Source of the DNA: a virus
DNA: 64,000 nt
Strand: one strand, 5' to 3'
IMG/VR virus record: IMGVR_UViG_3300009181_000033
Coordinates: 1-64,000 of that record
In this document: positions 1-64,000 of the stretch, piece by piece
Numbering within the stretch: the first letter of the stretch is position 1
Layout of the letters: each line of letters begins with the position of its first letter
The notes under the pieces: model-generated
Database searches by the model: none
Told to the model about the DNA's origin: nothing
The model's input: only the letters and a program-made list of their open reading frames with translations
Program-made: the position numbers and the translations under genes

Positions 1-1
1 A

Positions 2-643
2 ATTGCTTGGCTTTTGGAACCTAATGACATATCAAATCATGCATACAACTATGTAGAAAATCACCAAAATGATTTTGTCGGAATAGTTTCTCATGACATA
101 AATTTTGTTCAAAAAATTGAAAATGGAATTTATTCACCATTCGGCGGAACATGGATATCACCAAATGATTGGACCATCAATACCAACAAAAAAATGGATG
201 TATCTATTATTGCTAGTAACAAAAATTTCACCGATGGCCACAAATTACGACACGAAGCTGCAAAATTATTAGACTTTCAGCATAGATTTGGGCGAGCTTA
301 TAAGTCAATAGACAACAAAATAGAGGCATTAAGAGATTATAGATTCTCAATAGTCATAGAGAATTCAAAATCCGAAGGTTATTTTTCAGAAAAATTGATA
401 GATTGTCTCATAACTTGCACAATTCCCATTTATTGGGGTAGTAAAAGTGCTACGCAAATTTTCAACAAAGATGGAATCATAGCGTTCGAAACTATTAGTG
501 AATTAAAAGAAATTTTGGAATCCATTAATTTTGAAGAACACTATGAAAAAGCTAAAGATGCAGTAATATCGAATGCTAAAAAATCTAGAAGGTTCGCCTC
601 AGTTGATGAAAATTTTATTTCAAGCGTCTTGGGATTAGGTTGA
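2..643 (+). CDS. Putative alpha-1,3-fucosyltransferase (GT10-like), 5' partial
   Basis: The reading frame is open at the left edge, so the true start lies outside the window. The C-terminal half carries the pattern of GT10 fucosyltransferases: a stretch reading FSIVIENSKSEGYFSEKL, then IPIYWGS, which corresponds to the GDP-fucose binding region (family: YKFxLxFENS..GYVTEKL..PIYWG). It would transfer fucose from GDP-fucose to a glycan. That fits the GDP-fucose synthesis genes at 7485-9382 in the same run. The next gene starts just after its stop, so it is the first visible gene of a long operon. The family call is fairly secure; acceptor and linkage are unknown. Confidence 0.7.
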   Translation: MAWLLEPNDISNHAYNYVENHQNDFVGIVSHDINFVQKIENGIYSPFGGTWISPNDWTINTNKKMDVSIIASNKNFTDGHKLRHEAAKLLDFQHRFGRAYKSIDNKIEALRDYRFSIVIENSKSEGYFSEKLIDCLITCTIPIYWGSKSATQIFNKDGIIAFETISELKEILESINFEEHYEKAKDAVISNAKKSRRFASVDENFISSVLGLG

Positions 644-645
644 CT

Positions 646-1572
646 ATGAAAATCGACAAAGTTATTTTTTCAACTTCAGAAGAATATAGTGGATTTTGGA
701 ACATTCAATCAAAAATTTTTAAATCAACACTGGGAATCGATCCAGTGTGTCTTCTCTTTGGGAAGAAGAGCAATACTGACATGAATGAAGAATTTGGCAA
801 AGTGATAGAGATGGAATTCATAGAAGATCTTCCTAAGATCTTGCAAATCACTTGGTCAAAGTTTTATTATCCACAAACTGAGCCTGAAACAACGTGGTTG
901 ATGGGTGACATTGACATGATTCCGCTCACAAAGAGATATTTTCAAAATGATAATTTAAAAGGCATTGATGAAAATACGACATATGTTCACATGAACATAG
1001 GTGGCTGTGCACGCGGATTGGATCTATCGCCAGAAACTTGGTTAGAAAAAGGAAGCACTACGATGGGTGGTTGCGATTTACCAGCTCATTATCACGTTGC
1101 AAAAGGGCATATATTTGGAAGAGTGTATGGTAACGAAAGTTTTGAACAACAGGTTAGAAAAATATCGAATTCCCAAAAATACGGTGTAGGTGCCCGGTGT
1201 AATTGGGATTGGCAACAAGTGGAAGAAAAATATTTTTGGATAGCAGAAGAAAATTATTCATCAGAAAAATTATGGGAAAAATACAGTGATGGTGTAGTTG
1301 ACTTTGTTGGTTTTTATTACGATACCAGAAATAATGCGAACAGGGTAGACAGAGATTCATGGGATCATCAAACGAATGATTATGTTTATGATCTTCAAAA
1401 ACTTAGAAGCGGAGGCTTTGTTGATGTTCACTGCATGAGATCCCATGGAAAAGGATTTGAAACACAGTCATGGTGGGGAAAAAATAAAGGCTTTGATTTG
1501 ACTAGAAATTCCTTTAAAGATTTTGAAAAACAAAACATGAAACTGATTTTAGAATCAGGAATGTTGAAATGA
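646..1572 (+). CDS. Glycosyltransferase-like protein with DxD motif
   Basis: About 308 residues. I do not recognise a named family, but a WLMGDIDMIPL segment near residue 88 looks like the metal/nucleotide-sugar binding DxD of GT-A glycosyltransferases. A histidine- and tryptophan-rich centre and a CMRSHGKG segment near the C terminus are also present. An upstream in-frame TTG at 640 is possible; I prefer the ATG at 646, just past the previous stop. The stop overlaps the next start by 4 bases (ATGA), so the gene is translationally coupled within the sugar operon. Role inferred: transfer of a sugar onto phage or host glycan. Confidence 0.5.
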   Translation: MKIDKVIFSTSEEYSGFWNIQSKIFKSTLGIDPVCLLFGKKSNTDMNEEFGKVIEMEFIEDLPKILQITWSKFYYPQTEPETTWLMGDIDMIPLTKRYFQNDNLKGIDENTTYVHMNIGGCARGLDLSPETWLEKGSTTMGGCDLPAHYHVAKGHIFGRVYGNESFEQQVRKISNSQKYGVGARCNWDWQQVEEKYFWIAEENYSSEKLWEKYSDGVVDFVGFYYDTRNNANRVDRDSWDHQTNDYVYDLQKLRSGGFVDVHCMRSHGKGFETQSWWGKNKGFDLTRNSFKDFEKQNMKLILESGMLK

Positions 1573-2306
1573 CAAAGTCAGTTTCAGATGTATTGTTTGT
1601 CACCTATGGCGACAAAAATTTTCACAATAGCAAAATGCTATTGTGCAATGAGGCACACCATTTTGGGTTTAGAAAATTCTTGGTCGGTTCACCAGAAAAT
1701 CTACCAAAAGAATTTATTGAAAAACACAAAGCATTTTTTGATCGATCTAAAAGAGGAGCGGGTTACTGGTTATGGAAACCATTCATTGTCAATGAGGCAT
1801 TGAAATTAATAAATGAAAATGATCTATTAATTTATCTTGACGGTGGTTGCTCCATAAACCAATTCGGAAAAGAAAGATTCCATGAATGGATTGACATGAC
1901 AGAAGAAAATGAAATTTTGTCATTTCAGATGAGCCATCTTCCGGAAAAAGATTGGACCAAAATGAATTTGGTTCATAAGCTAGATTGTCAAAAAGAAGAA
2001 ATTTTAAATTCCGGACAAATAAATGCAACTGTTTTTCTCTTGAAGAAAACACCCAAGGTTTGCAAGCTCATAAGTGAATGGCTGGAAATTTGCTCACTGG
2101 AATGGACAATCGACGACTCCACCAGTGAAATACAAAATGACATTGGGTTTAAGGATCATCGTCATGATCAGAGCGTGTTCTCTCTCTTGAGAAAAAAATA
2201 CAATTGCTTCACAATTGAAGATGAAACTTATCCATCAAAAACCCATGATTGGTCAGATCCATCAGTGAAACATGTCCCAGTTTTAGCGACTAGAAGAAAA
2301 TTTTAA
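1569..2306 (+). CDS. Glycosyltransferase-like protein
   Basis: 245 residues. Two segments recall small capsule-type glycosyltransferases: RGAGYWLWKPFIVNEAL followed by DLLIYLDGG (a likely nucleotide-sugar site) and HRHDQSVFSLLRKKYN near the C terminus (family: DQSIFSLL). No signal peptide or membrane segment is visible, so it is probably cytoplasmic. It overlaps the gene before by 4 bases and is followed after 2 bases by the kinase-aldolase fusion. Donor and acceptor cannot be told from sequence. Confidence 0.55.
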   Translation: MTKSVSDVLFVTYGDKNFHNSKMLLCNEAHHFGFRKFLVGSPENLPKEFIEKHKAFFDRSKRGAGYWLWKPFIVNEALKLINENDLLIYLDGGCSINQFGKERFHEWIDMTEENEILSFQMSHLPEKDWTKMNLVHKLDCQKEEILNSGQINATVFLLKKTPKVCKLISEWLEICSLEWTIDDSTSEIQNDIGFKDHRHDQSVFSLLRKKYNCFTIEDETYPSKTHDWSDPSVKHVPVLATRRKF

Positions 2307-2308
2307 TC

Positions 2309-3697
2309 ATGCCTAAAATAATATCGATAACTGGCAGTTCAGGTGTGGGTAAAACTACAATATCGAACGTCATGTCTTTGGTGTTGGGTCAACACAACAG
2401 CTGTCAAATAAGCGGTGATGATTTACATCTTTGGGAAAGGGGTGACAAAAATTGGGAAAACGTGACCCACTTAAATCCCAAAGCAAACAATTTAGAATTG
2501 GGTAAATTGCACTTAAGCTTATTAAAGCAAGGGTTATCAATCAGTAGAAAAAAATATAATCATGATACTGGGTTATTCTCTGAGCCCATTGCGATAGACT
2601 CTCGAGATTGGATTATATACGAAGGATTGCATGCCTTATATGGAGACGCAAAAGATCTCGCGGACTTAAGAATTTATGTTGAAACTTCGGATGAGCTAAA
2701 AGCGGATTGGAAGATTAGACGAGACGTCAATAAAAGAGGTTACACCAAACAACAAGTCTTAAGAACTATCAGCGCAAGAAAACAAGACGAGACATCATAC
2801 ATTCAACCACAAAAAAAATATGCTAATGCCATTATCGTCTTTAACGAAAATAATGGAAAGATAGAGATGTCATACGTTTGCATCGATGAAGAATATGAAG
2901 TCATAATGAAAAAAGTCAAAGACTTTTATGACACCATGAATGGTTTTTTTGAACTATGTAAAAAACTCTCTTTAGAACCATCCTTGGTGCAAGGCAAAGG
3001 AGGAAACGTTTCGGCAAAATTTCAAGACTCGATAATCATTACCTCTTCTGGACAAAACATTGGTGATGTAAGTTGGGAAAGTGGATTTTGCGTGTGTAAA
3101 AAATCTAAACTCTCAGAAAAAGACGAAGATTCATTTTTACAAACATGCAGGGCCAGTAAGCTTTCCGGTTATAAACAGCCTTCTATGGAGCTAGGAATAC
3201 ACAAGAAAACATCGCACAAATATGTTGCTCATACACACCCTGTGCATTTAAACAGTATTCTTTGCAGCAGCGAATCCAAAGAAATATTGCAAACAATATT
3301 TCCAACATTAAAATATGACTATGTTAGATACTCTAACCCCGGACTCGATTTGTTCCTCAATTTCAATCCAGAGAACAACATAGTTTTCTTAGAGAATCAC
3401 GGATTAGTGGTTTCAGGAAATGATGAAAATGAAGTTTTTGAAATCACAGCAGATATCGATAGAAGGTGCAAAGAATGGATCTCAAAGAATTCGGAGCCGC
3501 ACACTGGATTAAAACAACGAACCCTTAATGACAATCATCTATTCCCAGATTCAGTTATTTTTCCTGAAGAAATGGCGTACATTGTCGAACAAATCTTTCA
3601 TAATATATATGCTGCCGGACTTTCACCCCGCTTTCTCAAGGAAGAGGATGTTCTTTATGTGAAAGAAATGAAGGCTGAAAAGGATAGAAAGAAATGA
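2309..3697 (+). CDS. Fusion of uridine-kinase-like P-loop kinase and class II aldolase
   Basis: 462 residues in two domains. Residues 1 to about 200 form a P-loop kinase of the uridine kinase/phosphoribulokinase type: Walker A GSSGVGKT at 9-16, then SGDDLHLW and IIYEGLHALY. Residues about 205-400 are a class II aldolase/adducin domain: a GGNVSA phosphate-binding loop, TSSGQN, then HTHPVH with H308 and H310 and ENHG with H364, matching the zinc ligand pattern of fuculose-1-phosphate aldolase. The frame is continuous, so the fusion is real in this sequence. Kinase plus aldolase could interconvert a sugar or short-chain phosphate, but the substrate is unknown. It overlaps the nucleotidyltransferase by 4 bases. 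Confidence 0.8.
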   Translation: MPKIISITGSSGVGKTTISNVMSLVLGQHNSCQISGDDLHLWERGDKNWENVTHLNPKANNLELGKLHLSLLKQGLSISRKKYNHDTGLFSEPIAIDSRDWIIYEGLHALYGDAKDLADLRIYVETSDELKADWKIRRDVNKRGYTKQQVLRTISARKQDETSYIQPQKKYANAIIVFNENNGKIEMSYVCIDEEYEVIMKKVKDFYDTMNGFFELCKKLSLEPSLVQGKGGNVSAKFQDSIIITSSGQNIGDVSWESGFCVCKKSKLSEKDEDSFLQTCRASKLSGYKQPSMELGIHKKTSHKYVAHTHPVHLNSILCSSESKEILQTIFPTLKYDYVRYSNPGLDLFLNFNPENNIVFLENHGLVVSGNDENEVFEITADIDRRCKEWISKNSEPHTGLKQRTLNDNHLFPDSVIFPEEMAYIVEQIFHNIYAAGLSPRFLKEEDVLYVKEMKAEKDRKK

Positions 3698-4527
3698 AAG
3701 TCATTGTGCCGATGGCAGGAACAGGTGATCGATTTATTGCAAAAGGATATATTGATCCTAAGCCACTTATAAAAGTAAATGGAAAAAGGATCATTGAGTA
3801 TATTGTAGAAATGTTTTCAAATGAAGATGAATTCATCTTCATTTGCAATGATGAACATTTAAAAAATACCGACATGAGAAATTTATTGCTCCAGTTGGTT
3901 CCAAATGCAAAGATAAGATCCATTCCTAAACACAAGCTTGGGCCTGTTCATACTGTGATGGCTGCAATTGACGAAATAAAAGAAGAAGAAGAAGTCTTAA
4001 TATCTTATTGTGACAATCCTTTTATTTGGAATGAGCAAGCATTTAGAAGTCATGTGTTAGAAAACAATTTGGATGGCTGTATATTGACCCATAGCGGATT
4101 TCATCCGCACACGCTAGCCAATACAAAAATGGCATTCGTTAAATCGACCACTGATGGATTGGTTGACGAGATAAAAGAAAAACAGTGCTATACATCAGAA
4201 CCAATGAAAGAACATGCTTCAACAGGAGCATATTACTTTAAAAATGGTTCATTAATAAAAAGATTTTTCAATGAACAATTGAAAAATGGGATTCACTATA
4301 ACGGAGAATACTATGTTACATTGACCTATAATCTTTTAATTAAAAATGGTTATAGGGTTGGATATTATGACACACCACTAGTAACCGTTTTTGGTACGCC
4401 AGAGGAAGTTCAAAATTTCGAAGCATGGTCTACCATATTAAAAGGCGATCAAGTAAAAAGTGAAGAACAATTGGTGCAGTGTTACAGGTATTGGAAAAAA
4501 TATCATGCAAAAAGTGATTTATATTGA
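3694..4527 (+). CDS. Sugar nucleotidyltransferase (NTP_transferase family)
   Basis: 277 residues. The N terminus VIVPMAGTGDRF followed by PKPLIKVNGK is the signature of sugar-1-phosphate nucleotidyltransferases: the glycine-rich NTP loop and the catalytic lysine in the PKPL motif. LISYCDNPF is the usual D-containing metal site. It would make an NDP-sugar or similar activated compound for the neighbouring glycosyltransferases. It sits directly after the kinase-aldolase fusion and overlaps a HAD phosphatase, a grouping common in capsule clusters. The substrate is not predictable. Confidence 0.75.
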   Translation: MKVIVPMAGTGDRFIAKGYIDPKPLIKVNGKRIIEYIVEMFSNEDEFIFICNDEHLKNTDMRNLLLQLVPNAKIRSIPKHKLGPVHTVMAAIDEIKEEEEVLISYCDNPFIWNEQAFRSHVLENNLDGCILTHSGFHPHTLANTKMAFVKSTTDGLVDEIKEKQCYTSEPMKEHASTGAYYFKNGSLIKRFFNEQLKNGIHYNGEYYVTLTYNLLIKNGYRVGYYDTPLVTVFGTPEEVQNFEAWSTILKGDQVKSEEQLVQCYRYWKKYHAKSDLY

Positions 4528-4807
4528 TATTGATGAGACCATCTGTGTTACACCTGATAATCCACGAATTTATCAAGAATCAAAGCCAATTCTTGAAAAT
4601 ATAAAAAAAGCAAATGACCTATTTGATGCAGGAAACAAAATAGTTTATTGGACAGCCCGAGGCAGCAGGAGCGGCATCAATTGGCATGAGCTCACAAAAC
4701 AACAATTGGATTCCTGGGGTGTGAAATACCATGAATTGCGGTGTGACAAGCCTTATTATGATGTTTTTATAGACGACAAATCTATTAATATTGAGGATAT
4801 CAAATGA
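4505..4807 (+). CDS. HAD-family phosphatase (small, capsule-cluster type)
   Basis: 100 residues from the ATG at 4505; a longer frame to 4460 exists, but the protein then starts inside the previous gene. The DxDxT nucleophile motif is YIDIDET (D8, D10). YWTARGSRSG supplies the motif II threonine region and VFIDDKS the motif III acidic pair. Small proteins of this kind sit beside nucleotidyltransferases in bacterial polysaccharide loci and probably remove a phosphate from a sugar intermediate. Start and stop overlap both neighbours, so it is translationally coupled. Confidence 0.7.
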   Translation: MQKVIYIDIDETICVTPDNPRIYQESKPILENIKKANDLFDAGNKIVYWTARGSRSGINWHELTKQQLDSWGVKYHELRCDKPYYDVFIDDKSINIEDIK

Positions 4808-5286
4808 AATTAATTTCACATAGAGGCAATTTAAATGGCGTCAATCCCATTTTAGAAAACGAACCAACACAAATAGAAACGTGCATAAAGATAGGCTATG
4901 GTGTTGAAATAGATCTAAGAATCAAAAATGGAGTGCCTTGTCTTGGACATGATTATGCTCAATATCCGATTAGTAAGGAATGGATCACTTCAAAAAAAGA
5001 ACACCTGTGGATACATGTCAAAGAATACGATGCGCTAACTTGGCTCATGAATTCGGTGCCAGATTCAACATATTTTTGTCACCAGTCTGACGAATTTACA
5101 GTTGTCAACAATGGATATGTTTGGCTTCATGATTTAAAAAATACAACACATGAAAAGTGTGTTGTCCCGCTTATTGGAATCGAAGACATACAAAAATTTG
5201 ATTTTTCATTAAATCCAAAATTAGGTTTTGTTTGTACAGATTTTGTTTTAACACTAGAAAATCTAATGAAGATGTGGAGTAAATAA
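4804..5286 (+). CDS. Glycerophosphodiester phosphodiesterase-like protein
   Basis: 160 residues. The start LISHRGNLNG, then NEPTQIETCIKIGYGVEIDLR and LGHDY, follows the catalytic layout of GDPD enzymes (HRG, ExD, GHD) in a TIM-barrel. It is shorter than the usual 240 or more residues, so it is a minimal form. Such short GDPD-like proteins occur next to HAD and nucleotidyltransferase genes in capsule loci. The activity could be cleavage of a phosphodiester-linked glycan substituent (inference). It overlaps the HAD gene by 4 bases. Confidence 0.65.
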   Translation: MKLISHRGNLNGVNPILENEPTQIETCIKIGYGVEIDLRIKNGVPCLGHDYAQYPISKEWITSKKEHLWIHVKEYDALTWLMNSVPDSTYFCHQSDEFTVVNNGYVWLHDLKNTTHEKCVVPLIGIEDIQKFDFSLNPKLGFVCTDFVLTLENLMKMWSK

Positions 5287-5287
5287 A

Positions 5288-6001
5288 ATGATTAGTTTGG
5301 TGACAGGAACTTTGAATAGAAAAAATCTATTATCACAATTAATAGAGAATACAGTCGAATCAAATAAAGATTTGGAATTAGTTTTGGTCGATGGCGGCTC
5401 AACAGATGGAACAATAGAGTTCATAGAAAAAACTAATCATCCACAAATCAAATTAATAAAAGTAGGAGAAAGATCATCATATCCTCACTTCATGAATCTT
5501 GGCATAGAGAATGCTTCCCATGATTTTATTTGTCAATGGAACGATGATGTCTTGCTGGTCAATGATTGGGATGAAGTTATCAAAGAGATAAGTGACGAAA
5601 AGGTTGATTCATGGCTTTTTTCTTGGCAATACATTCCAACACATCTAATAAAAAACAAAGAATATTGTGATTCACTGAAGTGGAACCTCTGCAATTTGAA
5701 AGATTCAAATCCAGATGGCGAAATAGTGATGAATTATGGAGTTTATAAAAAAGATCTTTTTAGAAAATACGGATTATATGATTCCAATTTTCATTTTTAT
5801 TATGCCGACGGAGAATTGTCACACAGATTTCATTCTCATGGAGCCAAGTTTAAAGATTGTGCACATATTAGGGTGGCATCAATAGAAGGTGTGCCAAAAG
5901 CTTCGGGGCCCGCACTGTATGAACATTCGAAATACTATAATCTTTGCAGGGAAAATCATTTGCAAGGAAGATTTCAATCCCATTTGGATTTTTTAAAATG
6001 A
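5288..6001 (+). CDS. Family 2 glycosyltransferase
   Basis: 237 residues. It has a GT-A fold signature: ISLVTGTLNRKNLL at the N terminus, LVLVDGGSTDGTIEFIE, and a later WNDDV that is the DxD-type metal site. These are hallmarks of GT2 enzymes that transfer a sugar from an NDP-sugar. The stop overlaps the start of the next gene as ATGA. No membrane segments are visible, so it is a soluble enzyme. Confidence 0.8.
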   Translation: MISLVTGTLNRKNLLSQLIENTVESNKDLELVLVDGGSTDGTIEFIEKTNHPQIKLIKVGERSSYPHFMNLGIENASHDFICQWNDDVLLVNDWDEVIKEISDEKVDSWLFSWQYIPTHLIKNKEYCDSLKWNLCNLKDSNPDGEIVMNYGVYKKDLFRKYGLYDSNFHFYYADGELSHRFHSHGAKFKDCAHIRVASIEGVPKASGPALYEHSKYYNLCRENHLQGRFQSHLDFLK

Positions 6002-6669
6002 ATGTATTGAGTTATAGCCTCTTCGGTGAAGAACCGATGTATTGCACAGGTGCAATAAAAAATGCTCAACAAGCTCTCCAATTCTATCCTGGCTGGAAAT
6101 GTTTCTTTTGGCATGACGACTCAGTGCCAGAATCTACATTGTCAGAACTAAGTTCTATGCAAAATGTCGTGTTGATAAATGTTGGAAAGACGATTGTCCC
6201 CGGAAGATATTGGCGATTCAATCTGTTTAACGATCAAAATGTAGACGTTTTTTGTGTTAGGGACACAGATTCAAGACTTTCTGAGAGAGAAGTCTTAGCA
6301 GTAAATGATTGGCTACAAAGTGAAAAAATAATGCACGTGATGAGGGATCATCCGCACCACAATTACATCGTGATGGCAGGCATGTGGGGATTCAAAAACA
6401 AAAAATCGATAGGTTATTCCTATGAAAACAAATTAAATGTGTGGCTAGATTCAATAGAGACACCAAATAAAATTGATGACACCATGTTTTTGAACACTGT
6501 GTTTGGTGACATGTCGCCAAACATCCTGGTCCACGATGATTGGTTGAGATGCCAGTTTTCGAAAAAATTTCCAAAGAACAGACAAAATCAAAGGTTCATT
6601 GGAGAAATTTTTAACGAAAAAGACGAACCCATGTTTGAGCATTATCGTTTCATAGAATGCCATGTCTAA
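5998..6669 (+). CDS. Glycosyltransferase-like protein
   Basis: About 223 residues from the ATG at 5998, which overlaps the previous stop as ATGA. A longer frame to 5944 is inside the GT2 gene and is rejected. The core reads FCVRDTDSRLSEREVLAVNDWL, then HVMRDHP and AGMWGFK, a pattern seen in small uncharacterised glycosyltransferases of capsule loci. The DTDSR is the likely donor/metal site. It overlaps the next gene by 8 bases. Confidence 0.55.
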   Translation: MNVLSYSLFGEEPMYCTGAIKNAQQALQFYPGWKCFFWHDDSVPESTLSELSSMQNVVLINVGKTIVPGRYWRFNLFNDQNVDVFCVRDTDSRLSEREVLAVNDWLQSEKIMHVMRDHPHHNYIVMAGMWGFKNKKSIGYSYENKLNVWLDSIETPNKIDDTMFLNTVFGDMSPNILVHDDWLRCQFSKKFPKNRQNQRFIGEIFNEKDEPMFEHYRFIECHV

Positions 6670-7450
6670 ATTAGCAAAAATAAACTATCTTGACCCAAGA
6701 TGGAATTATCCATATAAAGGATTTACATCTATAGTCAATCAAACTGTAGAGATTGCAAAAACATATCGCAATCATCACGTTGATGATGTGAGTTTTTGTA
6801 TTGATGATGAACAGATAAATTATTTTTTCGAATCAAAAGAAGAATCAAAAAAAACATCAATAGATGCATCTTCATGGTGGTTAGAGGAATTTCTGGCAGG
6901 CAGAATAAACAACTCCCCCAATTCGCACGATGTGGCATCTCATGCAGACATAGCGTTGAAAAAACATATTTTTGATTCAATGTTGGCATTGAAAAGAGAA
7001 TTTGAAATTTCTTTCAAAAAAGACCATGTTGATTTAAAAACAACAGAGTGCTTAGGAATTCAAATTAGAGGCACCGACAAATGCCAAGAGATACCAAGAA
7101 TAGACAAAGATGTTTTGATCAAAAAAATAAACTATTTTTTGGAAAACAGCAAAGAAAGCTATTCAAAAATCTTGTTGAGTACTGATGATCTTGAATATGC
7201 AGATGCCATATGGAAACACTTTGGTTCTAAAAATGTAGTGGAGCAAAAAAGTGTTCAAAGGAGCATCGGCGAAAAATCTGTGCATCATAATCAGTCATTT
7301 GACAAAAATGAAATAAATAAACAAGTTCTTTGGGACGTTTATGCATTGTCAAATTCCAAGTCCATGTTGTATACGTTTTCTAACGTAAGTCATTTAGCCC
7401 TCTGTTTGGGTTGCAACAACCACAAAGAAATATCTTGTCTTTCAATTTAA
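6662..7450 (+). CDS. Putative fucosyltransferase (GT11/GT23-like C-terminal region)
   Basis: 262 residues. The segment CLGIQIRGTDKCQEIPRI, followed by KILLSTDD, resembles the GDP-fucose binding motif of alpha-1,2/alpha-1,6-fucosyltransferases (family: HxRRGDK-like, then a STDD/SDD step). The end, LYTFSNVSHLALCLGC, also recalls the S/T-N-S-N segments of this superfamily. As the gene sits directly before gmd and fcl, a fucose donor is the natural substrate. The exact family is less sure than the superfamily. Confidence 0.6.
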   Translation: MSKLAKINYLDPRWNYPYKGFTSIVNQTVEIAKTYRNHHVDDVSFCIDDEQINYFFESKEESKKTSIDASSWWLEEFLAGRINNSPNSHDVASHADIALKKHIFDSMLALKREFEISFKKDHVDLKTTECLGIQIRGTDKCQEIPRIDKDVLIKKINYFLENSKESYSKILLSTDDLEYADAIWKHFGSKNVVEQKSVQRSIGEKSVHHNQSFDKNEINKQVLWDVYALSNSKSMLYTFSNVSHLALCLGCNNHKEISCLSI

Positions 7451-7484
7451 ACTAATAAACAAAAAACATTAATATCATATCGAT

Positions 7485-8450
7485 ATGAAAATTGCATTAA
7501 TAACGGGGACAACAGGGCAAGACGGTTCTTATCTTTCAGAACTATTGTTGTCTAAAAATTACAAGGTCATAGGCATCAAAAGACGCACGTCAGTTCTTAA
7601 CACTTCGAATGTTGATCATTTATATAGCAATCCAAATTTCAAATTGCTGTATGGCAACATGAATGACACCGGATCAATGTATAGATTGTTATCCGAACAC
7701 AAGCCGGATGAAATCTATAATTTAGCCGCGCAATCACACGTTAGGACTTCATTCGATGTTCCGGAGGAAACTGTTGACACTGTTGCAATGGGAACTATGC
7801 GTCTATTGGAAGCGGTAAAGAATGTTGTACCAAATGCCAAATTTTACCAAGCATCTTCTTCAGAGATGTATGGCGACAACATGGATCCAATGAAAAACGA
7901 ATTCACACCAATGACACCAGCCTCCCCTTACGCAGCAGCAAAATTATTTGGACACAACTTGGTGAGAAATTACAGGGAAGGCTATGGTCTTCACGCCTCT
8001 TCAGGAATCTTATTCAATCATGAATCACCCCGTCGTGGCGAAACATTCGTAACCAGAAAAATTACACGTGCTGTTGCTAGAATCAAATTAGGCAAACAGG
8101 ATAAAATTTTTCTTGGAAACCTAGATGCCAAGCGAGACTGGGGATTTGCCGGTGATTATGTTGAGGCAATGTGGCTCATGTTGCAACAGGACAAACCTGA
8201 TGATTACGTCATCGCCACAGGGGAATGTTATTCCGTTAGGGATCTTCTCGAGGTGGCCTTTGGATTGGCCGAACTTGACTATAAAAAATACGTTGAAATT
8301 GATCCAAGACTGTATCGACCACACGAGGTCCCATTTCTCCAAGGTGATTCTAGCAAGGCCCAGGGCACACTGGGTTGGAAACCAAAAACGTCATTCGATG
8401 AGCTAATAAAAATGATGTATCTTGCAGACATGCAAAAGGAACTAAAATGA
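7485..8450 (+). CDS. gmd: GDP-mannose 4,6-dehydratase
   Basis: 321 residues, an extended short-chain dehydrogenase. It has the NAD(P) loop GTTGQDG (G8, G11, G14), NLAAQSHV, the catalytic SSSE at 124-127 and YxxxK with Y149 and K153. The RRTS and [13 protein letters not shown] segments are typical of GDP-mannose dehydratases. The length is slightly below the usual 340-370. It makes GDP-4-keto-6-deoxy-mannose, which the next gene converts to GDP-L-fucose; the two overlap by 4 bases. This is one of the surest calls in the window. Confidence 0.95.
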
Positions 8451-9382
8451 AAGCAACAATTTTTGGGGCATCTGGCCTGCTGGGAAGTGAGTTGTTGTTG
8501 ACTCGTGACCCATCAATTTCCGTTTATTGTCCTACCTCAGACGGTGTTGACCTAGAAAGTCTTATTCCAACTTCAATAAATAATGATGTTTGGTTTAACT
8601 GTGCGGCCAAGGTAGGCGGAGTACAGGCAAACATAGAGCAGGTTTCTGATTTTTATAACATAAATTCAAGAATCAACAACAATGTATTCGAAGGAGCGCA
8701 CCTTAAAAATGTAAAAAAACTCGTGTCAGTGATGAGCACATGTATTTATCCGGACTCACAATATGTCAAATATCCATTGACAGAAGATCAATTGCATAAT
8801 GGTCCACCTCATCTTTCCAATTTTGGTTATGCTTATGCAAAGAGAATGATAGACGTGCAATCAAGAGCATATAGACAACAGTACAGCTGTAATTACGTAA
8901 CGGTGATTCCAAATAACTTATATGGTCTCAAGGATAATTACGATGTAAACAACGGACATGTGATTCCATCGCTTATAAGAAAGTTTTATGAAGCCAAAAA
9001 GGATGGAACTGACGTAACAATATGGGGCACGGGAAACCCCATGAGGGAATTTACTTATGCTAAGGATGCTGCAAAAATTATGTGGTGGATTGCCTCGAAT
9101 TATGATGGCTTCACCCCAGTCAACATTGGGTGCACCGATGAAATTTCAATAGGCGATCTTGCAGGACTAATCGGCAAAATCATCGGTTTCAAAGGCAATA
9201 TAAAATTTGATAAAACCAAGCCAGATGGACAGCTTAGAAAACCAAGCAGCAATAAAAAATTGAGGGATCTTGGTTGTGATTTTTCATATACATCCCTTGA
9301 ACAAGGTTTGACAGAAACGATAGAATATTTGCATAAAAAATATCCAAATTTAAGAGGAATCAAACAGGAGGCAATAATTTAA
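8447..9382 (+). CDS. fcl: GDP-L-fucose synthase (epimerase/reductase)
   Basis: 311 residues. It has the nucleotide-binding GASGLLG at 7-13, [18 protein letters not shown] around S97 and YxxxK with Y128 and K132, all matching GDP-4-keto-6-deoxymannose epimerase-reductase (E. coli WcaG: SSCIYP, Y136, K140). NNLYG and [11 protein letters not shown] are further family markers. It completes GDP-fucose synthesis from GDP-mannose together with gmd, and overlaps it by 4 bases. The GDP-mannose must come from the host or from genes outside the window. Confidence 0.92.
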
Positions 9383-9384
9383 AC

Positions 9385-9636
9385 ATGCAAACAAGAATAC
9401 AACCAATTATTTTTTTTAGGCAACAGGCAACTATCCTAAGGGTGGACAGCGTCCAAATTAGGTCTTTGGGTGAAGATGGAAATGCATTTATCTTTTGCTC
9501 ATTATTGAATGACGACGGCGAACCATTACATAACGTCCCTGTGGTGATATCTGGCAGCGATTATTCTGCATGGGGAAGTGACGACAATTATATTTTGCAA
9601 AAAGCGATAGAATCACTGGGTGTTGTTGTCGAGTAA
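9385..9636 (+). CDS. Conserved-looking small hypothetical protein
   Basis: 83 residues starting 2 bases after fcl, so probably the last gene of the sugar operon. The composition is that of a small beta-rich fold (QATILRVDSVQIRSLG, then NVPVVISGSDYSAWG). No signal peptide, membrane segment or catalytic motif is seen. It is not recognised and its function is unknown. Confidence 0.6.
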   Translation: MQTRIQPIIFFRQQATILRVDSVQIRSLGEDGNAFIFCSLLNDDGEPLHNVPVVISGSDYSAWGSDDNYILQKAIESLGVVVE

Positions 9637-9676
9637 TTAATTGAACTTTCTATTTTTTTGATATTATGATTCCGGA

Positions 9677-10495
9677 ATGGAATCAATAGTTAGCAAATAT
9701 GAGACTCTCCCAACAGGAAAGTCTCATATTTCTTTTTCTGAAGTAAAAATGTGGAAAGATTGTTCATATAGACACAGTCTTTTTCATGTAAAAAAAATAG
9801 ATTTTTCAAAACCATCACCCATTTTAGAATATGGAACGGCGGTTCACGCTTCCTGCGAAGATTATCTCCTTACTAGATCGATGAAGCCAGAAATTTGTCA
9901 TGCAGCTTTAGATGCTGCATGGAAAAAACACGAAAAAACAGAAGAGTTCAGCGAACTAGCGTTACAAACGGCAAAGAACAATTCACTTATAGTGCTATCG
10001 GAAGTTCCTGGATTTCTGGATCGTGAATTCCCAGGCTGGGAAGTAGTTGATGCAGAGCATCAATTGTATGAACCCATTGGGAATCATCCGCATGCGTTTA
10101 AGGGATTTATTGATGGAGTGATAAAATGTAAAGGGAAAAAGGGTGAAGACATATATTGGATTTTGGATTGGAAAACCACACAGCGAGGGTGGTTTCGAGA
10201 AAAAAGATCAGACGAAATGACAAAAGCCCAGTTGGCCCTTTATAAAAACTATTGGTGTCAAAAAAATACACATGTGCTGCCCAAAAACGTGAAGTGTGGA
10301 TTTGTGCTTTTGAAGAAAACAGGAAAGGCTGGACAGCATTGTGAATTGTTCTCTGTTCCAATTGGTGATGTTCCAATAAAGAAATCCCTAAAGGTCATAG
10401 GCAATATGTTGACTTCTGTGAAAAAAGGAGTCTCGTTAAAAAACAGGGAATCTTGCACATATTGTGAATACAAAAATACCGAACACTGCACATAA
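9677..10495 (+). CDS. PD-(D/E)XK nuclease, RecB/Cas4-like with cysteine cluster
   Basis: 272 residues. SFSEVKMWKDCSYRH at 19-33, EYGTAVH at 51-57, GFIDGVI with D146, ILDWKTT with D164 and K166, and QLALY at 185-189 match the RecB-type nuclease motifs in order. C29 together with C260, C263 and C271 are placed like the 4Fe-4S ligands of Cas4/AddB nucleases. It is a likely exonuclease for phage recombination or DNA processing. The gene stands alone with a 40-base gap before it. Its first codons overlap a 12-bp hairpin at 9695-9731, which could affect expression. Confidence 0.85.
   Translation: MESIVSKYETLPTGKSHISFSEVKMWKDCSYRHSLFHVKKIDFSKPSPILEYGTAVHASCEDYLLTRSMKPEICHAALDAAWKKHEKTEEFSELALQTAKNNSLIVLSEVPGFLDREFPGWEVVDAEHQLYEPIGNHPHAFKGFIDGVIKCKGKKGEDIYWILDWKTTQRGWFREKRSDEMTKAQLALYKNYWCQKNTHVLPKNVKCGFVLLKKTGKAGQHCELFSVPIGDVPIKKSLKVIGNMLTSVKKGVSLKNRESCTYCEYKNTEHCT
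9695..9731 (+). promoter_or_regulatory. 12-bp perfect hairpin inside the nuclease 5' codons
   Basis: Arms 9695-9706 and 9720-9731 are perfect complements with a 13-base loop, followed by a T-rich stretch (TTCTTTTT). It looks like an intrinsic terminator or attenuator lying 18 bases after the start codon. That would let translation of the leader codons control read-through. Function is inferred. Confidence 0.5.
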
Positions 10496-10541
10496 ATTTT
10501 GTATTTTCTATACAACTTTTCATTTTGAGGTAATATAAGCG

Positions 10542-11795
10542 ATGATGAATAAAAAAACTATTCTTTTGTTGTCGGATCATCCACTTTCAACTTCAGGAGT
10601 AGGGACTCAAGCCAGATGGTTAATATCTGGTTTGGTTGATACTGGGAAATATAGTTTTAGGTGCTTTGGTGGTGCGATAAGGCATGACAATTATGACACC
10701 GTAGCTGTTAATCCTGATTTCATAATCAAGCCAACTAATGGCTTTGGTGATAAGACCCTACTAAGAAAAACACTCGCGCAATTGCGACCAGATGCACTGA
10801 TGTTATTTACCGATCCAAGATTTTTTATTTGGGCTTGGGAAATGGAAGAAGAGATACATCAAATTTGTCCAATAACCTATTGGCACCTTTGGGACAATGG
10901 ACCGTGGCCGGAGTTCAATAGGGCACTGTATGAATCAACCGATTTGTTGAATTGCATCAACTATCCAACATATCAAATGTTGAAAGAAAGATTCCCAGAA
11001 AAGACGAACTATATACCCCACGCTGTACCAGAAGAACTTTATCACCCATTGCCCAAAGAAGATTGCCAGAAATTCAAAGTGGCCCTCTTGGGCAATGAAA
11101 GGGCTGATCATTTCACAGCGCTTTTTGTCTCGAGAAATGCGAGAAGAAAAATGCCGAGTGACATACTGGTCTCATGGAAGATGTTTGTAGATGAGCTTAA
11201 GCAAAAATACGGACACTCCAAGGCGACACTCATATTACACGCCGATCCATTAGATCAAGAAGGTGCGAATCTTTATAGTGTAATAGACACACTGGGTATC
11301 AAGGAACATGTCGTCTTCTCGAAAGAGAGAGTGGGATTTGGGGAGATGAAATCCCTTTATAATCTTTGTGACACCATTGTCAACAGAAGCTGCAATGAAG
11401 GATTTGGTCTCCCAACACTTGAGGCAACTATGTGCGGAAAGCCAATCATTGTAATAAAGACAGGTGGCCTAACAAGACAAGTAGAAGATCCAGACACAGG
11501 AGAACAATACGGCATTGGAATGGATCCGGACGTAAGAACGCTTGTGGGCAATCAAATGGTTCCTTACATATACGAGGACTATGTCTCTCATGAGACATTA
11601 AAAAATTCATTTATGAAAATGTACGAAATGGGACCTGAAAAAAGGGAAGCCCTCGGCCTCAAGGCGATGAATAGGGCAAGAAAAGAGTATGGTTTGAAAA
11701 ATGTAATTTCTGAGTGGGATAGGACATTGACAAATACAATCGACAATTGGAAAGAGAATGGTCGCAACAAGAGATGGGGGGTTTCTGAGCTATGA
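10542..11795 (+). CDS. GT-B glycosyltransferase (GT4-like)
   Basis: 417 residues. The N-terminal Rossmann half begins ILLLSDHPLSTSGVGTQAR. The C-terminal half has VFSKERVGFGEMKSLYNLCD, then SCNEGFGLPTLEATMCGKPII, the E-x7-E donor-binding motif of GT4/GT1 enzymes. It would use an NDP-sugar donor. The stop overlaps the next start as ATGA, and the next gene is a second enzyme of the same fold. A purine-rich GAGG lies upstream of the tandem ATGATG start. Confidence 0.85.
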   Translation: MMNKKTILLLSDHPLSTSGVGTQARWLISGLVDTGKYSFRCFGGAIRHDNYDTVAVNPDFIIKPTNGFGDKTLLRKTLAQLRPDALMLFTDPRFFIWAWEMEEEIHQICPITYWHLWDNGPWPEFNRALYESTDLLNCINYPTYQMLKERFPEKTNYIPHAVPEELYHPLPKEDCQKFKVALLGNERADHFTALFVSRNARRKMPSDILVSWKMFVDELKQKYGHSKATLILHADPLDQEGANLYSVIDTLGIKEHVVFSKERVGFGEMKSLYNLCDTIVNRSCNEGFGLPTLEATMCGKPIIVIKTGGLTRQVEDPDTGEQYGIGMDPDVRTLVGNQMVPYIYEDYVSHETLKNSFMKMYEMGPEKREALGLKAMNRARKEYGLKNVISEWDRTLTNTIDNWKENGRNKRWGVSEL

Positions 11796-12997
11796 TTGAT
11801 CCTACAGATCTTTTTAATACATCAGTGAAAAAAAAGAAAGTTTTACTCAGAGCTCCGGTTTTGACGCAATCCGGTTATGGAGTGCATGCAAGACAGATTG
11901 CCAAGTGGCTATTGTCAAGAAATGATATAGATCTTTCAATTCAGGCATTGCCTTGGGGCGACACTCCTTGGTTAATAGACAGTGATATAGATGGTGGTTT
12001 GATCGGAAAAATAATGGAAAAGACGACCGATCCATCTAATCAAAAGTATGATGTTTCAGTGCAATTGCAGCTGCCTAATGAGTGGGATCACAAATTGGCG
12101 GTGCAAAATATTGGCGTAACTGCAGGTGTAGAAACAGACGTTTGCAATCCAGCATGGATACAGCACTGCAACAACATGTCTGCCGTGATTGTTCCATCAA
12201 CACATTCCGAAAAGTGTTTAAAAAATTCTGGGCATGTAAAGTCTGAAATGCATGTGATACCTGAGTCTTTTTCGGATGCAATCATCAAGGAAGAAAAGAC
12301 AAGCGTTGATTCAATGGAATTCTCCACAAATTTTAATTTTTTATTTGTGGGACAAATAACAGGAAATAACCCAGAGAATGATAGAAAAAATTTCTTCTAT
12401 ACCATCAAATGGTTTTGTGAAACATTTTCTGAGGACAAAGATGTAGGACTGGTCATAAAAACAAATGCCGGTAGAAACACAAAACTAGACCAAAAGGCAG
12501 TTCATCAAATGCTGAATGGTCTTTTGTCGGAAGTTAGAAAGAAAAACTTGCCTAAAATACACTTTATCCATGGTGACATGAGCGATAGTGAGATGGCTTC
12601 TTTATATAAACATCCACAAATAAAAGCACTTGTTAATTTAACAAGAGGAGAAGGGTATGGCCTTCCAATATTGGAGGCCGCGGCCTCAGGTCTTCCGATA
12701 TTGGCAACTGCTTGGTCAGGTCACATGGATTTTCTTTCTCACGGAAAATTTTTAGAGGTAGCTTACAAACTTGACAAAGTGCACCCTTCAAGAATTGACG
12801 AAAATATTTTTATGAAAAATGCCAAATGGGCATATGCCGATGAGGATGATTTCAAGAAAAAAGCCTTAAAATTCCGAAACAATTCCACAATTCCAACAGA
12901 GTGGGCAAAGGACCTTAAGGAAAAAATAAGAGAAAAGTACAATTTGAAAAATGTTATACAGGAATACAATGATAAATTAGGGAAATATTTTTCATGA
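11792..12997 (+). CDS. GT-B glycosyltransferase (GT4-like), second copy
   Basis: 401 residues. It starts VLLRAPVLTQSGYGVHAR, which parallels the STSGVGTQAR of the preceding gene, and has TRGEGYGLPILEAAASGLPI near residue 285, the donor-binding motif. The FVGQITGNNPENDRKN segment marks the start of the C-terminal Rossmann domain. The two genes are probably old paralogues acting in sequence on the same glycan. ATGA overlaps on both sides indicate translational coupling. Confidence 0.85.
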   Translation: MIDPTDLFNTSVKKKKVLLRAPVLTQSGYGVHARQIAKWLLSRNDIDLSIQALPWGDTPWLIDSDIDGGLIGKIMEKTTDPSNQKYDVSVQLQLPNEWDHKLAVQNIGVTAGVETDVCNPAWIQHCNNMSAVIVPSTHSEKCLKNSGHVKSEMHVIPESFSDAIIKEEKTSVDSMEFSTNFNFLFVGQITGNNPENDRKNFFYTIKWFCETFSEDKDVGLVIKTNAGRNTKLDQKAVHQMLNGLLSEVRKKNLPKIHFIHGDMSDSEMASLYKHPQIKALVNLTRGEGYGLPILEAAASGLPILATAWSGHMDFLSHGKFLEVAYKLDKVHPSRIDENIFMKNAKWAYADEDDFKKKALKFRNNSTIPTEWAKDLKEKIREKYNLKNVIQEYNDKLGKYFS

Positions 12998-13305
12998 TTT
13001 TTTTATGTCTAGCGATGTCTTCTTTGCTTTTAACGCTGCTCATAGTCAGCGTTAAAAAAAACTTCCAATTGATTAATCAATTGGAAGATGTTTCAAATCA
13101 AGTCGAAGAATCGCTAGACATTTTGGATTCTTACTACCAAAAAATAGACCTAAAGTCAAAAACTGAAATTTGGTCTGATGAACCAATTGTCAAGGACTTA
13201 ATTGAAGACATTAAGGGATGTAAAAATGCCGTCTTATTGGTTGCCAATAAGGTATATTCTCCCCTGGAACAGAATGATGAAAATGATGAAGGAAGCAAAA
13301 ATTGA
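12994..13305 (+). CDS. Small membrane-anchored hypothetical protein
   Basis: 103 residues. Residues 2-20 are a hydrophobic segment (FLCLAMSSLLLTLLIVSV), followed by charged, helix-rich sequence likely to form a coiled coil. It is probably a single-pass membrane protein with a cytoplasmic tail. It overlaps the glycosyltransferase before it and the sigma-like gene after it by 4 bases each. Function unknown. Confidence 0.6.
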   Translation: MIFLCLAMSSLLLTLLIVSVKKNFQLINQLEDVSNQVEESLDILDSYYQKIDLKSKTEIWSDEPIVKDLIEDIKGCKNAVLLVANKVYSPLEQNDENDEGSKN

Positions 13306-14117
13306 AACAGAGAAGAAGCACCAAAAAAGGAGCAAGCGACATTGCTGAAGTCGAATTAGAAATAGAGAATGCCAGCATTCTCGTTGACCTATCGATAATA
13401 GAAAAAATCAGTCCCTTAGGCGAAAAATCACCAAAGCCAAACCCCAAATTATATTTTAATTCGGACACACAAGACGCAATAGTCTCTTTTCAAACTGAAA
13501 AAAATAAAAAAATTAGAGACTCAATCTACGTCAATGACATACTCCCTGCATTCGAAAAATTGGTTGAAAATTTAATCAATATACACAAGTTCACTGGCAT
13601 TTTTGACTCTTATGAAGACTTAAAGAATGACTGCGTTAATTTTTTGTTTGAAACGATACACAAATTTGATGCCGCCCGAGGAACTAACGCATTTTCTTAC
13701 TTCAATGTCGTTGCCAAAAATTGGTTGATTATAAAAACCAAACAAAAGACCCAAAAGATAAAAAGAAACATTAGCGTCGATGATCCAAGCGGATTGACAG
13801 CTTATGAATCAATGGTTATTGATGAACACAATTCCGTCCCTTCACAGGACGTGGTTTTTGAACAGAGTTTTTTCACAGAAGAAACACTGAATTTGCTTCA
13901 TGAAATAAGGTCAAGAACACGCTCAGAGAACGAATTGATGTGCATAAATTCCATAATCACTATATTTGAAAATATAGAAGAAATCGATTTATTGAATAAA
14001 GGTGCCGTTTTGCTGTACATGAGGGAGTTATCAGGTTTGACGCCCAAGCAGTTAACAACAACGATGCAGTCAATAAAAAAACACTATAAAAAAATAAGGG
14101 TTGATTTAAAGAAGTGA
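13302..14117 (+). CDS. Late-transcription sigma factor-like protein (gp55-like, sigma region 2)
   Basis: 271 residues from a TTG at 13302 that overlaps the previous stop as TTGA and is preceded by AAGGAAG. Residues about 100-150 read YEDLKNDCVNFLFETIHKFD, then ARGTNAFSYFNVVAKNWLI. This is sigma-70 region 2: a core-binding helix, then the aromatic DNA-melting helix (family: DLIQEG..LLKAIEKFD..RGxxFSTYA..WI). No region 4 is evident, as in T4 gp55, which directs late transcription. It lies directly upstream of the virion structural genes. A second sigma gene is at 41656-42468. Confidence 0.65.
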   Translation: MKQRRSTKKGASDIAEVELEIENASILVDLSIIEKISPLGEKSPKPNPKLYFNSDTQDAIVSFQTEKNKKIRDSIYVNDILPAFEKLVENLINIHKFTGIFDSYEDLKNDCVNFLFETIHKFDAARGTNAFSYFNVVAKNWLIIKTKQKTQKIKRNISVDDPSGLTAYESMVIDEHNSVPSQDVVFEQSFFTEETLNLLHEIRSRTRSENELMCINSIITIFENIEEIDLLNKGAVLLYMRELSGLTPKQLTTTMQSIKKHYKKIRVDLKK

Positions 14118-14132
14118 ATCGATATTTTTAAC

Positions 14133-14498
14133 ATGACGACGCACAAAAAAACAGAAATCATTATTGAGCAAAAAATAAAAGATTTTTCAGACCTGCTGAG
14201 CCAAATAAGTGATGTTTCCGATAAAAAGAAAAAACTTTGGAAGGAAATATATGAAAATGCTGTAGCAGATAGGCAAAATGCTTATGTGCTCTTCACAACA
14301 CTTGTCGACATAGTGGAAGACAAAAGCACCGAGCATGCAATACACGGAAAGACCATCTCTACTTACATAGAGAGAATGAGTAAGGCGAATGATCAGCTAA
14401 TAAGACTAGCGGAGCTTATAGCAAAATCAGAAACCAAAGAAGAAAACATAGACGCAGAGGAAATGTTTAAGAAAATAGGCGAAAAGTGTAATGGCTGA
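14133..14498 (+). CDS. Small helical protein downstream of the late sigma gene
   Basis: 121 residues, charged and helical throughout (KKKKLWKEIYENAVADRQNAY, STEHAIHGKTISTYIERM). No catalytic or membrane feature is seen. It lies between the sigma-like gene and the baseplate block and overlaps the hub gene by 8 bases. The size and position would suit a transcription accessory protein such as a gp33 counterpart or a small virion assembly protein, but this is a guess. Confidence 0.6.
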   Translation: MTTHKKTEIIIEQKIKDFSDLLSQISDVSDKKKKLWKEIYENAVADRQNAYVLFTTLVDIVEDKSTEHAIHGKTISTYIERMSKANDQLIRLAELIAKSETKEENIDAEEMFKKIGEKCNG

Positions 14499-15996
14499 TG
14501 TATTTGATCCAGTTTCTTTTGCGGAAGGCAACTCAGGCAAGAAAAATACTCTTGCAGCGACTATACCTACCACAAATAGCCAATTTTCTAAAATGATAGT
14601 TTTGGACGTGGTGTCTGATCCTGGAGTGGCAACCGATGAAAAGGTCGAATATTGGAAAAGTGTTCTAGGCGTCACCAACATTAAGTACGCAAAAGTTTTA
14701 CCAAGAAATACAATAATAGCCATATCGATAGGAAGAGGTCACGAACCAATGTTCGTTTTTCCATTTTTTCCATCACATCTCGCAATGCCCTCCAAGCCAG
14801 GCGAAACGGTTTGGGTTCTTTTAGAAGACCCTAATTCTCCCCTAACAGGAATGGTCTACTGGGTGTCAAAAGTTAATATGCCACACTATGTTGACGATGT
14901 CAATATTCAACACAACCCAAGAATTTCTGAAATTTCATTTTTTCCTGGATTGATAGAAACGGCAAAAGAAGAAATAAAGACATACTATGAACTAAGGAAT
15001 GGCCCAATAAGAACTGACGAGAATGACATAAGAGGAACTTCAGTCGACGACTGTTATCTTGTCTTGAAAAGCAGGCCCAAAGAAGACATATTCGAAGATT
15101 TATTAATGAAATCAGACTCTGGAAAAATGTCAAATTGGGAATCCGTTCCTAGGTTTAAAAAGAGACCTGGAGATGTTGCAATAGAAGGTTCGAATAATTC
15201 ATTAATAGTGCTCGGAACTGATAGAGCTGGACCCATTTCAGGGTACGAACAATTTACAGTCGGTGAAGGCAATGAAAAAAATGATTACGGGCCAGTGCCA
15301 ATACCTTCTGCTTCCGATTTAGCAGGGTTTGCTGGATCTATAGATTTAGTGGCGGGAAGAGGCCAAACACAAGCAACAGGTGGGAAAACGGTTGATACAA
15401 CGAGCATCATCGATGCCGGCCCAAATAAATCAGGCACTTCATTTAAAAAAGAAATTGGCAAATCAGAAAATGAACTCGAGTCTCAAGAGGGAGATCCGGA
15501 TTTAAAAAACGACAGCAGTAGAGTTAGAATCTCCCAGAGAACTATGACAGATACAAATTTTAACCTGTCATCATTCAATTCAAAAGAATTTACAATAAGT
15601 GACACATCGACAGGTGATGCCGCTGTTGTAATAAAAACAGACAAGATGAGAATTGTGGCAAGGTCAGATGTAGAAATTTTAGTTACCAATTTTTCACCAA
15701 TGAACGATGCACGAGATCCGACAAAGCCACCAACAAAAAATGAAAAAGATACGACGGATGATTGGGCAGCCATAGTAATAAGAGCCAATGGCGACATAAT
15801 TTTTAGGCCATCAAAATTAGGGTACATTAAATTAGGCAGCGACAAAGCAAATAAAGCCATCATGTGTGCCGACCTGCCAGCCGAGCAAAATCAAGGCACC
15901 ATTACTTCTTCCCCTATATTTTCAACAGGGAATGATTTGGTTTGCACTAGCCAAAGTGGCCAAGGGACATTTGCAAAAAAAGTTTTAGTTGATTAG
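14491..15996 (+). CDS. Baseplate hub/spike protein with gp5-like OB-fold
   Basis: 501 residues. Residues about 75-130 (FVFPFFPSHLAMPSKPGETV, then GMVYWVSKV) look like the OB-fold that starts the T4 gp5 tail spike and related hub proteins. The last part has the G/S/T/N-rich, beta-strand sequence expected for a spike shaft (IVIRANGDIIFRPS, YIKLGSDKANKAIM). No lysozyme domain is present between them. The peptidoglycan-cutting role may instead be in the next gene. It is the first gene of the tail block. Confidence 0.65.
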   Translation: MADVFDPVSFAEGNSGKKNTLAATIPTTNSQFSKMIVLDVVSDPGVATDEKVEYWKSVLGVTNIKYAKVLPRNTIIAISIGRGHEPMFVFPFFPSHLAMPSKPGETVWVLLEDPNSPLTGMVYWVSKVNMPHYVDDVNIQHNPRISEISFFPGLIETAKEEIKTYYELRNGPIRTDENDIRGTSVDDCYLVLKSRPKEDIFEDLLMKSDSGKMSNWESVPRFKKRPGDVAIEGSNNSLIVLGTDRAGPISGYEQFTVGEGNEKNDYGPVPIPSASDLAGFAGSIDLVAGRGQTQATGGKTVDTTSIIDAGPNKSGTSFKKEIGKSENELESQEGDPDLKNDSSRVRISQRTMTDTNFNLSSFNSKEFTISDTSTGDAAVVIKTDKMRIVARSDVEILVTNFSPMNDARDPTKPPTKNEKDTTDDWAAIVIRANGDIIFRPSKLGYIKLGSDKANKAIMCADLPAEQNQGTITSSPIFSTGNDLVCTSQSGQGTFAKKVLVD

Positions 15997-16004
15997 GAGA
16001 AATT

Positions 16005-17834
16005 ATGCCTGGGGCTCAAGAGAATTTTGGCACACTAAAAAAAGACGAAAATGGAGAATTGCAAGTCACTGATGAGGCAAGGACAAAATATATAAAAATC
16101 TGGAAGGAATTGGCCGCACAAGGGAGCGAAACATCGCAACCCTTGAATTTCATTCCAGAATTAGAAAATAGGGAAAAATTCGGAGATTGGCATAAAAAAT
16201 GGATCGATGGTCCATACAAAGACATGCTCATTGCCTTAAATCTAGAACCTCAATTTTTGTTGCCTGTTTTTGATCCCACGGGCGTGGCAGCAAAATTAGG
16301 AATGGAAGTTCCTGATTTGGACATGTTAACCATCGTAGGCTCATTTGCAATGCCGCCAGTGGCCACCCCTGCAATGTTGAATATAGGTCCGACTGATATA
16401 CCTAGTTTTTTACCTAAACTGTTAGGACTAGTTGTTCCTTCACCGCTCCCAGTTCCAAATGTAAAATTTCCTGAAATTCCAAGTATTTACGTTGGTCCCC
16501 TTGAGCTCCCCGGCGCGCTTAACTTTCCTAGCAATTGGTCTTTTAGGTTTACGACGATGACTAATTTGCCGACTATGTTTTCTGGATTATTGGGAGACTT
16601 GGTCGATCTTGGGTTTTGGGCATCTTTTACTCCTTTTAAATTGGTGGATCTGACAACAAAGGCCGTATCTGCCGTTTTTCCAAAACCACAAACAAGCAAT
16701 CCATCAACATTTAATGTTAATGTGGCCACGTTGTCTAAAATGTCAGGAGAGGCCGTCGCGCCAGCAATTACAAGTGTTATGGTTGGAGGCGCAGGTCTAA
16801 ATCAACAAATGGGGAAGCAATTGGAATACATCAGCGGGTCACAAGCAACTACACCAACAGACACAAAGGCATTGTTAAATAACCTCACAAGGGTAAAAGA
16901 CCAACCGGGTCTGAAGGTGTATTTCAAGCACAGGGAAATTTCGTATGCAGATCAATACACGGTAGACTTGTTAGCGGCAGTCACAGCGCACATGCAATCA
17001 GACACCAGCTACAGAAAAAGTCCTAATGAGACGCCCATAACGTTGGAGGTTGGCAACATCACTGGATGGGATAGAACAAACAATTGGTCAGATACACACG
17101 GAGGTTCTTCATTTGACTTTGCCTATCCAATGAGGGACGAATCAGGAAACTGGATGTCAGGAATGAATTTAGATCATCCTGTCACAAAAGAACTTAGTCT
17201 CGGAGAAAAAGGAGAGACTCCATATAAATGTGTAAATGGCTCTGCCGAAGATCCCTGGAGATTGTCAAATGGTGCACTGGCACATGATTTTCCAGCTCTT
17301 TATGAAATAGCTAGATATATTTTTTGGGATTGGCAAACAAAACTAGTTGAAGAAGACAGGATCGCCTCTTGGCCACCCAAGGGAAGTCTCACTCCTCCAC
17401 TTAAAACAATTTTGATAGGTAGAAAAATTTATAAGAAATTTTTGGATTGGGTCGGCGTGAATAAAAAATCACTGAAGCAACCAGATTACAACAATTTCAA
17501 TCGGAAATATCGAAATTCGGCAACTTACATGTTCCAACCATATGGCCAAGGTTCCCCAAATGAATTCGAACCAGATCCAGCCGATCCAACAAAACGTAGA
17601 CGAGTTGGTTTCGGAGAATCAGGCCACGAGGACCACTTACACTTCACCATTGTTCGAACATCAACGATCTTATCTGGCGAATCAGGGTACGATGCGAACA
17701 AAATTATATACAAAGTTGCAGGAGGAACCACCGACCACATAAAAAAAACGACTGAGGCCAATTATTTCAGGTGGCAAGTTGTGGAAAAAGATGATCCATT
17801 AAACAAGGGTGCAAAAATAAAATGCAGGTACTGA
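16005..17834 (+). CDS. Tail-associated peptidase-like protein (LAS/M15-M74 type)
   Basis: 609 residues, with an AGGAG ribosome site before the ATG. The first 300 residues are proline-rich and structural. The C-terminal third has WSDTHGGSSFDF (H365, D371) and GHEDHLHF (H541, H544, H546), the H...D...HxH zinc site of LAS murein peptidases such as MepA and VanX. The spacing of H365 to D371 is one residue shorter than usual. It probably digests peptidoglycan during injection, acting with the spike protein before it and the gp25-like gene after it. Confidence 0.65.
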   Translation: MPGAQENFGTLKKDENGELQVTDEARTKYIKIWKELAAQGSETSQPLNFIPELENREKFGDWHKKWIDGPYKDMLIALNLEPQFLLPVFDPTGVAAKLGMEVPDLDMLTIVGSFAMPPVATPAMLNIGPTDIPSFLPKLLGLVVPSPLPVPNVKFPEIPSIYVGPLELPGALNFPSNWSFRFTTMTNLPTMFSGLLGDLVDLGFWASFTPFKLVDLTTKAVSAVFPKPQTSNPSTFNVNVATLSKMSGEAVAPAITSVMVGGAGLNQQMGKQLEYISGSQATTPTDTKALLNNLTRVKDQPGLKVYFKHREISYADQYTVDLLAAVTAHMQSDTSYRKSPNETPITLEVGNITGWDRTNNWSDTHGGSSFDFAYPMRDESGNWMSGMNLDHPVTKELSLGEKGETPYKCVNGSAEDPWRLSNGALAHDFPALYEIARYIFWDWQTKLVEEDRIASWPPKGSLTPPLKTILIGRKIYKKFLDWVGVNKKSLKQPDYNNFNRKYRNSATYMFQPYGQGSPNEFEPDPADPTKRRRVGFGESGHEDHLHFTIVRTSTILSGESGYDANKIIYKVAGGTTDHIKKTTEANYFRWQVVEKDDPLNKGAKIKCRY

Positions 17835-17859
17835 CTCTATGATTGGCCATAATTAAAAC

Positions 17860-18327
17860 ATGGCTTCCTACAGTTTTAAGAGCGCAGGAAAAACTCAAGA
17901 ACAATCTGTGATTGAGCAAATAACGAAAACGCAATTTCCATTCGGGATAAAAACTCCGGTGACAATTGGCGACAATGGTTCCATCTTTGCCATGAACTAT
18001 AAGCTGGAAAATCAACTTGCCGATAATCTTAAAAATCTATTGTTGACAAACCATGGTGAAAGATTGGGCTTTTATTATTTTGGTGCGAACCTGAAGCCAA
18101 TAACCACTGAGCTGTCGTCCCAAGAAAACTTTGACAATGAAGCAATTGCAAGAATAAAGAAGGCAGTTGATGTTTGGATGCCATATATTGATTTGGAAGA
18201 TTTCTCTTCCTCAGTCGATAGGAATGAAAATAAAAATACGGCAATCATAAAGATAACGATTTCTTATAACATACCTTCTATTCAAGTGAAAAATAAAAGA
18301 CTACAGGTAGTCTTGTATGCAATTTAA
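17860..18327 (+). CDS. gp25: Baseplate wedge protein, gp25-like
   Basis: 155 residues (T4 gp25 has 132). The core LENQLADNLKNLLLTNHGERLGFYYFGANL is the conserved gp25/gpW-like segment in which the ERLG arginine region marks the family. It forms the core of the baseplate wedge with gp6. Position directly before the gp6-like gene matches the T4-type order. Confidence 0.9.
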   Translation: MASYSFKSAGKTQEQSVIEQITKTQFPFGIKTPVTIGDNGSIFAMNYKLENQLADNLKNLLLTNHGERLGFYYFGANLKPITTELSSQENFDNEAIARIKKAVDVWMPYIDLEDFSSSVDRNENKNTAIIKITISYNIPSIQVKNKRLQVVLYAI

Positions 18328-18346
18328 CCTCAAAGGATAATGTGAA

Positions 18347-20212
18347 ATGGCTGACAAAGACAATGCGGCGGTACTAAAATCCATCAGAACAAGAAATTAC
18401 CTTGCAAGGGATTTCAATAGCTTTAGAGGGGCCTTGCTAGAATATGCCAGGGAATATTACCCCGATAAAATTCAGGATTTTTCAGAATCATCAATCGGTG
18501 GATTGTTTTTGGACATGGCTGCATACATTGGCGATAACATGTCTTTTTATTTGGATCACCTATACGGTGAAATGAATGCCGACACGGTGGTGGAAACAAA
18601 GAACGCAGAAGCCATCATTAAAAATGCTGGTGTGAAAATTAACGGTGCATCTTCTTCTATGGTTTACATCGATTTTTACATTGAAGTACCAGTTGATTTA
18701 ACTCTAAAATTGGATGTTACCCTCTTGCCAACGATAAAGAGAGGCTCAGTCTTCAGCTCGGATGGAGGAATTAATTTTGTCTTGACCGAGGATGTTGATT
18801 TTTGGGAACCAGAGGATGACATCACGACAGATGCAACAATAAAATTAGCGAGAGGAATAGAGCCTGTCAATGGGAGGAGAGTTGGAGGAAGGGTTGTTTC
18901 ACAAATTCTAAAGAAGAGCGGTCTTTGTGCATCTGGCAGCGAAACGACAGAGGTTTTTTCAATTGGTGATTTCGTTCCATTTAGAAAGATAACATTATCA
19001 CCCAAGGATGTTTCGAAAATAATATCCATCACAGACAGCTATGACAATGTCTACTATGAAGTAGAAAATTTAACACACGATGTTGTATATAAAAATGTTT
19101 TAAACACCGCTGAAAAAGACGAATACGTCAAAGATTCTTTGAAATTGGTGCCTGCACCATATCGATTCACAAAGAGCATGTCTTTAAGTGACAGAAGAAC
19201 GACACTGACGTTTGGCGGTGGAAGCGCCGACACCCTTGACGACGATATAATCCCAGACCCTTCAGAATTTGCCTTGCCTTTGCCTTACTCGCAGACATTT
19301 TCAAGATTAGCAATTAATCCTGAAAAAATGTTGCAAACATCCACGTTAGGCATAGTTTCCATAAACACATCTTTGACAATAACATATCGTCACGGCGGTG
19401 GACTCTCCCATAATGTGCCACCAAATTCAATAAGAAACATAAGAAATGTTTCGATGTCATTCCCCGAAAATCCACAGCTCGGCCTGCAAGTCAAAATAAA
19501 GAATTCTCTGGAGCTTTTAAATCCCAAAGAAGCAACAGGTGGAGAAGATGCCCCAACAGTTGCCGAGATGCTCGAGCTAATTCCAATAGTAAAAAATTCA
19601 CAAGAGAGAATAGTGACAAAAGAAGATCTTCTCGCTAGAATATATTCGATGCCAAGCAACCTAGGAAGAGTATTCAGAGCTGCGGTCTCAAAAAACCCAA
19701 GCAATCCGCTGGCTGCACAAGTACATATAATTTCAAGAAGCTCTGATCTTCAATTGATTCCATCGTCAGATGCGTTGAAGAACAACTTAAAAAGGTACCT
19801 AAATTCCTACAGAATGATATCTGATTCAATGGACGTCATGGACGCCGCAATTATAAATCTCGAGGTTTATTTCTCTGTCGTTGTCGATCCGTCAATCAAT
19901 AAGTCGCTCCTCCTCCAAAACATAATATCCGATCTTCAAGATAGATTGAATATAAAAAATTTCCATATTAACCAACCACTCATAATATCTGATTTGACGG
20001 CAGTCATTTTTTCCAAGAGAGGCGTTATTTCTGTTGATGAAATAAAAGTCAGGAACATGTATGGCACTATAAAAAATCTTGAATATTCACCTTTGCCATT
20101 TGATGTTCAACTAAATACAAAAAATCAAATTATATACCCTCCAACTGGCGCCATATTTGAAGTAAAATATCCCGATATAAATATCATTGGAAAAGCGGTG
20201 ACAAATGTATAA
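18347..20212 (+). CDS. gp6: Baseplate wedge protein, gp6-like (baseplate J family)
   Basis: 621 residues (T4 gp6 has 660). The N terminus RNYLARDFNSFRGALLEYAREYYPDKI, then DFSESSIGGLFLDMAAYIGDNMSFYLDHLYGE, is the gp6 signature. The C-terminal half contains NLGRVFRAAV and MDVMDAAIINLEV segments shared with baseplate J proteins. It is an inner baseplate ring component. It overlaps the next gene by 8 bases. Confidence 0.9.
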   Translation: MADKDNAAVLKSIRTRNYLARDFNSFRGALLEYAREYYPDKIQDFSESSIGGLFLDMAAYIGDNMSFYLDHLYGEMNADTVVETKNAEAIIKNAGVKINGASSSMVYIDFYIEVPVDLTLKLDVTLLPTIKRGSVFSSDGGINFVLTEDVDFWEPEDDITTDATIKLARGIEPVNGRRVGGRVVSQILKKSGLCASGSETTEVFSIGDFVPFRKITLSPKDVSKIISITDSYDNVYYEVENLTHDVVYKNVLNTAEKDEYVKDSLKLVPAPYRFTKSMSLSDRRTTLTFGGGSADTLDDDIIPDPSEFALPLPYSQTFSRLAINPEKMLQTSTLGIVSINTSLTITYRHGGGLSHNVPPNSIRNIRNVSMSFPENPQLGLQVKIKNSLELLNPKEATGGEDAPTVAEMLELIPIVKNSQERIVTKEDLLARIYSMPSNLGRVFRAAVSKNPSNPLAAQVHIISRSSDLQLIPSSDALKNNLKRYLNSYRMISDSMDVMDAAIINLEVYFSVVVDPSINKSLLLQNIISDLQDRLNIKNFHINQPLIISDLTAVIFSKRGVISVDEIKVRNMYGTIKNLEYSPLPFDVQLNTKNQIIYPPTGAIFEVKYPDINIIGKAVTNV

Positions 20213-21704
20213 AAAAATATCGGCAGACAAAGACACCTACATAACCAATAAATTTGTCAATTCAAAGCAAGCGATATCTTCAAATTTAGGCGCGGCCGGA
20301 ACTTTAGATCTCTACAAAATACATGGTGCGAATATTGTCAATGGCATGCCTCAAAACGAGGTGTCAAGAATCTTGATGCACTTTGACCTAGAAGGGCTAA
20401 AAAAAGATGTAAAAGAAAATAATTTAGACATTAATGATAAAAGTTTCTTTTGCAAACTTTATCTCAGAGATGTTTATGGCGGACAACCAACGCCTTCTAA
20501 TTTTACTATTGATGTTTTCCCCCTGTCTGCTTCGTTTGATGAAGGATTCGGCAAAGACGTCGTAAAATATTCAGATAGAGGATTGTCAAATTGGTTGACT
20601 GCTTCTTACGAAAAGCCCTGGGCTCTAACAGGTTCATCAAAGGGCGGTGGATCAACTGAAATTTGCGATTTTATCACTGGTTCTACCGTCTTGGCTACCA
20701 CAACTTCTTCTTGCTATTTCAAGACTGGCACAGAGGATCTAATTGTTGACGTTACAAAAATAGTGTCATCGACCATCTCAGGTGAGTTGCCCGACAGTGG
20801 ATTTAGATTATCATTTACGTCTGCTGCTGAGGAGGATAAAAAAACTTACTTTGTGAAGAGATTCGCAAGTCGACACGCATACGATGAAACAAAGCACCCG
20901 AAGCTAGCATATGGATATGATGACTCTGTTTTTGATGATACACTAAATCTATCCCTTGATAAATCTTGTAGCATAAGTCTATATAACTTTTCTCAAGGTG
21001 AAATGGCAAACATTATTTCATCTAGCACACAAATAACAGGGGAAAATTGTGTCTTGTTGAAACTCTCGACCAACAATCCATCCGGATCCTCCGGGGATTA
21101 TGCCCTATACTTTACAGGTTCGCAGAGTTCCCGTGGAGATGCATACTTGTCCGGAAGCTATTATGCAGAATTCATTGTCAACAATGACGAAACCATCCGA
21201 AAAAAATTCATAGAGTCAAGCTCTGTAAAATTTGAGGCTTCCTGGTTGTCGCTTGATTCAAAGTTGACGTATTCAAGCGGAGACCTGATTTTCTTCAACT
21301 CAAATTCATCCCAAATGTCACACAATGACAAAAAATACATTGTCAGCGTCCTTGGCCTGCAGGATTCTTATTCTGACAAAGAAGTGGCCACCTTGAGGGT
21401 AAACATATTCGATTCAACAAATCCTCTCGTGAAAATTGCAAAAATGCCAATAGAGTCACCAAATGTTGTTTTGAGAAATTCACATTACAGCATTAGAGAT
21501 GCAATTACAAATGAAATTGTTGTCCCTAAGGATGAAATAAATAACTCAACAAAATTAAGTAGTGACAATAAAGGAATGTTTTTTAAACTTTATTTATCTG
21601 CCCTTCCCATAGGAAGAACATACGTTGTAGACGTGCACACAGAGGCTTATGGAGTAAAAAAAGTCCACCAAAATGCATCTCAAATATTTAAGGTTGTAAA
21701 ATAA
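20205..21704 (+). CDS. Baseplate/tail structural protein with DNRLRE-like N-terminal domain
   Basis: 499 residues. The first 200 residues follow the DNRLRE pattern: ADKDTYITN, a variable loop, SRILMHFDLEGL, FFCKLYLRD, then FTIDVFPLSASFDEGFG and LSNWLTAS. That pattern describes a jelly-roll, carbohydrate-binding type fold. The rest is beta-rich and S/T/G-rich. The position between the gp6-like gene and a giant LamG protein implies a baseplate periphery or fibre-attachment role. Confidence 0.6.
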   Translation: MYKKISADKDTYITNKFVNSKQAISSNLGAAGTLDLYKIHGANIVNGMPQNEVSRILMHFDLEGLKKDVKENNLDINDKSFFCKLYLRDVYGGQPTPSNFTIDVFPLSASFDEGFGKDVVKYSDRGLSNWLTASYEKPWALTGSSKGGGSTEICDFITGSTVLATTTSSCYFKTGTEDLIVDVTKIVSSTISGELPDSGFRLSFTSAAEEDKKTYFVKRFASRHAYDETKHPKLAYGYDDSVFDDTLNLSLDKSCSISLYNFSQGEMANIISSSTQITGENCVLLKLSTNNPSGSSGDYALYFTGSQSSRGDAYLSGSYYAEFIVNNDETIRKKFIESSSVKFEASWLSLDSKLTYSSGDLIFFNSNSSQMSHNDKKYIVSVLGLQDSYSDKEVATLRVNIFDSTNPLVKIAKMPIESPNVVLRNSHYSIRDAITNEIVVPKDEINNSTKLSSDNKGMFFKLYLSALPIGRTYVVDVHTEAYGVKKVHQNASQIFKVVK

Positions 21705-21722
21705 GAAACGATAGGGACAAAA

Positions 21723-24700
21723 ATGGCAAGCAATTTTGGACAGGGCTATTCATCGCTATACATCAAGGAGGAACTGGAACAAAGCCTGCCGGTTCAATTA
21801 AATTACAAGGAAACCATCGTCGAAGGCGAGACAAACATAGTCGATGAAAACTCATTCAGGTATGATCCGCTCAATTATCCACTAAAAAGCACACAACAGC
21901 TGAATGTCGACTGGTCCAAATTTGAAAACCACACTTTCTTTTCCTCTGCAGAAGTTAAGGTCAATGAAGCTTTTAACACGATAATAAATGGATTTCCTTT
22001 TGATGGAACAAAAAAGGAAATGGAGGCATTTTGCGATAAACTGACCGGATTTGAAAAATATGTGTACGACAATTTTCCAACTTGGTCGGGTGCATTGCAC
22101 TTCAAAAGTAGCCAAAAAAATTATATCTCGGTGGAAGACAAGTCTGGTTTTTTGTATCCTGAAATTTCTAGAAATTCCTCGGGCACAACGATCATAAATC
22201 CAAGCGATATTGAAAAATCATTCACAATAGAAGCACAAATCTTTCTTCCAACCGTGACAAATGGTCCGCAGGTGATCATGCAGAAGAATGCGTCTTCCAC
22301 CGAAGGCTTTACCTTGTTTTTAGAAAGTTCAATTTCCACAACAACAGTCAATGCTACGTTTTGTGTCTCTTCAGGATCAGTCAGAAACAAAGTAACAACA
22401 GCCTTAGACAAAGGAAAATTTAATCACATTTGTGTTACTCTAAATAAACAAGATCAAGCGGAAGACTTTTTGCAATTTTATGTCGACGAAGACTTGAAGG
22501 CAATGAGCGATTCCAATATTAGTTTTTATAAACTAAACATCGATAACCAACCGCTCCTGATCGGTTCAGGCTCTGCGTTTTATAGCGAAAATACACTCGT
22601 AACACCCACTGCGACACTAAGTGGAACAATTGACGAATTAAGAATTTTTCATTCCACAAGGACCCCACAACAACAAACACTGTACGCGACAAGGGGAATT
22701 TATCAATCTCCCGATCTTAAATTATACTATAGATTCAATGAGCCACCGCCACCACTGTCCTTGTATTCTGATAGTGATGCAATCAATTCAATGATTTTGG
22801 ACAGCTCAGGCAATTCCCTGCACGCATCCATTGTTAATTTCACCGGCAGCCTTAGAATCAATGCAGAGACAGACGAGCTGAACCCCATAAAAAATGAAAG
22901 GCTGGATTTTAAAAAGGTTCTTTTTCCTGCTTCACTTGATGTTAGAGAATACAATGAAAAGCTGCTCGAAGAAGCAAAACTGTATGATCTAAATAATCCA
23001 AATGGAATAATAAAACTAATTCCACCACACTATCTTCTCGAAGGTGCTGCCGAAGAGGGGTTTAGCGACATAGAAGGAAATGCAGGAAACGCATATGGTG
23101 GCTCTGGCATGCCTGGTCAAGGTGAAAAGGGATCAACGCAAGTCATACTTTCATTCCTCTACATATGGTCAAAATTCTTTGACGAGATTAAGCTGTTTTT
23201 GGACGCATTCGGAACGATAAAAAACATAAATTACGAAACCGACATGTATGATACCGTGCCGGATAATTTTTTGCAAGACATGATAAAAAACAGTGGATTT
23301 TATCTTCCTACGTTTTTTAACCATTCTTCGATAAAACAATACGTCGACGGGGAAGATATTGATGCAAATAACGCAATCTTGGATGTTTCCCTAAAAAAAC
23401 TGCAAGCGAATATCATGAGGAGAGTTCTGATGGCCCTGCCCGACATCTCCAGGTCAAAAGGTACACTACACAGCATAAAATCATTCCTCAGGTCCGTCGG
23501 CATAGATCCCGATAACAGTCTAAAAATAAGGGAGTATGGTGGATCAACCACAAAAACACTAACAAATTCAAGGGAATCTCGTAACGAATTTGGTGCGCTC
23601 ATAAACTTTACAACCTCGTCGTTGGTGACCACGCCCTTCCTGACAGGATCCAGAATAGAACCCGGTTATCCAGAGCCCGCGGGTGCGTTTGTATACTCAA
23701 ACGACCAGAGAGTCGGCACGACAAATTCAAGCGATGGACTTTTGACGTCAGGCTCTTGGACAACGTCAGCGGTGTTTAAAGTACCTAAAAATGCAAATGC
23801 TGGAAGCATATCATTGTTGAGGATGTTTTCGACAGGATCTAATTCCTATTCAAAACCAGGCCTTATTTTTAACCTCATAGCAACACAAAAAGAAGACAAG
23901 GTGCCTTCAAAGATAAAGCTCTATGGAAGACCATCCCACCAAAACACCGCTCCCACGCTGAGCATGTACCTAAACCTGCCGGATGATGGAATATTTGATG
24001 GAAATAAATGGAACATATCTTTTGGTAGAAAAAGATCTGACGAAATTACTGGAGCATTACACACTTCTTCTTCTTATTACCTGAGAGCATCCAAAACCGG
24101 AGAAGGTGAGGATTCAATTTATTATTTGACTTCTTCGTTTTTTGGATACAACCAGTACGACATACTTCAACTTAAGTCTAGCAATTACAATGCATCAGGC
24201 ACATTTTTTGCCATGGGGAATCAAAAAGATTCTTCATTGCCGACATTTTCATTGTTCGGTCACCTAAATGGCACAAGTATAGACCCAGAAGCAAGAACTT
24301 TAAATTTCAATGGTCTTATTTCTAATTTCCGATTTTGGTCAAAATCAATGGACGAAAATGAATGGAAGGAACAGGTAAAAAATTATAAGTCGCTAGGAAC
24401 TAATGATCCATATGCAAATTATAACTATACAAAAACCCCTTCAGGTTCATTCAACCAAATAAGAATCGACTCCTTAGCAAAACAACCAGAGGCATATTCC
24501 GCCACAGACGGAAAAATTACCTTCCTCGATTTCAGTCAGAGAAACATGCACCTGACGGGCTCAGGATTTGGTTCAAAATCCAAGGTTTTGGTGGGGGATA
24601 GCTTTAGTTATTCCACATTGTCGCCTTCTTTCGATGAAGCCTCAACAAACGAAAAAATAAGGATTAGGAGTTACAGTGATCCAAGGCTATTGGACGAGAA

Positions 24701-25184
24701 CCCATGGGCGGTCGCGACGCCGTCTTACCTCAAAAACGGACTGTTCGCCACTGAAGAGCCACAGGACGACACAAGACTGTCAATAGAGTTTTCCTTGGTC
24801 GATGCACTCGATAGAGACATTGTCAATATGTTTTCAACGCTTGAGATATTGGGAGATGCCATCGGAGCACCAGAGTTAGCATTTTCTGTTGACTATCCGG
24901 ATTTAGAAAAACTGAGGGATGTCTATTTCAATAGATTGTCTGAAAAAATGAACTTTAAAAAATTCTTGGAGTTTTATCGATGGTTTGACATGTCAATATC
25001 GACGTTCGTCCACCAGCTAATACCAAGCAGGACGAAGTTCTATGGCACAAATTATGTCATAGAATCACACATGCTGGAGAGACACAAGTACCAGTATAAG
25101 TACGAAGAAAATTATCTAGGTGACGCAAAAACTCAGTACGATAATCAGGTGACAAACTACATAAACAGCATGAGAAAGATTTGA
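21723..25184 (+). CDS. Giant baseplate wedge protein with LamG/concanavalin-like domains
   Basis: 1153 residues. Two lectin-like beta-sandwich regions are visible. The first is at about 160-380 (SFTIEAQIFLP, KFNHICVTLN, GTIDELRIFHSTRTPQQQ), typical of LamG. The second is at about 675-900 (WTTSAVFKVPK, NGLISNFRFWSKSMDENEW). Between and after them are baseplate-like segments, such as NIMRRVLMALPDISRSKGTLHSIKSFLRSVG. In the T4 order this is the gp7 position, but similarity to gp7 cannot be confirmed by eye. A sugar-binding role in adsorption is plausible. Confidence 0.65.
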   Translation: MASNFGQGYSSLYIKEELEQSLPVQLNYKETIVEGETNIVDENSFRYDPLNYPLKSTQQLNVDWSKFENHTFFSSAEVKVNEAFNTIINGFPFDGTKKEMEAFCDKLTGFEKYVYDNFPTWSGALHFKSSQKNYISVEDKSGFLYPEISRNSSGTTIINPSDIEKSFTIEAQIFLPTVTNGPQVIMQKNASSTEGFTLFLESSISTTTVNATFCVSSGSVRNKVTTALDKGKFNHICVTLNKQDQAEDFLQFYVDEDLKAMSDSNISFYKLNIDNQPLLIGSGSAFYSENTLVTPTATLSGTIDELRIFHSTRTPQQQTLYATRGIYQSPDLKLYYRFNEPPPPLSLYSDSDAINSMILDSSGNSLHASIVNFTGSLRINAETDELNPIKNERLDFKKVLFPASLDVREYNEKLLEEAKLYDLNNPNGIIKLIPPHYLLEGAAEEGFSDIEGNAGNAYGGSGMPGQGEKGSTQVILSFLYIWSKFFDEIKLFLDAFGTIKNINYETDMYDTVPDNFLQDMIKNSGFYLPTFFNHSSIKQYVDGEDIDANNAILDVSLKKLQANIMRRVLMALPDISRSKGTLHSIKSFLRSVGIDPDNSLKIREYGGSTTKTLTNSRESRNEFGALINFTTSSLVTTPFLTGSRIEPGYPEPAGAFVYSNDQRVGTTNSSDGLLTSGSWTTSAVFKVPKNANAGSISLLRMFSTGSNSYSKPGLIFNLIATQKEDKVPSKIKLYGRPSHQNTAPTLSMYLNLPDDGIFDGNKWNISFGRKRSDEITGALHTSSSYYLRASKTGEGEDSIYYLTSSFFGYNQYDILQLKSSNYNASGTFFAMGNQKDSSLPTFSLFGHLNGTSIDPEARTLNFNGLISNFRFWSKSMDENEWKEQVKNYKSLGTNDPYANYNYTKTPSGSFNQIRIDSLAKQPEAYSATDGKITFLDFSQRNMHLTGSGFGSKSKVLVGDSFSYSTLSPSFDEASTNEKIRIRSYSDPRLLDENPWAVATPSYLKNGLFATEEPQDDTRLSIEFSLVDALDRDIVNMFSTLEILGDAIGAPELAFSVDYPDLEKLRDVYFNRLSEKMNFKKFLEFYRWFDMSISTFVHQLIPSRTKFYGTNYVIESHMLERHKYQYKYEENYLGDAKTQYDNQVTNYINSMRKI

Positions 25185-25188
25185 AGAA

Positions 25189-26313
25189 ATGGCAGACCTA
25201 GACAAAGACGATCCTAATCAGGTTTACAGCGCACTCAAGAGCGATGGTGTCGTCTCTGCACAGCTGACAGCAAAAAATGCAAATAGCGTTCCCTATCTGC
25301 AGATAAACATCGACGAAAATTATTTTTCTTTTGATAAGCAAATTTCTCTTAAAAACAGAAGGTATTTCGTCGACTCCTTTCCTGGAAGTCAACTGTCAGG
25401 CAGCAACGTTGCCAATGGGTTGTTGGCGACGGAGAGAACCACGAAAGCTCGCCCAGTCGCCAGGGACATAAATAGGGAATACCTTTCTGGTTCAAATTCA
25501 TCCGAGGCATACAAAGCCGGTGTCGAAATTTCCTCGATTAACGATTTCTTGTCCGGTCTTGTTAAAATTTCTGCAGGAACTGCTGGTCACGTCATTCAGC
25601 CCTTGTGTTTCGGAATAGCCGAAAACGCAGTGCAAACGACTCTTAGTGAAATAATGAATTCCGACAAGGAAGAAATGGACTTGGTAGCTCGCGGCGCTTT
25701 CCACGAAATTGATCTTTTCAACCCGCTGCACTTTATCGACCTCCAGGATGGCGATAAACCAATTGATCAATTGATCACCTTCCCGATTGTCACATCCGAC
25801 AACAACCAGATTGAAAATTACATATTAAATGGAATCATAGAGCCATTCCCCATAAGGCCTGTCATCTCAAGCTTTACAATTAATTTTCCTTTTGAACCAC
25901 AGGGCGTAAAGGGGTCCTACGGAAATGGCAATTCAAACATCTGGATGGCAAATGACGAGGTCTTGAGCGTTGATTATTACAATCCAACCAAGGAAAATGT
26001 CGGTTATTTTTTGGACGAAGGAGAGCCAATCACACTAACAGGGGACTCAGGGTCTGCGACAGTAGGCATGACAATTGGATATTTTAATTCAAACCTCAAC
26101 AAGGTGGAACCGTTCGTCGACATCGTGCTGCCCCGAGGTGAAGAAAAAAGCAGTACATATTCGAGCGATCTTTCCGAAGTTGTCGATAGGATGCTGAGAC
26201 AGACAGAAGTGTACGTGAATAACAAACAGAGATCATCCACCTCTGGAATTGTGTATGATAATGCTACAAAATTAGGCACAGATTCCATAGCTTTCGGAGG
26301 AATGACTTACTAA
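25189..26313 (+). CDS. Tail/baseplate structural protein, unrecognised
   Basis: 374 residues with no signal peptide or enzyme motif. The sequence is rich in S, N, G and D with short hydrophobic strands. An ARDINREYLSGSNSSEAYKAGVEI segment around 90-115 links two halves. It starts 4 bases after the giant LamG protein and overlaps the next gene by 1 base, so it belongs to the same virion operon. The specific role is unknown. Confidence 0.6.
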   Translation: MADLDKDDPNQVYSALKSDGVVSAQLTAKNANSVPYLQINIDENYFSFDKQISLKNRRYFVDSFPGSQLSGSNVANGLLATERTTKARPVARDINREYLSGSNSSEAYKAGVEISSINDFLSGLVKISAGTAGHVIQPLCFGIAENAVQTTLSEIMNSDKEEMDLVARGAFHEIDLFNPLHFIDLQDGDKPIDQLITFPIVTSDNNQIENYILNGIIEPFPIRPVISSFTINFPFEPQGVKGSYGNGNSNIWMANDEVLSVDYYNPTKENVGYFLDEGEPITLTGDSGSATVGMTIGYFNSNLNKVEPFVDIVLPRGEEKSSTYSSDLSEVVDRMLRQTEVYVNNKQRSSTSGIVYDNATKLGTDSIAFGGMTY

Positions 26314-28301
26314 TGCCCAAGAGAAAAATTTTGCCAAGAAAAGACTCCTCAAAGTACGATTCTTTGAGCTTTGGCACCTTTCCCGACAACGAAAATCTAT
26401 TTAACGATCAAAGGACGATGATCTTCACTTCTAGCATCTTGGACATGCCAACAGGTTTGCCCAAAGATTATTCGACAACATTTAGGGGCTCAGAAACATA
26501 TGGAGACCTTGTTTCTTCCAGTAGCATCTACATAACAGGGAACATAAAGTCGCCTATTTTTGATCATTTCATGAGAATTGATCCAAACTACAGTTCATCT
26601 AGTGAGCCCTTCAAGGAGGTTTCACAGTTCGAACAAGGAAAGTTCAGTGATCCATTTTATGCGACAGGGTCGGCAGGTTTTGTGGGCGATGGTAGTTTTT
26701 CAACGCCCTTGAAAGACAAGGTAAAAATCAACCTTTCTTTTCCAATCAGTCAAAAAACAACAATGCTGGCAAAGACCTCAAGCATTTATTATCTAAATAC
26801 GAAACAAAGCAGGTGGGAAATTCCACAAAATGCCACGGCGGATCACGTTGGTCCATGGGAAAAAATTTGCTATGGTGCAAACGCATGGTATTACACCTCA
26901 CCCTCCGCTCCCCGCGGTTCATTTTTTCCTGAGGACCAAATTGGATTTAATCAATATGGCCACAGCATAACTTCAGGCAGCTTAAACAAATTTAGGGGTG
27001 CTGATACCCAATTTTCTGATTGGGTAACTAGATCGACGCAGTCAGATTATCTTTTAGGGGAAACTTTTTATTCGACCCCAACTGCGAATCAATTGTATGA
27101 ATTGATGACAAAAAATAATGAAAAAACGTTAACATTGAATCAAGACTATAATGCAAATGATGAGCAGCTTTTTGAATTACCAATAAATCAGCCCTTTTTA
27201 ATAGAAAAAATTGTTTATGAAATACCAATGATGTTGGGGCAGGATTGGTTTAATGACAGCACGGTCGTGGCCAACCCCATTACTTCATCTTATGTCAATG
27301 GATCATATACCATACAGGGAGGAATATGGCCGGGTGGTATGCCTGGTGGATTAAACTCTAATTTTTATGACATGGGTGGACCAGGCATCACGGTTGCTTT
27401 ATTTTCTCAAGTCAACCAAGGAATAAAAAAAATAAGGGATTTAATAGCAAATGACGTCATTACTCACAGCAACGACGTCGATTACAACATAAATACACGA
27501 ACCCCGGCCATCCTCGCGCGCAATTTTCTTGATGGAATGGGCGGAATAGAAAAGGTGGGTGGTGTTGTAGCTTATACAAATAATTCTTTTACCGGCAGTG
27601 TTTTTATAAACAGCAAAGCCAAAATTTCAAATGGAATTACTAATCGCGCTCTCTTTGTCGGAGCCAGTTTCGATTGGGTCAATCCTTTTTACATTCAACA
27701 AGTAAACAATAAAAACCCTGGATTGACACCTGGGAGCACAGGTGAAGATCACCTAAGGTTTTTTAGAGAGATAGAAAAACTTTTGATTAAAGAGTCTAAT
27801 GTGTGCAGAGCATTTTACGACCCTGTTGGAAGATCAGGATCCGGATTTTCACCATCAGGAGGCTCTATTTTTGGAGGAGAATATGCACTTCCGCAAAATA
27901 GTGTTTTTTCAAGCGGATATTTGACTAACCCCGTCAGTGAAATGGCAGACGAAGATTTTGAAAAATTGATTACAGGCTATAAAAGTCAAATATATTACTT
28001 TTTAGGACTACAAGACTTACAATTTTGGATGCCAACATTTGAAAGAACCGAAAGAATTTCCCCCTACCTCGTTCAGCCCGGCCAAAAACTCCTAATTTCA
28101 ATTTCAAAAACAAGACCGGCTTATAAGGGTGCAAATGTACAAACAACTCCAACGGATATATTGGTTGGTAGAGTTAAGCTTATGGCTGAAGAATACGAAT
28201 ATGTGTCAAGAGCTGGTCATGATGTTCAATTAAATACCGGTTCAATCAACATAACAATCTATGGTTCTTATGTCAAGAATGGGAGTTCTTATATACCATG
28301 A
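26313..28301 (+). CDS. Large tail/baseplate structural protein, unrecognised
   Basis: 662 residues. It is beta-rich and full of TGS/SGS turns (SSSIYITGN, TGSAGFVGDGSF), the style of the neighbouring structural genes. A WPGGMPGGLNSNFYDMGGPG glycine-rich loop is near 345. It overlaps the next gene as ATGA. No transmembrane or catalytic signal is seen. It may be part of a fibre network or baseplate arm. Confidence 0.6.
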   Translation: MPKRKILPRKDSSKYDSLSFGTFPDNENLFNDQRTMIFTSSILDMPTGLPKDYSTTFRGSETYGDLVSSSSIYITGNIKSPIFDHFMRIDPNYSSSSEPFKEVSQFEQGKFSDPFYATGSAGFVGDGSFSTPLKDKVKINLSFPISQKTTMLAKTSSIYYLNTKQSRWEIPQNATADHVGPWEKICYGANAWYYTSPSAPRGSFFPEDQIGFNQYGHSITSGSLNKFRGADTQFSDWVTRSTQSDYLLGETFYSTPTANQLYELMTKNNEKTLTLNQDYNANDEQLFELPINQPFLIEKIVYEIPMMLGQDWFNDSTVVANPITSSYVNGSYTIQGGIWPGGMPGGLNSNFYDMGGPGITVALFSQVNQGIKKIRDLIANDVITHSNDVDYNINTRTPAILARNFLDGMGGIEKVGGVVAYTNNSFTGSVFINSKAKISNGITNRALFVGASFDWVNPFYIQQVNNKNPGLTPGSTGEDHLRFFREIEKLLIKESNVCRAFYDPVGRSGSGFSPSGGSIFGGEYALPQNSVFSSGYLTNPVSEMADEDFEKLITGYKSQIYYFLGLQDLQFWMPTFERTERISPYLVQPGQKLLISISKTRPAYKGANVQTTPTDILVGRVKLMAEEYEYVSRAGHDVQLNTGSINITIYGSYVKNGSSYIP

Positions 28302-31012
28302 GCTACGAGAAGATATACACTGACGTTGTAAAAGATGTTATAGGAAACGAACCTGTCATAGATCAATTCGATCTTTTTTACATAGACTCTTTCTATGGAA
28401 CCATGCAGGACGATTACGTCACCGGCACCATGGTCAAGGAAATAAAGGATCAAAATCAAGTAAGCAAAGGTACACGTGCTTTTGTGACTGGCACAAGGGG
28501 GAAAGCATTTAGTTCATACTACGCTGAATTGGAACAGGACGATTCACAAATAAATTACGTTTCCACGGATGCCGAGAGGTCAGGCACGAGAGGCCTGAGC
28601 AGACTTTCCCAAAGGCTCCGGAGACCCGAAACGCAATCTTCTTTTTCTTATAGACTTTTACAGTCATATGACGAGTCAGAGAGGTTTTTTGATAGCTGCC
28701 TCCCCTCATTTGCAAATGCACTAAAGGTTAACAAAGCGGTTCTTTGGACCTACACCGGTTCGATCAAAGGCGCCGACAACATTGAAACCACAACACCCCA
28801 GCATGACGTTGGTTTAATTTTTAGCCCATTTGGCAGCGTTGAAACCGGGTCGATTGGATATGTCACGTTCAACGACGTCCCAATTTTCAAAGAAAACAAC
28901 GATGGATTTGAGGAAGACCCATCGTGCGACAACGTCTGGACGTGGTCATACCCATATGAAAATAAATATTTTCCCGAAAATAGGTTCAAGGACTCAAAGG
29001 AAGCTTTGGGGATCAATAAATTGGATTACGCAATTAATGCCAATAAATCGGCAATAACAAAATTGCCAAACTCTTTGGGGATCAATAAATTCTTCCCAAT
29101 CCTGCCTGGCAAACCATGCAAATACATGCCCGATAAAGATTTTGCATATCCTGCAGAAGGGCCAATTGGTTTCGCAGGAGGGACCATGGGCGGTAGCACT
29201 AATTTATTAACAATAAATATTAATTCTGAAACAAATGAACTAAGCGATAAATTGAAAATTTCAATTTTTAGTCCCCTGGGTCCGCCTGGATATTCCAATC
29301 TCATCCCAGCCGATGTTGACTTTGAAACTAAAAAAATTACACGTGACTATCTGAAAGAGCTTCCATTTTCCGGAACGCTCAGCGACATTGACATAGAAAG
29401 ACTCCCTATTTCTGCTTCTTTGACAGGAACAATGTCAAATGATGACACCATAAAGTTTCTTTATGGATTTGGGGATCTAAACACAGTTTCATATGCCCAT
29501 TTTTCTCCCAAAGAAGATCAAATTATTTTTGATGGGAAATTGAATAACCACAATCACTTTTTTATGCCGAAATATAATTCCGGCGGGACTTCAGATGCTG
29601 CCAGGTGGAGAAAAAGCTTGCCATTGTCGTTGCAATACCCGATTGATCCATATGCAATATATAAACCAAAAGTTGTGCTAAATGACACATCAGCTGAAAT
29701 TGTTGATGGTTATGATTTTGGAAATGCCACAGACGGAGGAATAAGTGGCAGCTTGTGGTGGGGGATAAATAGTTCAAGCTATGAAATAGAGTACGATGAA
29801 ACGACAATGGGCACAGTGGGATACTACTATGTCTCGGAATCGTTTAATGACGATGGAAGCAGGAAAAATTACGTCAGATGGGTGGTGTCTAGCTCCATTG
29901 ACAACAATTTCTATTCCAGCACAGAAAAAAACCAAATAACATGGGGCTCTTCAACAGGCAGGAGCATAGTCACAAAATACGGAACAATAAGCGAAAAAAA
30001 CAAGCAATTTTTGGACAATTTGCCCATAAACAAATCATCAAAAATGTTTGTCAACATTAAATCAAGTGTTCCATGGACGTTTTCATACGACAGGGCGATA
30101 CATGCAGATCCCACAGATAGATTCTATAGCTATTGGGGCAATTACCCTGGTCATTCAGGTGCAAGGGATGACGTGATAATTGAACAAATTTATGGATCTC
30201 ACGCTTCAGGAACACAAGGCGGAACAACCCTCAGCCCATTCACCGGTTCGCTAACAACGCTTTACCCACCGGGATTCTACAACTTAGCCTTTGTTTACGA
30301 AAAAAACTCCTACGTTTCCGGCACAATCGATAGGGCATTCGTAAATAATTTGAGATTTTATAGACTAAAAAAAGAGGAAGAAGTCATGGGGAGCTTAAAC
30401 CCATATAGTCTCGAAACATTAACTCCCCTGGGCAGAGTCGGTGGAAATAATTATCCTGAGTTTAATGCTTATAAAATTGACTCGAGGCCCAACTTAATGA
30501 CAGGGACCATTGTTTCGAAAAATTATGCCACTACTGCTTCTGTTGGAATAGGAATAAGTGTTGGAGAAAAAACCGGGGAATACTATGGATCACATGTCTA
30601 TGGAATAGGGCCAGTCATAAGGGGCTGGAAATATGGCCTCTACAGCGGACTTCCAATGCACTCGAAGGGCGTATTTAGGAGGGATAAGTATGGGAATTTT
30701 AGGGACATGTTGGAACAGAGGCCATACACGAAATATGTTTTCGACGTCTCAGAAAATGACCCGTTCATTAATCCAGGTCGACCCAATTCCGGAATTGGCA
30801 AGGGAGATTCCGGGGAAAATACTAGGTTTTTAGGATCTGGCCCTGGACCTGTCGAGATTAGTTTTGTGAAGGCGAGACTAGAAGTCGACCCTAGGGGTGT
30901 CGGAAAAATAAGGTACGATAAGGTTGATCCACAGGAAACTAGCTCACAGAACCTGAGCACGTATTCCACTTCATCCCAACCTTATTTTGATGGTGAAACT
31001 AGATTTAGATAA
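28298..31012 (+). CDS. Very large tail structural protein, unrecognised
   Basis: 904 residues with an SSS/TGT-rich, aromatic, beta-strand composition like the two genes before it. Short segments recur among them, for instance SGSLWWGINSSSYEIEYDE and TGSLTTLYPPGFYNLAF. It is the last gene of the plus-strand baseplate block. Its stop is followed within 12 bases by the converging minus-strand gene at 31024. It is probably a distal baseplate or fibre component. Confidence 0.6.
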   Translation: MSYEKIYTDVVKDVIGNEPVIDQFDLFYIDSFYGTMQDDYVTGTMVKEIKDQNQVSKGTRAFVTGTRGKAFSSYYAELEQDDSQINYVSTDAERSGTRGLSRLSQRLRRPETQSSFSYRLLQSYDESERFFDSCLPSFANALKVNKAVLWTYTGSIKGADNIETTTPQHDVGLIFSPFGSVETGSIGYVTFNDVPIFKENNDGFEEDPSCDNVWTWSYPYENKYFPENRFKDSKEALGINKLDYAINANKSAITKLPNSLGINKFFPILPGKPCKYMPDKDFAYPAEGPIGFAGGTMGGSTNLLTININSETNELSDKLKISIFSPLGPPGYSNLIPADVDFETKKITRDYLKELPFSGTLSDIDIERLPISASLTGTMSNDDTIKFLYGFGDLNTVSYAHFSPKEDQIIFDGKLNNHNHFFMPKYNSGGTSDAARWRKSLPLSLQYPIDPYAIYKPKVVLNDTSAEIVDGYDFGNATDGGISGSLWWGINSSSYEIEYDETTMGTVGYYYVSESFNDDGSRKNYVRWVVSSSIDNNFYSSTEKNQITWGSSTGRSIVTKYGTISEKNKQFLDNLPINKSSKMFVNIKSSVPWTFSYDRAIHADPTDRFYSYWGNYPGHSGARDDVIIEQIYGSHASGTQGGTTLSPFTGSLTTLYPPGFYNLAFVYEKNSYVSGTIDRAFVNNLRFYRLKKEEEVMGSLNPYSLETLTPLGRVGGNNYPEFNAYKIDSRPNLMTGTIVSKNYATTASVGIGISVGEKTGEYYGSHVYGIGPVIRGWKYGLYSGLPMHSKGVFRRDKYGNFRDMLEQRPYTKYVFDVSENDPFINPGRPNSGIGKGDSGENTRFLGSGPGPVEISFVKARLEVDPRGVGKIRYDKVDPQETSSQNLSTYSTSSQPYFDGETRFR

Positions 31013-31023
31013 AGTCGGGTCGC

Positions 31024-31599
31024 TCAATTGAGGAGATTTGGGGAGGGAGGGAAGTTGTTTTCAAAATCCTTTTCTTCCTCGCTCATTTTTCTTTTTTCGA
31101 ACATCTCCTTTAAATCGAATTTGGCATCATAGTCACTTGTGATGAGTTGGGTTTTTATTGGGACGCCTCTCTTTTGACCCACTGACCCAGACATCCAATT
31201 GAAAATTTCTCCATTGACCCACCCTGAATAAATTTCCACGTATCCGGTCTTTTGGACGGCAGTCTGTATGGGTAATACTTTTGCGAATCTTATTTTGTCC
31301 AATTTTTCGTGCTGTATGCTTGCAAATTTTGCTGGATCGACTTCGTGCTCATCCGAGTAAATGTACTCGGAACCCATCCATTCCACTTCCATCATCTCTT
31401 GTGGCATCAGGGTTATTTTTCGATAATATTCCGCTGAGTCGAACTCTAAGATATCATCTTTTAAATAAAAGGCTGATTCCGCCGAATCAAATAGGGTAAA
31501 CGACCATTCTTTCTTGTTCCTTTTGAGGCTAACTCTTATTTTTTTCACGTCGATCTCTGTTGGCGATAATACAATAAATCTACGCGACCGAATCCGCAT
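31024..31599 (-). CDS. Hypothetical protein downstream of TilS
   Basis: 191 residues, charged and mixed alpha/beta, with no recognised motif (FIVLSPTEIDVKKIRVSLKRN at the start, EEEKDFENNFPPSPN at the end). It overlaps tilS by 20 bases, so the two are probably co-translated. It converges on the structural block with an 11-base gap. Function unknown. Confidence 0.6.
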   Translation of the reverse strand: MRIRSRRFIVLSPTEIDVKKIRVSLKRNKKEWSFTLFDSAESAFYLKDDILEFDSAEYYRKITLMPQEMMEVEWMGSEYIYSDEHEVDPAKFASIQHEKLDKIRFAKVLPIQTAVQKTGYVEIYSGWVNGEIFNWMSGSVGQKRGVPIKTQLITSDYDAKFDLKEMFEKRKMSEEEKDFENNFPPSPNLLN

Positions 31600-32185
31600 T
31601 CAAGTACATTTTTTTAATTACTTTTCGCAATCCAGGGTTGACCTTTAGAGCTTCTGGAACAATTTTATGCCTAATCAAATTTCTCATGTGGGCAACGTCA
31701 AGATTCGACTCGTCCTCTGACCATTCCAATTTATTCCTCTCGGCCCAGGATAAAAATTCTGATTTTGGAGTGATCAAAAATGGTCGAATTACGTTCTTGT
31801 TCTTGTAAGGAATGACCCTGGGAATTCCGTGAATGGAATTAAACAACCAAGTTTCTACTGCGTCATCGAGGTGGTGGCCTGTGATCACAGGTTTGTTAAA
31901 AGAAAACAAGAAAGAATACCTTTCTTTTCTCCAATATTCTTCGGCGGATTCGCCCCTGCCTTTGTCTCGCAAGACTTTTCCCACCCTACAATCCAACCCT
32001 CTAGCCAATGCAAAATTGCGAACAAAAATTTCGGCATCGTGTGATGTCTTGGTTCCATGATTGAAAAAAGCCAACGTGACATTCTTTTTTCCCCTCAAGA
32101 GAAAATCAACAATGGCAACCGAATCTACGCCTCCTGAAAAAGCAACCACACAATTGTGAGGAAGTTCCCCAATAAATCTAATCAC
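31580..32185 (-). CDS. tilS: tRNA(Ile)-lysidine synthase-like protein (TilS N-terminal domain)
   Basis: 201 residues from a GTG with an AGGGG site upstream. The PP-loop SGGVDS is at 17-22, HHLDDAVET at 104-112 and RPFL at 134-137. DESNLDVAHMRNLIRH at 158-173 is the TilS signature that grips the tRNA anticodon. It would convert the anticodon C34 of tRNA-Ile(CAT) to lysidine. Only the catalytic N-terminal domain is present; cellular TilS has about 430 residues. No tRNA-Ile(CAT) is visible in this window, but a tRNA gene lies directly upstream. Confidence 0.85.
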   Translation of the reverse strand: MIRFIGELPHNCVVAFSGGVDSVAIVDFLLRGKKNVTLAFFNHGTKTSHDAEIFVRNFALARGLDCRVGKVLRDKGRGESAEEYWRKERYSFLFSFNKPVITGHHLDDAVETWLFNSIHGIPRVIPYKNKNVIRPFLITPKSEFLSWAERNKLEWSEDESNLDVAHMRNLIRHKIVPEALKVNPGLRKVIKKMYLNADSVA

Positions 32186-32216
32186 TGGTTACCCCTGGAT
32201 GCAATTGGAGAATTTG

Positions 32217-32298
32217 TCCTATCCGTGGGAGTTGCACCCACACGCCTTTTGGGCACCGCATTTTGAGTGCGGCATGTCTGCTGTTCCATCAGGATAGG
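32217..32298 (-). tRNA. tRNA-Leu(CAA)
   Basis: An 82-nt cloverleaf. The acceptor stem CCTATCC pairs with GGATAGG (7 of 7). The anticodon stem CCGCA/TGCGG has loop CTCAAAA, anticodon CAA. There is a long variable arm as in type II tRNA-Leu, and the T stem GTGGG/CCCAC is intact. CCA is not encoded. It is transcribed toward tilS, 31 bases upstream of its start. Confidence 0.9.
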
Positions 32299-32348
32299 TT
32301 GCTTGACCATTTTTACAATATAACCAATGATCGCTTATTTTTTCACCT

Positions 32349-32741
32349 CTAAATCAATTTAAGATTACCTGTGATTTCATCAATTCTCTCTGGATCATCC
32401 GGACCTATTGCGGCACACAAAATTTCTTCATCAAAATCATTTTTGTTTTTTGGAGAATTTGTCATTGAATATGATGACAATCCGGCCATTTCTGCCTTGA
32501 ACAATATGTTTTTAAGAGCCTCTTCTGAAGAGACCCCGAGAATAATTCTCATTGATTTACCTTGCATCCAGTCTGATTCCTGGGGTGTCAGGTTGACCTT
32601 AAGAGTGTCACCTCTTTCAGAAACATTATTGTCAACTAAAAATTCGCAGGATATTTTTGCTGCCATTGCGACCATGGCAGCCCTTTTTAACTTTAGATCT
32701 CTTCTGATAAGTATGACCTGTTTTGGATCGTTCACGGACAT
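32349..32741 (-). CDS. Peptidyl-tRNA hydrolase 2 (PTH2) family protein
   Basis: 130 residues. It has the PTH2 layout: VILIRRDLKLKRAAMVAMAAKIS at the N terminus (family: MVLVVRxDLKMGKGKxAAQxxHA), WMQGKSMRIILGV in the middle, AEMAGL, and the close CAAIGPDDPERIDEITGNLKL. The Q and H of the family N-terminal helix are changed, so activity should be checked. It would release peptides stuck on tRNA and fits the tilS-tRNA neighbourhood. Phage-borne PTH2 is uncommon to my knowledge. Confidence 0.8.
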   Translation of the reverse strand: MSVNDPKQVILIRRDLKLKRAAMVAMAAKISCEFLVDNNVSERGDTLKVNLTPQESDWMQGKSMRIILGVSSEEALKNILFKAEMAGLSSYSMTNSPKNKNDFDEEILCAAIGPDDPERIDEITGNLKLI

Positions 32742-32770
32742 TCTCCCGTATCAGGATTCTATAACACATT

Positions 32771-33226
32771 TTATATTTGTTCCAAATCCAATCTCAAATG
32801 TTCCCTAATTTCCATCAATAATTTACCCAACCAGTTTTGACCGGAACCACGACAGACTCCCCAAAATTTATCATTCCAAGTATTTTCATTTATTAATTTG
32901 GCGCTACCGGTTTTTATCAGTTGGTCGGCCAAAAATGGACTTTCAAACTTTTGTTTCAAAAAATCTTTCATTAGGGTTATTTTGATTTCTTCCCAATCCT
33001 CCCTGAGCTGTAAACATCGACCGAGTTTTTTAGCCTCCTTGGGTCCGGGAGCTTTCCTTATTAACTCCCTTGCATTTTCATCCATCGTTTTTGAGGCCTG
33101 GTATGCGTGCTCAACAGTCGGATATGGCCTCTTGTCTATGTAAATTGTGCTAGGGTGATAATTTGACAAAAAACCATGCCCTGCTCCCAAAGTAAAACTT
33201 TTTATTTCATTATTTGATTGAGTCAT
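32771..33226 (-). CDS. NADAR domain protein (YbiA-like)
   Basis: 151 residues. GHGFLSNYHP (family: FSNF), YPTVEHAYQASK, IRKAPGPKEAKKLGR, MKDFLKQKF, LIKTGSAKLINENTWNDKFWG and GQNWLGKLLMEIRE follow the NADAR/YbiA family end to end. These proteins act as N-glycosidases on riboflavin intermediates or on ADP-ribosylated targets. Here it may remove ADP-ribose placed by a host defence toxin (inference). The start codon sits 4 bases after a tRNA-like element, with no clear ribosome site. Confidence 0.88.
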   Translation of the reverse strand: MTQSNNEIKSFTLGAGHGFLSNYHPSTIYIDKRPYPTVEHAYQASKTMDENARELIRKAPGPKEAKKLGRCLQLREDWEEIKITLMKDFLKQKFESPFLADQLIKTGSAKLINENTWNDKFWGVCRGSGQNWLGKLLMEIREHLRLDLEQI

Positions 33227-33229
33227 TTA

Positions 33230-33297
33230 GGGCCCCAAGGGGAATCGAACCCCTGAAATAAATATCTAAACTTAGATCTCTTTCCAAAGATGGAGCA
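33230..33297 (-). pseudogene. tRNA-like relic
   Basis: 68 nt. The T arm is perfect (AGGGG, loop TTCGATT, CCCCT). The acceptor can pair 6 of 7 (TGCTCCA with TGGGGCC, one wobble). The D and anticodon arms do not form standard loops, so no anticodon can be assigned. Probably a decayed tRNA or a tRNA mimic upstream of the NADAR gene. Confidence 0.5.
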
Positions 33298-33332
33298 ACG
33301 GGCAAACATTAAATGCTTGCCAATCGATTATT

Positions 33333-33620
33333 TCACTTCTTGATGGTGGGCGTAACAACAGCTGTTGTTGTGGGTATTGTAGAAGAATTTGTGGTGGTCG
33401 CTGGAACAACGGCGGTCGAAGTTGGACATGGCACGACTGGCGATGTGGTCGCAGAAGAAGCCGAAGTTGTTGGTGCAGCAGTTGGTGCCACACCGACGTC
33501 AGCTGCAACAGCGGCACTGGTTACACCACCAGCACCACCGGCTGATGAATCAGTCGACTTTGAAGAACAACCCACTAAACCAAAAAGACTAGTCACAATA
33601 ACGACAGATAGTGTTTTCAT
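33333..33620 (-). CDS. Small Ala/Thr/Ser-rich lipoprotein
   Basis: 95 residues. The N terminus MKTLSVVIVTSLFGLVGCSS is a lipoprotein signal peptide with lipobox LVGC, so the mature protein would begin at Cys18. The rest is low-complexity A, T, S, V and P. AGGAG lies 6 bases before the start. The overlapping plus-strand frame is an antisense shadow. It could be an outer-membrane protein that affects superinfection or lysis; an outer spanin is possible, but no partner is seen. Confidence 0.7.
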   Translation of the reverse strand: MKTLSVVIVTSLFGLVGCSSKSTDSSAGGAGGVTSAAVAADVGVAPTAAPTTSASSATTSPVVPCPTSTAVVPATTTNSSTIPTTTAVVTPTIKK

Positions 33621-33676
33621 TTTTACTCCTGGTTCCTATTTTTGAACCTGCACATTATTTATTGCATTTCAATAAC

Positions 33677-33702
33677 CGTGTATAAAATTGTTTTAATACA
33701 CG
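33677..33702 (+). promoter_or_regulatory. Inverted repeat with TATAAAAT box upstream of the giant fibre gene
   Basis: A near-perfect inverted repeat (CGTGTATAAAA... TTTTAATACACG, one bulge) lies between divergent genes. It contains TATAAAAT at 33681-33688, close to the T4 late promoter TATAAATA, about 60 bases before the fibre start. Either a late promoter or a protein-binding site; not certain. Confidence 0.35.
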
Positions 33703-33750
33703 AATTGTTTGTAGGCAGATAAAAAATCATTTCGCATACTTAGAGTTAAA

Positions 33751-36700
33751 ATGGCTAGTAGAAAAGACGTTCAAAGGAATAAAAAAGTCTATCCTTTCTC
33801 AAGGGTAGCACCGAGATATGCTGCAGCTAGCGACACTGAAGAAGTGAACAAGCTGGATTGGAAGCGATCCGTTAGGCTGGCTTCAGCTGTTTTGGAAAAC
33901 ATTAGCGATCTCACGTTGATTCCCATGACAATAGATGGGATCACCTTGAACGCCGGTGATAGAGTGTTGCTTAAGTCACAAACAACGGCTTCCGAAAACG
34001 GAATCTATGTATACGGGCCTACAGGACTCACGAGAACAATAGACGCAGACGTCAATACATTGTCTTCCGGGGCAGCTTGTTTCGTCGAAACGGGAACCAC
34101 GAATTCCGCAACAATGTGGTATTTGGCCACAAATGACCCGATAACCGTCGGAACCACGCCGCTCTCGTGGATGAGATTCTTTCCAGACAGCTCTGGCGGC
34201 GGCGGGTCTTTTTGGTCTTCCACATATTTAAACGGTATTTTTACCACCGGTTCGGTTGCCATCAGGGGGACAGAGTCAATAATCTCAAAAGCATCAGACA
34301 AAGGATCGGATGTTTTCTTTTATGTTAGCGGCTCTGTAAATTCGAAGGACGTCAGCATTGGTACTTCCCTCTTCGGTGGAGATGTTTTTATAAGTGGTTC
34401 GACGTACGTCGACGCTGGTTTGTTGGAGGTGACTGGAACAATTTCACTAAGTGGATCTCTGCAGCATGGAATAAATGTGAGTGCGAATGGCGCAAATTCT
34501 CATGCTGGCGGCATCTCAACCACTGCATCCGGAAATGGATCGCACGCAGAAGGATACCTGACAATAGCATTGGGTTCTGGTGCACATGCAGAAGGTGCAC
34601 TTTGTTTGGCATCTGCTGATTATTCCCATGCCGAAGGTTCGAGAACCACGGGTTCATTTAACTATGCACATGCTGAAGGTGAATTAACAACTGCTTCTGG
34701 ATATGCTTCCCACACTGAAGGATATGCAACTACGGCTATAGGTACGGCGTCTCATGCACAAGGACTTTACACAATAGCATCTGGCAGCTATCAAGCTGTG
34801 GCCGGAAGATACAATGTCAGAAACAACACGTCATCCCTTCTTGTTGTGGGAAATGGAACGGGGGATTCAAATGCCCTAAGAAGCGATGTATTGAGAATAG
34901 AACAGGGATCTGCAGGAAATGGGAGAGTGGAAGTCACTGGTTCAATTTATGCAACGACTGGTTTCTCTGGTTCCTTAACAAAATTGACAGACGGAAGTTC
35001 TTATCTCATAGCCGGTTCTAATATTACACTCTCCACGGGATCTAATGGTGCGGTAACGATTGCATCTGCAGGCGCCAGCACACCTGGTTCTAATAATCAG
35101 GTTTTAACTTCTGATGGCACAGGTAACGCAGTAGCTGAGACTAATTTAACGTTTGATGGCACTCGATTATACGTGACAGGTGCCTTTACTCAGGGTAGTA
35201 ATACCTACGCATCCGGTCCTAATGCACATGCGCAAGGTAGCAGTACATTTGCAACAAATACGAACTCTCATGCTGAAGGACTTGGCTCCGTTGCATCAGG
35301 TTTTCAATCTCATGCTGAAGGTTACTACACAGTGGCGAGTAATTATCAAGCTCATACTGAAGGCTATGGAACGTTGGCTTCTGGGAATGCGTCTCATGCC
35401 GAAGGGTATCAAACGGCTGCTTCAGGAGATAATTCTCACGCAGAAGGTTTTAAAACGTTGGCTTCTGGGTATGCGTCTCATGCCGAAGGCTATGGAGCGT
35501 TGGCTTCTGGATATGTTTCTCACACAGAAGGTTTGTATACGACAGGATCTAACTCTTATTCTCACGCTGAAGGCATGAGGACGACAGCGTCAGGACAAGG
35601 CTCTCATTCCGAAGGATATTTAACAATAGCATTGGGTTCTGGTGCTCATGCAGAAGGCACCCTGAGTTTTGCTTCAGGAAATTACTCCCACGCCGAAGGT
35701 GCTAGAACAACAGGGTCTTTTGATTATGCGCATGCTGAAGGTGAATTAACAACTGCTTCTGGATATGCTTCACACGCAGAAGGATACTTCACAAGCGCAT
35801 CAAATTATTATTCACACGCCGAAGGATTTGGAACTCTAGCCGGATATGCAGCCCACTCTGAAGGTTATTTTACAACAGGCAGTGGAGGATGGTCTCATGC
35901 TGAAGGCAATGCAACAATAGCCTCTGGAAACTGGTCTCATGCTGAAGGCGACAGTACACTTTCGACTGGCAATTATTCACATTCTGAAGGAGAAGGAGGG
36001 ACAACAGCTTCAGGCACTAGTTCTCACGCTGAAGGTTATAACACTACAGCTTCAGGTCGTCGCTCTCACGCTGAAGGCGATAGCACTACGGCTTCGAATC
36101 TAGGGGCACATGCTGAAGGACTAAGTACGACTGCATTGGGTCAATACTCCCACGCGGAAGGTGGAACTACGATTGCATCTGGCTCTCGCTCCCATGCAGA
36201 AGGTGTCAACACTCTTGCACTAGGTGTTGGATCACACACTGAAGGTCGTTTTACGACAGGCAGTGCTGCTTATTCCCACGCTCAAGGATTGAGGACAGAA
36301 GCTAGCGGAACTTACTCTTTTGCGGGTGGATTGTGGACGATAGCCTCAGGCTCTGGACAAACTGTCTTCGGTCAGTATAATCAAAGAGGAAATGACTTCT
36401 CACTCTTTGTGATAGGTAATGGAACTGATGATGCTACAAGAAGCGACATTTTGAGAGTCACTCCGTCTCGGGTAGAGATAACCGGATCTCTGAGCACCAA
36501 TTCGCTTTATGCGAATTATGTGGGATCATCACTCGCAGACACGGATGGTGCTTCTTATCTCATTGTATCCGCTGATTATTGCATTGGATTTAATAACGTA
36601 AATTCATCAACAAACACCAACATTAATTACATAACCCTTCCAGATGCTAGCGTTTCTGCGATGATTGGTAGAATTGTTGTTGTTAAAATCACGGCGGCTG

Positions 36701-36876
36701 CAGCTTCATGTGCACTTAAGAAGGTGAGGTGTACAGGCTCTGGAACCATTGATGGATCAGCAGTTGCAACACTTCAAAAAGATGTAATGACTAGTGTAAC
36801 GTTCATGTGCATAGCAATAGGCACTTGGGCAATCATATCAACATACGGCGGAACCGTCACTCTCGGCGCGACATGA
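33751..36876 (+). CDS. Giant trimeric-adhesin-like tail fibre
   Basis: 1041 residues. Residues about 30-140 are a phage fibre N-terminal domain (LDWKRSVRLASA, IDGITLNAGDRVLLKSQ, ENGIYVY) shared with the protein at 52285. Two blocks of YadA-head type 14-residue repeats follow, seven copies at about 249-348 and some 27 at 491-869. Each copy centres on SHAEG and would form a left-handed beta-roll trimer. Each block ends in a spacer with QxVxGxYNxR and SLxVxGNGT. The C terminus (ITLPDASVSAMIGRIVVVK) looks like a knob. Function: receptor binding (inference). Confidence 0.85.
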   Translation: MASRKDVQRNKKVYPFSRVAPRYAAASDTEEVNKLDWKRSVRLASAVLENISDLTLIPMTIDGITLNAGDRVLLKSQTTASENGIYVYGPTGLTRTIDADVNTLSSGAACFVETGTTNSATMWYLATNDPITVGTTPLSWMRFFPDSSGGGGSFWSSTYLNGIFTTGSVAIRGTESIISKASDKGSDVFFYVSGSVNSKDVSIGTSLFGGDVFISGSTYVDAGLLEVTGTISLSGSLQHGINVSANGANSHAGGISTTASGNGSHAEGYLTIALGSGAHAEGALCLASADYSHAEGSRTTGSFNYAHAEGELTTASGYASHTEGYATTAIGTASHAQGLYTIASGSYQAVAGRYNVRNNTSSLLVVGNGTGDSNALRSDVLRIEQGSAGNGRVEVTGSIYATTGFSGSLTKLTDGSSYLIAGSNITLSTGSNGAVTIASAGASTPGSNNQVLTSDGTGNAVAETNLTFDGTRLYVTGAFTQGSNTYASGPNAHAQGSSTFATNTNSHAEGLGSVASGFQSHAEGYYTVASNYQAHTEGYGTLASGNASHAEGYQTAASGDNSHAEGFKTLASGYASHAEGYGALASGYVSHTEGLYTTGSNSYSHAEGMRTTASGQGSHSEGYLTIALGSGAHAEGTLSFASGNYSHAEGARTTGSFDYAHAEGELTTASGYASHAEGYFTSASNYYSHAEGFGTLAGYAAHSEGYFTTGSGGWSHAEGNATIASGNWSHAEGDSTLSTGNYSHSEGEGGTTASGTSSHAEGYNTTASGRRSHAEGDSTTASNLGAHAEGLSTTALGQYSHAEGGTTIASGSRSHAEGVNTLALGVGSHTEGRFTTGSAAYSHAQGLRTEASGTYSFAGGLWTIASGSGQTVFGQYNQRGNDFSLFVIGNGTDDATRSDILRVTPSRVEITGSLSTNSLYANYVGSSLADTDGASYLIVSADYCIGFNNVNSSTNTNINYITLPDASVSAMIGRIVVVKITAAAASCALKKVRCTGSGTIDGSAVATLQKDVMTSVTFMCIAIGTWAIISTYGGTVTLGAT
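34495..34794 (+). repeat. YadA-head coding repeats, first block (about 7 units)
   Basis: Tandem 42-base units coding for SHAEGxxTxASGxx. Parts are nearly identical at DNA level to the second block (a stretch around 34560-34710 resembles 35620-35775), so they may recombine. Confidence 0.8.
35221..36357 (+). repeat. YadA-head coding repeats, second block (about 27 units)
   Basis: Tandem 42-base units with variants SHAEG, AHAEG, SHTEG, SHSEG and SFAGG. The register is kept apart from a few one- or two-residue changes (for example FGTLAGYA and EGEGGTTASG). The units are protein-coding throughout. Confidence 0.85.
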
Positions 36877-36894
36877 TAAAACCCCACGTGTATT

Positions 36895-37308
36895 TTAGCT
36901 AACAAATTGTTGGCTTGTGCGGGTCCACGTCATGTCATCCTCCAGCAAATAACTTCCGAGGTATTTGTGTGGTGGCTTGCCCCATTCCTCAGGAGATAAC
37001 ATGGACAAGTAATTATCAGTGTCTAGTGGTCCACGATGATAAAGATGATACACGTGACCAGTCCTTTTGATGAAAGAACATGAAGCCATGTGAATCGTCA
37101 TGTTGTCCTTCGTAGATTCGATGATTTCCCTTGCTTCATTCTGAAGGTGTTCAATTTGCCTTAAAATCAATTTTAGCTTTGCTCTTGCCACCATGCCAAG
37201 TGTTTCCGCCGCCACTGCAATTGCTGTCGATTGATCGACAGGCGTGATTTGCGCAGACAATCGACTCAGGGGATACTCAGAATCTTTATTTTGAATTTGA
37301 ATCGACAT
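36895..37308 (-). CDS. DUF2452-like conserved hypothetical protein
   Basis: 137 residues from the ATG at 37308, which has GGAGGT five bases upstream; the longer frame to 37338 starts inside the ligase. Features: AAETLGMVARAKLKLILRQIEHLQNEAREIIE, then ASCSFIKRTGHVYHLYHRG, LSMLSPEEWG, PHKYLGSYLLEDDMTWT. That order matches the DUF2452 family as I remember it. It is cytoplasmic and of unknown function, coupled to DNA ligase. Confidence 0.65.
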   Translation of the reverse strand: MSIQIQNKDSEYPLSRLSAQITPVDQSTAIAVAAETLGMVARAKLKLILRQIEHLQNEAREIIESTKDNMTIHMASCSFIKRTGHVYHLYHRGPLDTDNYLSMLSPEEWGKPPHKYLGSYLLEDDMTWTRTSQQFVS

Positions 37309-37309
37309 G

Positions 37310-38650
37310 TCAACCTCCATTATTATTCCATTTTTCAAAGGCGCTCAGAACCTTCGTATCGACGTCGGAAGGATCACGGAACCTACAGAACACTGGGAAT
37401 CTTACCTTGCCATCCGCCGTAAGGCCGTCAGTGGTCAGTGGATCAGGCTGGCCTTCCACTTCAGCAATCTTGCCGATCCATGAATCAGGATCAACATTAA
37501 TCTCGGCCTTAAGCTTGTCCGTGAACCCGCCGCCGCACCGTGTCACCACACCATTCGGCATGAGAATCTCGAAACCTCCCCACATTCCTTCACGCTTGGA
37601 ACCACGGCGACCCTCGTAATGTCCGACAATGACGCCTTCATGAGTGGCAACCGGCTTGAGCTTAACCACTGAATCAGATCGCTTAAATACATAGGGAGAC
37701 TCAAGGCGCTTCACCATGATGCCTTCGTATCCGCCTTCCATCGACTTGGAATAGAAGTCCATCAGGTCCGCTTCTCCATCAACAGACTTGCCTGGAACCT
37801 GTACGACGTGTGTCGAACCGACTTCCTTGACAAGATCAGTAACGAGACCGATTCGATCTTCGAGAGTAGATTCATTTGTCTGGTCGCGCCAATCTTCAAA
37901 GTGCATGGCATCAAAGACGTGAAAAATCATGCCACTGTCATCTTTGCCTTTCTTGTGTGACATGACAACAGATGCTGACTCATTCCAATCCTGACCCATG
38001 CATTCCCCATCGAGAACAAAGTCATCCCAGGAAGCAGCCTCAAGGGCAGACTTAATTGTTGGCAGTGTCTCAAGCACACTTCCACTTCGCGTAAACATGG
38101 TCACTTCACCATTATGTTTCACAGCAATACATCGAAGACCATCGAGCTTAGGCTCGACACGAACTGGATAGTCGATGGGATCATCGATGACAATTCCCTT
38201 ATCAACCTCGAAGTGGGAGGTTAGCGATTCGGCCAGCTGCACCGAGAACTTGGCTACGGCTCCTGGCCAGGTTTTATCAACAATCGAAGAAGATGCACCA
38301 ACCCTGAGATTACGAAGCAAGATACGAAGGCACCATTTCTGCTGCGGACCAGTCATATCAATAAACAACCTCACGACTAGGTCTTTTGCCGCATTGCCGG
38401 TAACTTTTCTTGAGGACAATTTTTCGTAGATTTCCTCAAGAAAATGCTCAACAACGAGATCATCAGCACCAATTCCTTCTGCTTTGGGCATCTTGAATTT
38501 ATTCACGTAGAAATTGGTGTATGGATCACCGACTGCAACGAAGATGCGCTTGAGGAGATCGTTCTTGCTGCTACGCTCGAGAAGGTCTTCCTTGAAGAGG
38601 CGGGAGTTGTCAGACTCTAGGGCTTCGAGAATGTCGATGACGCTGTTCAT
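37310..38650 (-). CDS. ATP-dependent DNA ligase
   Basis: 446 residues (T4 ligase 487, T7 359). Motif I KLDGLR has the adenylated lysine K168. Motif III DFVLDGE is at 210-216, motif IV EGIMVK at 309-314 and motif V VVKLKP at 328-333. After it comes the OB domain (VIVGHYEGRRGSKREGMWGGFEI). The N-terminal 140 residues are a DNA-binding domain. It seals nicks in phage replication and repair. The gene is visibly richer in G+C than its neighbours, which may reflect acquisition. Confidence 0.92.
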   Translation of the reverse strand: MNSVIDILEALESDNSRLFKEDLLERSSKNDLLKRIFVAVGDPYTNFYVNKFKMPKAEGIGADDLVVEHFLEEIYEKLSSRKVTGNAAKDLVVRLFIDMTGPQQKWCLRILLRNLRVGASSSIVDKTWPGAVAKFSVQLAESLTSHFEVDKGIVIDDPIDYPVRVEPKLDGLRCIAVKHNGEVTMFTRSGSVLETLPTIKSALEAASWDDFVLDGECMGQDWNESASVVMSHKKGKDDSGMIFHVFDAMHFEDWRDQTNESTLEDRIGLVTDLVKEVGSTHVVQVPGKSVDGEADLMDFYSKSMEGGYEGIMVKRLESPYVFKRSDSVVKLKPVATHEGVIVGHYEGRRGSKREGMWGGFEILMPNGVVTRCGGGFTDKLKAEINVDPDSWIGKIAEVEGQPDPLTTDGLTADGKVRFPVFCRFRDPSDVDTKVLSAFEKWNNNGG

Positions 38651-38700
38651 ATTCCTATATTACCTCGCAAAAAGTTGACTTTGCACCTCCGCATGGAATA

Positions 38701-39405
38701 TTACTCGATACGCTTCACAAGGGCTCCATAAGCTGAATTTTCTGGCATAAAAACACTGTATCGCTTGATCCTCGGCCGGCGCCTTGTCCCGTCGTTCACA
38801 AGGGCTTCATAAGTACCAGGTTCCACTTTGTCGGTAAGAGCAGCTCGAGGGATGAGGCGACCCCTGCCATGGACCCTAAGGTTTCTTCTAAATTCATAGG
38901 TGTTCTCCTTGAGAAGCTTCGACAGGAAATCAGAAATGGCCTGTTTCTTATTCCTCAGGTCTCTCTCGATCCTCTGTTCATTGTTTAGTGTCATGATCTT
39001 AATGGGCTTTGAAGAAATTTGCCTGATGTCATCCACTAGATCCCGCACCAAAGCGAGGCATTCCATCCGATTTTCGAAAGCTTCCCAAGCTGCAGAATAC
39101 ATGGAACCCAGTGTCATGGTAATGCCTAACTTGTTGGGAACCCACACATTTCCTTCATCGTCTTGGATTTCACACTCGCCAGTCCAGCTCATTGTGCAAT
39201 CAGCGACATGATTTTGCCATGCATTCGGCTTGTTGTCCTTGATCCTGAAGCGCAGCGAAATTTCCTTTTTCTCGGGAGCATCACTGAGAAAAACATCATT
39301 GAGATTATTAAGGCAAGAATTCTCCAGATACTGTACTGCGTCCGAAGACATGATCTTCTGGATGATGAGACGGCTGATGACGTTGGTTTCACTGGGAGTG
39401 TTCAT
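38701..39405 (-). CDS. Hypothetical protein
   Basis: 234 residues from the ATG at 39405, with GGAG 8 bases upstream; the longer frame lacks a site. Features: a FRIKDNKPNAWQNHVADCTMSWTGECEIQDDEGN segment, a helix-rich middle with LRNKKQAISDFLSKLLKENTYEFRRNLRVHGRGR, and a basic C terminus. The basic patches and location next to ligase suggest a nucleic-acid role, but no family is recognised. It overlaps the gene before it by 17 bases. Confidence 0.6.
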   Translation of the reverse strand: MNTPSETNVISRLIIQKIMSSDAVQYLENSCLNNLNDVFLSDAPEKKEISLRFRIKDNKPNAWQNHVADCTMSWTGECEIQDDEGNVWVPNKLGITMTLGSMYSAAWEAFENRMECLALVRDLVDDIRQISSKPIKIMTLNNEQRIERDLRNKKQAISDFLSKLLKENTYEFRRNLRVHGRGRLIPRAALTDKVEPGTYEALVNDGTRRRPRIKRYSVFMPENSAYGALVKRIE

Positions 39406-39883
39406 GATCATTCTCCAATTTTTGATTTTTATCGGGAGTGTAGTCAAAAGTAAAGCAAGGGTAATAGTCTGCGCCGTAATCAGTGCCGATTGTCAACCAG
39501 GTGTGGCCGGTATTAACATCTTTGAGAACCCATCCTGAAAATGCATCAATCCTTGCTCTGTCATCATCAATTTCATTACCTTCATCATCGTATCTCATGT
39601 GGACTCGGGTGGACTTTCCACCGTGCTGAAGGGCTACTTTTGCAATTGAATTTTTAAAAAATATCTTGCCCACTTCTAGCGTTTTAAAACACTCAAAATA
39701 TGATCGATATCCATCGCTAGGGTTTTCAACTGCTTCCAAGACCATTTTGGAGCCGTTTGCTCCAATACAAAAACAATTGTTGTCTACGCCGTAAAAATCA
39801 TATACCCCATTGATTAGGCTGTTAAATAATTTGTGATCAAATCTATTATCAATATCTTCTTCATCAAAATAACAACCGACCAT
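39389..39883 (-). CDS. Hypothetical protein
   Basis: 164 residues from the ATG at 39883, with AGAGGAAG upstream; the TTG start at 39916 is less likely. It is acidic and beta-rich (GCYFDEEDIDNRFDHKLFNSLINGVYDFYGVDNNCF, DGYRSYFECF, GWVLKDVNTGHTWLTIGTDYGADYYPCF). No membrane or enzyme motif is seen. Its 3' end overlaps the next gene. A strong terminator lies just upstream at 39921-39949. Confidence 0.6.
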   Translation of the reverse strand: MVGCYFDEEDIDNRFDHKLFNSLINGVYDFYGVDNNCFCIGANGSKMVLEAVENPSDGYRSYFECFKTLEVGKIFFKNSIAKVALQHGGKSTRVHMRYDDEGNEIDDDRARIDAFSGWVLKDVNTGHTWLTIGTDYGADYYPCFTFDYTPDKNQKLENDHEHSQ

Positions 39884-39920
39884 GTGCCCTGTTCTTCCTC
39901 TAAGACAAGGTAACAAAAAA

Positions 39921-39949
39921 ATTCGGGACGTTGCACCAACGTCCCGAAT
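39921..39949 (-). terminator. Rho-independent terminator
   Basis: A 13-bp perfect stem (ATTCGGGACGTTG and its complement) with a 3-base loop. Read on the minus strand it is followed by a run of seven T. It sits 28 bases after the stop of the exported transglycosylase-like gene. Confidence 0.8.
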
Positions 39950-39977
39950 AAAAAATCACACCAAATTCAAAAATGAA

Positions 39978-40538
39978 TTATGTCGTGCACTTTTTTCTTG
40001 GCCTGTCGACACAAGCCTGCTCTTCTGATTGAACCGATTTGACTTTTTTTGCACTAGACAGTGTCTTTTTGTACTGAAGGAAGGTTTTTAACTCCCTCTT
40101 GGCGGCGTCCGAATGGATTGCCGCATTGCCTGCCACGTAACATCGGAACGTAGCGTCAGCCCTTGGTGTCTGTGCCCAACAGCGATTGAGCACGCGCAAG
40201 GACAATGTAAGTTGTAGCTTCCGACTGGAGCAGATTTCGGAACGGGTGTGACCTTCCCAGTTCCTACCTCTCATCACCTGTCCGAGACCAACAGAACGAC
40301 CTCCATCGCCATTGGTGCTACACTTCTCTACAGACTCCTTTAGCCCGGATTCATTGACGATTGCCGCCGCCAAAAGGGCGACTGCGACCTCACTATCCAT
40401 TCGGAGCCCCTTTTCACTGTGTGACTCTGTTTCGACCACTGCAAAAATGTCCTCCGTGATCGCACCAATGCGATCAGCGTTAACGGAGGGCACGGTAGCA
40501 TGCAAGGCCAAAGCGAGTGCAGTTACTAACTGTGTCAT
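39978..40538 (-). CDS. Exported lytic transglycosylase-like protein
   Basis: 186 residues. The first 21 are a signal peptide (TQLVTALALALHATVPSVNA). AAIVNESGLKESV carries a candidate catalytic glutamate E63, and GGRSVGLGQVM at 80-89 is the S-x-GLxQ type motif of SLT-like transglycosylases. CYVAGNAA near 130 is the usual substrate-groove region. It has several cysteines, which suits the periplasm. It probably cuts peptidoglycan. GGAG precedes the start. Confidence 0.6.
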   Translation of the reverse strand: MTQLVTALALALHATVPSVNADRIGAITEDIFAVVETESHSEKGLRMDSEVAVALLAAAIVNESGLKESVEKCSTNGDGGRSVGLGQVMRGRNWEGHTRSEICSSRKLQLTLSLRVLNRCWAQTPRADATFRCYVAGNAAIHSDAAKRELKTFLQYKKTLSSAKKVKSVQSEEQACVDRPRKKCTT

Positions 40539-40596
40539 TTTAGTTTCTCCTTAATCACTCTCAGAATTCAACTGCGAATTCACAGAAAAAATTCAA

Positions 40597-40626
40597 AAAG
40601 TGTTCGGTAATTATACGGAACACTTT
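40597..40626 (-). terminator. Hairpin, probable terminator for the sigma operon
   Basis: A 9-bp perfect stem (AAAGTGTTC and complement) with a 12-base loop. On the minus strand it is followed by a T-rich run. Together with the next hairpin it ends the operon at 40745-42468. Confidence 0.55.
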
Positions 40627-40659
40627 CAAAATGGACAATATTTGTCTTATAATAAATCA

Positions 40660-40708
40660 AAAATAAATCATCACATAAAATATCGATGATTATGTGATGA
40701 TTTATTTT
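40660..40708. terminator. 19-bp perfect inverted repeat, bidirectional terminator or other structure
   Basis: Arms 40660-40678 and 40690-40708 are perfect complements with an 11-base loop. Their A/T ends provide T tracts on both strands. It is 36 bases after the stop of the gene at 40745. A protein-binding or origin role cannot be excluded. Confidence 0.65.
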
Positions 40709-40744
40709 ATGCCAATTGTGGCGCACCTAAGCACGCAATTTGAG

Positions 40745-41107
40745 CTACTTATGTTTCTTCTTTTTTTTGTCTTGTTGGGTAATAATTTCTACTTCAATTG
40801 AAGGTGGGTCGAAGTCTTCGATATCTTCTTGCCTGCCTGTTGTTTCTTCAATGATGGGTGGTGGCTCGAGCAAAACAATGCCCTCAGTGGGTGATGAAAC
40901 AGAAAATTCAATTTCTGATTTTTTGCCAATTGTAAGATTAAACATTTCTAGGTCAGGAGTAGTAACTCCCATGGAAGAACATCTCTCCGACAAAGTTTCA
41001 TAGGCAGTTATTCCTGAATCTGTTAAAAAATCCTTTAAGGTTTTCTTTTTTCTTCTTAAGATGTCCATCAAGCCTAATTTGGACAAACTTCGTTGTTGTA
41101 ACCTCAT
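40745..41107 (-). CDS. Hypothetical protein in the sigma operon
   Basis: 120 residues. The N-terminal half looks like a small helical domain (LSKLGLMDILRRKKKTLKDFLTDSGITAYETLSERCSSMG). The C-terminal half is acidic and disordered and ends in KKKKKHK. There is an AGGAT site before the ATG. It is the last gene of the operon holding the sigma factor. A transcription-linked role is possible but not shown. Confidence 0.6.
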   Translation of the reverse strand: MRLQQRSLSKLGLMDILRRKKKTLKDFLTDSGITAYETLSERCSSMGVTTPDLEMFNLTIGKKSEIEFSVSSPTEGIVLLEPPPIIEETTGRQEDIEDFDPPSIEVEIITQQDKKKKKHK

Positions 41108-41118
41108 TTCTAATCCTT

Positions 41119-41406
41119 TCAGTGGTTCGATTTTACATCGATTGTCTGCAAAATTTCACAGATGCCTTGTTGAAATTGCGGGGAACGAATAATTTGATCC
41201 AATCTCTGCTCTGAGACATTAACATCCCACTCCTTCAAAATAGGAACGGCAAATTTTCGCATTACACGTAAAACATAATTGCGTGCTGAAGAGTGATTCA
41301 TTTTAAAACCAATTGACGACATTGTATCTGCAATGTCTCTATAATTGATGCCGTCATTCTCCACCACAGTAGCATACGAAGGCTTCTTCGAACTATTCTT
41401 CATCAT
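41119..41406 (-). CDS. Small sigma-region-4-like helix-turn-helix protein
   Basis: 95 residues. YRDIADTMSSIGFKMNHSSARNYVLRVMRKF looks like an HTH of the sigma region 4.2 type: a first helix with DIA, a turn, then a recognition helix with SSARNY. The remaining residues are helical. It lies two genes downstream of the sigma gene that lacks region 4.2, in the same operon, and could supply -35 contacts or bind the RNA polymerase flap in trans (inference). It could also be an independent repressor. Confidence 0.6.
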   Translation of the reverse strand: MMKNSSKKPSYATVVENDGINYRDIADTMSSIGFKMNHSSARNYVLRVMRKFAVPILKEWDVNVSEQRLDQIIRSPQFQQGICEILQTIDVKSNH

Positions 41407-41671
41407 TTACCTTTCGCAATTTTCCCATTGCCATGGGAGAAAATCTAGATTGCTGCAAAACAGCCAGCCTTTTAGCTAAATCAAAATCAGTATCATATTC
41501 ATTTTTAAGGACAATATCCTTATTTTGTTTTTCGTTCCTCTTCGACAAGAGGAATTTGCATTCCTTTATGTCATTAGACAAACTTCGGACTAAAAATAAT
41601 GTGCTGAGTGAAATAATAGCTGAGGAAAAGAACAGCATTAATTCAAGTACAAAATTTATTCCAATGCGCAT
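41393..41671 (-). CDS. Small membrane protein between sigma pieces
   Basis: 92 residues. Residues 4-28 are one hydrophobic segment ([24 protein letters not shown]), followed by a basic, helical tail. It overlaps the sigma gene by 16 bases and the HTH gene by 14, so all three are translationally linked. It is probably anchored in the inner membrane. Function unknown. Confidence 0.6.
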
Positions 41672-42468
41672 CCTGCCTCTAATGCAACTAATTCTTCTGG
41701 TGAAATAAAATAATCTGAACGATTATCTGGTTCGTCAAACAAACCGAACCGCAATCTTAAAATTGCCGCCTCCTTTTCCGAGAGTGTCATCAATACACTT
41801 TTGACAATTCCCATCAATTCCTTTGAAGAAACGTTAAAGAACGGATCGTTACTTTCCTCTGTGTCCTCAAGTCTTTCCTCAAGAGTTGCAGCATCAGGAT
41901 CATTGGACACAGATTGATTCAAAGAGACAATATTCTTCCCAGAAGAAAGAGTTGCCTTCACAACAGTTTCAGACGCATCTACGATATCTGCCAAATCCCC
42001 ATCAGAAGGATCACACCCCATTTGCTCACGAAATTCTTCGGTTGCTTGCAGCAATTTCTTTTGAAGCGTTGCAGCATGGGCAGGCAATCTAATCATGCGT
42101 TTTCGCTTCAGCACATGTTGACTAATGGCTTGTTTGATCCACCAAGTTGCATAAGTTGAAAAACGAAAACCTTTTTTGTGATCGAATCTTTCGATTGCCT
42201 TTAGTAGGCCTAAATTACCTTCCTGAATGAGGTCCTCAAGAGGAATATTATGGCCTTTGTGCTTTTTTGCAATGGAGATTACAAGGCGAAGATTACTTTC
42301 GATAAGCTTTTTTCTAGCCTTTTCACCTACAGTACCACCTGTTGCATATTGCTGAAAAAGATCGATGACCTCCGGGTGTTTAAGCTGTGTAAATGATTTC
42401 ATGTCATTCAAATAGGAATGAATGATATCACTGTTTGAAAACGAGCCAATCTTAAAAGTTTCTGCCAT
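41656..42468 (-). CDS. Sigma-70 family factor lacking region 4.2
   Basis: 270 residues. Region 2 is complete at about 51-125 ([47 protein letters not shown]). Region 3 follows to about 185. Region 4.1 is present ([16 protein letters not shown], 228-243), but the HTH of region 4.2 is absent and the protein ends [15 protein letters not shown]. It should bind core polymerase and -10 DNA but not -35 DNA by itself. It may act with the HTH protein at 41119. It is closer to bacterial RpoD/RpoH than the gp55-like protein at 13302. Confidence 0.85.
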
Positions 42469-42501
42469 TTTTATTTATCTCAAATAATCCGAGTCTTGGA
42501 C

Positions 42502-42837
42502 TCAATTAATTCCAGCTTGGATGTGATCAATGCCAGTGCCTTGATCATATGAGTCAATGAAGTCTTCTGGGTTTAATTTGATGTACTTTTCATGGGCCAA
42601 CTTCCTTGAATCCCTAATTCCATTTTCTCTCTGGATATAAGCCAATTCAATTTCCCAGGGGTAAGGGTCCATTCCTGCCTTGATTGCCTGGTCCCTTGTT
42701 AAATTCAAATAACCATACCTCTCCCATAGATCATCATCTGAAGCATATGCCAAGGAATCCATGTCTACGACATATGGCATATCGATATGGGGTCGAGAAA
42801 TGCTCTGCTGGTTGTTCTGCTTCTTGTTCTTCTTCAT
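42502..42837 (-). CDS. Hypothetical protein
   Basis: 111 residues from the ATG at 42837, with AAGGAGGAG eight bases upstream; the TTG at 42843 is not needed. Acidic, with WERYGYLNLTRDQAIKAGMDPYPWEIELAYIQRENG in the middle. Not recognised. It is separated from the sigma gene by 33 bases and could be co-transcribed with it. Confidence 0.65.
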   Translation of the reverse strand: MKKNKKQNNQQSISRPHIDMPYVVDMDSLAYASDDDLWERYGYLNLTRDQAIKAGMDPYPWEIELAYIQRENGIRDSRKLAHEKYIKLNPEDFIDSYDQGTGIDHIQAGIN

Positions 42838-42839
42838 GT

Positions 42840-42935
42840 TCAATTCTCCTCCTTGTTAATTGACTTCTTAGCGTAAAAAATAACTGCGCAAGCTGTTGCA
42901 ACAATAGTTGCCGTAATTAAAAGTTTTTTTAGCAC
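42840..42935 (-). CDS. 31-residue single-pass membrane peptide
   Basis: The GTG start codes KKLLITATIVATACAVIFYA, one clear transmembrane segment, then a short KKSINKEEN tail. The end of the frame contains the ribosome site of the next gene, which suggests coupling. No good ribosome site precedes it. Small phage membrane peptides of this type are common, but this one is only a candidate. Confidence 0.45.
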   Translation of the reverse strand: MLKKLLITATIVATACAVIFYAKKSINKEEN

Positions 42936-42983
42936 ATGCACACCATAATCATCACACTTTCAAAAGTACACGCCAGTCCAATA

Positions 42984-43208
42984 TCATTTTTCATATAGAA
43001 TATCTAGTGCTTCTTCAATTTTTGAAGACAACTGTGATAACATGCTGACCGAATCGACAAAGTCGAGAAAAATTGGTCTGGAGTTAGGTCCATGGTGGAA
43101 TTTAAATCTTCCGTGATTTGATACCATCACGTGTAGACTATTGTCAGGAGACACGTATCCTTGGATCCAAGTCTCGGTTTTTTCGCGGAGAGAAATGACT
43201 TTGCCCAT
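42984..43208 (-). CDS. Small hypothetical protein
   Basis: 74 residues with beta strands and a final helix (WIQGYVSPDNSLHVMVSNHGRFKFHHGPNSRPIFLDF, then LSQLSSKIEEALDIL). It begins 2 bases after the stop of the deaminase gene. No known motif. Confidence 0.6.
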   Translation of the reverse strand: MGKVISLREKTETWIQGYVSPDNSLHVMVSNHGRFKFHHGPNSRPIFLDFVDSVSMLSQLSSKIEEALDILYEK

Positions 43209-43209
43209 G

Positions 43210-43575
43210 TTAGCTCCTTAAATCTAAGATCCCCCATTCATTGGGGTCAATCGTGTAAACGACTTTCGTGACACCCACACCCCTCAGTCTACGCTCACAG
43301 CCAGGACATGGCTTGGCTAGTGCCCAGTCACCTGTTCCTTTTGCGACCCTTGCCACCCAAACCACAGAACCATGTGTAAGCTTTCTTACTAGTCTTGTTT
43401 CTGCATGATGTCTTGGTGCACAGTCAGGCGCTGCAATATTCCTGGATGAAACAAGAACTCCATCATTCCGAAGACCCATCGCACCCAACCAAAAAGTGCG
43501 ATTGTCATCAGATCGATTTCTACCTTGCAAGGCAGCATCAGCTGCCAATTGCAGCATTTTCTTATCTGAAGCCAT
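43210..43575 (-). CDS. Cytidine/deoxycytidylate deaminase-like protein
   Basis: 121 residues. It has the zinc-binding HAE at H57-A58-E59 and PCPGC at 89-93, the two motifs of the cytidine deaminase superfamily. CAPRHHAETRL and GVGVTKVVYT flank them. The protein is shorter than T4 dCMP deaminase (193) and could act on nucleotides, a base, or RNA. Nucleotide supply for replication is the plain reading. Confidence 0.8.
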   Translation of the reverse strand: MASDKKMLQLAADAALQGRNRSDDNRTFWLGAMGLRNDGVLVSSRNIAAPDCAPRHHAETRLVRKLTHGSVVWVARVAKGTGDWALAKPCPGCERRLRGVGVTKVVYTIDPNEWGILDLRS

Positions 43576-43650
43576 GTGCTATTCTTGTTATATCACCGTC
43601 TTGCAAAATCTTGCACCGAAATAAAATTTTATTTTCTAAGACGAATTTGA

Positions 43651-43722
43651 TGGAGCCACCCGGGTCGAACTGAGATCGAGTGATTCAAAATCACGAACCT
43701 TAATGTCCCAATGATATCACTG
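43651..43722 (-). pseudogene. Degenerate tRNA-Gln(TTG)-like sequence
   Basis: The anticodon arm is intact (GTGA, loop TTTTGAA with TTG, TCAC) and the 3' end reads GGTGGCT followed by CCA. The T stem and acceptor do not pair well. It is probably a decayed tRNA upstream of the lysis genes. Confidence 0.35.
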
Positions 43723-43781
43723 CACATTGCGATGACAGCGCCTTAGTTTGCATAAATTAAATTTATGAAATATTTAGCTTT

Positions 43782-44564
43782 ATGAATGAATCACTTATTA
43801 CTTCAATTGAAGGACTGAAATTTGTTTCAAAGTGGGAAGGTAAAATTTCACGTCCTTATTTGGATGTTGCAAAAAAATGGACAATTGGCGTGGGCCATTT
43901 GATCAAACCAACCGATTCTTTTAGTCTCATATCAAATGATCAAGTGAAAAGTCTTCTGATCAGCAAAGACAAAAATCATCCAGTTGCAAAAATAGCCTTG
44001 CCAGATGAAGAAATATTAAATATACTGTCTAAAGACGTATCTGAATGTGAAGTATCTATAAAGAAAAATATCAAAGTAGCACTAAATCAAAATCAATTTG
44101 ATGCCCTTGTTAGCTTTGGCTTCAATTGCGGCGTGGGAGTATACAGCAAATCAGGTGTCGCCACTGCATTAAATGCAGGGAAATATGAAGAGGTGTCAAC
44201 AAGACTTCTGGATTGGGACAAAGCAAGGGTTGACGGCGTGTTGCAGCCTGTTTTAAGAACTAGAAGAGAAAGCGAAGGCCAATTATTTTCAAAACCTGTC
44301 ATTGAATCACAAAATCAAATAGAACAATCAGCGACTGTCACGCAACCCAATGATCCAATAGTACCTTGGACAAAGAACGAATTAAAAATAGCACAACAAC
44401 AGCTAAAAAAAATAGGCCTATACTCCTTGGGAATTGATGGTATATGGGGAAATGGCACCAAGGCTGGCATAACAGCTTTTGCAAACAGTGTTGGGACAAA
44501 GCTATCCGTTGACTCTTCGACAGGAGTACCGCTCTCTCTCCTCAATGAATTAAAGAAAAGATAA
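43782..44564 (+). CDS. Endolysin: T4-type lysozyme plus peptidoglycan-binding domain
   Basis: 260 residues. The N-terminal GH24 domain has E19, D28 and T34 (KWEGKISRPYLD, KKWTIGVGHL), the same spacing as E11-D20-T26 in T4 lysozyme. Residues about 195-255 are a PG_binding_1 domain (AQQQLKKIGLYSLGIDGIWGNGT). There is no signal peptide, so a holin must release it. The metallopeptidase gene follows. Confidence 0.92.
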   Translation: MNESLITSIEGLKFVSKWEGKISRPYLDVAKKWTIGVGHLIKPTDSFSLISNDQVKSLLISKDKNHPVAKIALPDEEILNILSKDVSECEVSIKKNIKVALNQNQFDALVSFGFNCGVGVYSKSGVATALNAGKYEEVSTRLLDWDKARVDGVLQPVLRTRRESEGQLFSKPVIESQNQIEQSATVTQPNDPIVPWTKNELKIAQQQLKKIGLYSLGIDGIWGNGTKAGITAFANSVGTKLSVDSSTGVPLSLLNELKKR

Positions 44565-44590
44565 TTCAATTGTGAATAATAATTAAAATT

Positions 44591-45385
44591 GTGAAAAAAT
44601 TATTTTCTAAACTAGCCTCAATAATCAAACCACAGTCTCCATTGGTCCCCAAGGCAATTGATGCCACTGTGCCTACAATTAACATCATAGATGAATCAAC
44701 CCTTTTGGAAGAAAAGGATTTCTTATCCATGGTCGAAGCATGTAAAATCCAATTGGATCAACATGCAGCCCCCATGTGGCTTAGGGGGACGTGGAATATC
44801 GTGGTAAACCAACCAGGAGATGTTGGTTATCCCATTGTGATTGTTGACGATCCAGATCAAGCAGGAATTTTAGGATATCACACAAAATCACCCTGTGGCA
44901 AGGTATGGGGCAGGGTGTTTGTTAAGCCTGTTATTGACAGAAAAGGATCGATGTTAAAGGGACCACTAAGCGTCTCTGCAGTGCTTTCACATGAAATACT
45001 TGAAGCTTATTGCGATCCTGATGTCAACATGTGGGCTGACAGAGGAGACGGACTCTTAGTGGCTTATGAAATATGTGACCCTGTTGAAAATGATGTTTAT
45101 GAAATTACAACTAACTCAGGCATAGACGTTTCAGTTTCCAACTTTGTTTTGCCAACATGGTTCGATGCCAATGCACCTCAGGGTGCCAAATTGGATTTTT
45201 TGGCAAAAACTGCAAAACCATTCCAAATGTCACCCGGTGGATATACCGTAACAATGCAATCGAAAACTGGCGAAATAAAGAATGTATATGGTTCTTTAGA
45301 CTCAGAATATTTACACGGAATTAGGCAATTGCCTCATCCTGCGTCTAGATCGACCAGAAAAATATCTACAATCAAATCAACCTGA
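44591..45385 (+). CDS. Metallopeptidase-like protein with HExxE motif
   Basis: 264 residues from a GTG. VLSHEILEAYCDPDVNMW carries H134-E135, and AYEICDPVE follows. This SHE..EA..DP...EixD arrangement is shared by a family of putative zinc metallopeptidases. A third ligand cannot be fixed by eye. It follows the endolysin by 26 bases, suggesting a lysis or wall-related job. No signal peptide is seen. Confidence 0.55.
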   Translation: MKKLFSKLASIIKPQSPLVPKAIDATVPTINIIDESTLLEEKDFLSMVEACKIQLDQHAAPMWLRGTWNIVVNQPGDVGYPIVIVDDPDQAGILGYHTKSPCGKVWGRVFVKPVIDRKGSMLKGPLSVSAVLSHEILEAYCDPDVNMWADRGDGLLVAYEICDPVENDVYEITTNSGIDVSVSNFVLPTWFDANAPQGAKLDFLAKTAKPFQMSPGGYTVTMQSKTGEIKNVYGSLDSEYLHGIRQLPHPASRSTRKISTIKST

Positions 45386-45577
45386 TGATTTATTAGGGCT
45401 ATTGTAGTTGTCTGCAGCCCATCCATTTCCCCTTAAGACAAAGCTAGTTTTAGAAATCAATCTTTTATGTGTTGAAACTTTGCAGCGTGGACATGTTGCA
45501 ACAGGATTCTCATTAATTGATTGCTCAATTTCAAATTCATTACTGCAAACTAAACAAGCATAATCATAAGTAGGCAT
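45377..45577 (-). CDS. FmdB-type zinc ribbon protein
   Basis: 66 residues from the ATG at 45577; a GTG at 45592 overlapping the previous stop is also possible. MPTYDYACLVC (two cysteines), CPRCKVSTHKRLIS and a tail with GNGW are typical of the FmdB/CxxC_CxxC_SSSS family. It probably binds zinc and is regulatory; the target is unknown. It converges on the gene at 44591 with a 9-base overlap. Confidence 0.8.
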   Translation of the reverse strand: MPTYDYACLVCSNEFEIEQSINENPVATCPRCKVSTHKRLISKTSFVLRGNGWAADNYNSPNKSSG

Positions 45578-45588
45578 TTTCTTCTCTC

Positions 45589-46341
45589 TCACAATGTGAT
45601 ATAAAGTGGTAACAAAACTATGTTTTGATTTTCTTTGACGGTGCCTGGTTGTCTATCAATTGTTAGCGGCCCTTGATGTGAAACCAAGTGAGCTAAATTA
45701 GCATCCTTGATTAAATCTGAAAATCTCATTTCTACATCGTCAACCCAACAAGCCTGAGAAACCAGCTGGCAAATCTGTGAATAATCAACATGATGTGCGT
45801 CATGAGCTGTGGCATTTGGCTGAATTACTCTCGTATTAGCACCTGCTTCCACAGTTGCCGGCGGAAAACCTTTTATGCCACGAAAAAAAGAGCCACCAAA
45901 ATGCCAGCCGTAATTACAAGCAGCATGCTTCTTTGCCTCCAATTGCTTGTCTAAAACCCAATGTTTTCCACATGTAGCCACCAATCCTTGATTAGAAAAG
46001 AGTTGTTTGTCAACTGCAGAGCTGTGTTTGATCATGGAAGCTGTCGATGAAGATATTTGTATTGGGCAAGGCACAGCTTTTCTTGTCGATGCAGAATACA
46101 TCATATCAACGACCATAGGTGTTGGTAATGAGGCATCTAGAAGATCTGCCAATTTTTGAGCTAAATTGGCAGATGTATTTACTCTTATGCCATCAACCAT
46201 CAGGCCGTCTTCCATGACACGCAATGTCAGCTTTTTTCCTTTGATGTTTCTGGTTATGTCAATCCATTTTGCGTCAAAAAAACCATTTTGAACTTGTTGA
46301 TAGATATAATCTTCTCTATCTTGTATTTTTTCAGGTATCAT
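45589..46341 (-). CDS. Conserved hypothetical protein next to lysis genes
   Basis: 250 residues. No named family is recognised, but KHWVLDKQL...NYGWHF and HDAHHVDYSQICQLVSQAC, then LVSHQGPLTIDRQPG, look strongly conserved. The histidine/aspartate/glutamine set suggests a catalytic or metal site. No signal peptide is seen. It lies close to the endolysin and metallopeptidase, so a wall-related or virion role is possible. Confidence 0.6.
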   Translation of the reverse strand: MIPEKIQDREDYIYQQVQNGFFDAKWIDITRNIKGKKLTLRVMEDGLMVDGIRVNTSANLAQKLADLLDASLPTPMVVDMMYSASTRKAVPCPIQISSSTASMIKHSSAVDKQLFSNQGLVATCGKHWVLDKQLEAKKHAACNYGWHFGGSFFRGIKGFPPATVEAGANTRVIQPNATAHDAHHVDYSQICQLVSQACWVDDVEMRFSDLIKDANLAHLVSHQGPLTIDRQPGTVKENQNIVLLPLYITL

Positions 46342-46398
46342 TATAACATCAATATTTTATTGAAAAGCATCACCTATCCGATTCAGTGATGACAAATA

Positions 46399-46641
46399 TC
46401 ACTTTCGAAAATCTAATTGTTGATTAGCTTCGGCGACCAACAGTGCTTCTATGTATTCAAGATGTGAATCAGCACCAGGAATTTCTGCCCTTCGTCGAGT
46501 CAAATTCTCTCTCGTTTTTAAAATTTCTTCCCGGGTATTATCACAATAAGCCCTCTGACCAGGTTGAAGTAATGCAATGGATTCCATGAGAGACTTAAGC
46601 GGAGTTTCCGCTTTCATATCTAAATTGTTTACTCTTGACAT
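46399..46641 (-). CDS. Small helical hypothetical protein
   Basis: 80 residues, almost all helix (LKSLMESIALLQPGQRAYCDNTREEILKTRENLTRRRAEIPG), with no recognised motif. A TATTAT box about 20 bases upstream of the start might be a promoter. Function unknown. Confidence 0.55.
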   Translation of the reverse strand: MSRVNNLDMKAETPLKSLMESIALLQPGQRAYCDNTREEILKTRENLTRRRAEIPGADSHLEYIEALLVAEANQQLDFRK

Positions 46642-46814
46642 ATGTTTATTTTGGTATAATAAATCAACACTCGCAAATGGAAAATATTTCCTACCATTTT
46701 ATTGCTAGGGAAACATCATAAACTCCATCATGTTCTACATTGCATGTTTCGCAATCCACACAGATGAATATTAATTCAGATTCGAACTAGCGACTAGGTG
46801 TTTCAATTAATTTG

Positions 46815-46886
46815 CTGGTAGGCGTGGAGTCGAACCACGATCGTACAGATTAACAGTCTGTTGACTTGCCATTAGTCGACCTACCA
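46815..46886 (-). tRNA. tRNA-Asn(GTT)
   Basis: A 72-nt cloverleaf. Acceptor TGGTAGG/CCTACCA, D stem GACT/AGTC, anticodon stem ACAGA/TCTGT with loop CTGTTAA (anticodon GTT) and T stem CGTGG/CCACG all pair perfectly. CCA is not encoded. A clean functional tRNA. Confidence 0.95.
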
Positions 46887-46923
46887 ATTTTAGCTCTTTC
46901 TGCTCTGCCAGCTGAACTAACCC
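46887..46923 (-). pseudogene. 5' half of a second tRNA, directly upstream of tRNA-Asn
   Basis: Reads GGGTTAG then TTCAGCTGGCAGAGC, a normal acceptor strand and D arm, but breaks off before the anticodon arm and abuts tRNA-Asn with no gap. A further TTCGAAT T-loop-like piece lies downstream near 46780. A decayed tRNA cluster. Confidence 0.5.
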
Positions 46924-46985
46924 AGAATGATACCTTAAATATATTTTGTTTCTTGCATTAATACACACTAATTTTAAAAACTAAA

Positions 46986-47168
46986 TTAATCTCTTGGTGA
47001 AAAGCCGATTTGTTTCTTTCCGCTTTTTGATGATTCTGAAAATTCATCTATTGCATGAACCACAGCAACTATTGCTGCACCGAGTTTTAGAGCTGCAATT
47101 GTCTTTGGCGACCTAAGGATATTCCACGCCTTGTTTCTGTTGATATTAAAAAGGTCAGTTAAAAACAT
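46986..47168 (-). CDS. Small membrane protein
   Basis: 60 residues with one weak hydrophobic helix (TIAALKLGAAIVAVVHAI) between charged ends. It starts about 18 bases after the gene at 47187. Function unknown. Confidence 0.5.
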   Translation of the reverse strand: MFLTDLFNINRNKAWNILRSPKTIAALKLGAAIVAVVHAIDEFSESSKSGKKQIGFSPRD

Positions 47169-47186
47169 ATCGATAAACTTATTGTG

Positions 47187-47483
47187 TCACTTTCCAAAAG
47201 TATAAATCTTATTTTCAGTCTTGGGTGTGGCCTCCTCTGCTGCATCTGCAGGTGTCGCACCCTTTGTTTTGAAACCAATATACTCCTCGGCGTCATCTGG
47301 GCGCCCTGGATCATTGCTGCCTTTATCTCCGGGAGACTTATACCAATATCCGTGAATGTCAGCACCTCTCTCTAGATCATAGGGATAAAACCCTTTGACT
47401 TCGGTGGGGTCTGCCGTAACGGCCGGACTCTCTGAGATGACTTTTTGGATTATCTTACGTAGTTGCCCAATGCTCATTTTCAT
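47187..47483 (-). CDS. Small protein with shared MKIT-type N-terminal helix (member 1)
   Basis: 98 residues. It begins MKMSIGQLRKIIQKVISES, the helix module shared by five proteins in this window (others at 47492, 56840, 57388 and 62887). The rest is G/D/P/K-rich and probably disordered (KGFYPYDLERGADIHGYWY, then ATPADAAEEATPKTENK). The module could be a targeting or docking helix (inference). It follows the next member by 8 bases. Confidence 0.65.
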   Translation of the reverse strand: MKMSIGQLRKIIQKVISESPAVTADPTEVKGFYPYDLERGADIHGYWYKSPGDKGSNDPGRPDDAEEYIGFKTKGATPADAAEEATPKTENKIYTFGK

Positions 47484-47491
47484 TGAAGCAC

Positions 47492-47800
47492 CTAAATGTC
47501 AAGAGTCTTTGGATAACCTTCTTCACCGGGTTTTGCAGGAGGTTTACCACGATCCCTCTTGGCCTTTATGTTTGCCCAGAGACCCTTTGAACCGCTTCTC
47601 TTCTTTTTTGCTTCACCCAAAGCAAAACCATTTTCTTCTTCCTCGACATCCTTGAGTCCCATTCCTCCACGGCCGACCGTGTCCATCTCTTCATCAGACA
47701 CAGATTCTCCTGTTCCTGGATACCAACGACCCGGAGGCCATGCTTCTTCTTCCAGGGCTTCTCTGATGATTCTTCTTAATTGTGACAAGGTAATCTTCAT
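47492..47800 (-). CDS. Small protein with shared MKIT-type N-terminal helix (member 2)
   Basis: 102 residues starting MKITLSQLRRIIREALEEE. After the helix the sequence is charged and disordered (GTGESVSDEEMDTVGRGG, KKKRSGSKGLWANIKAKRDRGK). A hairpin stands just before the start. The basic C-terminal half could bind nucleic acid or a virion surface, as small internal proteins do in some phages (inference). Confidence 0.65.
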   Translation of the reverse strand: MKITLSQLRRIIREALEEEAWPPGRWYPGTGESVSDEEMDTVGRGGMGLKDVEEEENGFALGEAKKKRSGSKGLWANIKAKRDRGKPPAKPGEEGYPKTLDI

Positions 47801-47807
47801 ATAGATT

Positions 47808-47830
47808 ATATATGCCCAAGGGGCATATAT
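47808..47830 (-). promoter_or_regulatory. Perfect hairpin in the leader of the gene at 47492
   Basis: Arms 47808-47817 and 47821-47830 (ATATATGCCC and complement) with a 3-base loop, 7 bases before the start codon on the minus strand. No T run follows, so it is either an RNA-processing site or a translation control element. Confidence 0.45.
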
Positions 47831-47857
47831 GGCTGCAGTGACGGTGATAAAAATTGT

Positions 47858-48208
47858 CTATAGTTTGCCTTTGTGGTTAGTAGCAGATGACTGAGTCACA
47901 GTCTTATAAGAAACACCAGGTGTTGTAGACAAATGAGTGCCGAGCTGACAAGACTTGCCTTTATTCATACCACTGTTGTTGCGCCAAAAATCTGCGTAAC
48001 GATTGCGATCAGCTGTCGAGTTAAATGACAGAACGGTAATTCCAGCCTGCTTTCCATCGCCGGCTTGAAGGCCGAGATATTTAACGGTCGGCTCATTTGA
48101 GCAATCAGGGCAATGATTGATCTTGCCACCAGCTACAAACTTGGCAGGAGAACGGGAATCGAACACATAACCACAAGCAATACATTCTCGATTCATAAGA
48201 ACCATCAT
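47858..48208 (-). CDS. Zinc-ribbon hypothetical protein
   Basis: 116 residues. CIACGYVFDSRSPAKFVAGGKINHCPDCS is a Cys4 zinc ribbon near the N terminus. The rest is polar with LGLQAGDGKQAGITVLSFNS and a final TTPGVSYKTVTQSSATNH. The exact start (several ATG codons) is unsure. Function unknown; it could be a nucleic-acid or protein-binding ribbon. Confidence 0.6.
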   Translation of the reverse strand: MMVLMNRECIACGYVFDSRSPAKFVAGGKINHCPDCSNEPTVKYLGLQAGDGKQAGITVLSFNSTADRNRYADFWRNNSGMNKGKSCQLGTHLSTTPGVSYKTVTQSSATNHKGKL

Positions 48209-48267
48209 ACAGGGGCGAACGACAAATTTGCTCCCCCAATTATTTTTAATTCAAACTAGAATGATTT

Positions 48268-48507
48268 TTAGATTTTAAAAGCATGCCAATCCATGCAAGG
48301 AAGATCAAACGATTTTAAATAATTTTGAACATCTTCCATTAGTTCTTTTTGGGTATTGCCCATGGGGAAAACAGGATCCTCAGAACACATAGCTGGATTT
48401 CCATGTGTGTCATAGTAAACTTCATAAATGGCATATTCTTCTTCTTGTTGGCCATCTACATCTGGATCACAAAGCTTCCTAAGAACCCTGTAGTTCCACG
48501 TATTCAT
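48268..48507 (-). CDS. Conserved small hypothetical protein
   Basis: 79 residues: WNYRVLRKLCD, then EYAIYEVYYDTHGNPAMCSEDPVFP and QKELMEDVQNYLKSFDLP. This type (WNYRV..EYAIhEVYYD..G....TEDPV.P.G) occurs widely in bacteria and phages, but the function is not known to me. It is tied to the upstream gene by an ATGA overlap. Confidence 0.7.
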   Translation of the reverse strand: MNTWNYRVLRKLCDPDVDGQQEEEYAIYEVYYDTHGNPAMCSEDPVFPMGNTQKELMEDVQNYLKSFDLPCMDWHAFKI

Positions 48508-48956
48508 TTTATTCCTTCCATTTTGGAAATAACGATGGACAGACCGTCCATCCAGGATTTATCATTTGGATGTAAACCATGTTTTGATTTGTTGTGTTTG
48601 CAAAATTTTAAAGAACGAAGAATGTGCTCAAATTCATCTTGCGAAAGAGCTAAATTGTATTTGGGTAATTCGCCCGGGTCTAGGATTGTTGAGTCTTTTT
48701 TATCATCTTCATGCTGCAAAAAGAAATTTGAAGTGCACGTGCAGGGTCTTATTGGAGAACAAAGAATTTCACATTTTTTACACCACCAAATACTGCCACC
48801 GCCTTCATTTATTGATTCAATTAAGGAATATTCATCTACATCAGAAGATGAAACTACCATCCCCGGATTTTTAATTAGTCTTATCAGGAGATTGTGTCCT
48901 TCTGTCGTGGCCCTCATCTCAGCCATTTTTAATTGTGTTAATATTGTTTGACTCAT
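48504..48956 (-). CDS. Hypothetical protein with cysteine cluster
   Basis: 150 residues. WWCKKCEILCSPIRPCTCT forms a cysteine-rich patch around 55-75 that may bind zinc. A later SQDEFEHILRSLKFCKHNKSKHG is helical and basic. It overlaps neighbours by 4 bases at both ends. No recognised family. Confidence 0.6.
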   Translation of the reverse strand: MSQTILTQLKMAEMRATTEGHNLLIRLIKNPGMVVSSSDVDEYSLIESINEGGGSIWWCKKCEILCSPIRPCTCTSNFFLQHEDDKKDSTILDPGELPKYNLALSQDEFEHILRSLKFCKHNKSKHGLHPNDKSWMDGLSIVISKMEGIK

Positions 48957-49225
48957 TCATCATACTCTATTTTAGAAAAATGCAAATCATTGTACCAGCC
49001 AACCTTGCCTCGAGGAGTTAGAATCTTTGTGTAGGCACTACGTTCTAAAATTAGAACCGTTTCATTTTCAAAAATGACATCTACTACAAAATCTTTTTCT
49101 ATATCGTCAAATGAAATATGCCAGACATTTAAAAATGAAGACCCTATTGGTCTTACAATCAATAGTTCACCTAAGACACACTGCTCTTTCACAACATGAT
49201 TTGAAAATGTTGGACATTTTCTCAT
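48953..49225 (-). CDS. Small SH3-like family protein with IS607-derived N terminus
   Basis: 90 residues. The body (GELLIVRPIGSSFLNVW, FENETVLILERSAYTKILTPRGKVGWYNDLHF) fits the small beta-barrel family abundant in this window. The first 15 codons lie inside a probable IS607 end, with an inverted repeat GAAAATGT...ACATTTTC. They overlap the tnpB stop as ATGA, so the N terminus is probably supplied by the element. Confidence 0.6.
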   Translation of the reverse strand: MRKCPTFSNHVVKEQCVLGELLIVRPIGSSFLNVWHISFDDIEKDFVVDVIFENETVLILERSAYTKILTPRGKVGWYNDLHFSKIEYDE

Positions 49226-50442
49226 ACGTATTTTAGCTCCGAAGAGTTATTGACGTACATCTTCTGAAATCCTTGTAGAAAGTCCACGAAGTTTTCAGTT
49301 TGGGCAAACCATCTGCCCATGTGTCGTTTGGCTATGTTAGTAGCCGAATTTAGGTCTCTATCAACTATCAAACCTGGTTCTAGTTCAACCTCTCTTATTG
49401 ATAGTTCTGAACTTAGTGTCTTGATCCCGGTCAAACAGTTGATTTGAGATGTGTAACTTTCATCGACTAGATGAAAATCTATTCCCGCATTCCTCGCTTT
49501 GTAATCAAGGAATGTTTTGAACCTAGACAACGTGCCTTGGTTCTGTGTGGACTTGTTAAGTCTTTTAGTTGAACGCTTGCCTTTTGGAAGCTTTTTAGTC
49601 TGAATATCACCAACAATCATTGTTCCAACTTTTTCTTTCAAACACGTGTCAACAATCACCTTGCTGACTTTATGCTGAAAATCTTTGTTCTTGTTGGAAT
49701 TTTTCCTAGCTAGTTTTTTATGAACTGAAGTTAACTTCTTCCAACGATTTGAACCTTTCTTCTTTTTGTCGCGAAGACTTTGAACATGTTCTTTTTGTCT
49801 TTCAGCCTTCTTGAACCTGTTGTTCTGAACTGCAAAAGGCTTCGTGGAATTTGAGAAACAGGTGGCAATTGAACTTACTCCTAAATCTATCGATAGAAAT
49901 TTTTCCCTGTCAAGATCATCATTCGTTGGCTTTTCAGAATAAGTGAAGATCAAAAAGCACTTCCCTTCTTCCTCTTTAACAACCATTGTTTTGATTGTGA
50001 CGTTTGTCACACCACACTTACGAACATAGTCTGGTAGATCTATGTTTAATTTGTGCCCATCGATCAATGAGATCTGAACGCCTTGTTCAAGGAGTTTAAA
50101 CCCGCCACTTCCGTTGTTCCAATGAAATTGGAACGTACAAAAATTCTTGTAGGACTTAAACTTATAGGGAAATTGTGCAGTTGAATCTTTCTTCTTCAAG
50201 GCATAGAATGATTTGATTGAATCAAATAGTGTTCTACTTGTGGTTTGCGCTGGGTGTGACAAGATCGTTAGTTGATTATCATTCCTGAAATTCTTATATC
50301 GCTGATTGAGTTGCTTAAAATCTTCACCTTTCTTAGCAAATTCAAGCAAATGATTGTAGAGCAACCTGTGCTCGTTTGAAAGAGTTCGAATGACAATAAC
50401 TTGTTGTCGTGAAGGAAAGATTCTAACCTTTAGAGATTTCAT
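49222..50442 (-). CDS. tnpB: TnpB RNA-guided nuclease, divergent active site
   Basis: 406 residues. RuvC-I is LSIDLGVS (D186) and RuvC-III VDRDLNSATNI (D361 region). The usual RuvC-II glutamate is replaced (MIVGDIQ, 276-281). A glutamate sits instead at E328 (VDESYTSQ), about 50 residues on, like the rearranged layout described for Fanzor-type proteins. The zinc-finger cysteines are missing: only C336 is present in QINCLTGI. It is probably an active guide-RNA nuclease, but both changes are worth testing. Confidence 0.85.
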   Translation of the reverse strand: MKSLKVRIFPSRQQVIVIRTLSNEHRLLYNHLLEFAKKGEDFKQLNQRYKNFRNDNQLTILSHPAQTTSRTLFDSIKSFYALKKKDSTAQFPYKFKSYKNFCTFQFHWNNGSGGFKLLEQGVQISLIDGHKLNIDLPDYVRKCGVTNVTIKTMVVKEEEGKCFLIFTYSEKPTNDDLDREKFLSIDLGVSSIATCFSNSTKPFAVQNNRFKKAERQKEHVQSLRDKKKKGSNRWKKLTSVHKKLARKNSNKNKDFQHKVSKVIVDTCLKEKVGTMIVGDIQTKKLPKGKRSTKRLNKSTQNQGTLSRFKTFLDYKARNAGIDFHLVDESYTSQINCLTGIKTLSSELSIREVELEPGLIVDRDLNSATNIAKRHMGRWFAQTENFVDFLQGFQKMYVNNSSELKYV

Positions 50443-51052
50443 CTTTAATCTCCTCTAGGTTTTTCACAGATGCGCTGATCTTCTTCTTGTAATTTCTTGA
50501 ACCATACAATTTCATGCTGAAGTGATGAACAATTGAGATGAGATCTTCTGCAAACTCTTGTTCTTTTGTCTTGTCGGATTCAGAATCATCAACAACAACA
50601 ATCTTAAAGTTATTCATGACAGACAACTCTTCAAAAAGTTCAAACCCAAACCTAAGAAGACGATCCCTGTAATGAACCACCAGAGTTTCTATTTCGTCAT
50701 TCTTAATCAATGACAAAAGTTCTATTAGACCTTTGCGTTTATAATTTAATGCAGAGCCAAATTCAGAAATGACCTTATCAATCTTCATTCCATTAGCAAT
50801 GCAGAAATCCTTAATTCTTCTTTCTTGTTCCTTTAGAGAATTTGCCTGTTGTTGTGTTGATTCTCTACAATAAATCACGTTCAGTCGAGTCTTTGATGTT
50901 ACTCCAATAACTTGACGATAATGTTCATCTGTGTAACGTCTATGACCAGACTTTAATACGACAGGTTTCAAAGCACCCTCCTTTTCCCATCGGTAAAGAG
51001 TCTTACTCGTCAACCCGCACATCTTTGCAAATTTCGTAACTGAGTACATCAT
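50423..51052 (-). CDS. tnpA: IS607 serine recombinase TnpA
   Basis: 209 residues. A MerR-like helix-turn-helix at the N terminus (VTKFAKMCGLTSKTLYRWEKEG) is followed by a serine recombinase domain with YCREST (S65 is the likely nucleophile; usual motif YARVSS) and YRDRLLRFG around 128. These are the standard parts of an IS607 transposase. It mobilises the element; the next gene, tnpB, is coupled by a 20-base overlap. Confidence 0.9.
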   Translation of the reverse strand: MMYSVTKFAKMCGLTSKTLYRWEKEGALKPVVLKSGHRRYTDEHYRQVIGVTSKTRLNVIYCRESTQQQANSLKEQERRIKDFCIANGMKIDKVISEFGSALNYKRKGLIELLSLIKNDEIETLVVHYRDRLLRFGFELFEELSVMNNFKIVVVDDSESDKTKEQEFAEDLISIVHHFSMKLYGSRNYKKKISASVKNLEEIKDEISKG

Positions 51053-51065
51053 CTAACAATAGATA

Positions 51066-51293
51066 TTAGACAGGGTCAAAAATGTCTAAACTTTTTTCAA
51101 AATGTCTAAACTTGTTTAAATGGATTGGAGTATAATCATACCACCATTGCGTCGTACCATCAGTGAACAAAACATAACAACTGCTCTCACCCGATTCTGT
51201 GTTTCTCGATATATCAAGTATGATTCCTAAAGAACATTCTTTTTCAGAGAACACCCAATCATCGTAGAGACAAATCAAGTCACCTACTTTCAT
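51066..51293 (-). CDS. Small SH3-like family protein with IS607-derived C terminus
   Basis: 75 residues from the ATG at 51293, overlapping the previous stop as ATGA. MKVGDLICLYDDW...GIILDIS...CYVLFTDGTTQWW is the small beta-barrel pattern. The last 15 residues (NKFRHFEKSLDIFDP) are coded by the IS607 end repeats, so the original C terminus was replaced by the insertion. Confidence 0.65.
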   Translation of the reverse strand: MKVGDLICLYDDWVFSEKECSLGIILDISRNTESGESSCYVLFTDGTTQWWYDYTPIHLNKFRHFEKSLDIFDPV

Positions 51294-51490
51294 AGAATCT
51301 CTACTTCTCCTAGATAGCACCAACCAATTCCTTGTCGAATTAGGACTTTAATTAGGCGTTGGGTTTCAACAAATTCTTCAGGAAGATCAACAGCTCTACA
51401 CAAATAAGTGGTGCCGGTCCTAGTATAGGTGAGCAGACAATTTTTATTAATGGGCCTTCTTGTTGAATCACAAAATTTTTGTTTTTCCAT
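51290..51490 (-). CDS. Small SH3-like family protein
   Basis: 66 residues. The core TYTRTGTTYLCRAVDL, then LIKVLIRQGIGWCYLGEVEIL, fits the family ending G-x-GW-x-L. Two further cysteines are present. It starts an ATGA-coupled pair and has no gene upstream for 300 bases. Function unknown. Confidence 0.55.
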   Translation of the reverse strand: MEKQKFCDSTRRPINKNCLLTYTRTGTTYLCRAVDLPEEFVETQRLIKVLIRQGIGWCYLGEVEIL

Positions 51491-51790
51491 GTTCTATAAG
51501 GTAAACAATATTACATCTATGTTTAAATAGATCAATATTTTGATCACCGTTTGAAAATTATGCCTAGGACTTGATTTCAAAGATGTTTTATGATTTCATC
51601 TATTTTTCTCGAACGCTCCAAATTTCTTTTTGAAGTTTATCAAGTTCGCCTCGTCAAACCCAGAAATCCCTAACCGTGTGGCTCAAATCTAAGATCATCA
51701 CTTAGGTTTTCACGTCTTCATCATTGAATCGTTCGTAGACCAGGTCGCATAGAAAAACAATATTGCTATAAGACAAATTTGGACAACTTA
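51491..51790. other. 300-base gap, probably a decayed coding region
   Basis: No intact frame longer than about 25 codons with a ribosome site. One minus-strand frame reads LCDLVYERFNDEDVKT, stop, VMILDLSHTVRDFWV, stop, RGELDKLQKEIWSVREK, stop. It looks like a gene remnant with several stops. No tRNA or repeat was found. Confidence 0.4.
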
Positions 51791-52105
51791 TTAGGCGCTT
51801 GATTTTTTCTTTTTTCTTTTTTCTTTTTTGTCGCCTGCTAGCAAAATTTCTTCGGTTGTCAATTGAACCGAATCCCCATTGTTTTCAGGCGACATCCAAG
51901 GAAAAATTTCGTGTTCATTTGTCTTCAATTGTTCAATTGAACTCAACAAACATATTTCTTGAACCTCGGATATTCTCTTTTTTACTTCATTTGTCAAATT
52001 GTTGTATGCGATCCTTTCGGCCTCAAAAGGGTTGTCAGCATCAACCAGCATTTCTGTTAAAAATGAAATTCGATACAACATGTTTTTAATTATTAATGTT
52101 GCCAC
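51791..52105 (-). CDS. Hypothetical protein
   Basis: 104 residues, helical (YRISFLTEMLVDADNPFEAERIAYNNLTNEVKKRISEVQ), ending in a lysine-rich tail (KKEKRKKKKSSA). It diverges from the fibre gene at 52285. No known motif; the basic tail may bind nucleic acid. Confidence 0.55.
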   Translation of the reverse strand: MATLIIKNMLYRISFLTEMLVDADNPFEAERIAYNNLTNEVKKRISEVQEICLLSSIEQLKTNEHEIFPWMSPENNGDSVQLTTEEILLAGDKKEKRKKKKSSA

Positions 52106-52284
52106 GTTTTTATTTTTCTATATCGAATTAAATTAAAAAACGGTGTTATATCTAAATGCTAACTCTTGGAAGAAAAATAGGTTCAAATTTTTGCATGTTG
52201 TTAATTAACATTGTGGGCCCATTGCTCCCGGGAAACATAACATCAACATCATTCAGGTCATAAAAGTAGACTAGAAGTGGCAAC

Positions 52285-52980
52285 ATGGCACGAGACAATC
52301 AAAGATATAGAAAAACTTATTCTTTCTATCGACCAACGCCACAAATGTCGGCGACTGTAAATGACAATTATGTTAATGAAAAAATTAATTCTCTAGACTG
52401 GAAACACTCTGTCAGAGTGGCGACAAAAGAAAACATCGACACAGGTGCTTCTTTTTTAAGCATAGACGGAATAAATTTGGTCGTTGGGGATAAAGTCCTC
52501 GTAAAAGATCAGAACACGCCGGCAGAAAACGGAATTTATGTTTATTCCGCAGGCGGTCTCCTCGTAAGGTCAGCTGATGCAAATGAACTTACACTTTCTC
52601 CCGGTGCCACCGTTTATGTAGAAGAAGGGACAAATCAAAAATCATATTGGTCTTTAACAAGCCTTGAGCCAATAACAATTGATTCAACTGCACAAACGTG
52701 GGAAAACATCATCAGCATACCCATTTTCAAAAAAGGGAAACTCAGTGGTGAACTAGTCACATCTGAGTACGGAGGCACTCTTGACTTTTCATCTATCGGC
52801 TCCCTTAGATCTACGGCAGGAGCATATGAATCAATGGATGTCTTTTCAAACGGAATCTTGTTGGATCAGGATGATGACTATACCGTTCCCACAGTGTCAT
52901 CAATAACTTTCGGTCCAACTTTTCGTGTAATAAACACCGACAAAATTACGATAACGATTAGAAACGCAGCCTCCCCCTAA
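52285..52980 (+). CDS. Virion/fibre protein with LDWK-type N-terminal domain
   Basis: 231 residues. The first 130 (LDWKHSVRVATKENI, IDGINLVVGDKVLVKDQNTPAENGIYVY, VYVEEGTNQKSYW) are the same fibre domain as in the giant fibre at 33751. The last 60 (GSLRSTAGAYESMDVFSNGILL, DYTVPTVSSITFG) match the C terminus of the next gene. So it joins domains from two larger fibres and is perhaps a connector or cap. CATAAAAGTA at 52259-52268 may be a late promoter. Confidence 0.7.
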   Translation: MARDNQRYRKTYSFYRPTPQMSATVNDNYVNEKINSLDWKHSVRVATKENIDTGASFLSIDGINLVVGDKVLVKDQNTPAENGIYVYSAGGLLVRSADANELTLSPGATVYVEEGTNQKSYWSLTSLEPITIDSTAQTWENIISIPIFKKGKLSGELVTSEYGGTLDFSSIGSLRSTAGAYESMDVFSNGILLDQDDDYTVPTVSSITFGPTFRVINTDKITITIRNAASP

Positions 52981-53022
52981 ACCACTCACCATCATCTTCT
53001 CTTTGAACACACTTTTTGTGTA

Positions 53023-53041
53023 TTTCTAGAAATGCTAGAAA
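53023..53041 (+). terminator. Probable terminator after the gene at 52285
   Basis: Stem TTTCTAG/CTAGAAA, 7 bp with a 5-base loop, followed by AATATTTTTATT. Placed 43 bases after the stop codon. Confidence 0.5.
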
Positions 53042-53162
53042 AATATTTTTATTCATGGTTGAATATATTCAATAATGAATATTTATTGACGTTGAGACGT
53101 GTCGTGCACTAACGCACTTCATGCTTGACAACCTCAAAGTAATTACAAAGGAAGGTTTTTAT

Positions 53163-55457
53163 ATGGCTCAAACACATATACAACAGCATCAGATTAGCGG
53201 CTCGCTTTCAATGGACATCTCAGATAATGTCGAGCGCAATAATTTGGTTAAAGCAGGTCGCACAATTATTGACGACCTCAATTCACTTCGCTCACAGGTG
53301 AAAGGAATTCTCGGTTCAGCCGCATGGACCGACGAACAATCCATCTCCCTGCAGAACCTTAAGGCTCAGTTGACGGGAACCTTGGTTGCCAACTCAGCTT
53401 CTTTTGCCAGTGCCGTTTATGTGAGCGGTGCAGGTTCATTGGTGGTTGATGGCGCAGCTACATTTAACGAGGCAGCTGACTTCAACAATGGCATTACCGC
53501 TGATGTACTAAAGATCGATGGAGACGTCTCACAAAGACTCTACATCGTTGGTACCTCTGGTGAACTCAAAGACGAGTCAAAGCTCGTCTTCAATGGCTCA
53601 GCACTCACCGTGGACGGAGACCTCAACATCTCCGGAAGCTCAGTGTTTGCCAACCCAGCCGACTTTAACAATGGAATCACCACTGATGAACTAAAGGTTG
53701 ACGGCGACGTCTCACAACGTCTCTACATCGTTGGTGCCTCTGGTGAGCTCAAGGACGAAGAGAAGCTCGTCTTCAACGGTTCAGAACTCACAGTTGACGG
53801 CGGACTTAATGTCTCCGGAAGCATTGTGATGGGTGGGACTATCACGCTCAACGAAGCAGCCGACTTCAACAAAGGAATCACCGCTGATGAACTAAAAATC
53901 GACGGTGACACAGCCCAACGTCTCTACATCGTTGGTGCTTCTGGTGAGCTCAGGGACGAAGAGAAACTAACGTTTGATGGTTCAGAGTTAAATGTAACAG
54001 GGGATCTAGAGATCAGCGGAGCTGCTGACCTCAATGGTGCCTTGGATGTTGCTGGTCAAGTTGACCTCGCTGCCTCAGAGGTTGCCACCAACGTTCGTGG
54101 TACACTTTCAGTGGCGGAAGCCGCTGACCTCAATGGCACCCTAGACGTCGCTGGTCAAGTTGACCTCGCTGCCTCAGAGGTTGCCACCACAATCCGTGGC
54201 ACACTAAATGTTGCTGAGGAAACAACCCTCGCTTCTGCCAAGGTTTCTGACCTCACTCAGACTTATATTGTCTTCGCTGGTCTCGATGGCGCTCTTGAAG
54301 ACAGTGAGGCTCTCTCCTTCGCCTCAAACCAACTAACAGTTGGTGCTTCTGGCGCAGCTGGTTCTGTCACCATCAAGAATGCCTCTGGTGATCCAATCTT
54401 GCAAGCTGGCTCCGGTGAGCTAGTGATGCGTGACAACAATGGCGATGCAGTCTTGTACGTCAACTCGGTATCCAAGACCTTTGATCTGAAGAATGTTGAT
54501 GGAGACTCTACATTCCATGTTGCAGCAGCGTCAGGTAATACAGAGGTTGCCGGTACATTAGATTCAGCTGGTGACTTTGCGGTCGCCTCTGACAAATTCA
54601 CTGTCGCAGCAGCATCAGGTAACACCGCAGTTGCTGGTACATTAGATGTCACCGGGAACGCAATCTTTGCAGGAAACGTTCAGGTCGACGGAGATCTTCG
54701 CGTCAAGGGTTCGATGACCTACATCGACACCGTCAACATTCGCGTCGAGGATGCATTCATCTATCTCGCCACCGGCTCACTTGGATCCACCGATTCAGGT
54801 GTTGTCCTTCACGGTGGTGCTGGTGCTGATATGGACCTTGCCATCGCCCAAAAGGGCGGCTCTGGTGAGTTCATATTCGGCAAGGGCAATCGTGCCCCTG
54901 ACGGAGAAGGTGCTCTTGACGGAATGGTTCTCGTTCCTGCCAAGCTCAGTGAGGTAAAGTTCGGCTCAGCCGAAAATGCCCTCAGCGGCTCAATGTCAAT
55001 CGCCGGAAACGATATCAAGCTCGCCGCCTCGGCCGCTGCAATCGTATTCGACGATGCTTACCGTGCTTCTTCAACATACGCTGCTCCCATTAAGCTCGCC
55101 GCCTCGGCGTCCGAGTGGTCAGCGTTCCAGACACAGTATCCCGGCAAATCACTTCTCGGTGCCCTTGGTGCCGGCGGTGGTGTCGGTGTCAACTTCCGCA
55201 AGAAGATAATCATGGGGAACAATGCTAACTTCAGCGGCAATACACTTGACATCGCTGCAGCCGGCGTCGGTTCTCTTCGCAGCACCGCTCAGGCAGACTC
55301 CGACTATGGTCTCGATGTCTACCTCAACGGTGTCCTCTTGGCTCTCGGCGCTAGCGCCGACTACACAGTGCCAAGCGTATCACAAATCAGCTTCAACTAT
55401 GCTTTGAACAGCGATGACGTTCTCACAATCGTCGCCAAGAACATCGCATCTGCCTGA
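53163..55457 (+). CDS. Abundant repetitive virion/fibre protein
   Basis: 764 residues from the ATG at 53163, with GGAAGG upstream; a longer frame to 53121 lacks a site. Three roughly 62-residue repeats (ADFNxGITADELKIDGD, QRLYIVGASGEL, EEKLxFNGSELTV) at about 103-280 are followed by two short ones (ADLNGxLDVAGQVDLAASEVAT). Next comes a fibre domain (KGSMTYIDTVNIRVEDAFIYLATG) and a C-terminal GSLRSTA domain. The gene is far richer in G+C and uses different codons from its neighbours, as a highly expressed or acquired gene would. Confidence 0.75.
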   Translation: MAQTHIQQHQISGSLSMDISDNVERNNLVKAGRTIIDDLNSLRSQVKGILGSAAWTDEQSISLQNLKAQLTGTLVANSASFASAVYVSGAGSLVVDGAATFNEAADFNNGITADVLKIDGDVSQRLYIVGTSGELKDESKLVFNGSALTVDGDLNISGSSVFANPADFNNGITTDELKVDGDVSQRLYIVGASGELKDEEKLVFNGSELTVDGGLNVSGSIVMGGTITLNEAADFNKGITADELKIDGDTAQRLYIVGASGELRDEEKLTFDGSELNVTGDLEISGAADLNGALDVAGQVDLAASEVATNVRGTLSVAEAADLNGTLDVAGQVDLAASEVATTIRGTLNVAEETTLASAKVSDLTQTYIVFAGLDGALEDSEALSFASNQLTVGASGAAGSVTIKNASGDPILQAGSGELVMRDNNGDAVLYVNSVSKTFDLKNVDGDSTFHVAAASGNTEVAGTLDSAGDFAVASDKFTVAAASGNTAVAGTLDVTGNAIFAGNVQVDGDLRVKGSMTYIDTVNIRVEDAFIYLATGSLGSTDSGVVLHGGAGADMDLAIAQKGGSGEFIFGKGNRAPDGEGALDGMVLVPAKLSEVKFGSAENALSGSMSIAGNDIKLAASAAAIVFDDAYRASSTYAAPIKLAASASEWSAFQTQYPGKSLLGALGAGGGVGVNFRKKIIMGNNANFSGNTLDIAAAGVGSLRSTAQADSDYGLDVYLNGVLLALGASADYTVPSVSQISFNYALNSDDVLTIVAKNIASA

Positions 55458-55477
55458 GGTTAATCTGTTAACAAAAT

Positions 55478-55509
55478 GAATGCGGGCGGGAAATTTCCCG
55501 CCCGCATTC
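55478..55509 (+). terminator. Strong GC-rich palindromic terminator
   Basis: A 32-base perfect palindrome, arms GAATGCGGGCGGGAAA and complement, 20 bases after the stop of the G+C-rich fibre gene, then CTCTATTTG. The T run is weak, but the stem is very stable. Confidence 0.75.
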
Positions 55510-55533
55510 TCTATTTGGAATATAATTAATAAC

Positions 55534-56127
55534 ATGAGCAGCCAAGTAAATCAAACAATAGAAGCATTATTAAATCACTCCAACAACAAGTTGGAAACTT
55601 CAAAAACATCAAATGTCTTTTCACAAGGTGCCGTTCAGGCTTCAAAGGAAATAGTCGCTTCCTTTGCTGAACACATTATCAAGCGTCGTGACGAATACGC
55701 CAATTTAGTCAAGCAAGAAAAAATGACGGCCGAGGCGGCCAACTTTGCGTTAACTCAGCTTAGGAGCGTCTCACTCTTTCTAGAGGAAAAGTTCAGAGAT
55801 TGCGAGAAGATAAGCTACGTAAAACAAGGCGAGCTCATAAGCATTAACTCCCAGGTCAACGAACTCCAAACTCTCCTCAGGGAAACAAACCAACAACATG
55901 TGCAAGTCACACCAGAGCCAATTCCTGTGGAAGCGGCACCTGTTTCTATTGAGCAGAAGGAAGAAAATTCTGTCGTAGAGCCCGTGATTGTTAAAAAAAG
56001 ACCAGATGAAATGGACACAAGAATTGGTAAAGCTGCCAAAGATATTAAAAACAGAAGAAAAGAAGCACAGGCCTTATCTTCACAAGTTCAAACAGAAATA
56101 AAGCGTCCAGGGCGACCCAAAAAATAA
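55534..56127 (+). CDS. Coiled-coil protein with AT-hook-like tail
   Basis: 197 residues from the ATG at 55534; the longer frame starts in the terminator. The first 140 residues are helical with heptad-like spacing (SKEIVASFAEHIIKRRDEYANLVKQEKM, FLEEKFRDCEKISYVKQGE). The C terminus ends KRPGRPKK, an AT-hook type motif that could bind AT-rich minor groove. A TATAAT box lies at 55521-55526. Function unknown, possibly DNA-associated. Confidence 0.6.
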   Translation: MSSQVNQTIEALLNHSNNKLETSKTSNVFSQGAVQASKEIVASFAEHIIKRRDEYANLVKQEKMTAEAANFALTQLRSVSLFLEEKFRDCEKISYVKQGELISINSQVNELQTLLRETNQQHVQVTPEPIPVEAAPVSIEQKEENSVVEPVIVKKRPDEMDTRIGKAAKDIKNRRKEAQALSSQVQTEIKRPGRPKK

Positions 56128-56136
56128 TCAAATGGT

Positions 56137-56325
56137 CTAAGCCTTGTCTTCTCCATTTTCTCTCAAATAAATTTCATAACGTTTTTCATCGGAACACAAA
56201 ACATCGCCTACTATTAACCCAGGAAATTCCTCTGTCAAGTATTTGCAAAAGAATTCCTACTCTTAAATCATTTGGGGAAGAACTGGCATTCCATTCAACC
56301 AAGTTACCTTGTTTAGAATTCTCAC
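56137..56325 (-). pseudogene. Small gene broken by two in-frame stops
   Basis: A GTG at 56325 overlaps the stop of the upstream gene as GTGA. The frame reads RILNKVTWLNGMPVLPQMI, then TAA, GAG, TAG, and goes on as EFFCKYLTEEFPGLIVGDV to RENGEDKA. The coherent frame on both sides marks a former 62-codon gene. Whether the stops are read through is unknown. Confidence 0.55.
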
Positions 56326-56540
56326 GCGAGTGGCCTTAACCCTTCCAGGCGCACCCAACCCACCATTCCATCCACTAGCACCCTGTAATATGGAACATCC
56401 GTATTGGAAAAACCGAAATCTAAACAAACTGCAATCGATTTCTCGCTAAATGTTCCCACAAAAATTCGATGATGCCCAATGATATTCTTATAGATCTGTC
56501 TATCACCAAATGCAGACATCAACAAATCGCCAGGCTTCAT
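56322..56540 (-). CDS. Small SH3-like family protein
   Basis: 72 residues. MKPGDLLMSAFG at the start and YYRVLVDGMVGWVRLEGLRPL at the end give the family frame: GDL, middle strands, V-L-x-D-G-x-x-GW. It is 30 bases after the gene at 56571. Function unknown. Confidence 0.65.
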   Translation of the reverse strand: MKPGDLLMSAFGDRQIYKNIIGHHRIFVGTFSEKSIAVCLDFGFSNTDVPYYRVLVDGMVGWVRLEGLRPLA

Positions 56541-56570
56541 GAGTCCACATTACCACAGCCGAAACAACAT

Positions 56571-56843
56571 TTACACCTCACGTAATAATGCATAACTAAC
56601 GTAACCAATTCCCTGTGGAAACATCACTTTTGCCCACTTGAAATCGGCTCGCGTCTGAACTGAAATGACCTCGAGAAGCACGCCAGGAGTTCGTAACGGA
56701 ACTAATATCTTCTCTCGAGGTATATCCACACCACGTGAAACAGAAGGTGAAGAGATATCGGTATACACGTTAGAGTACTTCACACCAGCATCATCTGTGG
56801 CGTTATAAGAACTATGAACGTGTACGAGATCACCGATGTTCAT
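56571..56843 (-). CDS. Small SH3-like family protein
   Basis: 90 residues. It starts MNIGDLVHVHSSYN, then TPGVLLEVISVQTRADFKWAKVMFPQGIGYVSYALLREV, matching the family. An insert of about 35 residues sits between the GDL and the core. The ATGA overlap couples it to the MKIT protein upstream. Confidence 0.65.
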   Translation of the reverse strand: MNIGDLVHVHSSYNATDDAGVKYSNVYTDISSPSVSRGVDIPREKILVPLRTPGVLLEVISVQTRADFKWAKVMFPQGIGYVSYALLREV

Positions 56844-57385
56844 CTACGATTATAACTAGAACGGTATGGGGTATCACCGATAAGTTCAGTAACAACGGTA
56901 TTCTCTACCCTCAAACCGGTTCCGTTGAAATCAATTCGGTTCACATGAACCCCAAGTTCATCCGCCAATTTTTGAATTGGAACCTCTCCGTGAGAATCCC
57001 TCAGTTTCAAGAATGCATCATGAACATCCTGAGGATCTGGTGAATCCCATGAGGTTGGCATATCTCTATCAACATCACGGATGTAATCATCGAAACCCTT
57101 GGATTCTCTATTGAGTTGGTAAGGGGCCTTCCACTGTTTCTTTGGTTTCCCCGCGGATAAACCCTTCAGTTCACCACGAAGTTCCTCAAACTTATCGTTT
57201 GGAAGGGTGGTGTAACCCATCTCATCAACCTCAACGTGATCGAGGTATTGAGGAGGAACACTATCCATATCCAGAATCTCACCGGAATCACGGTTAACAA
57301 CACCGCCATCCTTCAATGGAGCTCCGGTTACTCTCTTCACCTCTTCACGGATAATCCTACGTAACTGTGATACTGTTATTTTCAT
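56840..57385 (-). CDS. Protein with shared MKIT-type N-terminal helix (member 3)
   Basis: 181 residues from the ATG at 57385. It begins MKITVSQLRRIIREEVKR, then continues with a mostly polar body ending in a more ordered region (HDAFLKLRDSHGEVPIQKLADELGVHVNRIDFNG), which looks like a small helix-turn-helix. It is the longest member of the shared-helix set. It is coupled to member 4 upstream and to an SH3-like gene downstream. Confidence 0.7.
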   Translation of the reverse strand: MKITVSQLRRIIREEVKRVTGAPLKDGGVVNRDSGEILDMDSVPPQYLDHVEVDEMGYTTLPNDKFEELRGELKGLSAGKPKKQWKAPYQLNRESKGFDDYIRDVDRDMPTSWDSPDPQDVHDAFLKLRDSHGEVPIQKLADELGVHVNRIDFNGTGLRVENTVVTELIGDTPYRSSYNRR

Positions 57386-57387
57386 GA

Positions 57388-57687
57388 TCAACCCTTATAG
57401 AACTGCCCGAGGTGAAGATCTTCCTCAACCTGCATGATGAGTTCCTCAATTTTTTCACCGAGAACTTCGCAAGCCGAATCGCACTGTGCTTCCCAAACAG
57501 GTTTACCACCGCTGGCATCCATGCTTGGATCCATGGGATCAAACTGGGATTTCCAACCATCACAAACCGCATCTAACATGGTTTGTAACTCGGCTGAACC
57601 GGTACCATACCCCAGTTCCTCCTTGAGGGTTGCTCTCTTAACTTCTTCTGCAATAATCCTACGTAGTTGTGTTGCGGTTAGTTTCAT
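57388..57687 (-). CDS. Protein with shared MKIT-type N-terminal helix (member 4)
   Basis: 99 residues. It starts MKLTATQLRRIIAEEVKRA, then a mainly acidic body with cysteines (AVCDGWKSQF, QCDSACEVLGEKIEELIMQVEED). The module DNA is close to member 3 (both have CTACGTAGG or TTACGTAGG followed by ATTAT), a sign of common origin. Function unknown. Confidence 0.7.
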   Translation of the reverse strand: MKLTATQLRRIIAEEVKRATLKEELGYGTGSAELQTMLDAVCDGWKSQFDPMDPSMDASGGKPVWEAQCDSACEVLGEKIEELIMQVEEDLHLGQFYKG

Positions 57688-57741
57688 AAACTTTAATTAT
57701 TCCTCACTTCTCATTTTTCAAGTTTATCACGGAGTTTCGTG

Positions 57742-58188
57742 TCAATTTTCCTCGCCCGGCCACTTCAGCGCGGCCTTGCACAGATCATAAACACTACAAT
57801 CATCATCACCCTGTTCAAAGGCATGGGATTTCAAACAATCCGCTTCAAGAATCACTTGGATAACACTCCTCATCTCCCTCAGTTTTTCTCGAAGCACGGA
57901 ACAATGGTAGTATCCAGCTTCCCCACAATGGCAAGGTTTCTCAGCCAACTCATCATCGGCTAGAATCCCATCCTTATTCCTCTCCCACCATTCCTTGGCC
58001 TGAAGAATCATGTTTTCGTTGATCTTATCTGTTCCATGAACTTCATTGAGAAATCCTACCTCCTCAAACTCCATCACCGGATCCTCAAATCCAAACAACT
58101 CACCTAGCTTGAAACTAACCTCTTCCTCACCAATCCTACAACAGATGAGATCGTTATTGTTGAACAGGAACCCGTATGAATCACTCAT
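57742..58188 (-). CDS. Hypothetical protein
   Basis: 148 residues, acidic, with CHCGEAGYYHC (possible zinc site) around 90 and helix REKLREMRSVIQVILEADCLKSHAF. It lies in the dense accessory operon; the start overlaps the previous stop as ATGA. Not recognised. Confidence 0.6.
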   Translation of the reverse strand: MSDSYGFLFNNNDLICCRIGEEEVSFKLGELFGFEDPVMEFEEVGFLNEVHGTDKINENMILQAKEWWERNKDGILADDELAEKPCHCGEAGYYHCSVLREKLREMRSVIQVILEADCLKSHAFEQGDDDCSVYDLCKAALKWPGEEN

Positions 58189-58367
58189 GATACTTTCCTA
58201 AGAATTGAAGATGAATATCTAAAAATCTTTCCCCTGCTCTCATCGTTCATCATCAACACATTGTATAAATGCGTTCCACTATTAAGTTCTATGATCACGG
58301 CAAGTGGAGGTACGGAAAAACCAGGATGAAGAACCTGAACAAGATCACCTGGGGTTAAATCACTCAT
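58185..58367 (-). CDS. Small SH3-like family protein
   Basis: 60 residues: MSDLTPGDLVQVLHPG, then LAVIIELNSGTHLYNVLMMNDESRGKIFRYSSSILRKV. It has the short form of the family pattern (GDL, hydrophobic strand, V-L, then a final L-R-K-V). ATGA overlaps link both neighbours. Confidence 0.6.
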   Translation of the reverse strand: MSDLTPGDLVQVLHPGFSVPPLAVIIELNSGTHLYNVLMMNDESRGKIFRYSSSILRKVS

Positions 58368-58642
58368 ATTTCCTTCCTACCCATCAAGGAACTCCAAGGA
58401 TCCAATGTAACCCTACCTGGTTTCTTATTCTCATCCATGATGTGTTGTGATAGTGATGCTCCAATTCTCACATTCAACTCATGGCATTCCTCCCTACATT
58501 CCTGTAGGTTTCCTTCGAACTGTTCCAATGTTTGAAACCCCGGAACCTGAAGAACAACATAATAGAAATCCTCCATTTCACCACTGGAATTCTTAAACTG
58601 CCCGGCCGGAATCACGGTGAAAGGTTTCCAATCACTCAACAT
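58364..58642 (-). CDS. Hypothetical protein
   Basis: 92 residues from the ATG at 58642, with GGAGATGGAGAAG upstream; a longer frame starts inside the previous gene. Beta strands (FTVIPAGQF, FYYVVLQVPGF) are followed by helix (LEQFEGNLQECREECHELNVR). Not recognised. Confidence 0.55.
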   Translation of the reverse strand: MLSDWKPFTVIPAGQFKNSSGEMEDFYYVVLQVPGFQTLEQFEGNLQECREECHELNVRIGASLSQHIMDENKKPGRVTLDPWSSLMGRKEI

Positions 58643-58889
58643 TCTTCTCCATCTCCTTTTCAATATTTACCCATTGAAGCACTAAACTTTTCAATCCCTC
58701 CCAGGGGTAAAGAATGTGATGGTTGCTGTTCTCGGTGGAGAACTTCACAAAGTAATTCACCTTGGAGTTTCCATCATCACCGATCTCAACCGATCCAACT
58801 ATCATCTCCATGGTAACATTGGTGCTCGTGGCGGTTGGGCCTGATACAGGAATCACCTTGTTGTTCTCTAGATCGATTTTATCACTCAT
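58632..58889 (-). CDS. Small hypothetical protein
   Basis: 85 residues, beta-rich (VTMEMIVGSVEIGDDGNSKVNYFVKFSTENSNHHILYPWEGL), ending in a charged helix. It overlaps the next gene by 11 bases. No known motif. Confidence 0.55.
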   Translation of the reverse strand: MSDKIDLENNKVIPVSGPTATSTNVTMEMIVGSVEIGDDGNSKVNYFVKFSTENSNHHILYPWEGLKSLVLQWVNIEKEMEKNVE

Positions 58890-59094
58890 TATTCATTTCC
58901 TCCGTTTTATTCAAACACTCCACCGAACAATAACTCCTACCACCAACACTATACCCCAATGCAAGGTTGAACCTCACCTCACAATCCGGATTGAAACAAG
59001 GAAAATCCTTTGCGTTTGGAATCTCCGATGTTTTCATTCCCTTGAACTCATCGGTTAACCACCATGATACCTTACCACAGTATTCCTCACACAT
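58882..59094 (-). CDS. Small zinc-finger-like protein
   Basis: 70 residues with a cysteine set (CEEYC, FPCFNPDCEVRF, YCSVECLNK) resembling an MYND or ribbon finger. No further family could be named. The start overlaps the previous stop by 1 base. Probably binds zinc; role unknown. Confidence 0.55.
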   Translation of the reverse strand: MCEEYCGKVSWWLTDEFKGMKTSEIPNAKDFPCFNPDCEVRFNLALGYSVGGRSYCSVECLNKTEEMNNE

Positions 59095-59528
59095 CAGCGA
59101 ACATCTTTCCTATGTGAAAACCAATCTGCTTGGCGGGTTGAATTGTTACAATAACCGCCAGTACCATTTTCCCTGCGAGTTTTACAAACCGAATCTTTAC
59201 AATTCAAACACATCTCTCCCGTTCCAGTATCAACAGTAGGATGACAGGAACATCGAGCATAATACTCACTCATCAGTGAACCTCCTCGGTTCTCCTTTAT
59301 CTTCCACGTTGTTTTTGAGGATAAGAGAGATTTGATCTCATCCAACACCAGATCGCCGTATTCCGATTGTTTGATTTCAAATACCATTGTGTTTCCGATG
59401 TGGGTTGGTTGGTAAACATCCAGGGATTTGAGGTGATTCTTTTTGAGGAACAACCCAACCTTCCTGTGAACCTCCCACAGTTCTGCATAACTTCCTTTTT
59501 GATCTGGAGATTCAATGGTTATCTTCAA
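59094..59528 (-). CDS. Hypothetical protein, possibly two products from one frame
   Basis: 144 residues from a TTG at 59528 with GGAGGAAC upstream. An internal ATG with GAGGAGG seven bases before it starts a second, in-frame product (MSEYYARCSCHPTV..) with a cysteine-rich end (CSCH, CLNCKDSVC, YCNN). The first half is a beta/helix domain (LKSLDVYQPTHIGNTMVFEI). Internal initiation would give a stand-alone zinc-binding form. Confidence 0.55.
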   Translation of the reverse strand: MKITIESPDQKGSYAELWEVHRKVGLFLKKNHLKSLDVYQPTHIGNTMVFEIKQSEYGDLVLDEIKSLLSSKTTWKIKENRGGSLMSEYYARCSCHPTVDTGTGEMCLNCKDSVCKTRRENGTGGYCNNSTRQADWFSHRKDVR

Positions 59529-59715
59529 AGTTCCTCCCCATACTCTCCCACCTATCAATCATAACAATCCGATCCTTTACCAGATCATAGAAGAATTGGT
59601 ACTGGAATTCCGAGGTGAAATCTACCTCAAAATCCAGGTAATCCTCCGGGTTTGGATTCTCCACCCCGTTATGGGTTCTTGGTGGATCCAGAACAACTCT
59701 AATGGTTCTCAGCAT
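59512..59715 (-). CDS. Small hypothetical protein
   Basis: 67 residues, acidic and aromatic (EDYLDFEVDFTSEFQYQFFYDLVKDRIVMIDRWE). It overlaps the previous gene by 7 bases and the next by 17. No motif seen. Confidence 0.5.
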   Translation of the reverse strand: MLRTIRVVLDPPRTHNGVENPNPEDYLDFEVDFTSEFQYQFFYDLVKDRIVMIDRWESMGRNFEDNH

Positions 59716-59897
59716 GGTTCTTCACCCCAGTTAAAGTTCACTTCATCGAGCACAGAATCATATTTCGATTGCAATTCCCCAAGTTTCTCTCTCAAGAACT
59801 TGATGCAAACCCTTGGATTTGTGTGGGAATCCATGTTATCAAGTGGATCAAGTTCACCTTCACACTCCAAACAATATCTCACCACCTTCTTCTTCAT
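59709..59897 (-). CDS. Small hypothetical protein with cysteine pair
   Basis: 62 residues. YCLECEGELDPLDNMDSHTNPRVC has a CxxC plus further cysteine and histidine near the N terminus, a possible mini zinc site, then a helix (LREKLGELQSKYDSVLDEV). Not recognised. Confidence 0.5.
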   Translation of the reverse strand: MKKKVVRYCLECEGELDPLDNMDSHTNPRVCIKFLREKLGELQSKYDSVLDEVNFNWGEEPC

Positions 59898-59908
59898 GGT
59901 TCCATCCT

Positions 59909-60121
59909 TCAGTATTCCTTAATGATTTTCTTGGTGGTTTTGAAACCATCCCAATCCACAACAACCTTCTCAATGATGACTGGATCATCTGGATCATAAT
60001 AGGGAGATTCCCGAATCCATGTTTCGGAAAACTTCTCCACATCACCCTTCTCTCCACTTTGTGCAAGGATCTTTCCTGATTTGGTGGAGGAAATGAAGTA
60101 GTGATGCCCTCTGTTCTTCAT
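59909..60121 (-). CDS. Small hypothetical protein
   Basis: 70 residues, mixed beta (HYFISSTKSGKILAQSG, IIEKVVVDWDGF). It starts 15 bases after the gene at 60137. No recognised family. Confidence 0.5.
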   Translation of the reverse strand: MKNRGHHYFISSTKSGKILAQSGEKGDVEKFSETWIRESPYYDPDDPVIIEKVVVDWDGFKTTKKIIKEY

Positions 60122-60136
60122 GGTTCTACCTTACCA

Positions 60137-60418
60137 TCATCCTGCGGAACTTTGCACAACTTCCAGATATTCGGCTGGAATCCAGCCGGTATTTCCGTTG
60201 TTCACCATGATCTTATGGGAACGAGGAATTCCATTCATATCGAAGTGATCCTCAAGAACCACACCGGTGTTTTCACGGGTGAATCCTGAGTTATTTGCCC
60301 GAAACTCGCACTTGGGGTCCACGTACAGGTACGAGTGTTTCACGTACTTATCCTTGAAGAGAACTACGGAATCACCAATCTTCTTGATTGAAGTTGAGAG
60401 GGTGAACTTATTCCTCAT
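60137..60418 (-). CDS. Small SH3-like family protein
   Basis: 93 residues. IGDSVVLFKDKYV at the start, an insert, TGVVLEDHFD, then KIMVNNGNTGWIPAEYLEVV complete the family frame. It stands 33 bases after the duplicated two-gene block. Confidence 0.65.
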   Translation of the reverse strand: MRNKFTLSTSIKKIGDSVVLFKDKYVKHSYLYVDPKCEFRANNSGFTRENTGVVLEDHFDMNGIPRSHKIMVNNGNTGWIPAEYLEVVQSSAG

Positions 60419-60450
60419 GATTCAATTCTATCACCTCTCGGTTTCACTTT

Positions 60451-60693
60451 TCACCATCCCCAACCGGTATAAATCCCATCAGAAACAAATGGATAATTTG
60501 GATTTCTTCCCCTAGGAACTTCGTGTTCAAAGATTCCGTAGGAGGAATGAACCACGAGAATCCTTGAGATTCCATCCGAAGGAATTCCTGGAAGTTCACC
60601 TAGGATTGTGTAGATGCAGTTTCGCATTCTTGAAAGAATCACATCACCAGCCTGCAATTCCCATTCCAGGGCAATTCCACCAATTGATCTCAT
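60451..60693 (-). CDS. Duplicated GDVILS-type small protein, copy A
   Basis: 80 residues. It is clearly homologous to the protein at 62432 (shared: ELQxGDVILSxxRNxIYTIxGELPGIPxDGxSxIL and a HEVPxxRxxNYxxVxDGxY end). Together with the small upstream gene it forms a duplicated pair. It fits the SH3-like family with a longer core. Function unknown. Confidence 0.7.
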   Translation of the reverse strand: MRSIGGIALEWELQAGDVILSRMRNCIYTILGELPGIPSDGISRILVVHSSYGIFEHEVPRGRNPNYPFVSDGIYTGWGW

Positions 60694-60830
60694 TACCCCA
60701 CCAGGTGTTTATCTGATTTCCACTCCGAAATGAGGAGCCAAAGGAAATTCCAAAATGATTCTCTGATGTACAGATAACCACCATGGTAACAACACCAACA
60801 CCTACCTTCACTAATTTCACCGGGTTTCAT
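60693..60830 (-). CDS. 45-residue aromatic protein, copy A
   Basis: Reads MKPGEISEGRCWCCYHGGYL, then IRESFWNFLWLLISEWKSDKHLVG. The C terminus is the same as the protein at 62704 (WCC...YLxI...LLW..ISEW/LTEF...DKHLVG). The start overlaps the previous stop by 14 bases, and the stop overlaps the next start by 1 base (TAATG). Confidence 0.65.
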   Translation of the reverse strand: MKPGEISEGRCWCCYHGGYLYIRESFWNFLWLLISEWKSDKHLVG

Positions 60831-61083
60831 TGATCACCTTCACCCAACCTTCAAAGATCCATCCAGGCCCCTGAGGGAAAAGTGCATACAAGAATGTTCG
60901 ATCATCAAGCAGGTTTCCTGGTTTAACCGTTTGCTTCTTTAGGATGATTCCGGTTGTACCTTTCGGGATTTGAAATGATGGCCCTAACATTCCTACGTTG
61001 GCTCGCCAAGGAATTTTGGCACTTGAGTAAATGGTACCAACCTCATTGGCATGGAACACGATCATATCACCGGGTTGTTTCAT
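60817..61083 (-). CDS. Small SH3-like family protein
   Basis: 88 residues. MKQPGDMIVFHANEVG, an insert, KGTTGIILKKQTV, then YALFPQGPGWIFEGWVKVI give the family pattern with a final GW-x-x-x-W-V-K-V. Function unknown. Confidence 0.65.
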   Translation of the reverse strand: MKQPGDMIVFHANEVGTIYSSAKIPWRANVGMLGPSFQIPKGTTGIILKKQTVKPGNLLDDRTFLYALFPQGPGWIFEGWVKVINETR

Positions 61084-61113
61084 GGTTCCAACGTACCTCT
61101 GTTCAGCGAAACA

Positions 61114-61611
61114 TCATGCTTCAATCTTTCTCATTCCCCAAATCTTCTGAGGATCGTACTCCAGAGAATATCGAATGGTTCCTCCTTCGGATTTCTCTGG
61201 AGTTTGCGATTCGATATCCCGGATTAGTTGTGCGTGATACTCAGGATCCAACTCGATTTCCCATAAGATATCTTCAGCATCCTCCACCACCACAGGAATG
61301 CCTCTTCTTGGTTCCACGTTTGGCTCAGAATAATCTTCTTCAGCCTCATCGGTTTCTACCCCAACGAATTGAATGAATTTCTGGAACCATTCCAGGATCT
61401 CGGAATCACCGCCAACAGATAGAAACGAAGAATCCCATTCGTTCGAGCGGTGGTGCCAGAAATCGATTGCCTCAGATTCACTAATGGTAACCCCTAGTTC
61501 CCTTTTGAGCACATCCTGGATCCGGTGAACATCCTCTAGATCATGGTACATCCCAGAGGTACCATTTCGGCACTGAAAGGTTTTTGTTACAATATCTTGA
61601 TTGATTTTCAC
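61114..61611 (-). CDS. Hypothetical protein
   Basis: 165 residues, acidic (VHRIQDVLKRELGVTISESEAIDFWHHRSNEW, then GVETDEAEEDYSEPNVEP and DAEDILWEIELDPEYHAQLIRDIE). Helix-rich, with no recognised motif. It overlaps the next gene by 4 bases. Confidence 0.6.
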   Translation of the reverse strand: MKINQDIVTKTFQCRNGTSGMYHDLEDVHRIQDVLKRELGVTISESEAIDFWHHRSNEWDSSFLSVGGDSEILEWFQKFIQFVGVETDEAEEDYSEPNVEPRRGIPVVVEDAEDILWEIELDPEYHAQLIRDIESQTPEKSEGGTIRYSLEYDPQKIWGMRKIEA

Positions 61612-61913
61612 CGTTTCTCCTCCAACTTCTCATAATCCTTGATGATTTCCTCCCAATGATCCACCAAAAGTTCACCCAATTTTTCACCAACCAAACCAAG
61701 GTTAACCTTCTTTAGTTCCTCCAGGTTTGGTGAATATGAACCACCTAGAGGGAAATCCTTGAAGTGATGATGTTCATCTGAATCAATTCCTCGCCTGATT
61801 AATTCAGATAGCAGGTTGGCAAACCACACCTCGGTGTTAAAATTCCTTCCCTCTACATCAACATATAGATTGGAATCACCACCAAATTCTTTACAGGGAT
61901 TATCTATGCTCAT
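61608..61913 (-). CDS. Hypothetical protein
   Basis: 101 residues (VWFANLLSELIRRGIDSDEHHHFKDF, then LEELKKVNLGLVGEKLGELLVDHWEEIIKDYEKL). Helical and acidic. Its ATG overlaps the TGA of the frameshifted gene upstream as ATGA, showing that the longer reading of that gene is the ancestral one. Confidence 0.6.
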   Translation of the reverse strand: MSIDNPCKEFGGDSNLYVDVEGRNFNTEVWFANLLSELIRRGIDSDEHHHFKDFPLGGSYSPNLEELKKVNLGLVGEKLGELLVDHWEEIIKDYEKLEEKR

Positions 61914-62237
61914 CCTTCTTCTCCTTCAACTTTCACCATTTCATTGATGTAATATGGAATTGCACCTTGTGGAAGAGGTTCAACGGGGAATAAACTCTTT
62001 GCAACCTGATTGTAGTTAATCCTACCTCCGGGCCTCCCCAATGTATCGAGGAAGGGATTGTAAAAATCACCCCATAAAACCCTCCACCTGATTATTGGAG
62101 TTTTTTCTCACAATGGTTCCGGTGGAACTGGAGTAAAGGAAACGAACCATATCTCCAATTTTCCAATCAACCTCATCGAGTAGTTTTCCATCGAGGGTGA
62201 GGAGGGAGGAGATGAATACCGTGTTTATTTCACTCAT
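61910..62237 (-). pseudogene. SH3-like family gene with a frameshift at an A6 tract
   Basis: Starts at the ATG at 62237, overlapping the previous stop as ATGA. Codons read MSEINTVFISS to KIGDMVRFLYSSSTGTIVRK, then at the T6 run 62101-62106 (A6 on the minus strand) the frame goes astray and stops at 62067. With one A removed it continues TPIIRWRVLWGDFYNP to INEMVKVEGEEG, stopping at 61910-61912 with an ATGA overlap to the next gene. So it is a real gene with a 1-base insertion, a recoding site, or a sequencing slip. Confidence 0.7.
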
Positions 62238-62419
62238 GATTCTTTCTCCAGTTCCCCTGGGGCGATGATTTGTTCCGGACGGAAATAAATCTGTTTCCCA
62301 TCGGGTAGCAGGGTGAGGTAGGATTGAATCCCATAGGAATTCCACCTTATATCCAGGATTATCCCGGTTCTTGTTGGCTCACCAAAAAAGTTTGTAAAAC
62401 ACAGATCACCAACATCCAT
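62234..62419 (-). CDS. Small SH3-like family protein
   Basis: 61 residues: MDVGDLCFTNFFGEPTRTGIILDIRWN, then YLTLLPDGKQIYFRPEQIIAP. It has the shortest and clearest family layout (GDL, GIILDI, LPDG). It overlaps the frameshifted gene as ATGA. Confidence 0.7.
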   Translation of the reverse strand: MDVGDLCFTNFFGEPTRTGIILDIRWNSYGIQSYLTLLPDGKQIYFRPEQIIAPGELEKES

Positions 62420-62431
62420 AACCCTATCCTA

Positions 62432-62701
62432 TCATGGTTCCTCAGGGTTTTGCACCGTTCCTAGAACAATATAGGTTCCATCGGTTACGTAAGAATAGTT
62501 CTCACACCTTCTCATGGGAACTTCGTGTTTAAAAACCGTTCCAGGCCGGGAAGAATGAATCAATAGGATCTTTGAAACACCATCACCAGGAATTCCAGGA
62601 AGTTCACCAACGATTGTATAAATTGTGTTTCTGGATTGGGATAGGATAACATCACCAACCTGTAATTCACTCTCCAGGGCAACGGAACCGATCTCCCTCA
62701 C
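62432..62701 (-). CDS. Duplicated GDVILS-type small protein, copy B
   Basis: 89 residues from a GTG at 62701. REIGSVALESELQVGDVILSQSRN, then IYTIVGELPGIPGDGVSKILLIHSS matches copy A at 60451 closely, with a longer C terminus (YIVLGTVQNPEEP). It ends 12 bases before the SH3-like gene at 62234. Confidence 0.7.
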   Translation of the reverse strand: MREIGSVALESELQVGDVILSQSRNTIYTIVGELPGIPGDGVSKILLIHSSRPGTVFKHEVPMRRCENYSYVTDGTYIVLGTVQNPEEP

Positions 62702-62703
62702 CG

Positions 62704-62886
62704 TTACCCCACAAGGTGTTTATCGTGGCGGAATTCTGTTAGGATCTCCCACAGGAGGGCCGGAAGTGAATCATGGATGTGAAGGTAACCTGGTATACCA
62801 TCATACATGCAACACCAGGCCGGGCCAGGTGAAATAACTCCGGGCTTTTCTCTCCAAATCCTGAATGATTTCATTAGGTTAAACAT
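62704..62886 (-). CDS. 60-residue aromatic protein, copy B
   Basis: Homologous to the 45-residue gene at 60693: AWCCMYDGIPGYLHIHDS, then LLWEILTEFRHDKHLVG. A longer N terminus (FNLMKSFRIWREKPGVIS) is present here. It precedes copy B of the GDVILS gene exactly as copy A does. Confidence 0.65.
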   Translation of the reverse strand: MFNLMKSFRIWREKPGVISPGPAWCCMYDGIPGYLHIHDSLPALLWEILTEFRHDKHLVG

Positions 62887-63099
62887 TCAACTACGAATTT
62901 CTAGTTCAGCTTCGAGTTCGGTGATTTGCCTTTTTAATTCAGCAATTTGTAATCTAATCTGAGCGGTGGAAAGATTACTAAAATCTTTTGGTTTAGGTAA
63001 ACCAATCATTCTACTTTTTTCTTTCTTATCTTCGGTTAGTTGGGCTCGCTTAATTTCTTCTGTAATAATCTGCTTAAGTTGTGCTGCGGTGATTTTCAT
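62887..63099 (-). CDS. Small protein with shared MKIT-type N-terminal helix (member 5)
   Basis: 70 residues. It starts MKITAAQLKQIITEEIKRA, then a helix with heptad-like spacing (STAQIRLQIAELKRQITELEAELE) that should form a coiled coil. AGGAG precedes the ATG. It is the first gene of the long minus-strand accessory operon. Confidence 0.7.
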   Translation of the reverse strand: MKITAAQLKQIITEEIKRAQLTEDKKEKSRMIGLPKPKDFSNLSTAQIRLQIAELKRQITELEAELEIRS

Positions 63100-63215
63100 G
63101 GTGATAAATATATCTCCTAATTAAAAATGTCAGTGAAGTTGAAAATATCATATACTGATGATTAGCAACGCGAGGTGTATCATAGGGATATTTATTTATT
63201 GTGAGTTAGAGAAAA

Positions 63216-63236
63216 GATACGGCCTTGTGCCGTATC
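63216..63236. repeat. IS200/IS605 left-end recognition hairpin
   Basis: An 8-bp perfect stem (GATACGGC/GCCGTATC) with loop CTTGT, 8 bases beyond the tnpA stop. This is the kind of imperfect-palindrome end bound by Y1 transposases. Confidence 0.6.
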
Positions 63237-63244
63237 ATGAATCG

Positions 63245-63649
63245 TCATATTCTATCATGCTGAGTTTCAATGTATTTTTTCACACTTTCTTCGTTGGTTT
63301 CTCCAACAGATCCGTAGAAGGTTCCTCTACTCCACAAACCTGATCCCCAAAATTTTCTACCTTTTAGTTTTGGAAACTTAGTGAAGATATACACAGCTGA
63401 TATTGATTTCAACGTTTTTGCTATTTCTATCGGAGCTGTTTGATGATCCGCCTGAACAAAAATGTGAACATGATCTGGCATCACTTCAATGGTATGTAAT
63501 AGCCAACCATATTCTCCACAAGTTTCTGCAATGATATGTTTTGTCTCGACAGCAATATCATCTTTTAACACTGCATGTCGATATTTTGGGCACCAAACGA
63601 TGTGATAACCGAGTGAATGAACGCAATTATTTTCTGATATTTTTTGCAT
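63245..63649 (-). CDS. tnpA: IS200-type Y1 transposase TnpA
   Basis: 134 residues from the ATG at 63649; the longer frame to 63685 would begin in tnpB. LGYHIVWCPKYRH at the start, MPDHVHIFVQ (HUH motif) around 65 and VKKYIETQ near the end (catalytic tyrosine) are the hallmarks of single-strand DNA transposases. Normal length. It cuts and joins the element as single-stranded DNA. Confidence 0.92.
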   Translation of the reverse strand: MQKISENNCVHSLGYHIVWCPKYRHAVLKDDIAVETKHIIAETCGEYGWLLHTIEVMPDHVHIFVQADHQTAPIEIAKTLKSISAVYIFTKFPKLKGRKFWGSGLWSRGTFYGSVGETNEESVKKYIETQHDRI

Positions 63650-63668
63650 ATTGGTTATACTTATAAAC

Positions 63669-64000
63669 GTGAACAGGACGATCAAGGTAAAATTACAACT
63701 TTCTGATGCAGATGTTCTCTCGCTTAGAGAAACTCAGAAGATTGTTTCGTCCTGCTTCAACGATCACGTAGCTTGGTCATTTAAGAAGAAGTCTTGGTCG
63801 AAGTTAACTGCCCATAAAGATCTCTATTTCTCACAGAGAGAAAAATTCCCTCAACTTCCGTCTGCAATGTTGCAATCCACAAGAGATACAGCTCTTGAAT
63901 CTGTAAAAGCGTTAAAATTCAAGTTTCAGCCTAAGAAATCTGAAAACAGCGGGATTAGGTACGATAAGAGATTGTTCTCACTAAGAGGAGAACAACTTAC
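63669..64000 (+). CDS. tnpB: TnpB (IS605 type), 3' partial
   Basis: Starts at a GTG at 63669, 19 bases from tnpA and pointing the other way. About 110 residues are visible (TIKVKLQLSDADVLSLRETQ, then CFNDHVAWSFKKKSW, LPSAMLQSTRDTALESVKALK), the usual TnpB N-terminal helical domain. The RuvC part is beyond the window. Confidence 0.75.
   Translation, partial: MNRTIKVKLQLSDADVLSLRETQKIVSSCFNDHVAWSFKKKSWSKLTAHKDLYFSQREKFPQLPSAMLQSTRDTALESVKALKFKFQPKKSENSGIRYDKRLFSLRGEQL

Follow-up and report, generated by a model that had tools for sequence, protein, structure and literature searches.

A phage gene joining a phosphoribulokinase-type kinase to a class II aldolase is one arrangement of a wider conserved five-part cassette

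Ribulose 1,5-bisphosphate (RuBP) is usually regarded as the substrate of Rubisco, and oxygenic hosts make it with a phosphoribulokinase (PRK) of their own. A comparable succession of phosphate transfers is found in the ADP-/GDP-heptose pathway, where a kinase, the HAD phosphatase GmhB and a nucleotidyltransferase are used: a bisphosphate is formed, its distal phosphate is taken off and the 1-phosphate is activated. At the residue level, the PRK of Methanospirillum (MhPRK) has been described to employ His55, Arg59, Tyr98, His100 and Lys151 for ribulose 5-phosphate (Ru5P) and Arg154 for ATP (PMC5241800), and the Asp/His dyad of PRKs has been described as well (PMC9978339). In haloarchaea, the conversion of RuBP via ribulose 1-phosphate (Ru1P) to DHAP and glycolaldehyde by a HAD enzyme and a FucA-like aldolase has been established biochemically (PMC9700705). 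Herein we compare these systems with a viral locus in which a kinase and a class II aldolase are encoded by a single gene (Table 1).

The stretch of DNA analysed (64,000 nucleotides, hereafter the window) is part of a virus record of 297,894 bp and belongs to a large (jumbo) bacterial phage, with PHROGs matches to baseplate-wedge, DNA-ligase and head/packaging proteins and a baseplate protein that shares ~30% identity with its counterparts in Flavobacterium, Microcystis and uncultured phages. The preliminary description had placed the gene in a sugar operon with a nucleotidyltransferase and a HAD phosphatase; both neighbours are indeed present, but they lie in the genome of a jumbo phage and not in a cellular operon, the idea of a bacterial operon being rejected on account of the 297,894-base virus record. 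The best PDB match of the nucleotidyltransferase was 4evw, an uncharacterised pyrophosphorylase (76 bits), which gives no pointer to a substrate, and the model of the short GDPD-like protein matches GDPDs weakly (E ~6e-4, TM ~0.5). The small HAD of the window and its counterpart in Synechococcus phage S-SM2 (L079:12306-12617) go by the name “phosphoheptose isomerase” in both S-SM2 and phrog_1238, while their sequence is HAD-hydrolase-like. A few genes downstream, amid glycosyltransferase-like genes, the window also encodes a GDP-mannose 4,6-dehydratase and a GDP-L-fucose-synthase-like epimerase (7485-9382).

Table 1 Positions of the fusion gene, its domains and the adjacent cassette genes in the window.
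Feature	Position	Strand	Remarks
Kinase-aldolase fusion gene, 462 aa	2309..3697	+	Single ORF; recurrent in viral contigs
PRK-type kinase domain, residues 2-181; P-loop 9-17	2312..2851	+	Pfam, PDB profile, residue alignment
Linker with long helix (residues ~187-222)	2867..2974	+	AlphaFold2 helix 194-222 joins both domains
Class II (FucA-type) aldolase domain	2930..3688	+	Phosphate-binding GN-S and SG motifs, catalytic set
Sugar-phosphate nucleotidyltransferase (phrog_3980; NTP_transf_3)	3694..4527	+	Corresponds to the first domain of a tandem pair in relatives
Capless HAD phosphatase-like protein, ~100 aa	4505..4807	+	phrog_1238; weakly TIGR01689 EcbF/BcbF
Short GDPD-like protein, 160 aa	4804..5286	+	HR-N, E-D and HD motifs; phrog_34507

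The fusion frame runs from ATG to stop without an internal stop codon, its ATG lying 2 bases after the preceding stop codon and its own stop overlapping the next start by 4 bases. Pfam recognises PRK (PF00485) at residues 4-176 (E 1e-38) and Aldolase_II (PF00596) at residues 214-389 (E 1e-14), the full aldolase domain extends over residues 208-460, and both active sites are complete. The AlphaFold2 model of the whole chain, for which 39 aligned sequences were the input, reached a pLDDT of 94.6 and a pTM of 0.92; this model, the Pfam domains and the intact ORF bear out the original observation of two enzymes in one frame. Foldseek matched the N-terminal half to PRKs (5b3f at 1.5 A over 179 aligned columns, 36% identity), and its list of the 50 best matches includes 3m4r, a class II aldolase.

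The kinase half had been taken for a uridine-kinase-like P-loop domain, an identity that we reject: when a profile built from 13 family members was run against the PDB, its highest score was 199 bits for PRKs and 88 bits for uridine kinases, i.e., about 110 bits lower, and the active-site residues differ. By alignment, D37, H40, R44, Y83, H85, K135 and R138 match the published PRK active-site residues, and they are invariant in 39/39 cassette kinases tested; H40, H85 and K135 are common to PRKs, while the corresponding residues of the two uridine kinases compared are Y, F and R. Against the curated NCBIfam models, the fusion kinase scored 183 bits with the PRK model NF005655 (cut-off 236) and 68-74 bits with the udk models TIGR00235 and NF004018 (cut-offs 220 and 180), in each case below the cut-off. 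Uridine is an unlikely substrate, and judged by its sequence the domain should best be named phosphoribulokinase-type. In the aldolase half the catalytic set is intact (E294, H308, H310, and H364 in fusion numbering), as had been noted for the metal histidines, and belongs to 17 columns, including the GN-S and SG motifs, that are invariant in 20 relatives. By analogy with FucA, we take E294 to be the acid/base, H308, H310 and H364 the metal ligands, and GN-S and SG the phosphate-binding motifs. Among solved structures, 3m4r (uncharacterised, Thermoplasma) and FucA come closest.

Using HMMs of the five neighbouring parts, namely the kinase, the aldolase, the HAD phosphatase, the nucleotidyltransferase and the short GDPD-like protein, we found all five co-located within ~8 kb in nearly every phage relative, and the kinase was present in 37/37 viral loci that had been fetched by aldolase patterns alone. 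The cassette also occurs in cells (Omnitrophota, a Woesearchaeota archaeon, SAR86, SAR324, Bdellovibrionota, and other Proteobacteria) and on plasmids of E. coli, Azospirillum and Hirschia. The cellular kinase is the C-terminal part of a ~690-aa protein with a GT-C-like multi-span N-terminal region, and its neighbours are a tandem nucleotidyltransferase, the GDPD-like protein, the HAD, usually the aldolase, and often GtrA and GT2 genes. The order GT-C/kinase, HAD, aldolase is found in three gammaproteobacterial genomes and on the E. coli plasmid, while in three clusters (G001, G539, and G008) no cassette aldolase lies adjacent, and a generic class II aldolase frame of ~660 aa is all that was found elsewhere. 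The fusion is one of several forms taken by this more widely conserved cassette. PRK-type kinases behind the multi-span domain were seen in bacteria and in one archaeal genome (L015-L023, L068-L071), and in plasmid records such proteins are annotated as uridine kinase or phosphoribulokinase. A complete cellular cassette with GtrA, GT2 and GT-C-like genes lies on an E. coli IncR plasmid (L061; NZ_CP145712, 5472-14434), and this 9-kb stretch is present in 2 of 5,426 complete E. coli genomes.

In 6/7 cellular clusters tested the best NCBIfam model of the HAD was NF053830 (ribulose-1,5-bisphosphate 5-phosphatase), with scores of 131-198 bits that fall below the cut-off of 330 and exceed the next model by ~30-100 bits. 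Since the HAD is nearest to a RuBP 5-phosphatase, the kinase, HAD and aldolase would match the succession Ru5P to RuBP to Ru1P to DHAP and glycolaldehyde. The phage HADs are of other types, being capless in the window and beta-phosphoglucomutase-like and fused to the nucleotidyltransferase in the phage contig L002, so the phosphatase step of the window would have arisen by non-orthologous replacement, and different HAD families seem, on sequence grounds, to fill this step.

A further arrangement was found in cyanophages. Synechococcus phages S-SM2 and Bellamy carry the tandem nucleotidyltransferase, aldolase, HAD and GDPD-like genes, and no kinase was found anywhere in either genome. A viral scan with their aldolases retrieved 46 kinase-less cassette contigs (S-SM2 and Bellamy included) and 34 contigs with the aldolase alone. 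The photosystem genes psbA/psbD were present in 14/14 kinase-less cassette contigs of at least 60 kb, none of which matched the kinase profile in a search backed by positive controls, and in 0/18 kinase-bearing cassette contigs of at least 59 kb (Fisher 2e-9 if contigs are independent, the kinase-less forms being one clade). In the aldolase tree all kinase-less and stand-alone forms fall into one clade, which implies one evolutionary loss and means that the psbA association amounts to about one event. PfkB was rejected as a general substitute for the kinase, as it was seen in 3/14 kinase-less records, two of them above the cut-off. Because oxygenic hosts supply RuBP themselves, a phage infecting them would need no kinase if the kinase product is RuBP; the absence of the kinase fits this expectation strikingly, yet the fit could be an accident. 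The stand-alone aldolases of the same family (L127-L160; L161:7998-8663, S-SCSM2R) have no other cassette parts beside them, and 10/11 of the records checked contain psbA/psbD; they are possibly auxiliary enzymes acting on host Calvin-cycle sugars. In two records, L108 (G387:C1:47278-49930) and L128 (G424:C1:79757-82223), the psbA/psbD matches lie in separated pieces, some with in-frame stops, and these genes may be intron-split or degraded.

We give about an even chance to the reading that the fusion works as a bifunctional enzyme within a sugar-building cassette, in which a pentulose phosphate has its phosphate moved from C5 to C1 and is remodelled and nucleotide-activated for glycans. The kinase half would phosphorylate Ru5P, or a very similar ketose phosphate, at C1 to the 1,5-bisphosphate, the HAD would remove the C5 phosphate to leave a ketose 1-phosphate, and the metal-dependent, FucA-type aldolase half would make or break its C3-C4 bond through a DHAP enolate, resulting in cleavage to DHAP and glycolaldehyde, in epimerisation, or in aldehyde exchange. 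The nucleotidyltransferase would then activate the resulting phosphorylated sugar for adjacent glycosyltransferases, and in cells the cassette, with its GtrA, GT2 and GT-C genes, would be expected to decorate a surface glycan. We infer the substrates, the order of the steps, the sugar activated by the nucleotidyltransferase, and the whole role of the GDPD-like protein, which has no obvious place in the scheme. The earlier suggestion that a phosphorylated sugar is handled around an aldol step is supported in outline, while the wider conserved cassette had been missed; with a phosphatase step presumed between kinase and aldolase, simple two-step channelling is not required. More tentatively, the cassette may define an undescribed route from Ru5P via RuBP and Ru1P to a nucleotide-activated, ketose-derived sugar in bacteria, at least one archaeon and phages, in which phages of Calvin-cycle hosts dropped the kinase as the host supplies RuBP, and others fused it to the aldolase.

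The alternative that survives best, though we consider it doubtful, is that the PRK-like kinase uses a different ketose phosphate, e.g., another pentulose or hexulose phosphate, with the HAD and aldolase following suit and a rarer activated ketose unrelated to RuBP as the product. The cassette kinases form their own clade apart from Calvin-cycle PRKs (89/82); W42 and H54 are invariant among them and W49 nearly so, none of which occurs in Calvin-cycle PRKs, and the glutamate preceding the GLH motif (E105), which every PRK tested has and the window kinase keeps, is replaced by C, S or Q in many members of the cassette family. These private residues and the variable E105 imply that the substrate may not be Ru5P, and the HAD and aldolase scores likewise remain under curated cut-offs (for the window aldolase, 24.9 bits against a cut-off of 300 with the ribulose-1-phosphate aldolase model NF053831). 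Against this, the kinase has the catalytic and phosphate-binding residues of PRK, the nearest relative of the cellular HAD is the RuBP phosphatase, and it is precisely the psbA-bearing phages, with hosts that make RuBP, that lack the kinase.

It is unlikely that the pair serves catabolism or central carbon metabolism, withdrawing pentose phosphate as DHAP and glycolaldehyde to supply energy or precursors, with the proximity to glycan genes being incidental. Such a role would accord with the haloarchaeal pathway, which is catabolic (PMC9700705), and with the stand-alone aldolases of psbA-bearing phages, but in the window, in phages and in cells the pair is tied within a few kb to nucleotidyltransferase and GDPD-like genes, and in cells GtrA, GT2 and GT-C genes lie alongside. 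Since the nucleotidyltransferase is nearly always present, we take the purpose to be the transfer of the phosphate from C5 to C1, remodelling by the aldolase and activation for glycans, not catabolism. Decidedly unlikely is a kinase that acts directly in glycan assembly, on a lipid- or glycan-linked sugar, while the aldolase modifies a separate precursor: the multi-membrane-span GT-C-like partner in cells, the glycosyltransferase-like N-terminal domain of many phage kinases and one phage kinase without an aldolase (L006) would suit it, but the PRK-type small-molecule site is conserved, the phage fusion ties the kinase to small-sugar chemistry, and the kinase is missing from otherwise complete cyanophage cassettes.

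The same continuous frame as in the fusion gene was found in 16 further IMG/VR contigs (L002, L024-L031, and L033-L039) from different samples, the fusion contigs representing ~10 lineages after clustering at 90% identity, and the linker is found in every fused relative. The fusions group together as a single clade of the kinase tree (98/98), which indicates one fusion event that has been retained since. Nested within this clade is the lone cassette-type kinase of a 268-kb phage (L006:6992-7675), in whose record the aldolase is absent. In close fusion pairs dN is well below dS for the kinase, the linker and the aldolase each, and the fusion is thus under purifying selection, linker included. 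Some 21 other phage contigs encode kinase and aldolase as separate genes, the kinase then having an unrelated glycosyltransferase-like N-terminal domain in place of the aldolase partner. Although such relatives could suggest that the frame is a sequencing or assembly merger of two genes, a refutation the preliminary description had itself raised, this explanation can be dismissed given the independent contigs, the single clade, the purifying selection across the linker and the confident single-chain model. No paper on a kinase-class II aldolase fusion or on its gene cluster was found in the open-access literature; the fusion is real and, as far as that literature shows and as had been supposed, apparently undescribed.

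If the proposed route is true, RuBP would gain a role in biosynthesis, beyond carbon fixation and the breakdown of nucleosides, and functions would be suggested for several families that are now hypothetical or misnamed (e.g., phrog_1238 “phosphoheptose isomerase”, phrog_3980, phrog_13212, and phrog_34507). The kinase-less cassette of psbA-bearing phages is a ready-made test of the kinase product.

Compared with known systems, the parts of the fusion are of known kinds and their arrangement is new. Class II PRKs (5b3f from Methanospirillum, the cyanobacterial and plant PRKs, and 9qkn-type enzymes) share with its kinase the fold, the P-loop, the Asp/His dyad and the His/Arg/Tyr/Lys residues for Ru5P, whereas the fusion kinase stands in a separate clade with private W42/W49/H54, has an aldolase in place of the PRK C-terminal domain and lacks a Rubisco context. 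FucA (2opi, 1fua) and other class II aldolases (3m4r) agree with the aldolase half in fold and in every catalytic and phosphate-binding residue, but the fusion aldolase sits behind a kinase, has a C-terminal extension and would act on a putative ketose 1-phosphate substrate. A related aldolase domain is also part of a bifunctional protein in RhaD-ADH (rhamnulose-1-phosphate aldolase/short-chain dehydrogenase, PRK08324), where the partner is a dehydrogenase instead of an N-terminal kinase. The logic of the cassette is like that of the heptose pathway, although the enzyme families differ and an aldolase is added. As to the haloarchaeal non-carboxylating pentose bisphosphate pathway (RuBP phosphatase NF053830, Ru1P aldolase NF053831; PMC9700705), the cellular cassettes have an NF053830-like HAD, scoring under the cut-off of that model, and a FucA-type aldolase, and their order of steps may be the same. 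However, that pathway reaches RuBP from guanosine via R15P isomerase and not via PRK (PMC9700705), and among the annotated genes near the plasmid clusters there was no R15P isomerase, R1P kinase or guanosine phosphorylase. As described, the haloarchaeal pathway is catabolic and has no nucleotidyltransferase, GDPD-like or glycan genes (PMC9700705).

Follow-up and report, generated by a model that had tools for sequence, protein, structure and literature searches.

A common N-terminal leader on otherwise unrelated proteins of an uncultured T4-superfamily phage, probably a cleavable prohead-targeting sequence

The capsid targeting sequence (CTS) of bacteriophage T4 is the leader of the internal proteins IPI, IPII and IPIII. 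PMC9026906 describes residues 4 and 7 as determinants of targeting, residues 8 and 10 as determinants of processing and L/I-x-E as the site cut by gp21; Mullaney and Black 1996 is cited for the CTS in PMC5694885 and PMC9391042. In the T4 record, ipII and ipIII start MKTYQEFIAE, giving the register Y4, F7, I8 and E10. PMC12373910 reports at least 10 internal proteins in T4-related phages, many of them recognised by the leader, and recognition of packaged proteins in this way is established for the T-even phages. Targets in the host include restriction enzymes, which the T4 internal proteins block, and RNA polymerase, which is modified by Alt (PMC12373910, PMC9026906). In phages of the phiKZ/SPN3US type, an S77-family prohead protease cuts the head propeptides after Glu, and two SPN3US paralogues have an identical N-terminus (PMC5694885, PMC9026906).

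The leader described here probably belongs to the T4 CTS kind, already known, with a new sequence and an unusual scale. Like the CTS, which has 10-19 residues in T4, it is a short stretch at the N-terminus of otherwise unrelated proteins, occurs in a phage with a gp21-type S77 protease and ends in L/I-x-E, and some of the cargo in both systems is enzymatic or presumed to be host-directed. However, the two are not recognisably homologous, a profile of the leader (A1) having 0 matches in T4 at E 0.05, so the leader is said to work like the CTS and not to descend from it. The leader was found at 18-19 places in the present genome and at up to 35 in relatives, compared with the three internal proteins of T4, and, unlike the CTS, it is accompanied by other classes of leader and by a C-terminal tag resembling the one on the presumed scaffold. 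The phiKZ/SPN3US-type propeptides likewise go with an S77-family protease and, as is putatively the case here, a cut after Glu, but several exceed 100 residues, their motif is A-x-E or S/A-x-E, and the portions of the two accounts available (PMC5694885, PMC9026906) describe no family of dozens of short common leaders.

The window is the whole stretch of DNA analysed, the first 64,000 nucleotides of IMG/VR record IMGVR_UViG_3300009181_000033, which has 297,894 bases. Its five leader proteins and their leader cores are as follows (↓, candidate cut; E, score with the external profile described below).

47187..47483, minus strand: 98-residue leader protein, the weakest of the five copies (E 0.35); leader MKMSIGQLRKIIQKVISE↓S, candidate cut after VISE18
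47442..47483, minus strand: leader core, residues 1-14, of the 98-residue protein
47492..47800, minus strand: 102-residue leader protein (E 4e-9); leader MKITLSQLRRIIRE↓A
47759..47800, minus strand: leader core, residues 1-14, of the 102-residue protein
56840..57385, minus strand: 181-residue leader protein (E 2e-9); leader MKITVSQLRRIIRE↓E
57344..57385, minus strand: leader core, residues 1-14, of the 181-residue protein
57388..57687, minus strand: 99-residue leader protein (E 1e-7); leader MKLTATQLRRIIAE↓E, second candidate site LKE23
57646..57687, minus strand: leader core, residues 1-14, of the 99-residue protein
62887..63099, minus strand: 70-residue leader protein (E 4e-5); leader MKITAAQLKQIITE↓E, second candidate site LTE23↓D
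63058..63099, minus strand: leader core, residues 1-14, of the 70-residue protein

The initial annotation had described five small proteins that share an N-terminal motif and then differ completely. All five open reading frames start at the bases it gave and match the motif as written. When the full proteins were compared with each other by BLASTP, the alignments spanned the N-terminal 12-45 residues, the best of them at E 2.5e-7, and from residue 25 on nothing scored better than E 2.5, in agreement with that description. The external profile was built from 456 copies outside the phage's own genome, which had in turn been collected with a profile made from the phage's own copies; among the 1088 reading frames of the window, the five proteins took the top ranks and the next decoy scored E 2. 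Four copies reached E 4e-5 or better, but the fifth, at 47483, is marginal and has Lys at residue 14, where the consensus is otherwise Glu. The 181-residue reading frame has an alternative start, TTG at 57391. Its cargo has a relative in a protein from another locus (L119), which likewise begins with the leader and continues with LTE↓S. A C-terminal stretch of the 102-residue protein, LWANIKAKRDRGKPPAKPG, matches several unnamed PHROGs.

The likeness that the same annotation saw in the DNA of the module did not hold up: TACGTAGG is present in two of the five copies, those at 57385 and 57687, TACGTAAG takes its place at 47483, and the copies at 47800 and 63099 have neither. Codons for the same residue were identical in 37 of 82 pairs among the five copies, compared with 29.7 expected from codon usage, and in 304 of 750 pairs among 15 copies, compared with 258.5. 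Agreement barely above expectation indicates that the module is kept as protein and not as recently copied DNA. A recent duplication, or an expression element in conserved 5' coding DNA without any role at the protein level, would fit the two adjoining genes at 57385 and 57687 that both contain TACGTAGG, but it is contradicted by the codon counts and by the conservation of the leader residues in 349 non-redundant proteins, and can be given almost no credence.

Within its own record the leader was found by profile at the 18-19 places mentioned above, in the rest of the genome as well as in the window; 16 of the places are the profile's own seeds. The first genome-wide pattern, with up to 3 mismatches, had 16 places, two of which (207084 and 259644) are not genes, compared with 2 for the reversed pattern. 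In 2.9 million IMG/VR viral contigs a strict leader pattern matched at least 120 stretches and the reversed pattern 0, a recurrence above chance. In most of the cultured phages examined the leader was not seen: 10 of 12 cultured records of T4-superfamily or large phages, T4 included, had no match to profile A1 at E 0.05; the other two had 3 and 1 weak matches, respectively. Two sets of contigs were used below: 28 leader-positive records, which are all the distinct contigs of at least 50 kb among the matches listed (80 of the at least 120 stretches), and 22 random contigs of at least 34 kb among those listed (80 of 120), three of 30-33 kb having been left out. The 349 leader proteins are non-redundant by a simple 4-mer rule.

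The leader core has the 14-residue consensus M-K-[IL]-T-x-x-Q-L-R-x-I-I-[KR]-E and is often extended to about residue 22, ending in [LI]-x-E↓[GAS]. Across the 349 leaders, conservation ends at residue 22-23, and from residue 24 on the columns carry no more than background information. [LI]xE ends at E14 in 295 leaders and at E22 in 118, a nearer and a farther putative site, as with Glu 10 or 19 in T4. Counted from the Glu as position 0 (329/349), a hydrophobic residue occurs at -6 in 338, at -3 in 338 and at -2 in all 349, which is, by position, the register of the T4 determinants. Residue 15, P1' of a cut at E14, is Glu in 269 of 349; the T4 site has Ala there. [LI]xE[AGS] was present in residues 18-30 of 94 of the 349 leaders, compared with 17 (sd 3.8) after shuffling, but showed no enrichment in residues 31-45 (6 versus 10.6) or in the reading frames of random contigs (11/479 versus 9.5 expected). 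Reading frames of the same loci without a detected leader also had it in residues 18-30 (74/967 versus 21, identical stretches removed); we read these as in part further leaders, and the signal is not unique to the module.

All 21 members of one orthologous family have E22 and G23, L20 is almost as constant and residue 21 varies. Among 72 orthologues selected by pattern, P1' is Gly in 65, the only column that counts since Leu and Glu were already demanded by the pattern. The leader thus ends in the motif of a gp21 site, L/I-x-E, a putative cleavage site. The capsid proteins are similar in this respect, 43 of 46 having [VL]L[KR]E↓[SAN] at the expected end of the propeptide. By eye the capsid N-terminus, MKYFSLDQLAQGIREKH, resembles the module; with the module profile, a score as high as the capsid median was attained by 284 of 2000 shuffled sequences, and a position matrix gave a more favourable comparison. 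Mimicry of the capsid propeptide by the module is not claimed here.

Two further leader classes occur in these phages, B, 'MNLLREYIRELLTE', and C, 'MKKLLTEWRKFLKE', which differ in sequence from the first (class A) and yet have the cut-site end in common. The first members of both were picked out of a listing whose sole criterion was [LI]xE[AGS], and some of the seeds of profiles B and C came from records that were afterwards searched; both classes are 100% hydrophobic at -6, -3 and -2 by construction, because the collecting patterns demanded it.

Short helices can act as docking tags. A predicted structure of the 137-residue protein encoded next to gp21 has a 19-residue helix (residues 5-23, pLDDT about 85, model mean 66), which would also suit a tag for some other phage structure or host complex, such as the tail, a membrane or a replication compartment, the link to the head being a coincidence of ancestry. 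That reading leaves unexplained why conservation ends at [LI]xE↓[AGS], the T4 register, the gp21 neighbourhood described next and the cut-site end common to leader classes that are otherwise unlike; even with the partly phylogenetic association with S77 reported below, it is quite unlikely.

The record encodes a gp21-type (S77) prohead protease (PF03420, E 1e-25), a T4-type capsid protein (PF07068, E 1e-64), a portal and a terminase, and on sequence grounds the source phage is assigned to the T4 superfamily, with a gp21-type protease and a gp23-type capsid. Five leader genes lie in or near its head gene cluster. One sits between terminase and portal, a pair lies between the protease and a presumed scaffold, and the remaining two are 2.5 kb or farther beyond the capsid gene. 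The presumed scaffold was identified by gene position only and has no Pfam or PHROG match. Among 80 loci of close gp21 relatives, 69 have at least 600 bp downstream of gp21, and 58 of these have a leader gene in the first 500 bp; all 195 leader matches in the 80 loci share the strand of gp21. In 20 more diverse S77 loci, scored with a loose 8-bit cut, a leader gene was near gp21 in all 19 leader-positive loci and none was near it in the leader-negative one. S77 was found in 21 of the 28 leader-positive records and in 14 of 14 of those of at least 100 kb; one S77-positive random contig had no leader, and the random contigs are mostly short, the 2 of 22 that reach 100 kb both being S77-positive. 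On the gp21 tree, 25 leader-positive gp21s are explained by only 2 label changes, so the link between leader and S77 is partly shared ancestry. The T4 late promoter, TATAAATA, is no commoner ahead of leader genes than expected: the 150 bases before the gene contain it in 3 of 464 cases, compared with 4.25 from shuffling.

The leader is, most probably, a cleavable N-terminal prohead-targeting leader that works as a T4-type CTS of unrelated sequence. What was computed directly is that unrelated cargo has a leader in common, that protease and capsid genes are present, where the leader genes lie, that the cut-site motif is conserved, and that homologous cargo can stand behind different leaders (see below); from these we infer core binding, cleavage, presence in the virion and injection. 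The 14-residue amphipathic helix would dock the protein onto the prohead scaffold core during head building, and the phage's own S77 protease would then cut after the Glu of [LI]-x-E, at E14 or about E22, freeing the cargo inside the head. The cargo would be packaged in the virion, and many cargos may be injected with the DNA. The detachable prohead-packaging tag, CTS-like in concept, proposed in the initial annotation is supported by the protease and capsid genes, the gp21 neighbourhood, the cut-site motif, the T4 register, the variety of leaders on homologous cargo and some enzyme cargo. The targeting reading is also favoured by three leader proteins that have, in addition, the C-terminal RWxxLAG tag of the presumed scaffold.

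Homologous cargo stands behind different leaders in different phages, with 64% identity over 210 residues in one pair (E 4e-94) and 59% over 188 and 66% over 65 in two more. Domain scans covered 119 of the 349 class A proteins, namely the 145 longest minus 26; two of these were truncated by locus ends and 24 were taken as orthologues of the gp21-adjacent protein, although one of them (L250:10164) does not adjoin gp21. Most of the 119 had no recognised domain in Pfam or PHROGs. Pfam gave 10 families with one member each, several on the same protein; 22 PHROGs were matched, 14 of them unnamed, the named families including two tape-measure families, weak matches of one 467-residue member. There were 6 NCBIfam matches and 0 PADLOC matches. 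Some of the cargo is enzymatic: GNAT, PNK-type kinase, RNA-repair, YkuD, ART-like and exonuclease proteins.

These results also bear on whether the leader is confined to prohead core or assembly proteins that, like T4 gp67 and gp68, are destroyed or expelled, the cargo never being delivered. Such proteins would account for the two leader genes between protease and presumed scaffold and for the conserved neighbour of gp21; gp67 and gp68 are likewise small genes among those for portal, protease and scaffold, but they lie upstream of gp21 in T4, whereas the leader genes here lie downstream, a comparison of location only. The C-terminal tag of the presumed scaffold, RWxxLAG (ERWxxLAGIxK), moreover recurs on three leader proteins (67 occurrences in all, orthologues and overlapping loci included). 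However, up to 35 places per record exceed the needs of an assembly set, 12-13 of 18 places in the own genome fall outside the head cluster, and part of the cargo (GNAT, PNK-type kinase, RNA-repair, YkuD, ART-like) is enzymatic. The core-protein explanation is improbable.

On a wider reading, which we consider about evenly balanced, this large uncultured T4-superfamily group would have an open cargo-loading platform, in which whatever protein acquires one of the interchangeable leaders A, B and C, sometimes with the C-terminal tag, is loaded into the head for release by the protease and putative injection, several tens of effectors per phage. If so, effectors per phage would be about an order of magnitude above T4 and could be listed from sequence alone. 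The leader flags candidate proteins that the virus may bring into the host, and if the targeting function is correct, 1) a simple signature makes hundreds of 'hypothetical proteins' candidate virion-packaged, injected effectors of uncultured large phages, 2) a new cleavable tag would be available for putting foreign proteins into phage heads, and 3) leader exchange would be a route by which phages could recruit cargo. Since the T4 internal proteins and Alt act on the host, the list of leader proteins would then be a source of candidates for counter-defence and host takeover.

The leader strings were found in no paper in full-text literature that included few subscription journals and no bioRxiv preprints, and titles and abstract openings of the head-protein and CTS literature contained nothing similar outside T4 and phages of the phiKZ/SPN3US type; virion proteomics of a leader-positive phage was not found either. 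Among annotated phages, a 20-residue leader query returned nothing and a 23-residue consensus returned one uncultured 484-kb record (E 3); such short queries may be filtered. The nearest usable cultured relative found was Flavobacterium phage vB_FspM_immuto, with a gp21 44% identical, in which the counterpart of the presumed scaffold carries a different annotation. The protein before its capsid gene ends RWQKLAGIIK, and other proteins of this phage start MKKSQLRQIIKEA and MKKSELVKLIKEEL.

The initial annotation had singled out five small proteins starting at 47483, 47800, 57385, 57687 and 63099 that share an N-terminal motif and then differ completely. All five open reading frames were present on the minus strand with these starts, and each protein matched the motif. 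In a full-length BLASTP comparison, residues 1 to 12-45 aligned; the alignments were confined to the N-terminus and, from residue 25 on, none fell below E 2.5. When the 1088 frames of the window were ranked by a profile of the shared module (the leader, class A) built from 456 external copies, the five proteins took ranks 1-5, a test that is not wholly independent because those copies had been collected with a profile of the own-genome copies. Four of the five reached significance among the 1088 frames (E 2e-9 to 4e-5) and the copy at 47483 did not (E 0.35). The accompanying claim that the DNA of the module is also alike did not hold, as TACGTAGG was present in only two of the five copies and codon agreement was at about the level given by codon usage.

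The best-supported interpretation is that the leader is a prohead-targeting sequence cleaved by the gp21-type protease of the phage. The detachable packaging tag originally proposed, similar in concept to the T4 capsid targeting sequence (CTS), thus remains the favored mechanism, based on 1) the gp21 neighborhood, 2) the cut-site motif, 3) the T4 register and 4) the exchange of leaders. The leader would bind, the gp21-type protease would cleave it, and the cargo, the remainder of the protein, would be packaged and injected. The leader would act like the T4 CTS, yet its sequence is unrelated. This class of system is already known; as far as our searches show, the literature searched gives no earlier account of the leader sequence, the leader classes, how many proteins are tagged or the C-terminal tag discussed below.

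The motif recurred in the rest of the genome and in other phages, a search that the initial annotation had suggested. A profile search of the full record (297,894 bases) gave 19 places. Of these, 18 had E values under 0.01, every one on the minus strand; 16 of the places were the profile's own seeds, obtained from a pattern search or from reading the head cluster. The 19th (165422, plus strand, E 1.8) was a 303-aa protein that starts MHKKISSQNLRKLIREI and ends SRWNKLAGLK; its PHROG match was to polynucleotide kinase (E 4e-7). One open reading frame contained two copies (193265 and 193028), and a closer tandem was visible in fetched locus L055.

L002:3343-4266, minus strand: 308-aa protein with two leader copies (at residues 1 and about 80), which looks like a fusion of two leader genes

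A strict leader DNA pattern matched at least 120 stretches in IMG/VR and the reversed pattern none, while a prokaryote genome collection gave seven stretches in five assemblies, every one titled MAG. The profile was found in 28 of 28 leader-positive records (by construction, these being distinct contigs of at least 50 kb among the matches listed for the pattern) and in one of 22 random viral contigs, a record of 273 kb that has S77 and 19 leader copies. The highest count among the 50 records was 35 places, in a 284-kb record.

The phage encodes a gp21-type S77 protease, a T4-type capsid protein, a T4-type portal and a large terminase. The order of the head cluster is terminase, portal, a 285-aa protein, protease, small genes, a 689-aa protein and capsid. 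The 689-aa protein, which had no match in Pfam or PHROG, is presumed from its gene position to be the scaffold. Five of the leader proteins are encoded within or close to this cluster.

L004:13778-16903 (own head cluster), minus strand: T4-type portal gene with intein and HNH endonuclease (PF14890, PF13392)
Between terminase and portal: 106-aa leader protein
Between protease and presumed scaffold: 137-aa and 81-aa leader proteins
At least 2.5 kb past the capsid gene: 114-aa and 327-aa leader proteins

Among close-relative loci with at least 600 bp downstream of gp21, 58 of 69 had a leader gene at most 500 bp beyond it, and three of the other 11 (L323, L250, L281) bear a degenerate, sub-threshold leader. 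All 195 leader matches of at least 10 bits in the 80 loci of close relatives were on the strand of gp21. Twenty more diverse S77 loci were searched at 8 bits over about 4 kb on each side; a leader gene was near gp21 in 19 of 19 from leader-positive records, in none for the single leader-negative locus and, with the same cut and distance, in none of five cultured phages.

S77 was present in 21 of the 28 leader-positive records, including 14 of 14 of at least 100 kb; the seven lacking it (50-83 kb) may be fragments. It occurred in two of the 22 random contigs, a control that says little about large phages because these two are the only ones that reach 100 kb. Shared ancestry accounts for part of the association, since the 25 leader-positive rows of the gp21 tree require two label changes and fall, together with a cultured Microcystis phage (no leader profile match) and a Flavobacterium phage (weak matches), under one weakly supported fork; cyanophage, Pelagibacter and Caulobacter rows fall outside it. 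The leader-positive group is nevertheless diverse, as its gp21 proteins are 44-89% identical to that of this phage.

A candidate cleavage site was sought in 349 non-redundant leader proteins of at least 60 aa, selected from 475 distinct ones. Column information was high through residue 15, modest through 22 and at background from 24. PMC9026906 states that T4 gp21 cleaves after L/I-X-E. The motif [LI]xE occurred at E14 in 295 leaders and at E22 in 118. An argument against cleavage at E14 is that 269 of the 349 have Glu as residue 15. For [LI]xE[AGS], residues 18-30 gave 94 of 349 against 17 (sd 3.8) in shuffled sequences, and residues 31-45 gave 6 against 10.6. An A, G or S followed the E22 site in 57 of the 118 leaders that have it, and stood at residue 23 in 53 of the 231 others. 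Across 21 orthologues of the protein next to gp21, E22 and G23 were invariant, L20 almost so, and residue 21 varied, as would be expected at a site of protease cleavage. The expected propeptide end of the capsid proteins was judged by reference to the T4 gp23 propeptide. There, 43 of 46 had [VL]L[KR]E/[SAN] (slash, candidate cut); the remaining three are from cultured phages, two with IVSE/A and LISE/A.

The T4 record shows that ipII and ipIII both begin MKTYQEFIAE. According to PMC9026906, targeting by the IPIII leader depends mainly on residues 4 and 7 and processing on 8 and 10, which are positions -6, -3, -2 and 0 relative to the Glu. The register is likewise present, by position, in the leader, where positions L8, I11 and I12 had hydrophobic residues in 338, 338 and 349 of the 349 proteins, with Glu at E14 in 329. 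In T4 ipI (MKTFKEFTSTTTPVSTITE) the first L/I-x-E Glu is residue 19 rather than 10, which parallels the E22 and E14 sites.

Open reading frames of the same loci in which no leader was detected, some orthologous to each other, were also enriched in [LI]xE[AGS] at residues 18-30 (74 of 967 against 21); random contigs were not (11 of 479 against 9.5). When these frames were listed, two more leaders were seen to recur: MNLLREYIRELLTE/S (B) and MKKLLTEWRKFLKE/G (C). Both (loci L048, L034, L023, L111, L009) end in [LI]xE and co-occur with class A. With seeds partly supplied by the searched records, B matched 13 of the 28 leader-positive records and one of the 22 random contigs (the 273-kb record), and C in nine and none; only one of the 50 had both. 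The phage itself has a B-like homologue (L003:9241-9522) whose leader ends in ILATE, a non-canonical site. A P-loop kinase that carries leader C in L051 bears leader A in both L035 and L046 (64% over 210 residues, E 4e-94). A B-leader protein of L034 is homologous to an A-leader protein of L023 (59% over 188), and the leader of a small protein is C in L031 and of class A in L034 (66% over 65). Where the leaders differ, cargo homology starts 2-12 residues after Glu 14. Homologous cargo behind different leaders is the strongest sign that the leaders are detachable and equivalent.

A second motif, RWxxLAG, terminated 46 distinct frame endings in the loci fetched at that stage, 42 of them on frames of at least 500 codons, the size of the presumed scaffold. 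It lay 2-3 residues before the stop in 64 of 67 occurrences, was seen in 10 of 20 diverse loci and, in the cultured Flavobacterium phage, ended the protein encoded ahead of the capsid gene; random contigs had none and permuted motifs gave 0. Three leader proteins end with it (the 327-aa and 303-aa proteins of this phage and a 265-aa protein of L307). A natural reading is that the tag would specify a place on the prohead core.

RWxxLAG copies in the full record, on the presumed scaffold and other proteins
166295-166317, plus strand
196429-196451, minus strand (internal to its frame, not terminal)
246646-246668, minus strand
252363-252385, minus strand

Most of the scanned cargo (119 class A and 42 class B and C proteins) had no assignable identity. 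Single class A members matched YkuD, the HAD domain of RNA-repair proteins, AAA_33 kinase, GNAT, tRNA ligase CPD and EF-hand. Among the B and C proteins, two matched AAA_33 and Zeta_toxin (kinase fold), two ART-PolyVal (best E 3e-4, under the curated cut-off), one RNase_T and one GNAT. T4 Alt is described as an internal ADP-ribosyltransferase (PMC9026906), and type IV restriction enzymes as inhibited by T4 IP1-3 (PMC12373910).

Several other features were noticed in the window. The GDLV...GW proteins, judged by eye, are perhaps a paralogous small-barrel family; two examined had no Pfam match.

49225-51052, minus strand: IS607-like pair of a MerR-type serine resolvase and a TnpB/OrfB_IS605 protein with Cas12f-like domain, not far from the leader genes at 47187-47800
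53121-55454, plus strand (opposite to the leader genes): 778-aa protein, repetitive on visual inspection, with a match resembling bactofilin (PF04519, E 5e-10)
56322-62701, minus strand: several small proteins (60-90 aa) in which a GDLV...GW pattern recurs
63248-63679, minus strand: IS200-type Y1 transposase adjoining the leader gene at 63099

The 102-aa protein has a C-terminal LWANIKAKRDRGKPPAKPG stretch (47495-47593, minus strand) that matched five functionally unannotated PHROGs below E 1e-3, at differing places in the profiles. In L115 and L038 the leader is followed by a similar stretch.
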